A program made the translations under genes and the position numbers. The notes under the pieces are model-generated. The model saw nothing but the letters and a program-made list of their open reading frames with translations. It had not been told where the DNA came from and ran no database searches. Source: Bugulina stolonifera (Eukaryota > Bryozoa > Gymnolaemata > Cheilostomatida > Bugulidae). Taken from it: a stretch of 64,000 bases of DNA. This document shows positions 1 through 64,000 of the stretch, one piece after another. Position 1 is the first letter of the stretch. Every line of letters starts with the position of its first letter. The stretch lies in the NCBI GenBank assembly GCA_935421135.1, contig OW285190.1:18858501-18922500 (forward strand), written 5' to 3'.

Positions 1-2232
1 CAACTTCAAGCGTGTGGTTAAAAGAGGAAGCAGACGGAACTGCCTGAGGTGAGGGGATTGTGGAAATGAATAACAATTAAGTTAAAAGTACCCAAGGATT
101 ACAATACATGTATCAGTAACATATCGTGTTACCTGACATATGGTGTAATATATTACCTGACTTTTGAGGAAGGATAGTGCACCTGACATGCCGGTTGATT
201 ATAAGCTAAATATAAGTAGCAGTTAAAGATGTGAACATGATGTGAGCGATAAGAGGTAAGCGAGCGTGAAGACAACTCCTACTAATGTTAGAATAATATT
301 TATAGTAGGGAAGATCTAGAAGGAAATAAAGCTTTTGGTTGGGGTACACAAGAGTTTGACTACCCTAGTCACCTTAGTTGGAGTTGTCTTCTTTTCCTCT
401 CAAACCATTTACATGTACTTCTCATGGCTAAGTACAAGTAGTTTATAAAATGATACTTGTAAGGCTACCTGATCCATTCTTAAATGACATAGGATTCCCT
501 TACTCTTAGTTTGCATGCATACTGTATTTCTCAGTAACAACGGCTAAATTCACACTATGAAACAATCTGTATATGTATTTCAGGGCGAGATCCATGTTTG
601 CTAGGTTAATCAGCAACTGTGAAAGAATTGATGTGCCGAAAAACTTATTTCAAGCCGTCAGATACACTAATCTCTTCCTCCGTCACTGTAGGAACACAGG
701 CGTGGAATTCCCATCAGACGGTGATTAGACTAGATATATTGCAGCTTGCATAGTTTTATTAAAATTTAAATAGTAACTTGTCTACACTTATTATAGCAAC
801 CGAGTCTCTACACCAATTACATGATCAGGAAATGTGACAAACTATTTTGTTGAGAATTTCATGAATTATGCAATGCAATCGTTTACATCTTGTATTTATC
901 ATTACAATGAAGTAATTGCATGTAAGGGCACTGCATTTAGCCAACCTCTGTCAGTTTTTGCTGTAGATTACTCAGCTAAAAACACCTGTAATATCTATTA
1001 GTCAAGGAATCTATCTTTTGAGCAGTCAGAGACTTGTTTCACATTAGTCAAAATATCAGTCCTTGACTGAGGTTTGAACCCGGGACCTCTATGGCAGATA
1101 ATTGCCTAGTTCAGTGAACAGAACATGCTATCAGTTACCACTAAGCCAGCTCAGCAACCTTCTAAAGGTAGACATGCGCTGAGCCAACTGCACATCAGGT
1201 AGCCAGTGTATTATGGCCGCCTTGCTCTATATAAGGGGTTAAGAGGTTTAGCAAGTAGCATATAGTATGTTCTGTTCATTGTGCTAGGCGATTAGCTGCC
1301 ATAGAGGTCCCGCGTTCAAGCCTCAGTCAAGGACTGATATTTTGACTAATGTGAAACAAGTCTCTGACTGCTCAAAAGATAGATTCCTTGACTAATAGAT
1401 ATCACAGTTCACTCAAAGCCCGTCTACTGCTCACTGGTGAAGCCTCCTTTTATAAGGTTGCTGGGCAGTGTAGTGGGTAGCATGTTCTGTTCACTGTGCT
1501 AGCTGATTATGTGCCATATAGAGGCCCCTGGTTCAAACTATGGTCAAGGACTGGTATTTTCACTGTTGTCAAATAAGTCTCTGACTGCTCGTCATATAAA
1601 ATCCTTGCCTAAAAACATCATTTGCAGCTTTGTATAGCACTATTTTACATGCAAATGAATATTATTGTATATTGAGTAGCAATTAGTTGTGTATTAAACA
1701 GTGTGTTGTACTGCTGTAGGGTGTGGATTGGTAGCAGAATGTTTCCAAGATTTATTTACCAAAAGAAGCACTCGGATTGCTTGGTAAGTTAACAAAATAT
1801 ACTTATACGTTTCTCTGCCATGTATATTTTATAGCAATGATTCACATAAAATGGTTAGAGATCAGCTAGTGATGTTGTCATGTCATCAAAACACCAGGTT
1901 TACCCAGCAGAGATGTAACAGGTTGTAATTACATGTATATAATCACAATGATCCAGTTATTGACCTAGAAGTATATTCATCCCAATTGATGATACATAGA
2001 TTAGAGAAGTTTTCCATATTACAATAATTTTTCTATTACTTTCAGCAATGACGTTGATAAAGTAGATTCTTGTTACAAGAAAGCAACGGCAGATGGGTGT
2101 GAGACAGCGGAGCGTTTCCGTCAACTGACAATAGTACAGACTGTGCCAGAGCTCTGTCCTTCTGGCATATACAGACCAGAAGGGCGAATTCTGCCAAAAT
2201 GTCGAAAAGTTAGAGCTAAGGCTATTAAGTAG
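1..2232 (+). CDS. Copy 1: secreted 12-Cys family protein, 5' part outside the window
   Basis: This is the 3' part of a family member; exons 1-3 and most of exon 4 lie before the window. Coding exons seen are 1-48 (end of exon 4), 584-720 (exon 5), 1720-1783 (exon 6) and 2046-2232 (exon 7, TAG stop). All junctions are GT-AG with phases 2, 1 and 2, as in the paralogues. The visible protein contains the end of the C-x13-C module, the stretch ending VEFPSDG, then GCGLVAECFQDLF, and a last exon with the CPSG motif and a basic tail. No break is visible in these exons. Exon lengths (137, 64, 187) equal those of copy 2 exactly. The product is expected to be secreted, inferred from copy 2, because the signal peptide is not in view. 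Function unknown. Confidence 0.85.
268..391. mobile_element. MITE-like inverted repeat in intron 4 of copy 1
   Basis: A 124-bp segment is bounded by perfect 12-bp inverted repeats, GAAGACAACTCC at the left and GGAGTTGTCTTC at the right, with no coding capacity. A diverged version lies at the same place in copy 2 (5419-5550), so the insertion predates that duplication. Similar termini flank much shorter hairpins at 28993-29050, 47519-47559 and 48818-48861. It resembles a non-autonomous DNA transposon, but no target-site duplication was established. Confidence 0.5.
1012..1170 (-). mobile_element. tRNA-derived SINE (left arm of inverted pair)
   Basis: On the - strand this reads as a tRNA-like head: an A-box-like TGGCTTAGTGGTAACTG and, downstream, a B-box-like GGGTTCAAACC, followed by a tail ending in a GAGCAGTC-type segment (seen on the + strand near 1020). 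The same unit occurs on the + strand at 1240-1400 and 1452-1612 and at other loci here, which is typical of a SINE. It sits in intron 5 of copy 1. Confidence 0.7.
1240..1400 (+). mobile_element. tRNA-derived SINE (right arm of inverted pair)
   Basis: Same SINE as 1012-1170 in the opposite orientation, with a B-box-like core GCGTTCAAGCC at 1312-1322. Its tail, running from the CAGTCAAGGACTG region to the GACTGCTCAAAAGATAG region, is nearly an exact reverse complement of the left element, so the two could fold back on each other in an intronic transcript. Confidence 0.7.
1452..1612 (+). mobile_element. tRNA-derived SINE, third copy
   Basis: A further copy of the same SINE, in the same orientation as the preceding one and more diverged. 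It has an A-box-like GTAGTGGGTAGCATG and a B-box-like GGTTCAAAC, and ends with the GACTGCTCGTC tail. It lies in intron 5 of copy 1, before exon 6. Confidence 0.65.
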
Positions 2233-3323
2233 CCTGAGTGACCTTGTAATCTCCGCCTATACATTTTAACTTGGACTGTCTCAGATTTTATATCTCACTG
2301 CACTGAGCTAGATTTCAGTTGAGCAAATAGAGGATTAAAGTTGCTTCAGTTGTTAAATAAATAGTTGATAGAAACCTAACAGAATTATTTGAACTTTTGA
2401 AATGAGAGGAGGGCTTGTAGAAGAGTAATAATTAATTACTTGACAGGTTTATTGGAGAAACTCTGGCATTTCCACATTCTATAAATCTTTGAATAATGTG
2501 TGTGATTAAAGCTAGGATATGACAAATGCTACTGGCCATGATAGGCCAGAAAAATACAGTTATAGTTGCTATGACTATTTTGCCCCTAATAAATCTACCA
2601 TGGGGACATATTGTAAATTTATAACTTCTGACTGGAGACATACATTGTAATTATAAATATAACAACTGTGAATAATGTTGGTTGTCTGTGTCTGCATGGT
2701 AATGGCATCAAAGGATATTATAGAAGTTTGCAAACACTGAGTAGCACATTAAGTTGTCACTTTATCCAAAGGGTATTGACTTAAGGTGTGATTAGCATTT
2801 AATTAGTGGCACTTCCTGTTAATGTCTATAAATAGCGTAAATTCTACCTGGCTAAAGCACCACAAAAGTACCTGTCTATGAGAAAGATCTAAGAGCACAT
2901 GTCATAGATTAAGCAGACCGTCTATGCATCAAGGAAAAATGAGAGTAATCCAGGCTGTACAGTGCACAAGGTCACAGGCTAAATACGCCATGCATATACA
3001 CTTGTCTGATATTCTAGTTGAATCTGCAGATGCAGTTTTAAGGAGGCAAAGTAAATCACACCAATATGGAAACCAAAGGTATAGTCATATGTGTGTAACA
3101 CATGAAGTGGTGAATGTTGAAGCAATTTCAAAGCCAAACTGCAGCTTCTACTGCATGCAGTAGAATTCTACCAGTGTGGTGGAGATAACTCCTAGGACTA
3201 CATCAACTTACTGGTATGAAGGTAGCTACTGAACCAGATATAATTTATGGTCTATGCAGTGGATACATTAATAAGTACAACTTTGCTGTAACCACACATA
3301 AATAAGTGTTTAACTACACAGTG
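2233..3323. other. 3' UTR of copy 1 and spacer to copy 2
   Basis: No coding exon is seen here. An AATAAA hexamer lies at 2356-2361, about 125 bases after the stop of copy 1, and is a plausible polyadenylation signal; copy 2 has one in the equivalent place (7482-7487). The whole stretch is strongly similar to 7219-8414 downstream of copy 2, so it belongs to the duplicated unit. Short open frames inside it are not conserved as protein between the two copies. Confidence 0.7.
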
Positions 3324-3331
3324 TATATAAA
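3324..3331 (+). promoter_or_regulatory. TATA box of copy 2
   Basis: TATATAAA, 95 bases before the ATG at 3419. The element and its surroundings are repeated upstream of copy 3 (8415-8422), and a TATA box at similar distance precedes every other complete 5' end in the cluster. Confidence 0.7.
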
Positions 3332-3418
3332 CAGTTGCATGTGTTACATATATTCACATTACTAAGACAGTATCTTGTGATTCACTGCTACACTAACTGC
3401 TACCCACAACTCAAGAAC

Positions 3419-6400
3419 ATGAGTAAGTAAACGTATTATATTATACTTACATGACTATCATTGTGAGTCATAATGGTGTAGTCACACATGTACATGTTAG
3501 AGAAACACTTACAATCATCATGATCTATCATTAGTCTCTGAAAGGTATGTTTAACTGTACATGTACATTCATCTACTATGTGAACACAAATCACGTGAAC
3601 AGTATTCATTGAGAACCTATCAGTTGATTTCCATTCCAAGAAATCACACACAAATTGAATCTGTTTATTTTATCTTTTGTGTAATACATAATAATAAAGT
3701 TCTGGAACCTTTTTTAAACACGGAGATTGCTTTAAGCTAACACTGTATATTAGGATGTAAGTGCTGTAACAGCTGTTGTAACCGCAGGCTGTTGTAACTG
3801 CAGCTGTTGTACCCGTGCTGTACCTGTGCTGTATCTGTGCTGTATCTGTGCTGTATCTGTGCTGTATCTGTGCTGTATCTGTGCTGTATCTGTGCTGTAT
3901 CTGTGCTGTATCTGTGCTGTATCTGTGCTGTACCAGTGCTGTACCAGTGCTGTATCTGTGCTGCATCTGTGCTGGATCTGTGCTGTATGTGTCGAAGTGT
4001 GAAAACCAAATAAACAGAAGTGAGTAGCCACTGATTCTCAGAACACTTAATGAAACAAGTATAATTTATTTGTAGTAAAACTGAGGGTTCTTCTTAGTTT
4101 TCTGGTTCTGCTACTAGTAGTAGTTGGTAAGTAGTCTGCAGTTCTGTGTCATGAAGTTAATTGTTAAATCAGCTGATCATAGCTCAGAGTAGAGGAAAAA
4201 GTTCTACATGCCAGATGTTCTATCTGTAAGCAGTAAAAATTTAAATATCAATTATATGAAAGTATATTTCATATCAATAACTATGAAATATGTTTATCGG
4301 TAAAGACTGCATGATATTTATTGCTGTTACAAATTTGTTTCATTGTTGGAATTACCAATATTCAGATAGTAATAAAGTAACCTACATGTGTGCAAAAGCA
4401 TTGGCATATATATATGTCTATGTCTATATTTACTGATGATATTATTTAACAGGTGTCTGCAGTGCTTCTGGTGCTAAACCTGGTGGAGAGACTAAGGAAA
4501 GTACATGTAAATATACATGTATATTAATAATAGTACAAGACGCATTTATTATATAGATTTATTTAAATTTATATAGATTTATTAGGAAATAAATCTATTT
4601 AAAAATGCGTCTTGCACTACTATTCATAATAAAAATATTACCCCAGACCAACATTTTTCAATATACATGCATATACTATTATCTGTAAACTATCAATACA
4701 TCAATACCATTAAGCACTGATTAAACATTTTTGTAGGTTTTGATGATGGTTGCATATTGCATTTATAAATCGTACGCTGGTTTGGCGCATTGAAAGTAGA
4801 TACATGTAGTATACGGCGAGCAGCATTGAATTTGAAAAAGTTCCATAACTTATTAGCCTATTGTTTTGGTACAGCTTGTGAAGAAAAAAGGTTCAACGGT
4901 TTCTGCAAATTCAAGCGTGTGGTTAAAAGAGGAAGCAGACGGAACTGCCTGAGGTGAGGGGATCTTGACAGTGAATAAATAGGTTAATGGTACCCAGAAA
5001 TAGAAAAAGTACATGTAGGTTAAAATTACCATACATTATCACTCAGTAACAGGCACTGACGATAAATTTAATTATACACATACAAGGTTGCAAGGCAGGT
5101 TGGATCCCCTGCGTGGTACAAAGACCCAGTAGTTGTAGACATCAGCAGGATTCAAACCCTGGACTTTCAGTGCTTTTGCGCCTCGGGGCAGGAGCTCAAA
5201 CAAACTGAGCCACCTCCTACTCCTAGTAGCAATATACATGTACACACCAGTAACATATCATGTAACATATCGCGTGATGTATCATGCGGTAATCATGTAG
5301 AAGGGTAGTGTTGACATGCCAATTCATCATTATATTGCTAAATAGGGATAGTGGGGGTAGTAGGGGTAGTGGTAAAATACATAAGTGTGATGTGAGAGAT
5401 AAAATGGCGCGAGAGCGTAAAGACACCTCCAATTAACCTTAGAACACCTATGATGGAAAGGAGCTAGATAGAAGTAAAGATTTTTGTTGGCAGTTGGGGT
5501 AAACAAAAGTTGGATTTCTAGCATTAGCAATCTTAGCTGGAGCTGTCTTCTTTTTTTCTCATGTCATTTTATTCTCAATTCACACTCACGTCTTTTACTA
5601 CTACAGGTTAAATAATTTATAACCTGATATTTGCAAAGTTATCTGATCTATTTTTAAATGATTTGTAAGTAGTATCTATCCCGATACTGTTAACTTACAT
5701 ACATACTATATTCCTCAGTAATAACGGCCGAATCTACAGCGTGAAATAATATGCATGCGTATTTCAGGGCGAGATCCATGTTTGCTAGGTTATCCAGCAA
5801 CTGTGAAAGAATTGATGTGCCGAAAGGCGTATTTCAAGCCATCAGATACACTAATCTCTTCCTGCGTCACTGTAGGAACACAGGCGTGGAATTCCCATCG
5901 GACGGTGATTAGACTACATTATATCATAGCTTGCATAGTTTCATTAAAATTTGAATATTAACTTGTCCACACTATTACATGAATAGTAATCAATTCTCTA
6001 TGCCACTTACGATGTACATTATCAGGAAATCTGACCAAGTTATGTTTTTGGAACTTTCATACACTATGTAGCACAATAATGTACAACTTGTATTTATCAT
6101 TACAATGAAGTGAATCACATGTATTTAGCCAAATCCTGTCATTTTTCCTGTAGACCATTTATATGTAGTTGTTGATACGTGCGATATTTGTAGCTTTGTG
6201 CTGGATGGCTAATTTGGCCACTTTTATATATTATTTTTTAGTCTTGAAATTTATCTTTTGAGCAGTCAGAGACTTGTTTCACATTCAGTGAAAACACCAG
6301 TCTTTGACTGGGGTTTGAATCTGGGGCCTCTATGGCACCTAATTGCCTAGCACAGCAGACAGTACATGCTATCAGTTACCACTAAACCAGTGAAGCAACC

Positions 6401-7218
6401 TTTTGGAAAGAAGTTTCACCAGTGAGTAGTAGATGTGCTCTGAGCCAATTGCACACAAGGCACCCCTCGTATTGTGCCCTCCTTGCTGTATATCAGGTGT
6501 TAAGGGGGTTGGCGTGTACGATGTTCTGCTCACTGTGCTAGGTGATTATGTGCCATAATAGAAGTCCCCTGGTTCAAACTATAGTCAAGGACTGGTATTT
6601 CCACTAATGTGAAATATAAGTCTCTGACTGCTCAATATATAAATTTCTTGTCTAAAACACCATTAGTAGCTTTGTATAACACTATCTTACATGCAAATAA
6701 ATATATTGTGCAATTATTATTGTGTATTAAATAGCGTGTTGTACTGCTGTAGGGTGTGGGTTGACTGCAGAATGTTTCCAAGATCTCTTCACTAAAAGAA
6801 GCACTCGGATCGCTTGGTAAGTTAACAAAATGTACTTACACATATCTCTGCAATCTACATTTTATAAAAATAGTTCACATAAAATGGTTAGAGATCAGCT
6901 AGTGATGTTGTTGTGTCCACAAGACACCAGATTTATCCAACGACCTACATGTAGATGTGTATTTATCCCTATTGATGATAACCATATTACAGAAGTCCTC
7001 CATCTTACAATAATTATTCTGTTGCTTTCAGCAATGATGTTGATACAGTGGATTCCTGTTACAAGAAAGCAACGGCAGATGGATGTGAGACAGCGGAGCG
7101 TTTCCGTCAACTGACAATAGAAATGGCCGTGCCAGAGCTCTGTCCTTCTGGCATATACAGACCAGAAGGCCGTGTTCTACCTAAATGTCGGAAAGTTAGA
7201 GCAAAGTCTATGAAGTAG
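3419..7218 (+). CDS. Copy 2: secreted 12-Cys family protein, intact (189 aa)
   Basis: Seven coding exons: 3419-3422, 4076-4126, 4453-4500, 4875-4953, 5768-5904, 6753-6816 and 7032-7218 (TAG). They sum to 570 nt with all junctions GT-AG and phases 1-1-1-2-1-2. Exon 1 contributes only ATG plus one base. The N-terminus MIKLRVLLSFLVLLLVVV is a clear signal peptide. A short linker with one extra cysteine (GVCSASG) follows, then the 12-Cys domain from TCEEKRFNGFC to LPKC and a basic tail. No membrane segment other than the signal is visible. The protein should be exported; its activity is not known. The gene is the middle unit of three tandem repeats of about 5 kb and is the only one both complete in the window and intact. 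Introns 1, 3, 4 and 5 carry a minisatellite, a MITE, a SINE and a SINE pair. I did not recognise the fold; confidence in the exon structure is high. Confidence 0.88.
3815..3990 (+). repeat. 11-bp minisatellite in intron 1 of copy 2
   Basis: About 15 tandem copies of an 11-bp unit, CTGTGCTGTAT, with a few variants (CTGTACC, CTGCATC) at the edges. Because 11 is not a multiple of 3, all frames stay open and yield spurious repetitive proteins. The matching spot in copy 3 (near 8840-8870) has only one or two units, so the array expanded after the duplication. Confidence 0.9.
4530..4633. mobile_element. MITE-like insertion in intron 3 of copy 2
   Basis: A segment of about 100 bp with terminal inverted repeats: an ATTAATAATAGTACAAGACG-type left end and a right end reading CGTCTTGCACTACTATTCAT, around an AT-rich core. 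Copy 3 lacks it at the corresponding intron position (near 10240), where the flanking sequence is continuous. It therefore looks like a recent non-autonomous DNA transposon insertion specific to copy 2. Confidence 0.6.
5092..5228 (-). mobile_element. tRNA-derived SINE or tRNA pseudogene in intron 4 of copy 2
   Basis: On the - strand the A-box-like TGGCTCAGTTTG (5200-5211) is followed by a B-box-like GGTTTGAATCC (5148-5158) at tRNA spacing. The head resembles a tRNA with a variable arm but does not form a convincing intact tRNA. The insertion is absent from copies 1 and 3 at the same intron position. It is a different SINE from the one at 1012-1612. Confidence 0.55.
5419..5550. mobile_element. 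MITE-like inverted repeat in intron 4 of copy 2
   Basis: Counterpart of 268-391, with mutated ends (AAAGACACCTCC on the left, GGAGCTGTCTTC on the right). Copy 3 lacks it because of a larger deletion of intron 4. Confidence 0.45.
6248..6405 (-). mobile_element. tRNA-derived SINE (left arm), intron 5 of copy 2
   Basis: Same family and orientation as 1012-1170. The B-box-like sequence on the - strand is the complement of GGTTTGAATCTGGGGCC. It faces the element at 6490-6650. Confidence 0.65.
6490..6650 (+). mobile_element. tRNA-derived SINE (right arm), intron 5 of copy 2
   Basis: Same family as 1240-1400, diverged (GGTTCAAACTATAG in place of the B-box consensus), ending in the GACTGCTC tail. 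Together with 6248-6405 it forms an inverted pair in the same intron as in copy 1, so the pair was probably present before duplication. Confidence 0.65.
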
Positions 7219-8414
7219 CTTGAGTGACCCTCCAATCTCCATCTATACATTTTAACTGGCTAAGATTTTAGATCTCACTGAACTGAGCTAGTTTTTGGTT
7301 AGCACATAGTGTGAACAGATTGGACCTACACAGAGTAACCTCTTAAACATAGATAGAAAAAGAGAATTGTTTTATGTACTCTGGTATTCTCCCTAGCTGC
7401 GGTGTCACTAATAGCAGCAAGATGCTGTCTGGGAGTGCTTTAGTTGCACAAATAGAGGATTAAAATTGTGTTCAGGTGATAAATAAATAGTTGATAGAAT
7501 TTTAATAGAAATATTTGAACTTCTAAAGTGAGGGGAACATTTAGAAGAGTAATAATTAATAACTTGGCAGATTTATTGGAGAAATTCCGGCTTTTCCATC
7601 TTCTACAAATTTTTGAATAATGTGCGTGATTAAAATTAAAATAATAAAAAACAACAAGTACTAGTGGCCATGGTAGGCCAGAAAAATATAGGCTATACAT
7701 TGTAGTTGCTATGACTATTTTGCCCCTAATAAATTTATCTTGGGGCCATATTGTTAATTACAACACCTGACTGGCAGGCATTTATAAAACATAAAACCTG
7801 TGATTAATGTTGATTATCTGCCGTCTGGTATTGGCATCAAAGGAGTCAGAAGGTAGCTGTTTGAGTGCTAGAGGTTTGCTAACTCGGAGTACCACAATAA
7901 GTTGTCACTTTATCAAAAGGGTATTGATCTAAGATGCGTTTCCATTTAAATAGTGGCACTTCCTGTTAATGTCTATAAATAGCGTAAATTTTACCTGGCT
8001 AAAAAAACACCACACAAGTGCCTGTCCCTGAGAAAGCTCTAAGGGCAAAAGCCATGGGTTAAGCAGAACACCTATGAATCAAGGAGAAATTGTAATCCAG
8101 GCTGTACAGCGCACAGGTTCATAGTTGAGTCAGTAGATGCAGCTTCAAGGAGGCAAATTAAATCACACCAACATTGAAATCAAAGGTATAGTCATATGTG
8201 TGTAACACATGAAGTGATGAATGTCCAAGTAATTTCAAAGTCAAGCTGCAGCAGAATTCTACCAGTGTGGTGGAGATAACTCCTAGGAATACATCAACTT
8301 ACTGGTTTGAAGGTAGCTACTAATCAAGATATAATTTATGGTCTATGCTTTGGGTACATTAATAAGTACAACTTTGCTGTAACCACACATAAATGAGTGT
8401 TTAACTACACAGTG
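7219..8414. other. 3' UTR of copy 2 and spacer to copy 3
   Basis: Duplicate of 2233-3323, with a possible polyadenylation signal AATAAA at 7482-7487. No family exon and no other gene recognised. Confidence 0.65.
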
Positions 8415-8422
8415 TATATAAA
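8415..8422 (+). promoter_or_regulatory. TATA box of copy 3
   Basis: TATATAAA, 99 bases before the ATG at 8514, in a block nearly identical to that upstream of copy 2. The promoter is thus preserved although the gene downstream is broken. Confidence 0.65.
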
Positions 8423-9834
8423 CAGTTGCATGTGTCCCACACATTCACATTACTAAGACACTAGTATTTTTGTGGTTCGCTGCTACACTGACTGCTACCC
8501 TAAACTCAATAAGATGAGTAAGTAAACATATTATATTATATTTACATGCATCATTGCGAATTATAATGGTGTAGTCATACATTTACGTATTAGAGAAATA
8601 CTTACATTCATCATGATCTATCATTAGTCTCTGAAAGGTATGATTAACTGTACATTCATCTACTATTATGTACATGTGGACACAAGTCATTGAGAACGTA
8701 CTAATTGATTTTCATTCTAAGAAATCACACACAAATTGAATCTGTTTATTTCATCTTTTGTGTAATACGCAATAACCAAGTTTGGGAACCTTCTTCGAAC
8801 CCGCAAATTGCTTAAGCTAACATTGCATATCAGGATGTGAGTGCTGTAACTGCAGTGCTGTATGTGTGAAAGCGTGCAAGTGAAACAAACAGAACTGAGT
8901 AGCTCTTGATTCTCAAAACACTTAATGAAACAAGTATAATTTATTTGTAGTAAAACTGGAGGTTCTTCAGTGTTTTCTGGTTCTGCTACTAGTAGTACTA
9001 GTTGGTAAGTAGTCTACAGATCCGTGTCATGAAATATTATTACCTTTCAGAGCCGTTTAATCAGCTGATCATAGCTCAGAGTAGAGGAACATCTACATAA
9101 CTCACTTTTAATACCAGGTGTTCTATCTTTAAGTAGTACAAACTTATATAGCATAATTTTTAATACTTAGATTGATACATCAATATGCAGTTTGTAATAA
9201 TAACCAGTGGTGTGTGCCAGTTTTATTTTGGAAACTCAAGTTTTCATGGCCAACTCTTAGTTGCGACTCTTCAAGTTACAAGGCAATTCTTTCAGTGACA
9301 GATCAAAACTTTCAAGTTACAAGTTAAATATTTACATGTCCCCAGAAACTCAAGTTTTCGTCAAGTTATCCAAGTTAACTACAAGCAAGTTTTAATTAAA
9401 TTCTTTTCTTGCTTAACTCGAGTCTTTTTATAGAGTTATTGGGTTATTATTTATCTTATGGTGAAATTTTGTTAGGAAATGGTGTTATTACAAGTTCAAA
9501 TTTCAAAGCAAAATGTCACAGTTTTAGTGCAAAATGTGTTATAATTGTGGTTGTGGTTGGTGGTTATAACTGTGGTATTCATTACAATTCACAGCTGCCC
9601 AATGAAAACTCGAGTTTTTGAATGTTTCAACATAATGATGTGTGAGTTGAGAGTCTTTGATCATAGCCATAATTGAATTTCAATTCAAGTTACAAGTTTT
9701 TGGCAGCTGCATATTCAAGTCACGAGTTTATATAATAAGGCATAAAATGTTGCTTGAATTAACTCGAGTGAGAGTCTTGAACTCAAGTCTAGCATCTCTC
9801 ATAATAACTATGAAATATCTTTATGGACAAAAAC

Positions 9835-9950
9835 TGTCCTGTTTAGAACTTTCCTGTTGTGAAACGTCCTGTTTAGAACTTTCCTGTTGTGAAACGTCCT
9901 GTTTAGAACTTTCCTGTTGTGAAACGTCCTGTTTTGAACTGTCTTGTTCG
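9835..9950 (+). repeat. 30-bp minisatellite in intron 2 of copy 3
   Basis: Three perfect copies (9841-9930) of a 30-bp unit beginning GTTTAGAACTTTCCTG, with partial units on both sides. It makes an apparent 110-residue frame with an ELSCCETSCL repeat that is an artefact. Related GAACTGTCCTG/CAGGACAGTTC words recur around 15170-15360. Confidence 0.85.
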
Positions 9951-10566
9951 AAATGTCCCTTTACCGAAAAAAAATTATATCAAGAGTAACTGAAATGCAT
10001 GGACTTTGCTAGCTGCTGGCATAAATTTCCGAATTTCTACAGTTTTTCAGGTTTTACACAAGCACTTCTGGCCATGATAAAAGGAGTGTAAGGCTGTCAC
10101 CTAGACCCAGGTACCTGTATAGCTAGCAGCATCTGCATGTATATAATATATACACTGTACTAATTGTATTATTTAACAGGTGTCTGCAGTGCTTCTGGTG
10201 TCAAACATGGTGAAGAGACTAAGGAGAGTAAATATGTTTATTATTCTCTTTAAACTATCAATACAGGAATATCTTGAACCAATGTGGGTCTTGTCGACTT
10301 TTGGTGGTGATCACATAATATTTTAATTGTAAACCCTGGGCTGGTTTTGTGTATTGACAGCAGATAACAGGGAGAGCTCTTGAAAACTTCTAGAACTTAC
10401 TAAGTTTAACCTATTGTTTTCGTTACAGCGTGTGAAGCAAAAAAGTTCAACGGCTTCTGTAACTTCAAGCGTGTGGAACCAGACGGAACTGCCTGAGGTG
10501 AGGGGATTATGACAGTGAATAACAAAGTTAATGGTACCCAAGGGTTAGAATATATGTATCAGCAAC

Positions 10567-10670
10567 ATATCGTGTAATAAATTACGTGACACATTGTGTA
10601 ATATATTACGTGACACATCGTGTGATATATTACGTGACACATGGTCTAATATATTAGGTGAGTTTCGTGT
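10567..10670 (+). repeat. 24-bp tandem repeat in intron 4 of copy 3
   Basis: About four imperfect 24-bp units of the form ATATATTACGTGACACATCG. Copies 1 and 2 have only one or two diverged units at the same intron position (near 121-170 and 5250-5280), so the array expanded in copy 3. Confidence 0.75.
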
Positions 10671-11424
10671 CATAATGTAGCGACTTTTCATTTTGAGAAA
10701 GAATAATGCAGTTGACATGCCAATCCATCTCATCGTGATAAATGAAGAGTTATTATTAAATATATAATTATATATAAATTACAATTATCTAATCCATTCA
10801 CAAATGGTGTAGTGTCCCCTTACTGTTAATTTACATGCATATTTTTTCAGCAAAATAACCAAGTTGATAATATGGGACAATCTGCTTGTGTGTTTCAGGG
10901 CCAGATCCATGTTCAGTAGCATAATGGGCAACTGTGAAAAAATCGATGTGCCAAAAAACTTATTTTAAGCCATCAGATACAGTAATCTCTTCCTCCGTCG
11001 CTGTAGGAACACAGGCGTGGAATTCCCATCAGACTACATAAATAGCTCACATAGTTTACGTGCTAATAAATACTGACTATATTAGATAGTCATCCCAGTG
11101 CAGGGTGTGGTTAATATATATGTTACACAGTGTGTTGCACTGCTGTAGGTTGTGGGTTGATCTCCGAATGTTCCCAAGATCTATTCACTAAAAGATACAC
11201 TCGGATTGCTTGGTAAGTTAACAATATTTGGGGCAGTGAGACTCATGAAATGTCTGTCTCAGCATTACTTAAAACAGGAAGTGTACATTTATGAAATAAT
11301 ATGATCTCTGCCATCCAATAGCTCATATAATTGTATTTTCATTAAGCAATTACAGTCTGGAAATCTCTCACCTACGGTACATTGTTATGAGATAGGTGAG
11401 AGCGGAGTTTCCTTTTTTAAGGAT

Positions 11425-11575
11425 GCTGAAATGGTGCAGTGGTACTGTTTTCTGACCACTGTACGAGGCAATTAGGTGCCCTAGAGGCGACCAATCAGGG
11501 ATAGGCTATTTTCACAGATGTGGAACCAAGTCCCTGGCTGCTCAGGAAAACTCCTTACAGCAAAAACTTTGGCAA
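11425..11575 (+). mobile_element. Diverged tRNA-derived SINE in intron 6 of copy 3
   Basis: Resembles the SINE at 1452-1612: A-box-like TGGTGCAGTGGTACTG, a degenerate B-box, and a TGGCTGCTCAGG-like tail. It is a single copy and not part of an inverted pair. Confidence 0.5.
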
Positions 11576-12734
11576 GCCCCCTTAACACTACAAATTTATT
11601 TTTGTAGTAATATTTTATTTGAATTTTATGTGAAAGGATTTTCTTATTTCAGCTATTTGCAGGTATAATGTGTCTCCTTATAAGTTGTGACGAATTGAAG
11701 CATGTGTTTCCTCAAATGTAAATAAAAAATTATAGAATATTAGGATTAATAACGCACTATGTAATTAAGCATTGGATAAGAATTCTTTCTCAAGACAACT
11801 GTTCACATGAAATGGTTAGAGGTCAGCTAGTGATGATGTCATGAAAACACCAAATGAATCCAGCAAAAATATAACATATTAATTACATAATCACACAGAT
11901 CAGGTCATTGGCATAGATGTGACTGTGGATCCATCCCAATTGATGATAAATAGATTACAGAAGTTCACCATCTTACAACAATTATTCCGTTACTTTCAGC
12001 GATGGCGTCGATAAAGTGGATTCCTGTTTCAAGAAAGCAACGGCAGATGGGTGTGAGACAGCAGAGAGTTTTCGTAAACTGACAATAAAAATGGCTGTGC
12101 CAGAGCTCTGTCCTTCTGGCATATACAGATCAGAGGGACGAGTTCTACCAAAATGTCGAAAAGTTAGAGCCAAGGCTATTAAGTAGCCTGAGTGACCTTG
12201 TAGTCTCCACATATATACATTTAAATTTGTACTGTCTTAGATTTTATGTTAAGCTGTCATTGCATGCGCATAGAGATTGCATAAACATAGATAGAAAGAG
12301 AGAATTGTTTTAAGTACTCTGATATTTTCTCCAGCTGCAGTGTCATTAATAGCAGCAAGATACTGTCCCTATATGCTATGGAGAAACATGTAATCTGCCA
12401 TTGACACTTTAGTTTGGCACACCTACATGTAGATGTACACGCTTAAATAATAATTTTCATAACTAAATGATTGGTACATTGATGCAATGTTTCGTAAAAT
12501 AGCTGAAAATCTTTATGTCTAATACGATGTCAAACTTGGCTAACAGGCAGCAGTGAGAGAGGAGGTTGGATATAGTAGTACAAAGATTAATTTATAAGTA
12601 GATGAATTTACAGGAAGTTATTAACAATGATTTATGGGAAGGTGCTAATAATGATTTGTGGAAATTGTTACTTGTAATTTATGAGGTGCCAACAAAATGG
12701 GAAAATCCAAATTAGTATGAGAAGAATATAGATC

Positions 12735-12905
12735 ACCTAAGGATAAACTACCATAGAATAGATTATTTAAGGACAAGCTACCATAGATAAGCTACCATAG
12801 AATAAACTACCATAGAATAGATTACCTAAGGATAAGCTACCATAGAATAGATTACCTAAGGATAAACTATCATAGAATAGATTACCTTAGGATAAGCTAC
12901 CATTA
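12735..12905 (+). repeat. About 30-bp tandem repeat
   Basis: Around five or six imperfect units built from the words ATAAGCTACCATAGAATAG and ATTACCTAAGG. Non-coding. Confidence 0.85.
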
Positions 12906-13063
12906 ACAAGCTTTATATTGTAAATAAATTCTATAATGTTGAACATGTTTGACATCAGGACACTTTATGCTCCATGATGACGGAATATCTTTCTCTATTG
13001 GAAGCATCCAGATGCTGCTGGCTGTGAAGTTGATCAACTCTAGTTTTAGCCCAGGTTAATTTT

Positions 13064-13112
13064 TGACTGACTGACTGACTGACTGACTGACTGACTGACT
13101 GACTGACTGACT
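13064..13112 (+). repeat. GACT tetranucleotide microsatellite
   Basis: About twelve tandem copies of GACT; the complementary strand would read as poly Ser-Val-Ser-Gln, an artefact. Confidence 0.95.
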
Positions 13113-13840
13113 GGCTGTCAGTGTATTGTAATAGAAGTTGCCTGTTATGTGCTGCTAGTAGGGCAGGGGCACACAACTCTGTTACCTTCGGGCTCTCCTA
13201 AACATGTGTAGATCTAACTTAGACTCAAACAGGTGTATTGAAGCGAAGATAACCACAAAGGAATAATTTTAGAAAAACGAGGCATATTTATGGGCCGACT
13301 CTATCTGAACCGCTTAGGCTACATTAAATTTGATTATAGATCTGGAATCAGCTCATCTTGTTCTAAGGAATTGGTATGTTTCATATTGATAGCTCTAATA
13401 ACAAAACAGATATAGAGGGTGACACACAGCATATATAGCAACACAATTGCTATTGTCGAAAAATAGTAAAATATCATGAATTTCCCACTTCTGCCTACAT
13501 ATCAGTATTTTGATGAAGGTTTAGTATTTTTCAAAACATCTGACCGCTGAAACTCCAACACCACATATTTTATACTCAAATACTGCCCAGTGGCATGATG
13601 TATGAAGTGTATGAAGCTGAACCACTAAATTATAGAATTCCTGCTGCTGAGCTGCTGGCCACCCTGATATTTCAGCTTAGGACCTACATACAGACAAATT
13701 AGTAGCTATTTCCTGCAGCTACTCTAGTTCTGGGGCTTATTGGATTATTTATAATCAATCCCAAAGCTTTAAGGATTAGTAGGTTTAGTAATTTGCTTCT
13801 TGATGTAAAGGTGGTTGTACAAATTTGGAGTATAATTCTT

Positions 13841-13860
13841 GCGTCGGATATATCCGACGC
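13841..13860. repeat. Perfect 20-bp palindrome
   Basis: GCGTCGGATATATCCGACGC is its own reverse complement. It is followed at once by a sequence ending GAATGAGTTAA. Such GC-flanked GGATATATCC palindromes near a TTAA occur at ends of some DNA transposons; no partner end was found. Confidence 0.6.
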
Positions 13861-14339
13861 TGGTACTGAATGAGTTAATAACTAAATAAGAACATAGCTA
13901 TAGCGATAAATAGTAACCAATGAATACAATATTGTAATGTTTTAGTGTTTGCTTACATACAAGTGCCGATGTAACACGAGTATGGGAAGGGTTTGGAGGT
14001 TGGTAGAGGACGACCAAGTGACCTTCCACACATTACATAAAGAGCGAACAGTTATTTTAGTGCTCTTGTAGTTATTTATCTTGACGTAGGCCGATGCTGA
14101 GACTCATCTAAGAGTCCAGGGTCGACGTAGGTCTGTAGACTTTACACTCCAAAGGAGTGTAGAACAAAGATCTGATAGTCTAGGAACTTAGGCCCGACGC
14201 TAGATTCATATAGAATCTGGGATCGACTTAAGCCGTAGATGTAAACTCACAAGGAGTGTATAGAGATATGCTTATATGAGAATGGGGAGTTACCCGCCTA
14301 CAAGAGTAAGCTTCTAGGTTTGAGTTAGGAGATGTTGCT

Positions 14340-14980
14340 TTATTAGAGCACAATCAAAAACTGATTTCATACAGAAAATGTGCTGTCTTATGTACTAAAT
14401 ATGCTTCCGGTAAAAGGCACAATAAAGTATCAGGCATGGCCGATAAGGTATCGGGCCAGAACTGATGCAACAGCATGGATGGTTCTGCCCGACGTCGGTC
14501 ACCAAAAGGGTCGGCCTTGACACAAAAGGTGCTTACAATGGTCCGAAATGGAAAGTATATAAGTATGAGCCTATTCCAAGATATCGGCCTTAAAAAGTAC
14601 ATGGTAAAAGACTCAGTTTAATACAATCAGATAGGAGAAGATAATTGCTAATAATATGTGGGAAAAACCAAGTGTAATTGCAATAATCTAATTGGTAGAT
14701 AACGATAATAGAGCACACGATAAGTAGTTGATTATAATAAGGGTATGATCATGCGTGTATAACAAGTGCACAAGGTAAGACAATAATGCATGAATGGATA
14801 ATATGGATAATATGAGAACAATGTCACTGTGGCTATTTACAAGATAACAGTCTATACCGTGGCAGGCTGTGCTGTTTCACCACAATATTACAAACACTAG
14901 TAAAGTAATAGTAAGTGAATAGAACTAACATAAATATTAATATAATAAATAGATATACCAGTTCTCACCACCCAGTGACC
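14340..14980. mobile_element. Dispersed repeat related to 44604-45070
   Basis: Shares diverged blocks with 44604-45070, including GC-richer pieces with words like GGCCGA, TTCCGGTAAAA and CAACA(G/A)CATGG in the same order and spacing. The - strand has an 82-residue frame (14354-14602) and the related locus a 134-residue frame, with weak similarity around a MLLH motif. This suggests a decayed transposon family. I could not assign it to a class. Confidence 0.35.
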
Positions 14981-17129
14981 AAACTAGAGGACATAGGTTG
15001 ATTCGCAACTGTCCCCTTGGTGTTCTCTCATTCGCTACTAATGGTTATTCACAGTAGGGTGGATGGGAGCTTGGTAGCTACATGTATTTATTTGGAAGCC
15101 TTGCCTTATTAATATAGCTACCTAGGTAAAGGGACATTTCGAAAAAGGCCGTTTCACAGCTAGACAGTTTGAAACAGGACAGTTCAAAACTGTTTAGATT
15201 ACACTTAGAAGGATACAGCTTGCAGATAATTAATTTTCATTAATTAATTAAATTAATTAAATAAAATAGATAATATTAAAAAGTTTAGGTCTTGTGGTTG
15301 GGGTTTGAGGTTAGGAGTTTTGAACTGTCTGGTGTTGAACTGTCCACTTTCGAGACGTCCTGCTTCAAACTGCCTTTTATGAACAGTCGCACATCCAGCT
15401 ACCTCTGGTATTACGCAGAAAGCTATTTGATAGTCCAATATAACCCTGTAATACAAGGAAGCTAATTGATAGTACAATAAAACCCTGTAATACAAGGAAG
15501 CATGCAGCTGGAATCACCAAAACATGTTTCCACTACAATATACATGCAAGTAATTTCCGAAATGTAAAAAATTCAGTATTTTGGATTTGCCTGCCTTGTC
15601 TGAGCCACACTTATAAAGTGACAACAACGGCATGCTTTCATTATATTAAAACCAATGCAAGCACATAAAATCACACTGTTACAGTTTTGTCACTGTTGCA
15701 ATGACCATTCACCTGAAGACGTAAATTGTTTTGTTCTCTCTAAATATTATGTTGAACTTACCATTTTTACTTCCCGTTTTTGATCCCAGGTAAGAAAGCA
15801 TTAATCTAAGGAGGTCTACATTTTTTTCCAATTTGAGGTGGAGAAAGCACTTCACCAATAGCAATGTTAACTTATGTAGCACAGGAGCATTATAACGTTG
15901 GGTGCTCTTTCTAGCATAGCATAGTATAAACAACAATGTGAAAGGACCATATGGGTATAATCATTAGTGGGCTGTTATTCTCTTGCTTCGCTCCTGCTTC
16001 TGATTAGCTGTCTGTGCCTCTAATGTTTGTCTTTTGTGTGGGTGACTGGTTTCAGCTCTTCTGTAAATACATGTAATGTCTTTTTGAGTGCTGTTTCTCT
16101 TCCACTTTAGCTAGAGCTAGACCATTTTTCTGTTTACACTAGCAACGAATTCTTTCAATTAATTGCGAATTAATCAGTTTTTCAACAGCCTCTAGTTTTA
16201 TCTTGCTCTTGGGTCATTGGGGTAGATTATCCAATAGAGAACAAAAGTAAAGTTGAGGCCCTATCCAACTGATCATGCTCTCCTAGTGCATGCATTTTGA
16301 CTACGTGAAATATACGAAATTTTAGAAGTTTAAATGTTGATGGCTCATGGAATAAGCATAGATGCTAAAATAATATGCCAAAGATAGGTTTGCTTTTTAT
16401 GTGTCCACTCTTGGGTCCCTCCCCCTTTTCTTCTGGTTAATCTAGGTGTAAATGTTTACAAATGGCTGAGTATAATTATAGCTGATGATTGAGTTGATTG
16501 GCATGATATCTGAATTCATGGATTAACGTTGGGTGTTTGCTATCCTTGTATGATAGTAGTAGTCTTTGTTATGATTTTGACTCTAAAATTCAGCTGCAAA
16601 GCAAATGTGGGTTCTCCAAACAACATGGTTAATTCAACAGAACCAACCAGAGGAAAAAATTTGAGATTAATTTTGAATTTCGAACTTCAGGTTGTAATTG
16701 AATGAAGTGGCAGAACTCTTGACCTTTGCAAGGTGACACTTGCCGTGGCATGTACTCACTATCACATTAAAAATTAGTGGACTATCCTGGAAGTTATAAT
16801 GACAGATGTGTTTCCTGGTTGACCACACATCAGTCAAGGCGTTCCTCCAGGTAATGCAAAAGAAAATTAAAGAAATGTTTATTTAATTGGATAAGATTCC
16901 TTGTGAAAAGTTCATATGTCACATCTTACTACCTATAACCAAAATGGATGCATATGCTGTGTAGACTTCCAACTATTTCCTGTAATCCTTGAATGTCAAG
17001 AAATGAACGTTTCTACCCAAGTAAATCATTGCCAAGCAAAATGAAAATGGAATTTTGAAACCGGCAAATTTATCTCGAAGTTTGAAATAGACTGATTAGG
17101 AAGAAATAGTATTTCTCACCGTTTCTCTT

Positions 17130-17720
17130 CGTAGCTGTTTTAATCCTTGCGAGTAACTTGCTCAGCAACTTCCATCTCACTATATCTTCGATCGGTGCCC
17201 TCTTTTTCCAAGTGTCACATTCCCATATCCCCTCTCATTGCATCTATCCATCTGTGTTTAGGTCTACCTCTCCTTCTCTTGCCTTCAACACTAATCTTAC
17301 TGACTCTCCTAATGTCTTCCTCTCTCCTCTCTCCGACATACATGTACATGCCCATACCACTGTAGCCTTCTCTTCTTCATACACTGACAGCCTCTACTCT
17401 TGCTAGTTCTCTGATCTCCTTACTCCTTCTATGCTCCTCTAGGCTGTTGCCATGAATATATATAGCTGCATCCTCATTTCAGTGGAACTCAGTCGGTTTT
17501 CAAGGTACTGTGTGAGTGGCCATATCTCATTGCTACACAGCACTGCTGGCCTTATGCAGACATTATATAGCAGCATCTTCAGTCTTGTTGGAACTTTCTT
17601 ACCACACCTGTTGGATCTCTATCCTCTAAGTCAGCTGTGTATCCTCCATCTTGATGGATTGTTAGTCTTTGGTAATATACGGCCCTTAGAAACATCTTGA
17701 GTGTCAAACTATTAATTAAA
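17130..17720 (-). mobile_element. Non-LTR retrotransposon remnant (C-terminal end of reverse-transcriptase ORF)
   Basis: Read on the - strand in several broken frames, this gives a segment like LKMLLYNVCIRPAVL, then a stretch with RLSSTEMRM, and finally GKRRRGRPKHRWIDAMR (17283-17231). The GRP-x-x-RW-x-D pattern and the preceding LYN-x-CIRP-x-L and STEMRM patterns are characteristic of the region after the polymerase domain in many animal LINE-type ORF2 proteins. Stops and frameshifts show that it is dead. It lies in the spacer upstream of copy 4. Confidence 0.65.
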
Positions 17721-18345
17721 GACTCATGTTTTTGTTTCAAGACTACAACCATGTATAGACTTACCCTCGGATACAATACTGGAATTAAAATTCATCTCTT
17801 CACTGAGGTGTACGTTGAAGTTTTACTGAGCAACATTGCCATCATCTGTCATTTGTTTAGTATCTTCAGTGTAGAGTGTCCTGGACGTTGTTCTCTGTTT
17901 CGTTTTACTTGTTTTCCTACACAAAGGCCTCATGTATAGTTTACCAGTTTCATAATCTGTGCGTAATATTCCCACGAAGCCAGTGAATATAATGGTCTCA
18001 ACCAGAACAAAGCACTTCCTGACAGACCTTAACTAGAGTTGCTAATCTATGCTTACAACTACAACTTGGTCTTAGGAACTTAATTTCATGTGGAGTTGTC
18101 TGCCTCTGTATCAGTCCCAAGCCTCATAATATAATAATGTAAATAAAATAAATTGAATAAAATTGTAGAGGAACCCTGGAAGCTTTAAGCGTAAAAGTGG
18201 AAGCTATAATTAAGATTTTTTCATTACTATTTAAACAGTGCTGTCTCCTTTTGCTAAACACATGTCAAAGCTTGATGGATAGACAAAATTTAATACAACA
18301 ACTTTAATTAATTGGTAAAATGCAATGTGACTAATTATACACACA

Positions 18346-18353
18346 TATATAAA
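18346..18353 (+). promoter_or_regulatory. TATA box of copy 4
   Basis: TATATAAA, 82 bases before the ATG at 18428. The region from about 18160 to the start codon matches 58250-58540 upstream of copy 10 closely. Confidence 0.7.
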
Positions 18354-18427
18354 CTGTTGGAAGTTACACGCTTCTCCATTGTCACTGATTGCATTTAGCT
18401 GAAGAACTACATTACTCAGTCAACATG

Positions 18428-21400
18428 ATGTGTAAGTGTATTTATATTCTTTACTAGTTCAGTCTTTATTATCTTCAATATAATTCTATTATTGTACTTA
18501 CATTGGTATACAGAATAACAATTTGGTTTTGATTATTCAATGGTTGCATGTGTTGAACAGTAATTCTTTTGCACATTTAAATGGTTTACCAGTGCCATTT
18601 TTTTCAAGTATCAATATGTTGTTATCAATATCAACGTGTTTAGGCCTACATGTATGTTATCCAACGTATAATTTATTCACTGATGCTTTTAGGTTCTGAG
18701 TACAATACTTGTAATTTATTTGCATGTACAATCTGTATGTGTGCCAACTGGAATTTAATTTCTGTCAGTTGCAATCTTTTGGTATGTGCTTTCATGATTT
18801 CTTCTGTGCGCAACCTGGCCAAACAGCACTTAAGATATTAGTACAAAAATATCTTTACTGCTAAATTAAGCAGTATCATCTCATAACATATACTCTTATG
18901 GTGTACTGTCAGCTAAGACCTCTCCTGCCAACATCCTTGAAACCCTATTTAAAACCTTAAGATTTTTCTCTACTTACAGCTGTCAAAGGAATTATTGCTA
19001 CACTTGCTGTTGTAGCTGTTATGATAGGTAAGTTCAGACGTTTTATTACTTAATTGTTCAAACTCAAACCTGGACTGTGATAGTACATTATTACATGCAT
19101 GTATTTATATGACTTCAGCAACCTCTCTTATCTAAACTCTGTGGTATCATGTGATCAAACTACAGAGAAGGTAAATCATATTATCATGAAGCATACTACA
19201 TTCTCCATTTTATAATACCACTGCACTGTTACAATACATAATTAGAGCACAGCAATCTGTAGAGAACTCCACTGTTATATATAACTACATGTATTTCATC
19301 TTGTCACTGATGTGTGTATGTATCAGCATAATCTAAGTCTAAAGTACACAAGATTATGATCACTCTATTTTGTCTGCAAGCAGATGTTTGCAGCGCCTAT
19401 GGCACTCCCTACACAAACAGACAGCATTATGGAAATCAGCACAGGAGACCCAATGTAAACCGTTATCGATATGTTCGTCCAAATACTTACAGAAAGCCAG
19501 GTAAGCAGTAAATACATGTACATATTATAATATTAATATGGGAATCTTTCCAAATTTGCATCCAAATAGTATGTTGGAACTAGCAGGTTGTTAATGTGTG
19601 ATTTCATCAAGATAAATATAATTGCAGCCTGGATAATCTGGCCAATATATTCTGTGAGTACAAGTCGCTAGTAGAAACAAGAAGTAATTACAACTGTCGA
19701 AGGTAAGATCATTTAGTTTATGAGACTTCAACTTGTGGCAAACGAGCATTTAGAAAATCTCAGTTGGAAAATGATTAGAAAATGGACATAAGTAGAATAA
19801 ATTGTGTTTGCTTCGAAACTATACAGCTGGAATGTTGGAAAGAACAACTTTCACTTGTATTGTATTAAATTGCATAAAAACTATGTTGCACACATGTACC
19901 CAGTAATAGCTAGAACTGTGAGTGAGGGTATATGTTGTGAGTGTACAGATTGTATCCATCCACCTTTAAACTAGAGTCTACATGTGTACATACACTATCA
20001 TACCCTTATTTGTTCCATTTCTAACAATATGGTGATAGCAACCTAAAAGTCTTACTTGACACTATCCCTCAATTGACATCGTATCATATACAGCACCTTC
20101 TTGGTTGAAGCAAAAAAAAAATGTATTGTTCAATTTAATTTTTAAGTTTATTTATTTATAGAGTATGCATTTAGGATCCCAGCACCCATAGGTAAAAATC
20201 AATTTCATCCTATCATAATTTTAATCCATTTTAACTGAGAGCATGCTGTACTGTATAGTGTTAGTCACAACAATATTGCATTGTGGGTATACGCCAATGA
20301 AGTTATGTCCACTCACACATGTAGGTTCACCGTCTAGGTAGAGAAAAATATAGGATTTCTCCTGGCCTCACTACTTGGGTGTCTCTTTAGATTTATTACA
20401 AGCTGTTGACGTGGGAGTGACAATATGGGCAACAGTCTGTAAACAACATTGCCATCCCAAGGCCTATACCTACATAATCTCTCTATCGTTTGAACTCAGT
20501 TGGAACTCAGGCTAGCTATTCGGTTGAACTCTGGCTATTCCATATTTATGCTGTAACTATGCATTCATATACTTGTACATATACATTTAAAACAAAATGA
20601 ATTAATTAACAGAGCAACTGAAATAACTAACACAGCCATTACTAACTGTGATGTGAAGGACCCAGTAAGGAGAATGTTCCAGGGAAATAGATATGTTCAA
20701 CTCTTTGTGGCTAACTGCCAAAATTCTGGTATTGAGCTACCATCTCCAGGTCAGTAGTCTTTCAGTCTATGAACTGTTAGTCTCTCAGTCTATGAAGAGT
20801 TAGTCTCTCAGTCTATGAACTGTTAGTCTCTCAGTCTAATGTAGCCAAGTTACCAAGATTACTCTGATGGTGGCGTCTTATGTCACATGCTAGGCAGAGT
20901 TCTGGTGGTTGGCGTTTTGAGACCTTATTAACCCGGAGAAAAACTCTATAAAACTGTGAATAGCTAGTCTCTCAGTCTCTCAGTCAATGAATATGTCTGA
21001 TTATTTCCTGTAGGCTGTGGAAAGATGGTGGAATGTCTACAGATTATCTTTAAGAATACTTATCACGGACCTAAGATTGCTTGGTAAGTAGGCAAGTTGA
21101 TTTGTAGTGCTGTGTTTATGTTGTCAGCAGATGTAGGTAGAGGCGTGTACTGTAATGAATACAAATGCTGTGAATGTACATGTACATACAAACTGGAGCG
21201 CAGAAGTCTCCTTTACACGCTCATTGTGTCTTGATAATGTCACAGTGTTGTCATATATACTGTATGCTCAGTATACATGTAGATATTAATGAAAACCTTG
21301 CATTTCTTTCCAGTGAGAACAAAAAGGCTGCTGATTGGTGCTATAATGAGACAGTGAGACAAGGGTGTTCATTTGCTGCATCTGTTCAGAAAGTTGTTAT

Positions 21401-21476
21401 TGAGCAGACAGTGCCCAGCGTGTGCCCCTCTGGAAGATATAACTCCAACACACCTCTTTTTCCAACATGCTACTAA
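18428..21476 (+). CDS. Copy 4: secreted 12-Cys family protein, exon 4 boundary in doubt (209 aa or broken)
   Basis: Exons: 18428-18431, 18980-19027, 19384-19500, exon 4 ending 19702, 20613-20749, 21014-21083 and 21314-21476 (TAA). An in-frame ATG also lies at 18425; 18428 matches copy 10. The signal peptide begins MSVKGIIATLAVVAVMI. Exon 3 encodes a 39-residue linker rich in Tyr, Arg and Asn starting VCSAYG. With the acceptor at the place used in copy 10 (exon from 19628), exon 4 is 75 nt rather than 79, shifts frame and stops at TAG 19669-19671. If the AG at 19610-19611 is used instead, exon 4 is 91 nt, the frame is restored, and a TGC codon supplies a cysteine near the lost one. So the gene is either rescued by acceptor shift or a young pseudogene. 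All other exons are clean, and the last exon has the conserved EQTVPSVCPSG stretch. Closest relative: copy 10. Confidence 0.7.
20754..20990 (+). repeat. 23-bp minisatellite in intron 5 of copy 4, interrupted
   Basis: Units of 23 bp of the form AGTCTCTCAGTCTATGAACT, split by about 130 bp of unrelated sequence (roughly 20838-20965). Copy 10 carries an uninterrupted array of the same unit at 60809-60927, so the unrelated segment is probably an insertion into copy 4. Confidence 0.8.
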
Positions 21477-24426
21477 CTGTATTCACATTATTTCCTGAAC
21501 AGTCCTGATAGCAGTGGACAATTTGTTTTCTGGACATTTGATGTTCCAAACTGCAATTTGTCTAATGCTTTGACCAAAATGCTATACACTCGACAAAACA
21601 GTAGAATTAATAATAGTGTTGCATTTCATTTATCATCAATGTACTTGTACACCTATATTTGCTTATTTAATAAACGTACCTTGCACCTCTGAAATTATAA
21701 TAACTTGTTAGAGTCACCATGCCTTGATAAGCACCTGGTGTGCAGTATAGTACAAGTTCTGCTGGCGTACCAGATAAGGGTAAGCACCATAGAATTATAA
21801 CTGTATATTGTACATGTACCTACTGCACATATTTACATGTAAGTCCCTAAGCACAGAAATGCTATAGTCGTACTATCTGGTGTTCTCGTACTGGTGTTTA
21901 GATTTTTGTTTGCATTTGTTTGTCATAATGAGGAAGATGATGACTAATTATACACGTAATTGTATAATTAGCCCTAGGAACATAGGCTACACAACTATAA
22001 TCATCATCTCTGTAATATTGTAGTGGCAATTGAGATGTACATTGTATATGTCACTAGGAAGTTATCCCCTATCCTAATAATATTATAATATCAATAAGAT
22101 GTGATCAGGTGATAATTTAATCAGATTCCTTTACTTTGGTGCATCTTTGGATAATGGTAGTAATCTATCATGTTAATAATTGCATAATTTGCCATTGCCC
22201 ATTGGTTTGAGAATTTTTTGTTCTCTAGACAACTATTTACAGTTTCATACATGATCTGAAAAATAAAGAATGATAGCAAGCTATTATTAAACCTAACTTT
22301 CTTATGCTAGTGACTAAATAGTGGAATTTCCTAGTCACCCTACTATGCGATACTGCGATACTGAGTACATGTAGGTTATTTATACGTATGCAATACTGTA
22401 ATAGCGTAGTCTTAAATGTACATTATAATGTACGTATATAATGTACCAATTGCTGAAATATAGGATTCATTCTCGCATGTATCAAAATTCAATGTATCTA
22501 AATTGAACTTTAGCTTTAGAGAGCCTCTTAATAGGCTTCAGCATTGTAAATATAATGTTTAACCTTATTGAAAATATACACTAATCCATCAAGTCCTGAG
22601 TTCTAATTACCCCACTAACACTATACATGTACATGTATATCTGCCAATAAGAATCACTCTGTTAAATTGTTGCTGTTGCTAAATAAAATTTGAAGAAATT
22701 GTTCTCAACACTGACAATTAATTACTAAATATACAATTGTGATCTATTCAATGAGAATGTGGGATAAGGAAACACAGTGCACAGTACACAAGCAATATGT
22801 TATACAATGTACATTATACATGTATGTCACATCTTTATTGCTAAACAATTGAATGTTGCACAACACACTGCTTACAAATTCTGCATTGATTTATATATTA
22901 TTATAGATTATCCAGATTAATATACATGTAACTATATGAATAGCAAAAAACCAGCATATTATTGGGGGGAGGAAATAGGATACTGAGACACCTCTTGACC
23001 CCCAGATGATTTATGTCTGTTATGTATCACATTATTATTGCTAAACAATTAAATGTTACACAGCAAAACTGCTTACTAATTCTGCATTGATTGATGTATT
23101 ATTATAGATTATCTGATCAAGTAGTGTAATACCTGAATAGTAGAAACATAATAATATGTTACCAGCTGGAGAGGAAGTAGAGATCATTATTCCACATATT
23201 GTTAAGTTGAAATACTAATCCTTAGCGTAGTGATGTCTATGCTGTCTGTACTAGTGATTGTTACTGCACCATATGCTGTGTGGATATACATGTGCATGTA
23301 CATGAACACAGCTACGACTGCTCAGAATTTGCCCAAAAAATAGAACTTCTTCTAAGTTCTAAGTTCAACAAAGTGTAAACACACTTACTTTGTTCTGAGA
23401 TGGATGCAGTATAACTGTCCAGCCATGTCTGTGTACTGATCACCATTATGTAGTGTGTTCCAATCTTCCTTTATTCTAATTAGAGTTGCCAAGACACTCA
23501 TGGTAGCAGCAGCTTCAGAATGAAGGAGCAGAAAACGTCAGGTCTCTAACTACAGTCATCGGCAAACTGGTGCTGCCCAACAGGTGAACAAGTATACCCT
23601 AAGAATAAACAGCATGGCTATACTAAACTGTAGCACTATTCAATATTTGCAAAATAATGGTGTTCATCCTATTTCAGTTAGATTGGTGTGTTGCTTGTGT
23701 TTGGAAACCTAGCTGCTGGCAAGAAAATCCTCTCCTTCAATTTGTAGCTTAGGATGTATGTTGGGAATTTTGGAAGCACTCAAGCAGTTGATATAAACTG
23801 TGCTACAGAGATAGCCATAAGGCCTGGAACTCAATGGGGCATTGCCTGTTACTATCTTGTTTATGGCTGTACCCAAGGGCTATTTATAGAATGACAGTGT
23901 TAGTGTTGACTCAATAAGATTACTTTGCTATTTCAATCTGTAGCCTACCTATGTACTCAATGCTGACTGGAGGTCATAACAGCCAATATTCAAATGTGTT
24001 TATCTTGGCTGCCACTAGGTTTACAAAGACAAACGGCTCATCAATCTCAATGAAATAACATGAACAATATTATTTGCAAATATTGAATGGTGAGACAGAA
24101 GTGGTTTAAACTTCACTGAAAAAAACATTTCCTGATATTTATGTACCCAAATACTTATCAGACTAAACAAGTAACAGCAAGAATATGTTAGAATGAATAA
24201 TTATATTAGAAGTTTATTTTGTAACTTGAATGTGATGCGTCATCTAAATCATTGGAGATGGAGTCTTAGCATAATAATATAAGATTAGAAGTATAAAACA
24301 GGCATCGATAAGGAAATGCTTAGCAAAGATGATGAAATTAATTCTCATATGATTATTACAAAATAATTGATATTGTTTGATAAACCCAACATGAAACTGT
24401 GTCCAATACATGTGAAGATACCTCAC
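21477..24426. other. 3' UTR of copy 4 and spacer to copy 5
   Basis: A possible polyadenylation signal AATAAA lies at 21669-21674, about 195 bases after the stop of copy 4. Beyond it I see no exon of the family, no other gene and no clear mobile element. Two similar blocks (near 22790-22920 and 23020-23120, sharing CACATCTTTATTGCTAAACA-like sequence) suggest a local duplication of about 200 bp. Confidence 0.55.
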
Positions 24427-24433
24427 TATATAA
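24427..24433 (+). promoter_or_regulatory. TATA box of copy 5
   Basis: TATATAA, 87 bases before the first ATG of the repeated start exon (24514). This is the same distance as in the other copies and suggests that the first repeat unit is the genuine exon 1. Confidence 0.65.
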
Positions 24434-24486
24434 TCTCGAGTGTTTATAGAACCTTTCATTCTCTCTAAATATAGTCACTAGCGCAC

Positions 24487-24860
24487 CATACCTCAGCTCT
24501 TCCCAACTCTGTCATGGGTAAGTAATAGATACCATACCTCAGCTCTTCCCAACTCTGTCATGGGTAAGCAATGCGTACCATACCTCAGCTCTTACCAACT
24601 CTGTCATGGGTAAGTAATGCATACTATACCTCAGCTCTTACCAACTCTGTCATGGGTAAGTAATGCATACTATACCTCAGCTCTTACCAACTCTGTCATG
24701 GGTAAGTAATGCATACTATACCTCAGCTCTTCCCAACTCTGTCATGGGTAAGTAATGCATACTATACCTCAGCTCTTACCAACTCTGTCATGGGTAAGTA
24801 ATGCATACTATACCTCAGCTCTTACCAACTCTGTCATGGGTAAGTAATGCATACTATCTT
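24487..24860 (+). repeat. Start-codon exon of copy 5 in eight tandem copies (46-bp period)
   Basis: Eight units spaced exactly 46 bases apart. Each contains CCTCAGCTCTT(A/C)CCAACTCTGTC, then ATGG and a consensus splice donor GTAAGT (GTAAGC in unit 2). The ATGs are at 24514, 24560, 24606, 24652, 24698, 24744, 24790 and 24836. In every other family member, exon 1 is exactly ATG plus one base followed by GTAAGT, so the repeated thing is the whole functional start exon with its donor. Unspliced, most units read ATG GGT AAG TAA, a three-codon open frame. Each unit also has a CAG that could act as an acceptor 21 bases before the donor. Confidence 0.85.
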
Positions 24861-27800
24861 TGTTTCAGTTTATGTTACAAGATGTCTTTTAGGCGCTGTA
24901 CAACCGTAGCTGGGTACGGAATATGCAAGGTATGATTAAGTAGAGAAACCGAATTTGGTTATCGTTAGGGAAGCTCCTTATTTTTGCGTGAGTAGCACAA
25001 TGTGAGCTCTTGCTGGGCGGCATCAAACTGACTTACAGTAACTCTAATTAATGTTGAAATTTGTACAATAGATTTTCTATACCTGTTTCTTAGTCTGTAT
25101 TTCAGCTATGCATGTTTAATTACTTCCTTGCCAGTCTCTCACAGAATGGCTTGGATTAGGATTTATGTTACAGTATTAGTTGAATTACTATTTTTATTTT
25201 CAGTGTCTACAAAATATATTATTCTACTCAGCACGATGTTCACGGTTAGCCAATCAAAACGTAAGTCACCATGTGCTCTTTACAAAAATTTCAATATCAG
25301 TCTATGGGCACTTTGTAGAAAAATCACACTTTAGCAGTAAACCTACATGTAGGCTACCTACAATGTACATGTATGATATGAGTTCTATGATTCTATAGAT
25401 AGCCTGCTACTGCTTTGTTACAGTATTATGTCATGTAACAGTATTATATGATCATGTAACAACATTGTATCGTGTTACAGTAATACATGTATGTTATAAT
25501 ACCGTGATACGTTACATTACGTTACAGTACTCTATTAAATCTGGTTACAGGATGTGCAGATGCTCTGGAATCTTTCTTCTGTGAATTCAAAGACATTCTA
25601 GAGAGAGGTGCTTCTGATAGCTGCGTGCGGTAAGTGCTCAACCAGCTGGTACATGTATCAAGGCTCCATTATAGTTAATTGAGCTATTTAGGTGAATGCT
25701 AAAAGGTATTCACGTTGCTTTACCAAATATTTGCTGGTATCTCATTATATACATGTACATGTAACCTCTGCAATCTGTTTTAACCTATAGATGCACAGGT
25801 TCTGTGGCATGAGGAAACAAGCCCCCCCCCCCCCATTCAATACCTGTTACTATTTAATATTGTAGTATTCATATTTACGTGTAGTATTCACTAAATGTAT
25901 TAAGGTTATGTAACTGGGCTTCCCAAAAATAAAATTCCTTTTAACACTATATAGGCATTACTACCTGGAAAGGCATAAGAAAAAAATTGGGAAAGTCAAA
26001 GAAATATTTTTTAAGTTATGGGCCATAGTAATTTTGGGGCTCATTTACTACAGCTCCAATTTTGTGAATGAAATGGCTAGACGGGAAGTCTGTCGTGAAG
26101 GTACTGTAACATAACGCAACATGGTATTATAACATACATGTAATACTGTAACACGATACAATGTTGTTACTTGATAATATAATACATAACTCTGTAATTA
26201 AGCAGTAGTAGGCCAAGTCAAGTCACAAGTTGACTTGACTTGGACGCATGAATGACTTATGACATTGACTTGGTTTCTGCCAAGTCAATGTGGTAGTTAA
26301 AAATTTTGTACTGTCTCAAACGTAGTGCCAGAATTACTACACATACATGTATAGGCTAGTTGTCATAATTGTATAGCAACATACATGCCAAGCTACACCT
26401 TGGCATGATTTTTCATGCATTGGAATGTCTACTAAAAGAAAAAAAGTGATGAAAATTGCAAAGTTTGCCTCCCACTTGAATTGCATTTCGACTTGCAAGT
26501 AGAAGAATTGACTTGGACCCAGCTCTACAGATTAGATTAGCAAATTATTATTTTGTTTCCTCAAATTTGAACGAGTATTTTAAATCTACTTGATTAAGAG
26601 CTTTATTTGAATTATTAAGGATTCGTTTATATGTAGCCCCCATGATGAAAGCTTGCTGAAAATTAATTTGGTTCGATATCTGAGTAATTGCTGCTCTATT
26701 TCGCTGTAGTTTACGCCAAAAGTGAAGTTGCTAATTTTAGTCTCGATGGTGGTTCAAAAAAGGGATTTCCCAGATTTTTTGAAGCATCTACAAAGCTAAA
26801 TAACTAATCAATAACAGGCCCGCTTCTTCATGCTTTAATTGAGCTAAAACTGTTAATAAATTGGCTACTACTGTAAAGTGAAGTGCGATAGTTGACGCCA
26901 AAGTAACGTGAATAACACAACGTAAATTGGCTAAAATCAAGAGAGGATAACTTCACATGATATACGCGCTCCTGCAGTCTAATGCTATCCTACATGTTCC
27001 TAAACACTTAGAGAAACACCTGCACATGCTAGTTTACCTCATGAAAAAGAATTTATTCTACGAATAAGACAAAGCTTGGATAAGGCTTTACATGCAAAAA
27101 GCCAGCGTAAGAAAAAGTTCTAGAAGGCCATTATTTTATTTTATCTTTTCATAACACCAGCCTAGGTAAACATCCATGTATATTTAAGAGTATTATGAAA
27201 TAATTTAACTGAACAATAAATTATTCCAGTAATAGCGAGCAAACTTCATAGTACTGTTTTCGTTCTTTGACCCCCTGTAACGGTGCATCATTTATGACTT
27301 AATGCTAACACTGAAAGACGTCCAGGCCCTTTCAGACATGGTTAATTATGTGAGGGAAATTTTGTAAGAAAATTCAAACCCCAGTTACATAACCTTAAAC
27401 CTTCCATGTTTGTAAGTTGATTTTATATTTACTTTTCAACACTCTGTAGTTATGTTATTTATGGTTTGCAGCGCACGACATGAATTTTTGATGACTGGCC
27501 TGGTCTGCTCAGTCATAGATGACACAAAAGGTAGCTTCCAGCTTGTTCACTTTATAAACCTGTTCGAACGGTATTGTCCGGGGACTGAATTTCCTTTAGA
27601 TGGTAATATCAACAAGACATCAATTTCATTCTATAGCATCAAGTATAAATGTAGTCAATCAGTTATACATGTTGTAATTGTGAATTTAGTGTATACTCAG
27701 GCCCTAGTACTGGCATCACAAATTGTACTGACTATTGTTTATTTGAATTAGCTGTTAAATATTAGTTTCCAGTATGTGGCAGGTTACCTGCCAATGTCTG

Positions 27801-28516
27801 TCTATTCATTGAGTCTGTTTCCTAGTCTAGATACAAAGCTGTGGGCTGCAGAAATATTTCATTCAGTATTTCTAGTACAACAACAGTTAATGTCAAGTAT
27901 TTTAACTTGTTATCCCAGTCACTGCACCTTAATTACAGGTTGTGGGGACATGGCCACTTGCCAGAAAATCTTGTTTAATCAAAGCTCACTGAGACTTAGT
28001 TGGTGAGTAAACAATACCAGTTGTTCATAATTTCTAGAAATTTGGTTATTTTAACAATTTAATGCTTTGTGTAAATCATATTTTTAGTACATTTGCTCTA
28101 CATGTTGTGTAATATTCATGTATGTACATCATTCAATCATTCTTCATTATTTACCAGAAGTCAAACTTCCAAATTACTTTATAACTGCATATGGAATACT
28201 GTACAAAGTCCCTTATTACGGGCCCCAGAAGTGTAGCACTAGGCCATTATTTATACAATCTGTACATGCATGTATACTTGACCATACAGCAATAACATAC
28301 TTAATACTATTTATCAGCTCTCCTGAAGAAATACAAAGAACCGAAAATTGTTACCAAGACTCATCCGACTCAGGCTGTGTACACGCTGCTGTGTGGAGAA
28401 ATGTTCTACTAGACCGGACAGTGCCAAGAGTGTGTGTCAATCTGTTACCTTACTATCAGTACCCCTCACCACCTGTTCCTGCATGTAACATTACTAGTAA
28501 TGGAAGCTCTCAGTAA
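24514..28516 (+). CDS. Copy 5: secreted 12-Cys family protein without the linker exon (177 aa)
   Basis: Exons: 24514-24517 (or one of seven further identical start exons), 25204-25260, 25551-25629, 27472-27602, 27939-28002 and 28318-28516 (TAA). They sum to 534 nt with phases 1-1-2-1-2. The signal peptide is MVSTKYIILLSTMFTVSQS. The 12-Cys domain follows at once (CADALESFFC), since the linker exon present in the other complete members is absent; loss is frame-neutral because that exon is bounded by phase-1 introns. All twelve cysteines are kept, but loops differ: two residues shorter before GCG, two longer before NCYQD, and the CPSG motif of the other members is replaced by CVNL. This is the most diverged member. 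Intron 3 is enlarged by a TTAA-flanked element (25900-27398). A possible polyadenylation signal is AATAAA at 28734-28739. Confidence 0.85.
25900..27398. mobile_element. TTAA-flanked inverted-repeat element in intron 3 of copy 5
   Basis: Both ends carry the same 19-bp inverted repeat including TTAA: TTAAGGTTATGTAACTGGG at the left and its reverse complement at the right. The 1.5-kb interior has no transposase-like frame, so it is non-autonomous or decayed. A second copy of its right 200 bp lies at 31231-31436, also ending at TTAA. TTAA target sites are typical of the piggyBac superfamily, but the terminal bases are not the usual ones, so the class is uncertain. Confidence 0.6.
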
Positions 28517-28992
28517 GGCAGTCACTATAAATTATATTCTCATGACTTTCAGGTTAAACCCTTATGAAAACTTTTATATAATACTAATGCTATATGTTAA
28601 TTAAACCCTGAATGAGGACACTTTCCAAACAAGTAAGATAACTCCCAATTACGTGAACAATTAGTCTAATTTTATATAGAAATCTATCAGCTGTGTTATA
28701 GTGTAATGTACAACTGCATATTCTTACTCTCAAAATAAATTGGGATGCCACAATCAGAATCCTGCCTCACAGTTAGATACATGTACTTTGAACTTGTAGT
28801 ATCAAGTATCAACTCATTTTGTAAGCATATTGTTACTATTAATTATGTGAACAGCTTGTCCCCAACTACAATCTGCTTACAAATGGTCCCATTTGGCTTG
28901 AGGCCAGTACAATAAACCTGATGGTAGAACCTCTTTTGTTCTTTAGAAAACAAAAGGTATTGTTACAAATTTCAGCACAATTGTGTACTTCT

Positions 28993-29050
28993 GAGTTGTC
29001 TTCCCTTTACCAAAACAAAATTGTTTCCTACTTCCTAGGGCAGACAACTC
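28993..29050. repeat. Short hairpin with GAGTTGTCTTCCC ends
   Basis: GAGTTGTCTTCCC and GGGCAGACAACTC form a 13-base inverted pair with one mismatch around about 32 bases. The ends match the termini of the MITE-like elements in copies 1 and 2, suggesting a minimal derivative of the same family. Confidence 0.45.
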
Positions 29051-31230
29051 CAGCAACGATAGTGTGCTGAGGCGTATAATTTCTATTTCATGTTACACAT
29101 TAGGTTTAAAAGTGAATGTCATTAGAACACATGTAAATATAGTTGTTCCATTATAAGTTTATAAACACTGCTTGCAATTCACTTTTTTTATTGAAGGGGA
29201 AACAATTAGAAAGAAAGAGAGAGAGAATGGGAGAGAGGGTAGCTTATTTCTATTAAGCATATGTAACTTAAAGTTTGGCCCAGCGATGTTAAGGTACAAA
29301 TGTATCGGTAATATCGTGGCAGAGCGCCGGAACATAATGCTAAATACGTGACACTCAATGAATTATACATGTATGTCTACTGCAATGAAAGTAAATCATG
29401 ACGGGCTATGCCACCAACATTGAATGCACATCCTGTAAATCATCACCCTAGCGACAAGAAACTCTAACATTCAAGCATAAAACAACTAGTTCCTCCCACC
29501 AACCAGTGGTTTGAGCTAAAATGACTAGCCAGGATGTTGATGGGTTCCCAACCTGATGGTGGGAAATAGATTCTACTGACTGACTACTTCCATGGTGCAT
29601 AAACATATAAATTATGTCAATTATAGCATTTAGATTAGAATCATTAGCACAAGCAGTTCTGTTATGTTACTCTACGTTAAATACTGTAAGAAATCTGCCT
29701 AATTAAATCTGCACTCTATACCACATTCTTCAGCTTATATGAAGGAGAAAAAGTTTAAAGGGCTACAGAAATGATAATATTTTGTTTGGTATATCTAAAC
29801 TTTAAGCCCTGAGGCTGCTATATTCACTTTATTAAAACTCTGAAAATAATTTGGGCTGGGATATGACAGCATATAAAATTATCATGAAAAGTGGGTTCTG
29901 GAAAAGGAAGTCCCAAGTTACAGGGGTGTTGTTCACATCCTGTATGACGTGTGAAGGCCCATAGCTTGGCTCTCTAGTTATAGCCCTGTGTAGGGGAGTT
30001 ACCAGCTGCCCTATACTTACACTACAATCTCACAGCTATGAGCTTTCTGTGATTATTTGGCTTATGTAATCCTATGGTTTTCTCAATAATATGACCAGCC
30101 ATTGAATGATACAGTATAATCAGGGACTATTACAGCAAGCAAAGGAAGCTGTGAGTGAGGATATTGAGAAAAAAAATCCTATAGTTGCTGACCAAAGCTT
30201 GTTGAGGGCTAATGACTATGTTGTAGCAATATAATACTTATGCAGATATTGTTAGTATAATATATGTATACATGCAAAATAATTTTCATATTTAAATTAC
30301 AAGTGGTAATATAAGATGCATGTAATAATTATTATATAGACCTACATGTACATCCAGACCTGTTTGAGATTATAAATATGTTCAGCCATGTTACTTATTA
30401 ATACAAATCATGTACATGTAGGTACAGATATACAGTAGTACTTGCATGAAAATATAGAGTAGATACTATATACATTTTGTAGTATATACTAGATAGACTA
30501 TAATATGTTATATTACACTGAATTATAAACACAGTATATACATATAGTATAACTACATGCATATAATAACATTATACTGCGTTATGGTCTAATACAGTAT
30601 CAGTATGTACATGTACTACAATGTGCATGCATTGTATTACTGTACATTAAAATGAACTGCACTCTAATACAAATAAATATTTCATTGGAGGGATAGGAAG
30701 TAATGCAACAGTTATTCAAGCCGATAGAGAGTGGTGTAAGTGTGGCATACATCATTTGGGGCCACATGCTGTAGTAAGCAAATGCACATAAAACAAGAAA
30801 ACATGGCAGAACTGAGTTACTCTGTTGTAACAAGCAAAATTTTACCAAAGACACAGTGATTAACTAGATCCAAGTTTCTGTTTGAAGCCTAGACTTGAAA
30901 TAGCAGATTAGATGAAGACATTGGGTACTGCTGGCATTAATTCCCACCCATTACCTATGCTGGAATTTCAGCTAAATTAACCACACTAATTTAATTGGCT
31001 AGGCTTTGTTATGTAACAACTTCCATTTTGTTTCCACAGTTACAGAGTAAACAAAGTTTACATCCTTTGTAATTCAATATGGCAGAATGAGGGCTTGCAG
31101 TGTTTTCCATTTGCATAAAACAAACAAACTGATTATGTTATATGGATTTTTGTTGCATATATTGAAAAATAATAACCTATGTAACATAATTGCTACATGA
31201 AAAGACATGGTTTCAGTAGTACTTTAACAA

Positions 31231-31436
31231 TATTATGCAATAATTTAACTGAAAAATAAATTATTCTAGTAACAGCAGGCAAACTTCATAGTGCTGTTTT
31301 CGGTCTTTGACCCCCTGTAACGTTGCGTCATGTGACTTAATGCTAACACTGAAAGCTGTCCAGGCCCTTTCAGACATGGTTAAATATGTGGGAAAAATTT
31401 CGAAAGAAAATTCAGACCCCAGTTACATAACCTTAA
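31231..31436. mobile_element. Right-end fragment of the TTAA-flanked element
   Basis: About 200 bases closely match 27191-27398, ending in the same CCCCAGTTACATAACCTTAA terminus. No left end was found nearby, so it is a truncated copy. Confidence 0.6.
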
Positions 31437-32504
31437 TGCTAGGCTTCTCTTTTGGTATAATAATATTGTGTTTAAAAATACTTATCAAAATTAACCAATT
31501 AAAATAAAACAGTTTATGAAGCGGACTCAGCAAGAACTTGTCAAACCAATGAACAAAAGATTAAACAGGATAATCTGAGAGGATAGTCTAAGATAAGGCA
31601 ACAGGCAAAATAGAGAGGATAACTCCTACTCAACTAATAATATGTCTAACAGACTCTAATGCATACGAGGAGTTCCATAGAAATTTTCAAATATAATAGT
31701 ACTATGACTATAGCCATTTTAAGGTGAACTTATTGCTGCATTGGATCAATAGCCAAGTACAACGTTATCAAAGACCTGGAACTCAGTAAGACTTACTGCA
31801 TTACGGTTTCCATGGAGACAGCAGAGTTCAAAGTCTAATATTCCATTAGATGCCAAAGTAATTTACTATTAGAATTATAATCTACTTATTTGTGCCAAAT
31901 TAATGTTTAATCAGAGTTGATACATTACAAGTATTTACCTATTGCATTTATAATTATCTCACAGCTTTGCATTGGCATCATTTTGCAATTATAATTGTTA
32001 TATATACATGTAGGTTCACACTACTATTTAATAGGGACCTGACTGCATAATGCGCAGCATTTATATGAAGAGTGTTGTATGCTAGGAGTCAAATGTGTGC
32101 TATCAATTTGAAGGGCAGTGTTTCAGAGTGGAATAACAAGTACCCATTCTTTATCCTACTGATATGATAATTTTATTTAGCTGCTACATAGCTACATAAA
32201 GTTATTTACTCATGAGCAATATTAAATGCTGCAATATAAATATGCGCCTTACTATTATTATAGTATTCAAATAGCAATTGTTGCAGGTTTAATAACAGAA
32301 ATATTTCATGAATATAAAACTCTGAAGCAGCCACGGTAACATAAAACTGACATAGTACAGCTAACAGAAAATAAATGCCAAAACCTATCTTAGATGATAA
32401 ACATACAACATTGACTTTTTAATCCGAAGGTAATAGTAATAACTTCGATTGACACAGTCAGCCAAACCGCTTGCAATTATGAGTGGTTATACAGCGTCAC
32501 TCAG

Positions 32505-35500
32505 TTATCGGTGGTAACAATATCTTGGTACAACTGGTCGTCTTGGGTTATAGACACCAGACGGGCATAGGCGTGGTACTGTTTGATATATGAGGAACTT
32601 CCTGTAATCTTTAGCTAACTCACACCCATTCCACACAACATGGTCGTAGCAATGTTCTGCATTATCGGCCATTGAACTAAAATATAAACAGTATTAAAAT
32701 GTGCAATATAGGCGTCATTGTTATAACCTCCAGTCTAGCTGTATTGTTACAAATGATGTTACATGTATGTTCAAGTTCAAAAAATTTTACCCAACAAACC
32801 ATCCTCTCTTTAACAGAAAAATTCTTAATACCTCCTCTAGACCATCCGGTACAAAAGAAAAAATTAAATCCCCAAGATGCCGAACTAAATTAAGATCTAG
32901 TAGTTTTTTTACATATTTTATCACATATTTTGACAACAATTTTAAATACGTATTATAATATTATAACAATTATAATTATAATAATTATATAATATAGTAT
33001 ACTATAATTGTAACATTTCAATTTCAACATCTCACGATAGAATCTAAATCTAAAAATCTATCAACATTTTTGTATATTATGCTTTGGTTAGTAGCCAGTT
33101 TCACATGTACAAAAGTACAACTGAAGCTCAAGTCAATGAGACACACAATAATAGAAGTCGACGACCTTGAATGCATAGCCTTGTTTCTGTAATGTAACAT
33201 ACAGGTGTGGAACCTGGGCTTGAGTGAGTGAAACAGGGTCTAGTTTCATCAGAGCTATACCATGTAGCAGTTAATTCATTAGGACTTGAAATTTGGTTCA
33301 ATGTGTTACTTGCAAGTGCCTATTACTGATGAAAATATAGTCGCTATATTATGGTAAATTATTTCAGATAATAAAAGTGTCGATGCAGCTTAGCTGTATC
33401 TTTTAAAGTGGTCAAACACGGAATGTAAACTAGTACAATGCAAGGCATGTATGACGGATTATACGGCTGTAGAGATGAAGACAGCAGACATATTATCATA
33501 CATGCATTTGTAGGTCTTAACATCACTTACCATGAGAGGGTATCTTCTTCTTTACTAACTATGCTGTGGAAACACTGTATTGTTCCGCCACATCCTACAA
33601 GTATTTATTGTAAACCAAATACAAATATTTCATATAAATTCACCACTGTAAGACACGCAAACTTCCATAAATCTATGAAAATCCGCCATAGCCCGCTAAA
33701 AGTACTCTAAATAATACACATATCGAGTATATACAAACCGACCTGGGTCGCAAATTAAAATCTTAAGAGCGCCGTCGGACCTAGGCCAAAAGGGCTATTG
33801 ACCTGGCAGCTCTAGTTCATTGGTACACCCAGGTTTCTAGCACGAAAATAAGGATTTTGCTGTGTGTTCGGGACTCTGTGACAGGAGTGGGCTGGAAAAT
33901 CCTTGAGCATGTTGGCTACGCTTGAAATTTAGGTCTTGAAGTAATGTAATGTAATACCCATCTAGTTACCGTAGTATAAAGTTCCACACTTGTCATTACA
34001 TTGCTGTACATGTACATGTAGTAAGGTTCAACTCACATACGTTGTATACAGTTGATAATTTTGAGTTTTTCGCCTAAAATCCCAGACAAAATAAAAGGCT
34101 ATATATATAATTCTCATTACTATACAGTATACTGAACATAATAATTTGATTATGATTACCCTTGGATGGGAATTCAACATCTGTTCCACCGCAGTGTTCC
34201 AAATAGAGACTGAGGAAACGTCTGTGCTGGAACATTCTCTTTACAGGGTTCCTCACGTTACAATAAGTTATGGCATCAAGGTACAAGTACCTCGCCCTGG
34301 AAGGGACAGAACAAAAGCTAAGCACCACGTTTTCTTATATATACATCATTGATGCTGGGTTCAATGACTATTCTGCAGGAATGTTGGCTCAATCTGTTTA
34401 CGTTTATGACAGATGCAGATCAACCCATCTAGGGTATGACCGCTTGGTTATTCATTGGAGGAACACCAACCAAACAGAGTTATCGCTAAATAATACTTTT
34501 TAACCTGTATACATACGTACAAATGTCAATGTAGTTATACATGTATTACATTCATATTTGGTATTTGAACACCAACCTCTTGCAACTTGCTTCAGTTTCT
34601 TTCATCACAGCATTTTCGAACTGACAGAACACGTGGAATAAGTTGTCTTCACATGCTATAAGTAGAAGATATTACTACAACCTACCAAGATATTTGGGTG
34701 GAGCATTCAAGTATTAAGACAATGTATTGAAATGATCACATTGCAGAGATATCATATTAGTTTTTTAGAATTTGTTTGAACAAATAAAATATACAAAAAC
34801 TGTATGGTTATACAGTATAAATTGCGTGTACATGTACCTGTATGTGCACGTACATGTAGATATATGCAGACAAATTCACTATAAGTAAGTATATTGGGAG
34901 TTTGGCCATATTTTCCATATTAGAATGATACTTATGCAAGGAATTTGTCTATTGAGCAGTCAGAAACTTGTTTCACATCCATGAAAATATCAGTCCTTGA
35001 CCGGGGTTTAAATCCGGGGCCTCTACGGCACCTAATCAACTAGCGCAATCAACAGAACACATTGCCACCACCACTACCTATATTATAGTAAGGTAGCCAT
35101 AATACAAGGGGTACCTTGTGTACAGTTGGCTCAGAGCGTATCTACTGCTAACCAGCAAATCTTCCTTTTATAAGGTTGCTGAGCTGGTGTAGTGGTAGCA
35201 TGTTCTGTGCACTGTGCTAGGCAATTAGGTGCTGTAGAGGTCCCAGGTTTAAACCCCAGTCAAGGACTGGTGTTTTCACTGAATGTGAAACAAGTCTCTG
35301 GTAGCTCAATAGACTAATTCCTTGCACAAAAACAGCATACCTGTAATTATAAGTAAGTATATTAGTGTGAAAAGATGCACTCACTGTAGTAATGGCGATG
35401 GTGAGGGTAGTGGTAAGGGTGGTGAGAGGGGCGGCGTCTGTAAGGCTGGTGATGGTATGGTTGATAATAATCGTAATCACCTATATCACTGGTCACACCT

Positions 35501-36810
35501 GCCATTCCAGAGAATTATAACTTGACATACACATATAAAGATTATTTTTTATTCCAAAGAAGCGACTACATTAAACAAATTTCAAATAAGACCTTTTTAA
35601 CCTTAGATTAGGCATCTCATGGATTATACCACATGCAAATTATTTTGCCGCAGTTACATGCAATCTTACATAATATGAACTCTCACTAATGCTCATAGCC
35701 CACAACATTGCACTAGACCAGTACGCTTATTGCAGATGGAATTACTAAGACTCGTTAGCAAAAATAGGAACCCACTGACAACAAATACCCAACACTGGAC
35801 AAAAAGTGCACCAACGTTACTGACATCCTGCCTTTGCTTTCACTCACTCAATACCTAACGGGCATCCTGAAAAATGTTTTGAACCATAACATAGGCCTAC
35901 CTACCACCTTATATCAAGAATTATTCAAGAACAACATTACTGACGACATATTTTAGATACCCAGAGTAGCTCCTTCACGTGCAACTCAACCAATCTCTTC
36001 ATCACAAACACTTTTAACCCTCTTCCTTAGCAATTTACTACTAAAATCCTATCTACTAACTCAGTTATGACAGCAAATAATTTAATCTTTTTTAAATGTT
36101 ACACTTTTGTAAATATATATCACTTTTTTATCTTTAGCTATATTATTTTATTCTTGTTACCAGTATGTGGCACTTATAAAACAAATGCAAATGCAAATAT
36201 TGTACAAAAATAGTTTTTCAACTCAAGCCTACTTCTGAGCATGAAGGGAAATGTAATTGGATGGCTGAAAGCTGAGTTCTTAAATCTACCCACCTGCTAT
36301 AGCTAGCACAACACCACAGATTGGTAGCAGAATCCTTAGACCTATGGCAATGAAAAATCAAAATAAGCGTGTTAAAACATTGATTATATACATTGTAATA
36401 TCACCACATGTAGTCTTCAACCTCACAGTCGAACATAAAAATAATATCAGATGATGGCTTAATAATGCAAAAACACTGTGCAATTTCTGGGAAAAAAATA
36501 GCCTGTGATTCATCAACTACATGTACGTTGATACTTTGCGGTATGTATACGATAAAGTTTTGAAATATAGATAAAGTTGAAAGTGCGCTATTAAGACAAT
36601 GAGATCTAAAAGTGATATAATATTTCATGCCATTATTTAAGATGTGAACAATGCCGACAAGCTTACCACTATCTAAGTTTAAAAATAATAAAAATGTGCT
36701 TTACTAAACATTATGTTAAAGTGTTTCCCAGCCAACGCACACACTCTGCATACCTAATACAAGTTTGTATCTTATATTTAAGCTGCCAATGCTGAACACT
36801 ACTTACCCAT
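32505..36810 (-). CDS. Copy 6: secreted 12-Cys family protein with a His/Tyr-rich linker (205 aa)
   Basis: On the - strand the exons are 36810-36807, 36341-36294, 35498-35385, 34655-34577, 34296-34160, 33594-33531 and 32676-32505 (TAA). The sum is 618 nt, all GT-AG, phases 1-1-1-2-1-2. The signal peptide is MGLRILLPICGVVLAIA. Exon 3 encodes a 38-residue linker dominated by His, Tyr, Pro and Arg, with no cysteine (GVTSD replaces GVCSA of other members). The domain then runs from TCEDNLFHVFC to the end, with all twelve cysteines at standard spacing, EFPSKG before GCG, and CPSGVYN in the last exon. Intron 3 holds an inverted SINE pair. The His-rich linker could bind metal ions or be pH-sensitive; that is speculation from composition only. 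Confidence 0.88.
33730..33960 (+). mobile_element. Possible SINE/LINE 3' end in intron 5 of copy 6
   Basis: A GC-richer block within an AT-rich intron, ending in a short AATGT-type tail (GAAGTAATGTAATGTAAT). The composition contrast and simple-repeat tail suggest a retroposed element, but no clear A/B box or related copy was identified in this window. Confidence 0.25.
34945..35075 (-). mobile_element. tRNA-derived SINE (left arm), intron 3 of copy 6
   Basis: Same SINE family as 1012-1170 (GAGCAGTCAGAAACTTG, CAGTCCTTGACCGGGGTTTAAATCCGG on the + strand), inverted relative to 35163-35325. Confidence 0.65.
35163..35325 (+). mobile_element. tRNA-derived SINE (right arm), intron 3 of copy 6
   Basis: The clearest copy of the SINE: A-box region CTGGTGTAGTGGTAGCATG, B-box-like AGGTTTAAACC, then the CAGTCAAGGACTGG tail. 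It faces 34945-35075, repeating the inverted arrangement seen in copies 1 and 2 at an unrelated intron. Confidence 0.7.
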
Positions 36811-36883
36811 AGTGATGTCAGTCTTCTACTGTACTGAATGAAGTGTATTAATGGTTCAGTGAGCCGATCTCTTCTTGCAGTCA

Positions 36884-36893
36884 TTTATATATA
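36884..36893 (-). promoter_or_regulatory. TATA box of copy 6
   Basis: On the - strand TATATATAAA, about 75-80 bases before the ATG at 36810. Confidence 0.7.
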
Positions 36894-37204
36894 TTTTTAT
36901 GTGGAAATGCAAAGAGCAGCTCTTTGAAAACACATAAATTATGATCTGCTAAGCTGAGGACAAGTAAATTCCTACTTAATAGTTTTTATGGTGCCATAAA
37001 TTATATTCTTATTAGCTACATGCAATTGGTAACCACTAAGTTATTTTATAGGCTGCTACCTATGGGTAAAGTAATTGACCTTATTATTTGGCTATATGCT
37101 GATGAAGGTTTTCAAGCAGAGTTTATTAGTTTTGGTGATGATAGCAATGAGAGAAGTTATATATAGCACATAGTAATAATAATGTCTGGGTGTCAGCCTT
37201 AGCT

Positions 37205-37796
37205 ATAGTTGCCTTAGATGGCTGGTGTGGGTACGGGTATTTATGACACTGCAGAACACCAACAAGGGCTGGATCAAACAGCTAGTTGCCAAAAGCATCT
37301 CATCTTCTAAGGCTCAAGCGCGTGGTCCTGGGGCAATGTGGAGAGGGGTCGTGTGGTCCTGGGGCAGTGTGGAGAGGGGTGTTATGTGCTGTCAGTGCCG
37401 AGTGCTGCTCTGTACCAAAGGGGCAATGTTCTGATCCACAGCAGCTTGCCTTGATTGGCTGGCTAGCATCGCACAGTGATTAACCTTAACAGCGCAGGTA
37501 CCAGCTTTGCTAGTGAGTAATGGGGAATGCCATGGCCAACCTGCTCTTTGGAGACACTGCTTGACTGCCGTGATCTTACCCTCTCAAGTAATTGGGCGAC
37601 ACGGCGGGACGTGTTGGGGTGCAACCCATTTCTAAATTGATCCAAATTTTCCCCCACAGGCACCATGGCATATGTACTAACTTCCCTCTTACCTGGCTGG
37701 TTTTTTGTGCGAGGGTTGCTGGGCAAACACACCACTACCTCTCTGAATGTATGCAATTACTCAAATAATAATAATAATGATAATAATAATAATAGG
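37205..37796 (+). mobile_element. GC-richer repeat with AAT-rich 3' tail
   Basis: About 590 bases, clearly richer in GC than its surroundings, ending in an AATAATAATAATAATGATA-type tail (37767-37796). Simple-repeat tails of this kind mark the 3' ends of many non-LTR retrotransposons. An internal 36-bp near-duplication (GTGGTCCTGGGGCA(A/G)TGTGG twice) lies near 37322-37377. It has no clear coding frame on the + strand. A 97-residue frame on the - strand (37756-37463) is of unknown meaning. Confidence 0.35.
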
Positions 37797-37875
37797 TGCC
37801 AAACTCAATTCTTCAGTGTGGCTGCCCAGTAGCAGAGAGCTAGAGAGCTAGAGCTTTATTGTAGAAGACTATTCA

Positions 37876-38060
37876 TCAATATTGCAAATAGAATAGGCCC
37901 AGTGCTGAGCCGTGGTGTAGACCTACTTTCTTGTTGAAGCATTCTGTCACACCCACTGCACTCCTTACCGATGCCATACTTCTCTCATACATGTATCTTG
38001 TATTACTATCACATACATGTATATCTCCAGTACACCTGACGATCTTAAAGAGGGAGAATT
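37876..38060 (-). mobile_element. LINE reverse-transcriptase fragment
   Basis: On the - strand a frame contains SMASVRSAVG, then VGLHHGSAL; after a frameshift, PILFAILM follows. The VGL-H-x-GSALSP-x-LFA-I-x-MD pattern belongs to the fingers/palm region of non-LTR reverse transcriptases, preceding the catalytic motif. The frameshift and surrounding stops show a dead fragment. Confidence 0.65.
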
Positions 38061-39759
38061 TCCAAAACTGACCAGAACCAATCAGAAGGCTGAATAGCTT
38101 GTTGAATAGTACTTGCCGAGAGCTATTTAAAAAAGGTCTGCAGCGCAACAGCAGATGACATCATCTGCCACAAATTGATCACAAACAAAGGCAGTTTATG
38201 TCATCTAAACAACCCAGTTAACATTGTTATAAAGCACATAGAAAGGTTTTTATTCAATAACTTTTCTATTAACCAGGAGTTTATAAATTCCTTCTACACT
38301 TTTGATAACATGATACTTAGCCACATATATTCACTTGTCTTTTCTATTTCAAGTATCAAGGAAGTGCAATTAGCAAAAGAACTCCTCATTTATTTGAGGG
38401 TATACTACAATGAGAAGACAACTTTTCATATTTCTCAAAGCTCCTATTTTCTGGTATTTTTCAAAAATACACGTAACATACTTGTAGCAAAACAGTATTA
38501 GTGCCAACAAGAGAAATAAATAACTAAATTTACCACAAATGGATTCCAATTATATATCTCTGCTCATACAATAGAGGGCAACTCGTGAAGACCACCCAGC
38601 CTTTGGGGCAACTTTCACTTTAAGCAGTGTCACATCTCTTCCCTGTGGTTATATTGGAGTTATCCAGGCAATCGTGCTCATACATTGATATAGACATGGG
38701 AACTATAATTAATGTGTATTTGGTTTGCCTGTTAGCAGCTACAACCACCTACGGCTTCAGCAATGTAATGGATGGCTAACCTAGCTTGCCTTTATATAGA
38801 CTTGCTTCAACAGCCTCAACTTGTAGCTATGGGTCCTATCTATTCAGCACTACTCCAGGATAATTCAAGTGAATATAAACATATCTAATAAAAAGATCTG
38901 TACTGTAAGAAGGTATAGGAGTAACTGCTCTATATAATAATTTGACCTTGCTTTTAAAGAAAAAAGGATGACGACCGGTGGCCCGGACGACTGCATAGAA
39001 CCGGTTACAAAACAGACGGACAAGACTAGAAGGCCGTCAAGAAACTATGCAATAAGTGATGCAGTAATATGTGTAGAAATTAGCTATGACTTATTTACAA
39101 ATACAAGAATGTACTACAAATCTCACTAGTTATAATAATTTTGTAACGACCTTAAGGACCTCTGCCAAAGTGGATGTCCTGGGGCTCATCTATAACACAA
39201 GTGTTAATAGTAGTCAGTAGGAGATGTTCAACACTATAAATAGACATTATGAGATTAGCCAGATAATTTACAAGCTTATCTGGATTATAATGTTTTATGG
39301 ACACTTATTGTGACTGTCATCTCATCTAGTGCAATTAGTATAATAAATACCTTAGTATTGTTCCCATGATGCATATGGACTACCTTGAATTATAGTGTTG
39401 AATAATTGAACTTCTATGACTGACCTAGGGTGGGCCCTCGTGCACCTGATTTTATGTTGTAGTTGCCTATGTGTTATATATATTTTGCATTATCGTAAAG
39501 ACCTACCCTTTGTCGGCTCTTTTGCTGGAAGTTACTGGAAGCACATTTTATACAAAGGGAGCAAAGTTTTTGCTATACCAGTTCAATTGTTCCTGGAATC
39601 TCAATAAAGTCACATCTATTATACTTATGCAGATTGGAGTTATTTATTCTAACTGGTAACTCTTAGCCTAGGTTCCCCCAGGGACTAACAGCCAGAGTGC
39701 TAGGGTAGGATAAAACTCATGCTGTCTCAATAATTACAAGAGGAACACTCAGACCTACC

Positions 39760-40888
39760 CGGTGGCGGATTTTGAACTTTGGGGAAGGGGTGGCTCCATG
39801 GATGGGAGGGGATAAATGGTTCAGAAGCATTTTAGACAATGAATTTGTCCTTATATGAAGATTTGCCTTGTAAAGCTCAAAGCTCAAACTATTAAAGTAG
39901 TAAAAGATATGGAACTGCACAAGTTTTGAAAACCAACACTATTCAGACCTAAGAATGACCAGATTAATCGAATTTAGTATCTGACCTGTGGTCATGATTA
40001 ACAGGTTTGACTTGGAAACACACATGTGTTAGATGATAAAATTGCTACAAGCTGTGACTGACAATAACTGAATATTTATTGTGCTCAGAATGCTCCTGTT
40101 GACTGTTCACATTAATAGTACTAGAGTGGAAGACTGCTAGACAACATGAGGGGGATGTCTACATTATAATATATAACAGTTTTTTTCAACTGAAGTTTAG
40201 ATTGACTAATGGGTAATATTTATTTTATAAGAAGAATAGGCAACTCTGCCTGAGATACAAGCATGTACTATTGAAATAAAATATGAAATACAATATAAAA
40301 TATAAACCACATGTAGATATAAGTGCGCCAGGTAAATATGAGTAAATTAGTCAGATATTGGATTTGGTAGAAGGAAGTGTCTTCTTTTTCATTCTAATAA
40401 AAGTGTCTGCTAATGACTCCAGACTAATTTTATTTTATACATACGTAGCTGAATAACTCAGGTGAGAAATGATAGCTTGTTAAACAGCTAACTAGTTCTT
40501 CAATTAGCAATCAGAATTCAACAGATTAAAAAGAGTTCTCCAAAAAGAACAGTGGGATTTACCAGAAATCAAAAACCTATTATTATTGAGAAACACACCT
40601 AGTGAAGACCAGGTGAACACGTGCAGTAAATAGCAAATATTAATGTAAGATGATTAATCTGAGTTTCCAACTTGAAAACTACCTAGATGGGACGCTAAAT
40701 GTTACACTCAAACTTAGCAATAATCGGGCGCCGTGAACACCTGAGCTAAATAAAGCGTGCGCATACTGATTGGTAAGCACGCTGCACAGAGCGCTGGTAA
40801 TTTGGGGAAATCCCAACTAAATTGCATTTTGAAAGAACACTGAAGGGGTGGCGCGCGACCCAGGCGCCAGTAGGAAAATCCGCCACTG
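39760..40888. mobile_element. DNA transposon-like element with GGCGGATTTT ends
   Basis: The left end reads GGTGGCGGATTTT and the right end AAAATCCGCCACTG, an inverted pair 1.1 kb apart. CAGTGGCGGAT termini are common among hAT-type elements. Flanking bases contain a CTACC word on both sides, but I could not settle an exact 8-bp target duplication. The interior has no long frame. Confidence 0.45.
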
Positions 40889-41119
40889 CTACCGGTTGGT
40901 ACATAAGTACAATTTGATCTAGTCAGTATATACAAGTCTGCATCTCACTCAGAACTAATACACCAATTTGCATTTATTTGTTCATAGTTTTATAAGTATA
41001 TTCGTTAAAACATTATAAGAGGACAAAAAATCTTTCGACAAGTTGTCTTGTTTCACACGACAAAGACATAGTAGCACAAAGTAACATAAATATAGACAAG
41101 ATAGTTCAGTAGAAGCAAC

Positions 41120-44100
41120 CTACCACCCACCATAAAATAGTCCCCAGTGACACTTAGGAACAAGTGGAGCATCAGTGTTTGAGACAAAGTCACCAGACGG
41201 GCATAACTGAGGAATCATCTGCCTGTTCACCAGATCCTGGAATCCTAGAGCAGCGTCGCAACCATCCAACACCACGTGTTGATAACAATGGTTAACCTCA
41301 TCTGCTTTGTCACTGGAGAGCAGGAAGATGAAAAATATAGTGCAAACATTCATTTTTGCTCCAGCTCTATGTAATACTATGTTTTAGATGACTGTATAGA
41401 ATAATAGGCTAGCATCGTTGATTTTATCATTCTGTAGGGAGAAATGGGAAAACACTCAGGAAATATAGGTTAGTATTTTAGTTTATACCACACAGTATAT
41501 TACAGTCATCTTCTGTTTCTCAAACCATCTGATTTAGAAGAAATACATTAAAGCTCAAATATGTGTGCTGGCACTGGCCTGGTAGAATTGTTGTGAGACT
41601 TCCCTCTTTACTTACCAAATAATTCCTGATTTATCCTCTCTGAATATAGACTGAAAGCACTGTACACTACCTCCACAACCTGAAGCATAAAATACTTGCA
41701 TGCTGTTTATTAGCTACACATGTGAAAATTCAATCATTGTAAAGTTAGCCTCTACAAGACGTTAAGTAGCACTATTAATACACTAACAATTCCCCAAACT
41801 CGGATCGCAATATTATCTAGATGGTGAAGCAAAGCTGAATATACATGCAACATAATATGCAAGCGTTTATCGTGTGCAAACGAATGCTACTGAACTAGCA
41901 TCTAGGTGTTACATGAGGACAGTGTTCGAAGTGTGGTTATGTGGGAGTATATGGCGTGTACCCACCTCAATTTTAGTGGGTACACGTGTACCATCATGTG
42001 AAGACTAGCAGTGGAAATCTTAAGCCTTCTTTCAATAGCAGTTGTGCTAATCTGCTTTTATTCGCAGCCCATTAGTACATTAACTAGTGGCTAGTAGTTT
42101 TAGTAAAGGTATAGCACCCTTACTGACTGCAACCAGTGAGGCCACCTTGCCTAAGACAATGAGAAGTCACTAACCTAGTCAATTTAATATTTTGATCAAA
42201 TTGGTTTCCAAAGTTTTTTTCCATTTTGATATTAATACGTGTGGGTTTTACAAAATAACATAATGTGAGGAATATGCGTTGCAAACATTTTTATATTAGC
42301 AAGTCCTCAGTACTACTGTTTACCCACAAATACATAAAATTTTAGATGTTGACAGAAAACAGTGAAACAAATCTAAATTTCTCAAGTATTTTCTGCATAC
42401 GCCGTGTACCCACCTCATTTGTTCCACTTCGAACACTGCATGAAGAGTTATTATTCTCTTATCTATAGAAATTGTAACATACGCGAAAAATAAACTAAAC
42501 TATCTTTAAGTAAATTGTTGAGGTTTGCCGGCGATGCTATGTAGGTTTTAGACACAGTCACTGATTTTGTAGAAAATGTGAAATAATCTTACAATAACAA
42601 CTTCATTGTAGGTGCATTAGATAAGTAAAATGAGGTCAACTTTGCTTACTGCAATGATGGCCACAGTAGAAATGTCGGTCAATTAATTTACCTTTGCTAG
42701 GAAATTCTAAGTCCATTTCTCCACAGAAGTATTGAAATAGCTCCAAATACTCTGTCGTCTGAAAAACTCTCCGATTTGCATCTTTTACCTCACAGTTAGT
42801 AATAGCGTCAACATATATCTTTGTTGCCCTAAAACAATTTTCATGCATCTCTAAAATTACTATTTCAGTCTAAAGCAAGTTACAATTTAAAACAGCTATC
42901 TCCTCTTAAACGTGTTTGCAAAGTGAGTGACATTTGGTGAATAGTAAATATTAAAATCTGCAGTCTGTTGTCACTATACTAAGACAATAGACTGCTGGTT
43001 GAAGTATCAAGGTCTGTGGACGGCGGACTGCCGCAGTTGCAGCTGTCCCCAGTCCACAATGCGCTGTCAGCAGCAGGCTGGGTTATATATTGTACATGAT
43101 TGTATAGTCTATAGCCTATAGCACAGTGATAGCAAGTGCAATATTTATATATGATATAATATTTTCTAGGCTACCATATTACGTATACATAGGTTTCCTC
43201 TGTATAGCAATAACTGGTATTAAAAGTTCTACATAATTGTTTGAAGGACTTCCAAAGTTAGGACTACATTATTCTGAATATGATATACTTGTACTTACTT
43301 TTCGCAATACTTTGGGGTTGCTTTCTTTATTATGTACTTGAAATGGCAGTAAGTATAGAACAACTTTTCTTCACATGCTAGAAATAAGCAAAGTTTGTTT
43401 CATAGAAATATACTATTAGTGTAAGATTATTGCATTGAATGTGGAGATTAACTGGAGGGTTAGTTTAGACTGCCACGTATGACCTTTGATTTATCCAAAC
43501 ACTTAATGCCCAACAATGACCTTAGTGGACCTACTGTAATTCTTTAGTCACACAGATTACATTTTTGTGAAGCTTAGAGCACAGGCTCCTCTAGACTAAG
43601 AGCTACATTATAGCTACTTACTTGGAGGAGGAGGTGGGGGATGCTTGTGGTGGTGATGATAGAATAGCCATGCATTGGACACACCTGGGAATAAAACACA
43701 ATTACTAAATTGATTTTCCTTCAAAGATGGTAATAGGATTGTTATCAAACTAATAGAAAAAAATTAATACAATGGTCTCGCTACACTAGTACTACTTTTC
43801 ATTATTGATCTATTCACAGTAACAACTTTATATTATTACATGCCATTTAGTCTGCATTTTGTATCCATATAACTTCTTATTTACAGCAGATGTTTGTTTT
43901 TTATAGGCAAAATCTGGTCTGAGAGTCATAAGCTGATGGATTAACGTTTTAATCCCAGTAATTATGATTAATGAAGGTTAGTTTTGATCAAGTTGGCATC
44001 TTTTATTAGCTCCCTCAGAACTTTAGTTGATACAAAGGTTATTGCAAACTGCCGTGGAATGCAGCTTTAAAAAAGACGCCTCTAAAAACCATTGAGGAAT

Positions 44101-45400
44101 TTACAACTTATAATATATCTAAATTGCGGAGCTTTACGTAAATTATCAGGATTTATATGTATACTCTTGTTGTTGTTTTGGCGTTGAAGTCTAATGTCAA
44201 GTTAGCATGCATTTAGATATTCTTTGTTTACTATTTAAATAGTTGTTCTAATTTTATAAATAAATTCCTTTTACTAAGTCAAATCATCTTATGGTGACCT
44301 TTGAACCGTTCAATTCACCAATGTTGCTAAATTGCCATAACTGGAAGATATTTATGTTTATCAAGAGAAAGAGTATGACAGCTATACCGGCCAAGTAATT
44401 GTAATATTGCAATGGTTTTTTGGTTTTGGTACTGTCGCCCTGAGACGACTTCCAAGTCCAAAATGAAATGCCAATGAATGGTGCTAGGTCTTCTCATTAC
44501 ATGAAATATTAACAGGTACTAGTAGTCAAATAACTACCAAAGACGACCCATATGATCACGAGTCAATGCTTGTGTGCTATACTGAGAAAGAGAGTGATCC
44601 GACCTAGGAGGAAGTTCGGGTTGCAAGGTTGAGGGCCTTAACAACTAGAGTGCATATAAGAACGGATGTGTCTTTATTGAAATCCAAGCATGAACTGAGA
44701 AAAAAAAATGGATAAACAATGCCCTTTATATAGTAATAGAACTTCAGGAGGAAGTTCCGGTAAAAAGGCCGACGTAGTCTCGTAAAAAGACGACGTAGGG
44801 TCGTCCGGAAATTGTGCAACAACATGGCGGCCGGAAGCCCGATGGCCGACCCAAAATAAGTCAGGTTTGACAAAAGATGCTTAAAATGATTTAGATCACA
44901 TGCAAAATCAATATCAAGTATTTCTGAGAGGTCGGGCCTCTTTACATGGGTATAAAAAGGGTATAATGACTCAGTAATGCGTACAAGAAGTGTACAAGTA
45001 ACATTCAACTACATAGACTATGTGTACAAGCAAGTGTAATGCAATGTAAGTATATATAATTAACTTCATGTAGTCGGGAGGCTGCGTGTGTCCATTACAA
45101 TATTATATTCAACTAAACAAATATTAGCCTTTGAGTTATTTAAAATTATTAAATAACATGGTATCCGTGCATATTCTTATAACATCCTCTTCTTTTAATG
45201 TCATGAAGATATTGTTTACTTACCAAACAATGTCAGCATCACCCAAAATGAGGCCATCCTGGGAAAACCTAAATATAACATATAAATATCATAGCTACAC
45301 AACTGTACAATCGCTACATGTCCGCACGTGGACCAGAGTATCAAAGTACAATGATAATTTTCTATTATAGATCATTAAGACAATATCATGACTTACCCAT
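41120..45400 (-). CDS. Copy 7: secreted 12-Cys family protein with a His/Pro linker and a moved start (189 aa)
   Basis: Exons on the - strand: start exon 45400-45397 (ATGG), 45258-45224, 43684-43622, 43377-43299, 42828-42692, 41679-41616 and 41312-41120 (TAG). Exon 2 is 35 nt, so the usual exon-1 ATG would be out of frame and stop after seven codons. An ATG inside exon 2 at 45257 gives an open frame beginning MASFWVMLTLF, 189 residues in all, so translation probably starts there. The linker has four consecutive His and six Pro (HHHHKHPPPPPP) and no cysteine. All twelve domain cysteines are at standard spacing, with EFPSKG and CPSGDF motifs; the C-terminus is extended and ends in GGW. Intron 5 holds a hAT-like MITE. 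Confidence 0.82.
41920..42438. mobile_element. hAT-like MITE in intron 5 of copy 7
   Basis: A 519-bp element with terminal inverted repeats CAGTGTTCGAAGTG. It is flanked by CATGAGGA (41912-41919) and CATGAAGA (42439-42446), an 8-bp target-site duplication with one mismatch, as expected of hAT transposons. Subterminal GTGTACCCACCTCA blocks occur near both ends. There is no transposase frame. Confidence 0.78.
44604..45070. mobile_element. Dispersed repeat related to 14340-14980, intron 2 of copy 7
   Basis: Shares ordered blocks with 14340-14980 and is GC-richer than the intron around it. The - strand has a 134-residue frame (45008-44604) containing RRLFTRLRRPF. It shows no family or known domain signature and is best read as part of a decayed mobile element. 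Confidence 0.35.
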
Positions 45401-45472
45401 TATGCTGAAGTAAAGATGGTTTAGACCTTGTACCACTGTCTGGTTAAATGAGCTAGGCTAATCTTCTCTGCT

Positions 45473-45480
45473 GATATATA
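45473..45480 (-). promoter_or_regulatory. Probable TATA box of copy 7
   Basis: TATATAT-type sequence about 75 bases before the exon-1 ATG on the - strand. Further TATATA repeats lie upstream (45490-45506), so the exact element is uncertain. Confidence 0.5.
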
Positions 45481-46069
45481 CATACACTGTATATATATGT
45501 AGATATATGAAAGATTAACTAAAGCATCAGAGCTTGATTTCATAATCAATCATAATTATGGAGTCTTGGATATAAGATAAATTGTAATTAACCTGAATTT
45601 CATCCCCTTTGTGACCGCCTTATTCCATTACAAATAATTTAATGCACGCAAGTTAAACCAAGACATAAATTAGCATTTCATGCATTATAATATAGACACT
45701 AGGTCCTCCATCGCTTATATAGATAAACCATAAAATACAAATAATGTTTCCAATTAAACTGAGGTTATGAAGAGTAACTTTGTCATAATACCTTGATATT
45801 AGCTGTGCCCTGATTCTGGTATTCAGCATATCAAGAACTGACCTCAATATGCTTCCAGCAAAGCAACTAGAAATTTCCTAAAAAGTGAAAGCAGATGAAT
45901 CATGGTTCTACTAAGAAATGCTGAGCATTTGTTTCTACCCAGTGTCTGCCAATAATGTCTTAACAAGACATTTTATGACCTCTATTACATTGATTCAGAC
46001 CTAAGGCTGAATACTGGTTGCTTGAAGGTAGTACATGATTGTGGAGGTGTATGTGCTGACATATGTGCA

Positions 46070-46205
46070 GGTATATGTAAATGTGCGGGTATATGAGCAG
46101 GTATATGTAAATGTGCAGGTATATGTAAATGTGCAGGTATATGTAAATGTACAGGTATATGTGCAGGTATATGTGCAGGTATATGTAAATGTGCAGGTAT
46201 ATGTC
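46070..46205 (+). repeat. 18-bp minisatellite
   Basis: Units GTATATGTAAATGTGCAG, some shortened to 12 bp (GTATATGTGCAG). Since both lengths are multiples of 3, all frames stay open and produce false repetitive proteins on both strands. Confidence 0.9.
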
Positions 46206-46907
46206 GAACATCCTCAATGAAATAACATGAGTACATAAATACTCGTAGTAGACCTAGAAACTAGAACGTCTGGTTTTTGGATGGTCTATCATTCTATCCC
46301 ATTTGCTAAATTACTCTTGGGTACACTATGGGCGGAACAGGCGCAAAATAGAAGTTCAGGGGGTAATGGCTTCACGAGCAAACTATAAGGATGAGTTTTC
46401 TTGAGCTCAGTTGATTTGGTCAACAAAGCTGTGCCTCCAATTTCAATTGTAAAATAAAGAAGGGTTTGTTCTAGATCTACATTTTAATAATACATGTATT
46501 TATAATCACTAATAATGAGATTGCAATGTACATGTAGGTTAGTGTTGTAGATACACATCATGTATATTGTATATAATTGGTGTCTCTTCAAGAACAGCCA
46601 CTAAATAATGCTGATGAATGATCAGATGTTGACATGTATTTTGATTTGTAAGAAGGTCCGGCAACATAATCCATGGCGAAATATCGGATAGGATTAAAAT
46701 AATCACGCTTATGAGTCTACATTCTCCCCATTAAGGTGGATTAAAATAAAGCTGATGGATAATGGGACTGGAGAACCCTGCATCAGTTATAGAGAGTGTA
46801 TGAATATATTTCCAGAAATAAGTTGAAAGGAGGAAACTTATCTTTTATGGGCAGCCTTTTCTTTTCCAGGATACAGACATGCAATTGATTAATAATAATA
46901 ATTGTAA

Positions 46908-47006
46908 TATGCCTTGCATGGTGGAGACAACTATGCCTTATATGGTGGAGACAACTATGCCTTATATGGTGGAGACAACTATGCCTTATATGGTGGAAAC
47001 AACTAC
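46908..47006 (+). repeat. 24-bp minisatellite
   Basis: About four copies of ATGGTGGAGACAACTATGCC plus TTAT. The frame through it (METT-x-PY repeats) has no start context or exon partner and is taken as an artefact. Confidence 0.85.
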
Positions 47007-47518
47007 AGGCACACTAAAGAGAACTTCATTTAAGCTAATAACTCTGCTACTACTGCTGCTATTTACATGCCACCAGCTTTCTGTTTTGGTGCAGGAGGAC
47101 AAAAAATTGTCTTTTCACTAAATAATAATTGAATGTGAAGTATGTTACTTTGAGGCAAAAAAGTTATATATGATAGGATAAGCATTATAATATTAAACAT
47201 GCTAGCTGGAGGCGGAATATGTCACCTGAAAGTTAAAATTAGTAAATAAGTGTAATATTTCCCATTGTTTGATTGATAACCATCTGGGCCAATTGGTGAG
47301 TGAAGGTCACTGGTCAATCTGTAAACCGAAATGCAGAGCAAGTCATAGTCTATTATAAAAGTAAGTTATTCTCGGCTGCACAAAGGTAGTCAAATCATTT
47401 GTGAGCTTTCCTTGCCTTTCTATAATTTGGTGTACCTAGAAAATTAAGCTTCATTGTTATATTGTACTTGTCTGCTGGCTACATACAATTAGCCTGCCTA
47501 TCTAGCAGTCTCTGACAC

Positions 47519-47559
47519 GGAGTTGTCTTCCCTGTTCAAACTTGAGAAGAGAAGACAAC
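47519..47559. repeat. Short hairpin with GGAGTTGTCTTC end
   Basis: GGAGTTGTCTTCCC faces GAGAAGACAAC about 16 bases away; likely a minimal member of the MITE family at 268-391. Confidence 0.4.
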
Positions 47560-48063
47560 ATACATATTTTTTGCTATAATAAAATTAATTTGTCAATTTG
47601 AAAAGGAGCCTAGTCTAATAAACTAGTATAGTGCATTGTGAAAACTTAGGGAAGAGAGATATGGATGAATATTTTTATGCTACAGAGCATACCTGTCAAC
47701 TATCCCTATGTGGGCAGGACCCTCCCTATTTCAAACTCCCACCAGCTCCCTATATCCTCCCGATTTCAGGGCATCAGAGCCAATATTCAAGATTATCCAA
47801 TAAATAACATCAAGTTAATACCCTTGTTTAGTCTAATTTTAGTCTGTCTGGCATTTTGGAGTTAGCAGATACTGCATAGCTTATATTGTGTATGTGTGCT
47901 TAATCTAATATTGTTTTCACCACCAGTTTCTTTTCAGCTTTTGTTGTGATTTAGTTTAGTCTTTGCTAAAAGTACAAGCATGGTAGCTAATTTACACGTA
48001 TTACAGATTATGTCAAAAGATAATAATTAGTGTTGTGATAAGAGTGAAGCTTGGCACCCATAC

Positions 48064-48082
48064 TCCCCCCCCCCCCCCCCCT
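48064..48082 (+). repeat. Poly-C tract
   Basis: An unbroken run of about 19 C residues; another C run is at 25830-25843 in intron 3 of copy 5. Confidence 0.9.
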
Positions 48083-48512
48083 ACAGTTCAGACTCTCCAA
48101 ATGTATTTTCTGCAGCTGGAAGTTAGGGTCTTCACCTGTACACTTTGAAGTTGAAACTCCCTATATTTGTTCACTCCAAGTTGACAGGTATGCTATAGAG
48201 CTTTACGACAACAACAACTGGTGCAGCACAAGTTAGACTGAGTAAAACAATAGAGGACCAAGCTGACTGAATTGAGTAGCTGGCACTAAGTCATCCTAGC
48301 CTAGGAATTTTTGGGCTGAAATTGGATAGACTGATTTATACATACCGGAATCCTTGCTTATCTTATCTTAGCTTTCTGTGTATGTTTCGTTGCATTAATT
48401 TAAATACCGAATACTACTACTCCTCTACTTTATACATGCACATGTATATTACTGTATACATGTAAATACATAATTATGTCATACTTCAAACACCAAAACC
48501 AGTAATTTTCCA

Positions 48513-48551
48513 TGGGGGGGGGGGGTGGGGGGGGGGTGGGGGGGGGGGGGT
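48513..48551 (+). repeat. Poly-G tract, G-quadruplex candidate
   Basis: Nearly 40 bases of G broken only by single T residues, enough for several four-run G-quadruplexes. Confidence 0.85.
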
Positions 48552-48817
48552 GGGAGCCACAATACCAGATCTCATATGTGCCTAAGCAATGAGTGTGAAG
48601 GAATTATTCTGAGTCAAACAAAGTGCAGTTCAAAACAAATTAAAATTTCATTACTTACAATATATTACAGAATACTATCTGCATACGCATACATGTTCAT
48701 ATGGGGGTGAATAGTATCACCATAATTATATGAAGTAATGTAAAATATCAATTGCTGTTATCTCCACATTCTTTTGAAGCAGTCACATGATCAATCTGCC
48801 TCTAAACAACATATAAA

Positions 48818-48861
48818 GTTGTCTGCCCTCACACTTATACTTCTTGGGAGAAGGCAACTCC
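48818..48861. repeat. Short hairpin with AGTTGTCTGCCC end
   Basis: AGTTGTCTGCCC faces GGGAGAAGGCAACTCC; same family as the other GTTGTCTTC-ended hairpins. Confidence 0.4.
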
Positions 48862-49177
48862 TACTTTTAATCAGAATCAAGATAGAATAATTTCTTCCCA
48901 ATGCAAGCCAGTTTACATAGCTATACAACAGTCTGGTTAGGAACGTAGAATTAGACTATGCAATGACTCTAGGCTATCTGGCAAGTCAATAGATTATTTA
49001 TCATGCTTGATCTTATTCTGGAATAGAAAGCCTCCTGATAAAAGTGACATGTTTATGTCCCTTGAATAAGGGGTGTAGGGAACTTTTAATATTAATGCAA
49101 TAAAATGGTCTAGAAACAATTTAGTACTTAGTGGTTTCTAATAGTATCAAAAGTGCTTGACAGGGTAAGACAGGTGC

Positions 49178-52100
49178 TTAGTAGTAAGGACACTCAGGAA
49201 CAAGTGACTCTTGGCTGTGGAATACACCAGAAGGGCAGAGGGCAGGTACCATTTGCTCAATTACTAACTGCCGAAACCCTTCCGCTCTTTCACAGCCATT
49301 CCTCGTGACTTCTTTGTAGCAATAATTCACTTTATTTACATTGTCGCTGAAACACAAAACATCATGTTTTAATAGCTCAAAGTTGTTCTTTCAAGCTGAT
49401 AACACAAAACTATGATAGCCTTAGCACCATTCTTATCTACAGTCAAAAGATCTGAGCCTGCTTAGGAATGTGTAATGTATCACCTAACCAGTGGTCTGAA
49501 ACTCCCCTTACAACTTATCTTAACAAATCACTCAGAACTAAAATCTTTGTCTTTAACAAAACACAAGATCTAGAGGTTGAGAAGTAGCGAACTGTTTCTG
49601 CATTTACTAGTAATATGTTTACTAACTGATTACCACTGTAGTTCACTTCTAAATTTTAGCACTATTGGTATTGGGTACGATTCAAGTATTATTCGAGTAT
49701 TATTTGGTAATATTGCTAACTTAAACCTTTTGTAGTCAAATAAGTTAAAGTTAAGTTCACTAAAAGCTTGTGTGATTCTGAATGAGTATGTAAAGCATTG
49801 ACATTATACAATTTTGGCTTTTCTAAACAAAAATTTCACATTTTTATGTCCATTTTTCAATATTAATGAGATAAGATGGTGCCAGTATTTTTGTTAGATA
49901 TACAGGTGCATCTATATGTGTATAAAAATATCTTGTTGCTAAGTCACTCTCTGGAAACCAATTCGTCCAAATAAGTGCTTAGCATATCTGATGTCACCAA
50001 GTGGTGTCTGGTGTCACCAAGTGGTGTCTGGTGTCACCAAGTGGTGTCTGGTGTCACCAAGTTGTGTCTGGTGTCACCAAGTGGTGTCTGGTGTCACCAA
50101 GTGGTGTCTGGTGTCACCAAGTGGTGTCTGGTGTCACCAAGTGGTGTCTGGTGTCACCAAGTGGTGTGATAGATTGTCTACATGTACATATATGTCTAAC
50201 AATTTCACACAAACGCTAGTGGGGAAAACTTCAGAATATAAAAGAAATTTCTTAACAACAAAACAGAAATAATTAGTATGGGTAGATTTTGATAGTATAG
50301 TACATGTGAGTATCTAGAATTACAGAAGTTCTACCTATTTTCTGGATTTTACAGATGAAGCTAGTGGCTAGAAGTTTCAACTTTCATGACTTGTGGGGGA
50401 TTCAGGTTCGATTCCTGCAAGGGTCATTGATGGTGTAAAGAGTAAAACGTAAACGTTAAACGTTAAAAACACTCTTGTGCTACTTTGCCACTTTAGTGTG
50501 CTGGGAACAGCATGATAAAGACAATTTCCCTTACCCTAAAACTGGAAGTGAAACTGATAGGTTTTTATACATTTATCGTTATAGGAAGGCAAAGGAACAT
50601 TTTTTGTTATGACTGCACATGTGCTGTAACATCTAGTTAACAATTATTTCACCACATCTACATGACCATATATATCTATACAACGGCAAAATACGTGTGA
50701 GATGAGCGTGTAATAGAGATTTATTCAATATGTACTGATCAGAGTTATTTCAGTCTTATTCTGAAGGTTATAAGTGAGTAGACTAAACGGAAGATGGACA
50801 TGATTGGTGTAAAAGTATAATAAACTTATCATTACAATTAGATAGTCAACTTACCAAGCAATTTTCTGGTTATTATATCCTTCAAATATCCCTTGAAAGC
50901 ATTCCACAGTTCCTCCACAACCTGTTTGATTTACATGTATGTAAGTATATGTTTATATACAGGTATGCATGTTTACGAACATATAATGCAACTAGGACAT
51001 ACATGTTGGTACATTCTGTTTGCATTGGTTTGACTGCAACCATTTGTATTATTCATAAATATCCACTGAATAATAATGAGACTGCAAAGCATAGGAACTT
51101 TGCTCATACATGTGAAAGTTTCACCAGAACATCTAAAAGCTCTTATGTAGGAAGAACTGGAGAAGTCTAAGACATTTACTAGTGCACTACTACATTACTG
51201 CACTACTGCAGTACTGCACTACGGCACTACTGGACTATGGCACTACTGCACTACTGGACTATTGCACTACTGCGCTACTGCACAACGGCACTACTGCACT
51301 ACTACACTACTACACTACTACACTACTACACTACTACACTACTACACTACTACACTACTAATGTTGCTCTACTGCTGTATTACTGTATTACTGTATTACT
51401 GTATTACTGTATTACTGTATTACTGTATCACTGTATTACTGCATAATATCTAATCGTAATCAGTACCTTTGGATGGAAATTCCAGCCTCTTGTTCTTGCA
51501 GTATCGTGAGAAGAGATTGAGAAATGGAGTAACTTGAAACACTCTCCTAGCCGGGTTCCTGACTTCACATCCAGTAATGGAGTCACTGTACATCCTCACT
51601 GCCCTGAAACCACCAATTTTACTAAACATAAGCATGCTCTTATTGAACAGTGAATACTATTTCCTCAGTCTTCCTCATTTTCTAAATAATCCGTTCACTT
51701 ATCCTAAAGGTGTACCTCTATCCCAAGGTAAGCCCCCAATCCTGGAAGTTTTCACTTCATCAAACTAGCAATCCTTTAAGCTTTACTAATAGTAGGCTTA
51801 CCAACAAGAGTAAGACTAAATAGGAGAGAGATCACACAGAAGTCAGGGTGAAAATTTGAAATGTTGTGAGCTGTGTTTACTTGAAGGTAGTTTGGGTAGA
51901 GATTAGCATACAATAACGGATATTCTATTTTCAGGAGAAAGGAGCTACTAACTGGGGTCAACCGTTTTCTAGAGACCAGTTAACAATCTACTTACCTCAT
52001 ACAGTTTCTTCTACCTCCTCTTTGAATCAATCGTTTATATTCACAAAAGCCATTGAACAAGTTCTCTTCACATACTGTAAATTCAAATCAGTTCAAAATA

Positions 52101-53284
52101 ATTTGACACACCGGGTATCATAGTAATACATTAACAGAATAGGCCTTCACATAATGCATTATTCTCTCAACAAAATATATTCCACAGCAAAAACTTCTTG
52201 AAACTGATTAATGGACTAAGCAGTACAAATCAGAGAAAAAAAGGTAAAAACAGAGAATGCTTAAAGACGGTAAGGCTTACTTTTAACTTTGTGATAAGGT
52301 TGGTGATGTTGATGGTAGGATCCATAAGGTCCAACCCATGCGCTGCACACTCCTAGATAATAGTATATATTACGACAATGTACACAAACTGCATTATTTA
52401 ATAGCCATAATGGTTCTACATATACCTTATACTGAGTAGCGCAATGTTGTAACCTACAAAATACCATTAGATCAAAATTGATTCCAATGAAACTTAGGTC
52501 TACTGCAGGCGAACATGTATATGATATTTTGTGTTTTGAACCGTAGGAACTATTGTACATTATAGGTACACACCATCCTGATAATGCTTCCATAATTGTT
52601 TTTTATTCAATCTTATCGCTAACAGCTGAGTGTTGGGAGATTTTATATCTGTGCTAATTTGACCACACACACAAGAAAAAGGCGAGCTCCAAGATCCTTT
52701 GACTAAGGAACCCACCACACCTCCATAACATTTTACCAGCTGAGCTATTCTGACACACTCATTCGATAAAATTATTGCTAGGCATGCTGTGCAAGTAGAG
52801 CCTTGTATGATGTTTTACCAATTAATAGAGATGTAGAAATCGTTCACAGAACATAAATAATATTATGATGTTTAACTAACATAAATCTCTGTTCTGTGTG
52901 CAGTATTTGTCAATGCACCAAGAAATAACTTAGATAAATCAGTAGTACAACACTAAACATGAACATGTGCATACTTAGGATAATATATGACTTACCAGCT
53001 ATTGCTATGAGAACACCAAGTGACACAAGGAGTCTGTTGAAGGCTAGAATTGAACAGTAGAAACTGGAATGAATCATTATTATATGCAGCTCATTTAGGC
53101 AGCTTATGCAATAAAACTTGTAATTATGACAGTTTTCTCTGCAGACTTACACCAAAAATCCCATTTTACTTGGAGCACATAGTTATGTTATACAGATATA
53201 CATGTACATGTACCAACCAATATCATCATTGCTTACTGATATTCAGTGTAGTTGGCATTAACGTATAGAGCTTTACTTACACAT
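49178..53284 (-). CDS. Copy 8: secreted 12-Cys family protein, intact (191 aa)
   Basis: Exons on the - strand: 53284-53281 (ATGT), 53043-52996, 52352-52281, 52074-51996, 51603-51467, 50921-50855 and 49346-49178 (TAA). The sum is 576 nt, all GT-AG, phases 1-1-1-2-1-2. The signal peptide is MSFNRLLVSLGVLIAIA. The linker has the extra cysteine (GVCSAW) and then a Tyr/His/Gln/Gly stretch. The domain starts ICEENLFNGFC and has a basic run RGGRRNC much like copies 1 and 2. All twelve cysteines are conserved, with EFPSKG and LCPSGVF. Intron 6 carries a 20-bp minisatellite and a SINE; intron 5 carries a short-unit array. Copy 9's first four exons lie 1.9 kb upstream in the same orientation. Confidence 0.88.
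49990..50167 (+). repeat. 20-bp minisatellite in intron 6 of copy 8
   Basis: About nine nearly perfect copies of GTGTCTGGTGTCACCAAGTG, including one with a single substitution. It lies inside an intron on the opposite strand; the continuous frames through it are artefacts. Confidence 0.95.
50350..50560 (+). mobile_element. tRNA-derived SINE, third type, intron 6 of copy 8
   Basis: A strong B-box, GGTTCGATTCC (50405-50415), sits downstream of an A-box-like AGCTAGTGGCTAGAAG at tRNA spacing, followed by an A-rich, repetitive stretch. The head does not fold into a convincing intact tRNA. It is antisense to copy 8. Confidence 0.55.
51175..51440 (+). repeat. Short-unit array in intron 5 of copy 8
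   Basis: Three adjoining blocks: CACTACTG-like units, then TACACTAC units, then TACTGTAT units. They abut the acceptor-distal side of exon 5 (51603-51467, - strand) within about 30 bases of its donor. Confidence 0.85.
52670..52770 (-). mobile_element. Possible tRNA-derived fragment in intron 2 of copy 8
   Basis: On the - strand TAGCTCAGCTGGTAAAATG resembles a tRNA D-arm/A-box, with a weak B-box-like GGATCTTGGAGC downstream. Probably a degraded SINE head. Confidence 0.3.
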
Positions 53285-53360
53285 ACTGCTGCAGAGTTTG
53301 AACAAGTTCGCCATCCAAATCCAATACCTTTGAATGAGATCCAAACAGGTGGATTCTATC

Positions 53361-53370
53361 TATATATATA
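53361..53370 (-). promoter_or_regulatory. TATA box of copy 8
   Basis: TATATATATA about 77-86 bases before the ATG at 53284. Confidence 0.6.
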
Positions 53371-55131
53371 TGCCAATATGGGACAGTCTAGCAATCAATT
53401 ATTCTATCACTGGTATGTCATAACAAAATTCCTCATAATCTCCATAGATCTGCAAAGTCATAGTCTATCAGAAGATAATACAGGACATATCTTGACTACA
53501 TTTAACTGGGTTTATGAACAAATTATTATAAATGGCATTGATTGATAGGTTATAGGCTCATGGTACTGGCTTGTGCATTGTTTTGCATAATAACATACCG
53601 TAGGCGTGTTGTTATTCCACTGCAAAGGCTTGTCCTCACTAGCTAGAGGGAAAGGTTTAATATATTACTACACTGACAGTTTGCAGCACAACAACTAAAC
53701 GTCAATTGAGATAATCATGTGAGAGTGAGCATAACAATGTTGTATGATGTGACATGCAGATGAACAGTACCTAATGGTGAGATTATTATGTGCTCTCTGT
53801 TCCGTGAGAGATATTACTCAATCTAATCCTTAATACCCTCCTGTTATTAACCCCAGGTAATGAGGTAAACATCTAGATATTATGTAAAGCAGGACTTTTG
53901 TTAACTGTTCTCAGAAAAGTCAAGTAACTACATGTGACTACATTATTTACACATAGTGTTAGTTGATGCTGTTTGCGCTGTACAAGTTACACTGTCAATA
54001 CCCAGGAGTGTAGTAAGATTAGACACAGAGCAGTCTGTCCATCTGCTCCTATTTTACAAGCATATCATCATAACTTATAAATGGTTTTAGCACAGCCTTT
54101 TTTCTTTTTAATTTTGTGCAACTTTCATCGATAAGTTGCTACGTTATATTCCTTCTTCATCAAAACATTTCACTCAAGCAATGTTTTGTATTTATTAATA
54201 CTAACTTTTTGACACCGCCAATTGGTTCCACTTTCTTTGGTGGTGAATGTTTTACCCTGCACATAGGATGATATAACACCAAGTAGGCAAATCCTGGTTA
54301 TGTAGTACAGTACGTTTCTAACCAAGAATACTAACAGTATGTGCCTGTCTGTAACTGAAGGTAAACCATACCTTTAAAAAGCATTGTCACTTTGCATTAC
54401 CTGTTGTAGTTAGTGCTACTCATATGTACATGCACATGTGTGGTATATCACCAGTATTTCAATTTAGGAATTTAGTTTGCGATGGTTTTATCAGTTATTA
54501 GTTACACTGGACTGTATTTACAAGTACTAGTGAGCACACAAAATTACCAGGTCAGCAGTGGGAGGAACCTTTTAAGGCCAGACACTCTTGATTGATGAAT
54601 TCTACAGGAATTGAGCACTCAGCTTCCACATGGAAGTGCAGCAGCTCTTTAAATGTAACAATGTATTCTATAATACGAAACTGTGTATAAACAGGTACTT
54701 GTACGTGTACTTGTAGGTGATGAACTTATTCCAATATTATGCAGAGTTGACTAAGTTCTCACAAGGTGAGTGATCTCATGTGATATCTACTGACCCCTAT
54801 GTTCTATTACTTATTACTCCAGTCAGGTTCCACTAGTGTCTTTGATGAGGTAAATTCATGTAGCTATGTACATTACCTTCATTGCTTTATGAGAAGCCAT
54901 CACTCTTTTCATGGAATGTTTTGTTTAGTAGCAGCAGTATATTGTTCTCATTGTACATGTACTTGTGACGGAAGCATGTATGTGTCAGCGCATGTGTAGG
55001 CATACTTATATGTCTGTGTGTCTGTGTATGTACATGAATACATATATTATGTTTATGTGTACCGTGAGGGCGTATTTGTACCTGCACCATAGCACCAACG
55101 CTATCGCTAGCTTAAAGAATCAGCTACTAAC
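53371..55131. other. Region where copy 9 exons 5-7 would be expected
   Basis: I looked on the - strand for the conserved exon 5 (acceptor then GC-starting 137-nt exon), the GCG-containing exon 6 and the CPSG-containing exon 7, and found none. No other gene is recognised. Copy 9 therefore ends after exon 4, or its 3' half has decayed beyond recognition. Confidence 0.55.
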
Positions 55132-56117
55132 CTCTGACAATTGATAGTACTTTTTGATTCAACCAGATCTTTAAATTCACAGAATATTCCAAACAGGTTA
55201 TCCTCACACACTGAAACAGCAAATTATTTCATCACTCATAGACAGGTTACATCACCAAGTAATTAGCTCACTCTATGGGCTCATCACTAGTTCATTAATT
55301 TATTGGTAGTTAGTCTATTAATAGTAATTATGTAATAACTTGCGTGGTGGTCTGGGTGCAGGTGTTGAATGACCATATCCACTTCCAGAGACAACTGTTC
55401 AACATCAACATAACATAGTAAGTATACACACACATACAATGTAAATTGTACAGTCATGTAGATAAGAATGTGTTCTGATGTCCTAACACTGATTAACATA
55501 TAAAATACCGTTGGGGAAAGGTATTGAGCAGATGGTGCTTTCTTATACCACATGAGTCAATATTAATTTGTACCTTACCAGAGCACTTGTGTGCATAGCA
55601 AATGTAGAAATATCCTAGGTGTTATTTTTGGAATATAGTATTTATGTAACTTACCAATCAACACAATAGCCATTATAAGAGTTCCTTTTGCCACTATAGA
55701 AGAAAAGAATGAATAACACTTGAAAAACCAAATTAATTCAACATAATATTTAAACCAGTTGACAGCCAGCATCATTTCTTCACTATTGGACTCTGTAGAG
55801 GTCAGTGTTTGATTGTGTTACTCTCTAGAGGTCAGTGTCTAATGGCTGTTACACCACAGTTTGCTTAAAATTCACAATAACAGTAAACCTACATGTACCT
55901 GTATGTATAATTCTTAGACTAGAAATGGAGTAATGATAAAGTACTAAACCTACATGTACCTGTATGTATAATTCTTAGACTAGAAATGGAGTAATGGTAA
56001 AGTACTAAATCCCATTCACTGTAGAATTTAATTTGCATAGCATGGGTATAAATTTTCATTCGCTATCAGCGAAGGTTGACTACAGCTTTAAGTTATATGT
56101 TTGTGTACTTACACATG
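55132..56117 (-). pseudogene. Copy 9: 5' half only (exons 1-4) of a 12-Cys family gene
   Basis: Exons on the - strand: 56117-56114 (ATGT), 55693-55655, 55394-55344 and 55210-55132. These are open and in frame: a short signal peptide MLAKGTLIMAIVLI, a linker VVSGSGYGHSTPAPRPP without cysteine, then LCEDNLFGIFC and the conserved C-x13-C ending in NCQR. Exon 3 uses a GC donor (GCAAGT at 55343-55338), as copy 10 does at the same intron. Exon 4 ends with a GT donor in phase 2. No exons 5-7 are found before copy 8 begins. Since phases match, exon 4 could in principle splice onto exon 5 of copy 8 (51603), making copy 9 an alternative first half; otherwise it is a truncated relic. I call it a pseudogene provisionally. 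Confidence 0.65.
55885..56006 (+). repeat. 61-bp tandem duplication in intron 1 of copy 9
   Basis: Two almost identical 61-bp copies starting AAACCTACATGTACCTG; the single differences imply a recent event. Confidence 0.9.
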
Positions 56118-56200
56118 ATGCCCAGCAAGAAGTGGCTATCAGAACAGCAGAGAAGTACCCATAAGATAGAATGGATTACTTGGCTCTCGTTGATTGTTTA

Positions 56201-56208
56201 TATTTATA
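56201..56208 (-). promoter_or_regulatory. TATA box of copy 9
   Basis: TATAAATA on the - strand, about 85 bases before the ATG at 56117. The promoter of this half gene is thus in place. Confidence 0.6.
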
Positions 56209-58456
56209 GTAGCCAAATAATAAAACTGCAAGTAACGGAATACGTCATATAATCATTGTCTTCATCAAATTACATTTAATCAGCTGCTTGGCGCAATTTA
56301 TTAATCTGTAGCTGGTTTAGAAGGATAGAAGGAAGTGGGTGACAACAAAAAGAACCCTGTCTATGGTAACATGAAGAAATAATGATGGATTAACATAGTA
56401 TTTGGTGACCACTTCCTTCACCTAATCTCTTATCACACCACCATAAAATTGTGCTAGAAATTATGTTAATAGCAATTTATAATGATTAGCAAGGATTGAT
56501 TGATTATCCACTTTGTGCAGTGTCATTGCTGGTAAGATGGTGTAATAGTCTTTATATTTAATAAAATGGTTTTATGCTCCCTAGATCCAGAAAGAGAAGT
56601 TTGACAATCTCCTAGCAAGTAAATGACAACAAGGACATAACAGCCAGCCTGAATCGTATACATTCATGGTATTTTAACTTTGTCTTGCGCGTATGCTGTA
56701 AAGTTCCTAATATTACATTGCACAACACATTTATAGTACTTCACAAACTAGTTTAATGCCAACCCATTGATGAGTGTCCATGCGCTTACAGATTCACCAT
56801 TTAACTGGTTAACAGCAAAATATTGGCAGCAAACATGCTGGTCTAAATGATTTTCTAGAAGTGTTTGCAAATATAACTACTCAATAGTAAAGGAGATTTG
56901 TACCTCTTAGGGATTCCAGATTGCAGAGAGGAAACTGTGTCCAATGTTTATGGAACTACAGCATTAGTGGTTGTCTATTTACTTTCTGTATCAACATAGT
57001 TCACACACATGCTGCGCTAACTGGTTGAAGGTTTAATAAGAGTAGCTCTAACTTAAGGCGTTTTACCAGTGGTGTTATATTTGCATCGTATAGAGATAGT
57101 GTTGGGTACTCAGCGCACCTACAAAGGTGATCTTGTATTTCTGGTACCGGAGGTTTAGCTCTCAATTTTGCGGAATATAAAATATTTGTCAGCAGCAGAC
57201 ATTATTTTTTTAATTAAGAAGTAGTAATGATTGCTGAAAGAGTTGAACTATGCATATTATTAGTATTATTGGTTCATATCCAGAACCATAAATAACACTG
57301 TCACTCACATGTTACCCTGAAGCAATGCTAAATTAAATGTGTGATTCACTTTATAGCATCATGTCCTGGACATTATTATATAGACTATAATTTATGTACA
57401 TGTGCTATACATGTATATGACCTGTGTATAATCATCTCTAATATAATAATATTATTAGAAACTATGCATTACGTCTGCCCGATAATACTATTGCAAAGCA
57501 ATCTGTATTTCCTCAAAATACTGATAACATCATAAATCAAAGCAATCAGACTAGCACCGGCAAGTTTTTGCTTCTTGTAAAAATGAAAAACTTGGAGATA
57601 TTTGAATTGTTGACAAGCACTTGCAGGTGCATGATTTTGCCGTTATTAACTGGTATAACAATCAGCAATTCCATGCACCCAGTGTGGTAGTGAATTGTAA
57701 TGTTAACAATAGGGGATACTCATCTGCTTTTAATGGAAAGTCAGCAGTACTAGGGGCCAGGAATAATTAAGGGCTCAGGTTGTTCTGTAGGTTAGGTGAG
57801 AGCGCTGCAGGCATGCAGGAATGCTGTGGGTGCTAGCTGAGGGCAGGAATGTTGTGAGTGAGAATGCTTTGGTTAGTAAGTGCAAGAACAACTATGTTCT
57901 CTGCAGGTCAGAATTACCTTCAGCTCTAATGATGGAAGATTGTTTGGCTGTTAATTGTACACAGTGCTCATCCTGGTTAAGTTTTGTAAAAATATAATGT
58001 TACTAAATTATCTTTGATGTGAGTCACACAGTGCATCACTTTGACCTCATAGTTCGAACTCACACAAGTAACAATAATTATGACTACACCACCAGATCAG
58101 TGAATATCTGTGCAAAGTGGATCTACATGTAAGATTTATATACAGAGCCCCTGCAAACCTGCTCATAACAACTAGATGTATGCTAGAGACTGGAAGTTGT
58201 CTTCGAGATTCAACATAATTGAAACTCGGTAGTTATTTATAAAAATACATTTTTACCTGGAAGGTTCCAGAGTGGCACTCAGTGTCTCCAGTTTACCTGC
58301 AATCACAGCTATAAGTGTAAAAGTGGAAGCTATAAATAATATTACATTATTTGCTGTGACATTACAATAAGACCGTGCTGTCCGGTTCTGCCAAACAAGT
58401 GTCAAAGTTTGATTAAATGGCAAAATTTTATAGAAATGATGACGCACATACACACA
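56209..58456. other. Head-to-head spacer between copies 9 and 10
   Basis: 2.2 kb between divergent TATA boxes. The final 200 bases (58257-58456) are similar to the region before copy 4. Elsewhere no gene, mobile element or tandem array is recognised. Confidence 0.55.
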
Positions 58457-58464
58457 TATATAAA
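58457..58464 (+). promoter_or_regulatory. TATA box of copy 10
   Basis: TATATAAA, 81 bases before the ATG at 58538, in a block shared with copy 4. Confidence 0.7.
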
Positions 58465-58537
58465 CTATTGGAAGTCATATGCTTCTCCATTGTCACTGAT
58501 TGCATTTAGCTGAAGAACTACATACTCAGTCAACAAG

Positions 58538-61430
58538 ATGTGTAAGTGTATATATATTCTTTACTAGTTCAGTCTTTATTATTTTCAATGATTATTTATT
58601 TCAGTAAGGCTTTGTATTAACGTAATTACTGATAGGTATGGAGAACATAAATTTCACTTTGTTTATTCAGTGCAGTAATATTTAAATTTTTTTGTTCAGG
58701 TCCTCTTTATGTCATCATGTTGCTATCAAAAACATGTTCATGTATATCTTGCATGCTATGCAACGAGTAGTCACTGTTGTTTTTGTGCTTTACGTGCTTT
58801 AATGGAATTCAAGCTCAGCTAGTTGCAAGCTTATAGTGTGTTCTTTCATTACTTCCTCTAAACAAAACCTGGACAAACAGAACTTAGAAGATTGGTACCA
58901 GAATATCTTTACTTCTAAATAATAAGGAGTAACATCTCAGAACACATACTCTTGTGGTGTACTGTCAGCTAAGACCTCTCCTGCCAACTTATTCCTCGAA
59001 ACCCTATTTTAAACTAATTATCAATTTCTCTTTATACTTACAGCTGTCAAAGGAATTATTGCTGGTATTTCTGTTGTAGCTGTTGTGATTCGTAAGTATC
59101 AGGCGTTTTATTAATGTGACATATACATGCATGTAACTGCTTGATGTCATTAGGCATTTTCTTCCTAGTATGTCTGCTTTTCAACATGATCAAACTACAT
59201 GTATTATTAAAGTGGTTAAATCGTGTTATGGTTATACACTGTATTTCATATTACTACTTAGGTTACTCATGTTATGAATTATTATGAAACTGCTATTGGT
59301 GTTAAGCAGCATTAGAGCTCATTAGTTTGTAGAAATCTTTGTTCGATACTCCAACATATTGATGCCCTAACATGTTACATAACACAGTATTGTTCTGAAA
59401 GTGACAACGTATATCTACATGTAAATTAAGCAATTATGATACGTTTTTTAAACAGAGGTTTGCAGTGCCTATGGACAGCCTTATGGAAGCCGCTACGGAG
59501 ACCGCTATGGACACCAATATGGCCGTCCAAATACGTACAGAAAACCAGGCAAGCATTAAATAATACAAACATTGAAGTTTTTACAAATTCCCATCATTTT
59601 CTAAGAGTGTTTTGAAAATAGTGTCATCATTATGTGTGTAATAGATATAAGAGGAATACATGCAATACACACTTTGCATTGTAGTCTGTGAAGAGAACCT
59701 CTCTGGCATTTTCTGCAACTTCAAGTCGCTGGTGGAAACAAAAAGCAACTACAACTGCCGAAGGTATCTTTGCTTAGTTTATGATACTTTTAGTTGTGGT
59801 GAAGAGATATTTAGAAAATCTCAGTTGGCAACATCATGTTTAGAAAACATATACTTGGAAAATATTTGTTTCAAAACTGTACAGCTGCAATGTAGGAAAG
59901 GACAACTTTCTTTTGCATTAAATATAATTAATCACACAAAAAGTCACACGAAATATAACGCTAGTAGCAAGCATTGGAATTGAGCGTGCATTACACTGCA
60001 TATGTATCCACCATTAAACCTGAATCTATGCACTGACATACACATAGATATTACCCTGAAAGCGCGGGTGCAGTGTATCCACTTTATTTGCTCTGCTCCT
60101 GATAATAATGTAATAGGCCTATAATATTATTTTGTTTAAAATTGTGTTGCTCCAACGATCTCATATACAGTTTTTGTTGAAACCTATTAAAACTGCATTT
60201 TTAAATAAGATTTTTGAAAAGCCCCTTTATTTGTGAAGAGCTTATAGAACAACAGAACTCGCAAGTAAAAGTGAGTCTCGGCTTATTTTAATTTGGCATG
60301 CGCTGCGTGTTAACTGAGACCCTGCTCTACCACAATAGTATCCCTCACAACCAGTATGATGAGTATACAGATGTTTTGCCTATAAAATTATCTCCACCCA
60401 TAGGTTCGCGGTCTACGTACAGTAAGATGTAGGATTTTACCCATAGCCTCACTACTTGAGTGTCACTTTAGAGTTATTGCAAGTCTTAGAGTGGGCGTGA
60501 CGATATGTGCAACAGTTTGCAAAAAACATTGCCATTCCAAGGCCTATATGAGCATAACCTCTCTATCCTTTGAACTCAGGCTAACTATTCGGTTAAACTC
60601 AGGCTATTCCATATTTCCACTGTAACTGCAACTACCATATATTTATTAATAAATGAATTAATTGCAGAGCAAGAGACATGGTCAGTACTGCCATTTCTAA
60701 CTGTGATGTGAAGGACCCAGTAAGAAGAGTATTCCAGGGCAACAGGTTCGTTCAACTCTTCGTGGCCAGCTGCCAGTATTCTGGTGTGGAATTCCCAACT
60801 GATGGTGAGTAGTCTCTCAGTCTATGAATAGCTAGTCTTTCAGTCTATGAATAGTTAGTCCCTCAGTCCACGAACTGTTAGTCGCTCAGTCTATGAATAG
60901 CTAGTCAATCAGTCTATGAATATGTCTGATTATTTCCTGTAGGCTGTGGTAAGATTACCGAATGTCTACAGATTATCTTTAGGAATACTTATCACGGAGC
61001 TAAGATTGCTTGGTAAGTAGGAATATCTATGATTTGATTCATATCAAATTATCGAGGATGACTTCACCTGTAGATCATATTGTAATATTGTTTGTGTTGT
61101 CAGCAGGTGCACTGGAGGTGCATACTGTACTGTAAACAACTACACTGTGAATGTACATAAAAACTGGGACACGAGAATCTCTTTTAAACTTCCGTGCTGC
61201 CTAGATAATACTCATAGTTGTCTATAATGGGTTTAAAACTTGATGACAAACTTCCATTTCTTTCCAGTGAGAAGAAAAGGGTCGCTGATTGGTGCTATAA
61301 TGAAGCAAAGAGACAAGGCTGCTCATTGGCTGTAGCTGCCCAGAAGCTAGTTATTGAGCAGACAGTGCCCAGCGTGTGCCCCTCTGGAAGATATAACTCC
61401 TATAAACCTATTGTTCCAACATGCTACTAA
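58538..61430 (+). CDS. Copy 10: secreted 12-Cys family protein, intact (197 aa)
   Basis: Exons: 58538-58541 (ATGT), 59044-59091, 59456-59548, 59685-59763, 60668-60804, 60943-61012 and 61268-61430 (TAA). The sum is 594 nt, phases 1-1-1-2-1-2. Intron 3 starts with GC (GCAAGC at 59549-59554); the others are GT-AG. The signal peptide is MSVKGIIAGISVVAVVI. The linker VCSAYG... is Tyr/Gly/Arg-rich with repeated YG and RYG words. The domain begins VCEENLSGIFC, keeps all twelve cysteines, and has EFPTDG, EQTVPSVCPSG and a C-terminal TCY. Promoter, introns (especially about 60400-60620 versus 20330-20540) and exons match copy 4, so the two arose by duplication of a block of about 3.3 kb now about 40 kb apart. 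This copy shows the intact exon 4 with which copy 4 must be compared. Confidence 0.9.
60809..60927 (+). repeat. 23-bp minisatellite in intron 5 of copy 10
   Basis: Five 23-bp units of the AGTC(T)CTCAGTCTATGAATAG type, starting right after the exon 5 donor. It is the uninterrupted counterpart of the array in copy 4. Confidence 0.85.
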
Positions 61431-63425
61431 CTGTATTCACATTTTTTCCTGAATGGCAACCTATTTGTAACACTAATATCAATTTGTTTTCTGCATATTT
61501 GCACAGTGTAGATAAGGTATCACTTTTAGGAAATTGCCCTTTCATTGTGGCTTATATAAAACTTGTCCCGTTCATTAAACCAGTTTGGCTGGTGCTAGAA
61601 ACTTGATGTAAACACCATTAGATAGCTCTTTACAAGACGCTCCGGAGGATTTTTTTAGATTTTTTCCTTAAAGCGTCAAAAACGTTTTAAGGCCAAAAAT
61701 GACGAAAAAAGTGCAAAATTTGTCCCGACGTTCTAGAAAATTTGAAAAGTGCTAGAGAGTTGCTATAGACACCATTTTATAGCTCTTAAAAAGATCTTCC
61801 GGAGGATTTTCTCAGATTTTTTCCTTAAACCATCATTATTGAATTATCGGGCATTTTGTCTATTTTTTGGGAAGAATGTAACATTATAGAGGGTCCATTC
61901 CAGCCAGCCTAGCACTGGTCAAAATTGTCCCATCTTTACACAACTTACTTTAATCTCTAGCCATTGTATTACTGTGTAAGACACAAAAATAGTTTTTGCA
62001 ATAAAACTTATAGTTTTCTCTCAATTTGGCTGGAAGTGCACTGGATCTACAATGAAATGTTCCTTATATAATATAGTAGGCTATGCGGCTGGGCACTGCA
62101 TTGAGTTCATTCATCCATTGAAGCTTCGCGCCAACAAAGTTAGCTGGAGCAACTAGCCAATCACAGTAGGTTATTATGTTGGCTAAATGCCACAAATAAT
62201 AAGCTATGGAAGATGACACAAGGCAACAATAACATAAAGCTGTACTCCAACCCAGAGCCATTGAAATGGCTCTGCTCCAACCTAGCACCCAATGTGTTAC
62301 TGCATATATTATTATGAAGTACATGTGCATGTACGTCCAGTGCTGGTGTACAGCGTATACATTGTAGACAAACAGTCAGTGGGATACACATGTACATTGT
62401 ACATTCTGCATTGCATTTACAGCTATGTGTGAATTTATATGAATGCCCTTCATTCTGCTTGTGGCTTTTACAGTGGCTTGCAGCATCAGTTTTCATGCTA
62501 TGTTACCAATGTATAATTATCAATAAGTGCAGAATTTTGTGCTCTACAAAGTTATGTCTAATATATTGTTTATATGTATTAATCATGCTAAGCTAATCCA
62601 GATAGGTTAGTTATAGCTAGAAGATTAGTACCATGCTACTGCTGGAGTACATGTAATATTATGGAGCATGAACATTGGATATTTATCTTATCAAGGGTGT
62701 CTATGCAATGCTTATACCTTATCCATAAAATCACTTCTCATTTGCAGAGTTACATTGTCAGAATACTGCAACACATTTCAGCTTTCAGCCTCCAATAGAG
62801 GCAAAATCCACTGTATTACCCCAAATGTCAGCAACCACTTTTTATAATATTATTACTGAGGTGCAGAATAATAGCACAATAACAAATTTTCTGCCAAAAC
62901 CAGGCGCATTGTTTATTCATACACTTGGCACAGTTTACATCCTTATCTCTTTGTGGTTACATTAATAAACAACTCAGCTGTTACACAAATATCAACCTCT
63001 GACCCAAGCTATACATATCACTGACTGCATCCTACAGCAAACAAAGACAGCTAGATTCAGCAGTGCTAACACTGCATGGATGAAGTAATTGTGATAGTGG
63101 GCCTGATGTCTATAAGGTAAGATGAGTTACTTATTTCATATAGTGGTTACAACAGTTTTGCTTAGACTGCTTACAAATTACAATGATGAACTCAACAGTA
63201 TTTCATTATGGCATTAGTCATTTAATTCAGCTTTTGTCACGATTACTGCATATTCCAGCGTGTACAAAACAAATGTACAAGCCATGTATCAGTCATGTAG
63301 CATAGGCGGCACATCACTGCATGGTAGTTTTCTACGTGTTTATGTACGATATTGTATATTATGCATCATGTTACTTACATTTATTTGTTCCATCGTGTTA
63401 TATACGTACCGTACTACATGTAGCC
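61431..63425. other. 3' flank of copy 10
   Basis: No further family exon and no other gene. It includes a diverged direct repeat of about 80 bases near 61590-61672 and 61748-61830, each containing TCCGGAGGATTTT and TTTTTTCCTTAAA. An AATAAA occurs at 62000-62005, rather far from the stop for a polyadenylation signal. Confidence 0.55.
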
Positions 63426-63426
63426 T

Positions 63427-63541
63427 ATATTACATTGTAATATACATTAAATTATATTACATTGTAATATACATTTATATTACATTGTAATATACATTTA
63501 TATTACATTGTAATATACATTTATATTACATTGTAATATAC
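63427..63541 (+). repeat. 23-bp tandem array with internal dyad
   Basis: Five copies of a 23-bp unit containing ATATTACATTGTAATAT, whose arms ATTACA and TGTAAT are complementary, so each unit can form a small hairpin. Confidence 0.85.
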
Positions 63542-63619
63542 ACGTATACATATTATAATGTGATGCACATGTTGTATAAATACAGTATAATAGACAACGT
63601 ATTACTTCTGAAGGAAATG

Positions 63620-63681
63620 TAATAATACTATGTGTACCAATATACTATGTGTACCAATATATTGGTACACATAGTATTATT
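63620..63681. repeat. Perfect 36-bp palindrome with a duplicated arm
   Basis: The arm ATACTATGTGTACCAATA occurs twice in direct orientation and once inverted. Positions 63642-63677 form a perfect 36-bp palindrome centred between 63659 and 63660. Confidence 0.85.
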
Positions 63682-64000
63682 ATCCTTACTTCACATCTTG
63701 TTAAACACTTAGCCATGTCAACGTAGCAGGACATACAAGTACATACTTATACTTGAGTTGGTTGTAACTACTAATTAAATGTCAAGCAGAGAATCTTGCA
63801 TGGTTAATTCTAGTTGTGTAATTGTATTTTGTTTTATTTTTACCACCAAAAGTTAAACTATAATATGTATGATATGTGCTTTTCATCTTAATTACACCAA
63901 AAACTCACATGGAATCACATCGTTTGTTCAACAGCAGATCTACAGTGTGTAATTGTCATGAGAGATTTGTTCATATTGTATAATAGATACCCAGTTTAGG

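Follow-up and report, generated by a model that had tools for sequence, protein, structure and literature searches.

A 64,000-nucleotide stretch of chromosome 4 of the bryozoan Bugulina stolonifera (positions 18858501-18922500; hereafter the window) contains ten loci that belong to one gene family. As read from the DNA, these loci almost certainly represent a multigene family whose products carry a predicted signal peptide, then a short variable arm (none in g5), then a core of about 150 residues with twelve cysteines, encoded by a start exon that holds ATG plus one base and by five or six more short exons. A sequence-only reading of the same DNA had proposed ten loci of one family. The ten loci were confirmed, but not as ten intact genes: g3 is a pseudogene, g9 consists of a 5' half only, and g1 is cut by the window edge and has a start exon without a GT donor. 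The description of the family in that reading as secreted, disulfide-rich, unrecognised, built of short exons and locally expanded agrees with the signal exon and twelve-cysteine core, the clustered loci and the lack of a credible database match. The features by which a secreted cysteine-rich multigene family is recognised, namely a signal peptide, an even number of conserved cysteines after it and clustered copies, were all found.

Gene models of the ten loci

When all 1,496 stop-to-stop fragments of 25 residues or more were compared with one another, four exon families emerged at the ten loci; these are the core exons, and the signal, arm and start exons were found later. When the exon sets were assembled, as the sequence-only reading had recommended, seven window genes (g2, g4, g5, g6, g7, g8 and g10) gave clean models that run from ATG to stop without an internal stop and encode 178-210 residues, stop counted (Table 1). 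Intron phases were consistent across the seven models (1,1,1,2,1,2), with g5 lacking the arm exon, which was looked for and not found. Within the core, exons 2 and 4 end in phase 2 and exon 3 ends in phase 1. The introns measure 111 to 1,842 bases and are GT-AG in 40 of 41 cases, the other (g10 arm) being GC-AG. Since exon borders were chosen, the clean frames arise partly by construction, and independent support comes from the way in which diverged copies agree. Least certain in the models are the tentative signal exons of g5 and g7. An alternative first exon for g8, beginning MANLFKLCSSM, was set aside in favor of the common start exon of ATG plus one base.

The three remaining loci are incomplete in different ways. 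The start exon of g1 lies 1.4 kb to the left of the window and reads ATGA followed by AT, where the sister genes have GT. Exon 2 of g3 is 10 nt shorter than in its sisters, and its exon 3 contains an in-frame TAA and has lost its donor. Exons 3-5 of g9 were not found between g9 and g8. The g9 locus lies upstream of g8 on the same strand and in compatible phase; because the flanking intron phases match, it could splice onto g8, and it could represent an alternative front end of that gene rather than debris.

Table 1. Family loci and associated features; positions are those of the window unless given in Mb of chromosome 4
Feature	Position	Strand	Details
Chromosome 4 loci	18.76-19.16 Mb		18.76-18.84 Mb (6); U1, U2; window (10); 18.93-19.00 Mb (4); 19.15-19.16 Mb (3)
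g1, first core exon (exon 2)	1..48	+	cut by window edge; begins 31 bases to the left
g1, core exons	584..2232	+	584-720, 1720-1783, 2046-2232; 12-Cys core intact
g2, complete	3419..7218	+	start exon end 3419-3422; signal 4076-4126; arm 4453-4500; core exons 4875-4953, 5768-5904, 6753-6816, 7032-7218
g3, pseudogene	8514..12186	+	start exon end 8514-8517; signal 8951-9004; arm 10180-10227; exon 2 from 10429; exon 3 from 10899; exons 4 (11149-11212) and 5 (12000-12186) intact
g4, complete	18428..21476	+	start exon end 18428-18431; signal 18980-19027; arm 19384-19500; core exons 19612-19702 (acceptor by frame), 20613-20749, 21014-21083, 21314-21476
46-bp tandem array, 8 copies	24488..24857	+	each unit ATGG then GTAAG (start-exon end and donor); upstream of g5
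g5, divergent	25204..28516	+	signal 25204-25260 (tentative); core exons 25551-25629, 27472-27602, 27939-28002, 28318-28516; pI 4.8
g6, complete	32505..36810	-	start exon end 36807-36810; signal 36294-36341; Tyr/His/Pro/Arg-rich arm 35385-35498; core exons 34577-34655, 34160-34296, 33531-33594, 32505-32676
g7, complete	41120..45400	-	start exon end 45397-45400; signal 45224-45268 (tentative); His/Pro-rich arm 43622-43684; core exons 43299-43377, 42692-42828, 41616-41679, 41120-41312
g8, complete	49178..53284	-	start exon end 53281-53284; signal 52996-53043; Tyr/His-rich arm 52281-52352; core exons 51996-52074, 51467-51603, 50855-50921, 49178-49346
g9, 5' half only	55132..56116	-	start exon end 56113-56116; signal 55655-55693; arm 55344-55394 (GC donor); first core exon 55132-55210
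g10, complete	58538..61430	+	start exon end 58538-58541; signal 59044-59091; arm 59456-59548 (YGxx repeats, GC donor); core exons 59685-59763, 60668-60804, 60943-61012, 61268-61430

With its own subfamily left out of the profile, each of 33 of the 34 window exons tested was detected at E<1e-3 (5.3e-4 to 1.2e-24), the exception being exon 4 of g5 (0.021); this set omits g1 exon 2, which extends beyond the left edge of the window, and g3 exons 2 and 3, both of them broken. Forty shuffle searches (ten block shuffles with each of four full profiles) produced one match under 1e-3 (9.4e-4), and the family profiles produced none under that threshold in the reversed window. Profiles made from window exons only detected genes outside the window, with E values down to 1.7e-23. 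As for other content, Pfam gave nothing below E 0.08 for seven long open reading frames of the window, two of which hold family exons, no Rfam match was found in the window at gathering score, and ARAGORN detected no tRNA there.

The twelve-cysteine core

Twelve cores were fully assembled, eight from the window (g1 with the 31 bases to its left) and four, U1, U2, T1 and K2, from outside it; T2 and T3, each missing one exon, were left out as incomplete, and the remaining loci were not assembled. Exactly 12 cysteines were present in each of the twelve cores, the number given in the sequence-only reading. That count is correct though invisible in any exon, because one cysteine codon is split across the junction of exons 4 and 5 (TG/C or TG/T) and is present only after splicing. 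The cysteine spacing 8-13-13-22-11-5-13-8-8-18-14 was exact in half of the cores (6 of 12), with small length variants in g4, g5, g6, g7, g8 and g10, and the last core exon keeps four cysteines at all 20 loci compared. The other invariant columns of the twelve cores are A28, F49, E68, P70, Y105, P129 and P145. The pI of the core ranges from 4.8 (g5) to 9.7 (g1); g5 and g7 are acidic, and the cores of g1, g2 and U2 are strongly cationic, with a net charge of +13 to +17.

In each of six core segments, the limits of which were chosen by hand and without a control, the hydrophobic moment at 100 degrees exceeded that at 170 degrees, and the best angle fell at 100-108 degrees in four of them. The segment of residues 27-40 peaked at 164 degrees with a small difference (0.38 versus 0.32), and the last segment peaked at 118 degrees, very weakly (0.09). 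From these features we infer that the core would form a compact, mainly helical extracellular domain with six disulfides. Because the twelve cores share no conserved set of catalytic-looking residues, this domain probably binds rather than catalyzes. A phospholipase-like reading was dropped, as there is no invariant His or Asp.

Signal, arm and start exons

The first coding exon contributes just ATG and one base, followed by GTAAGT. An ATG one base before a GTAAGT donor was present in the candidate lists of eight of nine genes, the exception being g1. Joining of this base yields hydrophobic N-termini starting MIKLRVLLSFLVLLLVVVG, MSVKGIIATLAVVAVMI and MSFNRLLVSLGVLIAIAG, each of which leads into VCSA, placed at the beginning of the arm exon or close to it. 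By reading and hydropathy, these N-termini are interpreted as putative signal peptides.

The arm exon follows the signal exon and opens with VCSA or a similar sequence. It is a separate exon, located after the presumed cleavage site and before the first cysteine of the core and bounded by phase 1 on both sides, and its sequence differs strongly between subfamilies. With limits set by eye, the arms of g4, g6, g7, g8 and g9 comprise 14-37 residues with an H+Y+R+P fraction of 0.47-0.75, compared with 0.14-0.24 in the twelve cores; those of g1, g2 and U2, delimited in the same way, comprise 11 residues with little Tyr or His (H+Y+R+P, 0.09-0.18). The g10 arm contains YG-x-x repeats and stands outside this count.

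The motif ATGNGTAAGT occurs 16 times in the window versus 1.18 expected, and none of 100 shuffles reached 16. Because the motif was picked after the candidates had been viewed, and because the array upstream of g5 alone gives seven copies, the shuffle figure is to be read beside the background, which is two copies in 102.5 kb of neighboring DNA without family exons. Eight of the 16 are single copies upstream of g2, g3, g4, g6, g7, g8, g9 and g10, seven lie in the g5 array, the eighth unit of which has GTAAGC, and one is elsewhere. Thus, all nine window loci with a 5' end inside the window have the motif upstream (g5 as the array). The copy elsewhere, at 6834 on the minus strand, is not accounted for by a start exon of the family; a single such copy is about the chance expectation. 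Outside the window, ATGNGTAAGT is also found upstream of U2, K1, K2, T1 and T2. It was not seen close upstream of U1 or T3, although one copy lies 6.6 kb from U1, and the upstream DNA of the remaining outside loci was mostly not inspected. A further copy is located at 19170233, where no family exon was found.

Extent of the family in the genome

Searches covered 234,951,659 bases in 27 contigs. One contig is a mitochondrial genome (14,440 bp, 31.1% GC) in which every protein gene recognised by eye lies on a single strand, with AGR read as Ser and TGA as Trp; these features spoke against a sponge origin, which base composition and ACATGTA-rich sequence had suggested. The combined searches found at least 27 loci with one or more family exons at E<1e-3; the E values of these loci mix search spaces, being based on the whole genome in some searches and on fetched DNA alone in others. 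Of about 27 loci, 25 lie within about 0.4 Mb of chromosome 4 and two on chromosome 2, at 8.19-8.20 Mb. A hand-joined query was needed for three of the 27 to pass, those near 18.764, 18.834 and 18.837 Mb, the first of them barely (8.7e-4). Two weak loci near 18.77 Mb (E 0.07-0.08) were left out of the 27, and no family exon was detected at E<0.05 between 19,042,501 and 19,150,000. Because the genome search scores the best candidates only, further copies may exist.

Selection and divergence

dN/dS was calculated for ten pairs by the Nei-Gojobori method, and three of these were saturated at silent sites. Close pairs gave values of 0.23 (g1/g2), 0.43 (g1/U2), 0.26 (g2/U2), 0.28 (g4/g10) and 0.34 (U1/K2); near saturation, the values were 0.26 (g6/g8) and 0.20 (U1/g2). 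Exons of g1 and g2 were 86-94% conserved versus 68-83% for introns, and those of g2 and U2 82-91% versus 46-81%. The g4/g10 comparison was mixed (exons, 68-90%; introns, 68-82%), with exons 2 and 3 (68 and 76%) no better conserved than the introns. Collectively, these comparisons indicate that close core copies are under purifying selection.

Between subfamilies, identity was 24-56%, and silent sites were near 2 or saturated in five distant pairs, which indicates that the subfamilies are old. The sequence-only reading had called the family fast-diversifying. Taken as rapid selection on the core, this claim was not supported, because dN/dS was well below 1 in the five close pairs (0.23-0.43; no site-wise test). 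A tree of the twelve cores joined g4 with g10, U1 with K2 (chromosome 2), and U2 with g1 and g2 at starred forks; the other forks were weaker, and the g5 branch was very long.

Searches for known relatives

Pfam-A searches with 12 members at E<=10 listed three families, at E 0.12, 0.13 and 1.3, none of them at curated score; a profile match to an already described domain, which the sequence-only reading had named as evidence against a new family, was therefore not found below E 0.12. The Pfam matches (Crisp, FCaBP EF-hand and Vault_2) were judged unrelated and at chance level. NCBIfam, a library made for prokaryotes, returned no family at E<=1 for the 12 members. The best E values in PDB sequence searches were 0.41, 1.6 and 0.37, and the matches (a viral envelopment polyprotein, sevenless, a designed protein, S-adenosylmethionine synthase and Rifin) were likewise set aside as unrelated and at chance level. 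A collection of about 5.8 billion proteins, which like the other databases possibly includes few spliced bryozoan proteins, yielded 3, 346 and 38 candidates and none at E<=10. The sequence-only reading had called the family possibly lineage-specific; this result is not proof of restriction to bryozoans, because the search needs shared five-residue words, short-exon animal genes are possibly absent from the collection, and the one animal genome searched was that of B. stolonifera.

Among the literature matches listed, whose titles and abstract openings were covered (supplements and subscription journals being outside this scope), no such family is described in bryozoans. The general kind of family, clustered, secreted, cysteine-rich and without known relatives, is already well established. 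As far as these searches reach, what appears to be undescribed is the cysteine framework, the arm exon, and the ATG-only start exon together with its array.

Proposed role and alternatives

Taken as one statement, a gene family with a core under purifying selection that would form a folded extracellular binding domain and act in a matrix is a plausible reading that falls short of probable. The matrix role by itself, in which the proteins would form part of material secreted outside the cell, for example zooid cuticle, rhizoid or larval adhesive, or gland mucus, is a tentative and rather doubtful assignment. Such a role would fit because the core is constrained, disulfide-rich and devoid of conserved catalytic-looking residues, and because several subfamilies carry a variable Tyr/His/Pro/Arg-rich arm. 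The stable core would bind polysaccharide or protein; the Tyr/His/Gly/Pro/Arg-rich arm could bind metal, coacervate or cross-link via tyrosine; and variation among copies in arm and charge (pI 4.8-9.7) might serve different types of zooid or different stages.

We place the matrix reading slightly ahead of its main rival, host defence. Under the latter, the proteins would be secreted for defence of the host or microbe management, their cationic disulfide-rich cores binding microbial surfaces and their copy number and charge varying with the targets. The cationic group of g1, g2 and U2, with its short arm poor in Tyr and His, would fit defence or polyanion binding at least as well as a matrix: its net charge reaches +17 and its pI 9.7. 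Consistent with defence are also the clustering of a multigene family with a pseudogene and partial copies and a resemblance of the His/Tyr/Arg-rich arms to histatin-like peptides. However, the five close pairs show no sign of positive selection (dN/dS 0.23-0.43; no site-wise test), g5 and g7 are acidic, and the core is large and conserved. We regard this role as possible, with considerable doubt.

A second alternative concerns ancestry and is compatible with any role. The family may be a distant branch of a known helical cysteine-rich extracellular domain (nematode T20D4.11-like, GDNF/GAS1-like or similar) that has diverged too far for profiles. The helical periodicity and the many conserved cysteines would suggest a resemblance to these families, whereas no Pfam match fell below E 0.12 in 12 members and the PDB matches were at chance level; such a descent is conceivable and on the doubtful side. 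It is unlikely that the copies are signaling or recognition ligands, in which a helical disulfide-rich extracellular domain would be presented in different versions, for example at gamete, larval or allorecognition contacts. It would suit ligands that the core framework is constant and its surface variable, that the subfamilies have diverged and that an E-x-P motif is invariant and non-catalytic, but low-complexity arms are generally unusual for such molecules, and no known ligand family was matched in Pfam or PDB sequences. That the copies are mostly decaying relics, no longer expressed, is very improbable: g3 is broken, g9 has no 3' half and the start exon of g1 has no GT donor, whereas seven window loci retain intact frames, borders and 12-Cys cores and dN/dS is well below 1 in five close pairs.

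Returning to the matrix reading, a wider scenario can be drawn, and in its entirety it is unlikely. An undescribed extracellular fold with twelve cysteines in the spacing given above would have arisen in bryozoans and radiated to about 27 loci. In most copies, an exchangeable low-complexity arm on a symmetrical phase-1 exon would tune secreted material by zooid type. The start exon end, ATG and one nucleotide, would be open to tandem multiplication, as in the eight-unit array of g5, and splicing could join the intact 5' half g9 to g8 as an alternative front end.

In poorly sampled phyla, secreted genes often go unannotated. The structure described here suggests that gene finders could miss such genes, with seven short exons, a start codon alone at an exon end and introns that range from about 100 to over 1,800 bases. 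A fold that proved new would be one more among the extracellular domains known from spiralians. Bugulina has specialized zooids and a fouling lifestyle. Expression of the family is directly testable, because the B. stolonifera genome note cites laboratory culture and zooid transcriptomes (PMC10213821).

Comparison with known systems

The nematode T20D4.11-like domain is secreted, has many conserved cysteines and is probably helical, and the GDNF/GAS1 domain is a helical, disulfide-rich extracellular module. Both are represented in Pfam, and both were absent from the Pfam-A matches of the 12 Bugulina members at E<=10. Squid beak histidine-rich proteins and mussel foot proteins contain low-complexity stretches rich in Tyr, His, Gly and Pro. 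The Bugulina proteins are likened to these by composition; here, however, the Tyr/His-rich stretch is a short arm on a cysteine-rich core. Taxonomically restricted families of secreted cysteine-rich proteins are described in reef corals (PMC2652719), and lineage-restricted secreted proteins related to symbiosis in aphids (PMC3574423). By those descriptions, the Bugulina family would resemble them in being secreted or cysteine-rich. The features of the Bugulina family to be set beside those coral and aphid families, as they are described there, are the size of its core, the spacing of its twelve cysteines, its arm exon and its ATG-only start exon.

The start codon and splice donor of the model for g5, a divergent family member, were multiplied across a 46-bp tandem array, with one set per unit. 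Adjacent exon-like pieces within the array were spaced 25 bases apart, a gap that seems too short for an intron, and therefore g5 perhaps uses just one of the 8 units. A match to the start-exon donor motif ATGNGTAAGT was also present without a link to any family exon; about one such match is expected in the window by chance.

The front half-gene g9 lay upstream of the complete gene g8, with matching phases. The g9 exons could possibly serve as alternative first exons for g8.

Features in the window and COX1-like stretches elsewhere in the assembly
Feature	Position	Remark
Start-exon array, 46 bp	24488-24857	8 units: ...CTCAG, CTCTTNCCAACTCTGTCATGG, GTAAG...
ATGNGTAAGT match	6834-6843	minus
g9 front half	55132-56116	minus
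g8	49178-53284	minus
Minisatellite, 11 bp	3815-3992	within or close to family genes
Minisatellite, 20 bp	49987-50167	within or close to family genes
Minisatellite, 8 bp	51178-51441	within or close to family genes
Dispersed repeat copies	about 1001-1392, 6213-6382, 34924-35314	both strands
COX1-like	C12:7199-8926	in-frame TGA
COX1-like	C26:34375-36051	in-frame TGA
COX1-like	C16:2-181	

The COX1-like stretches, all beyond the mitochondrial contig, would be either nuclear copies or another organism's DNA in small contigs. The dispersed repeats contained what looks like a tRNA B-box (GGTTTGAATCTGGGG) and may perhaps represent a SINE.
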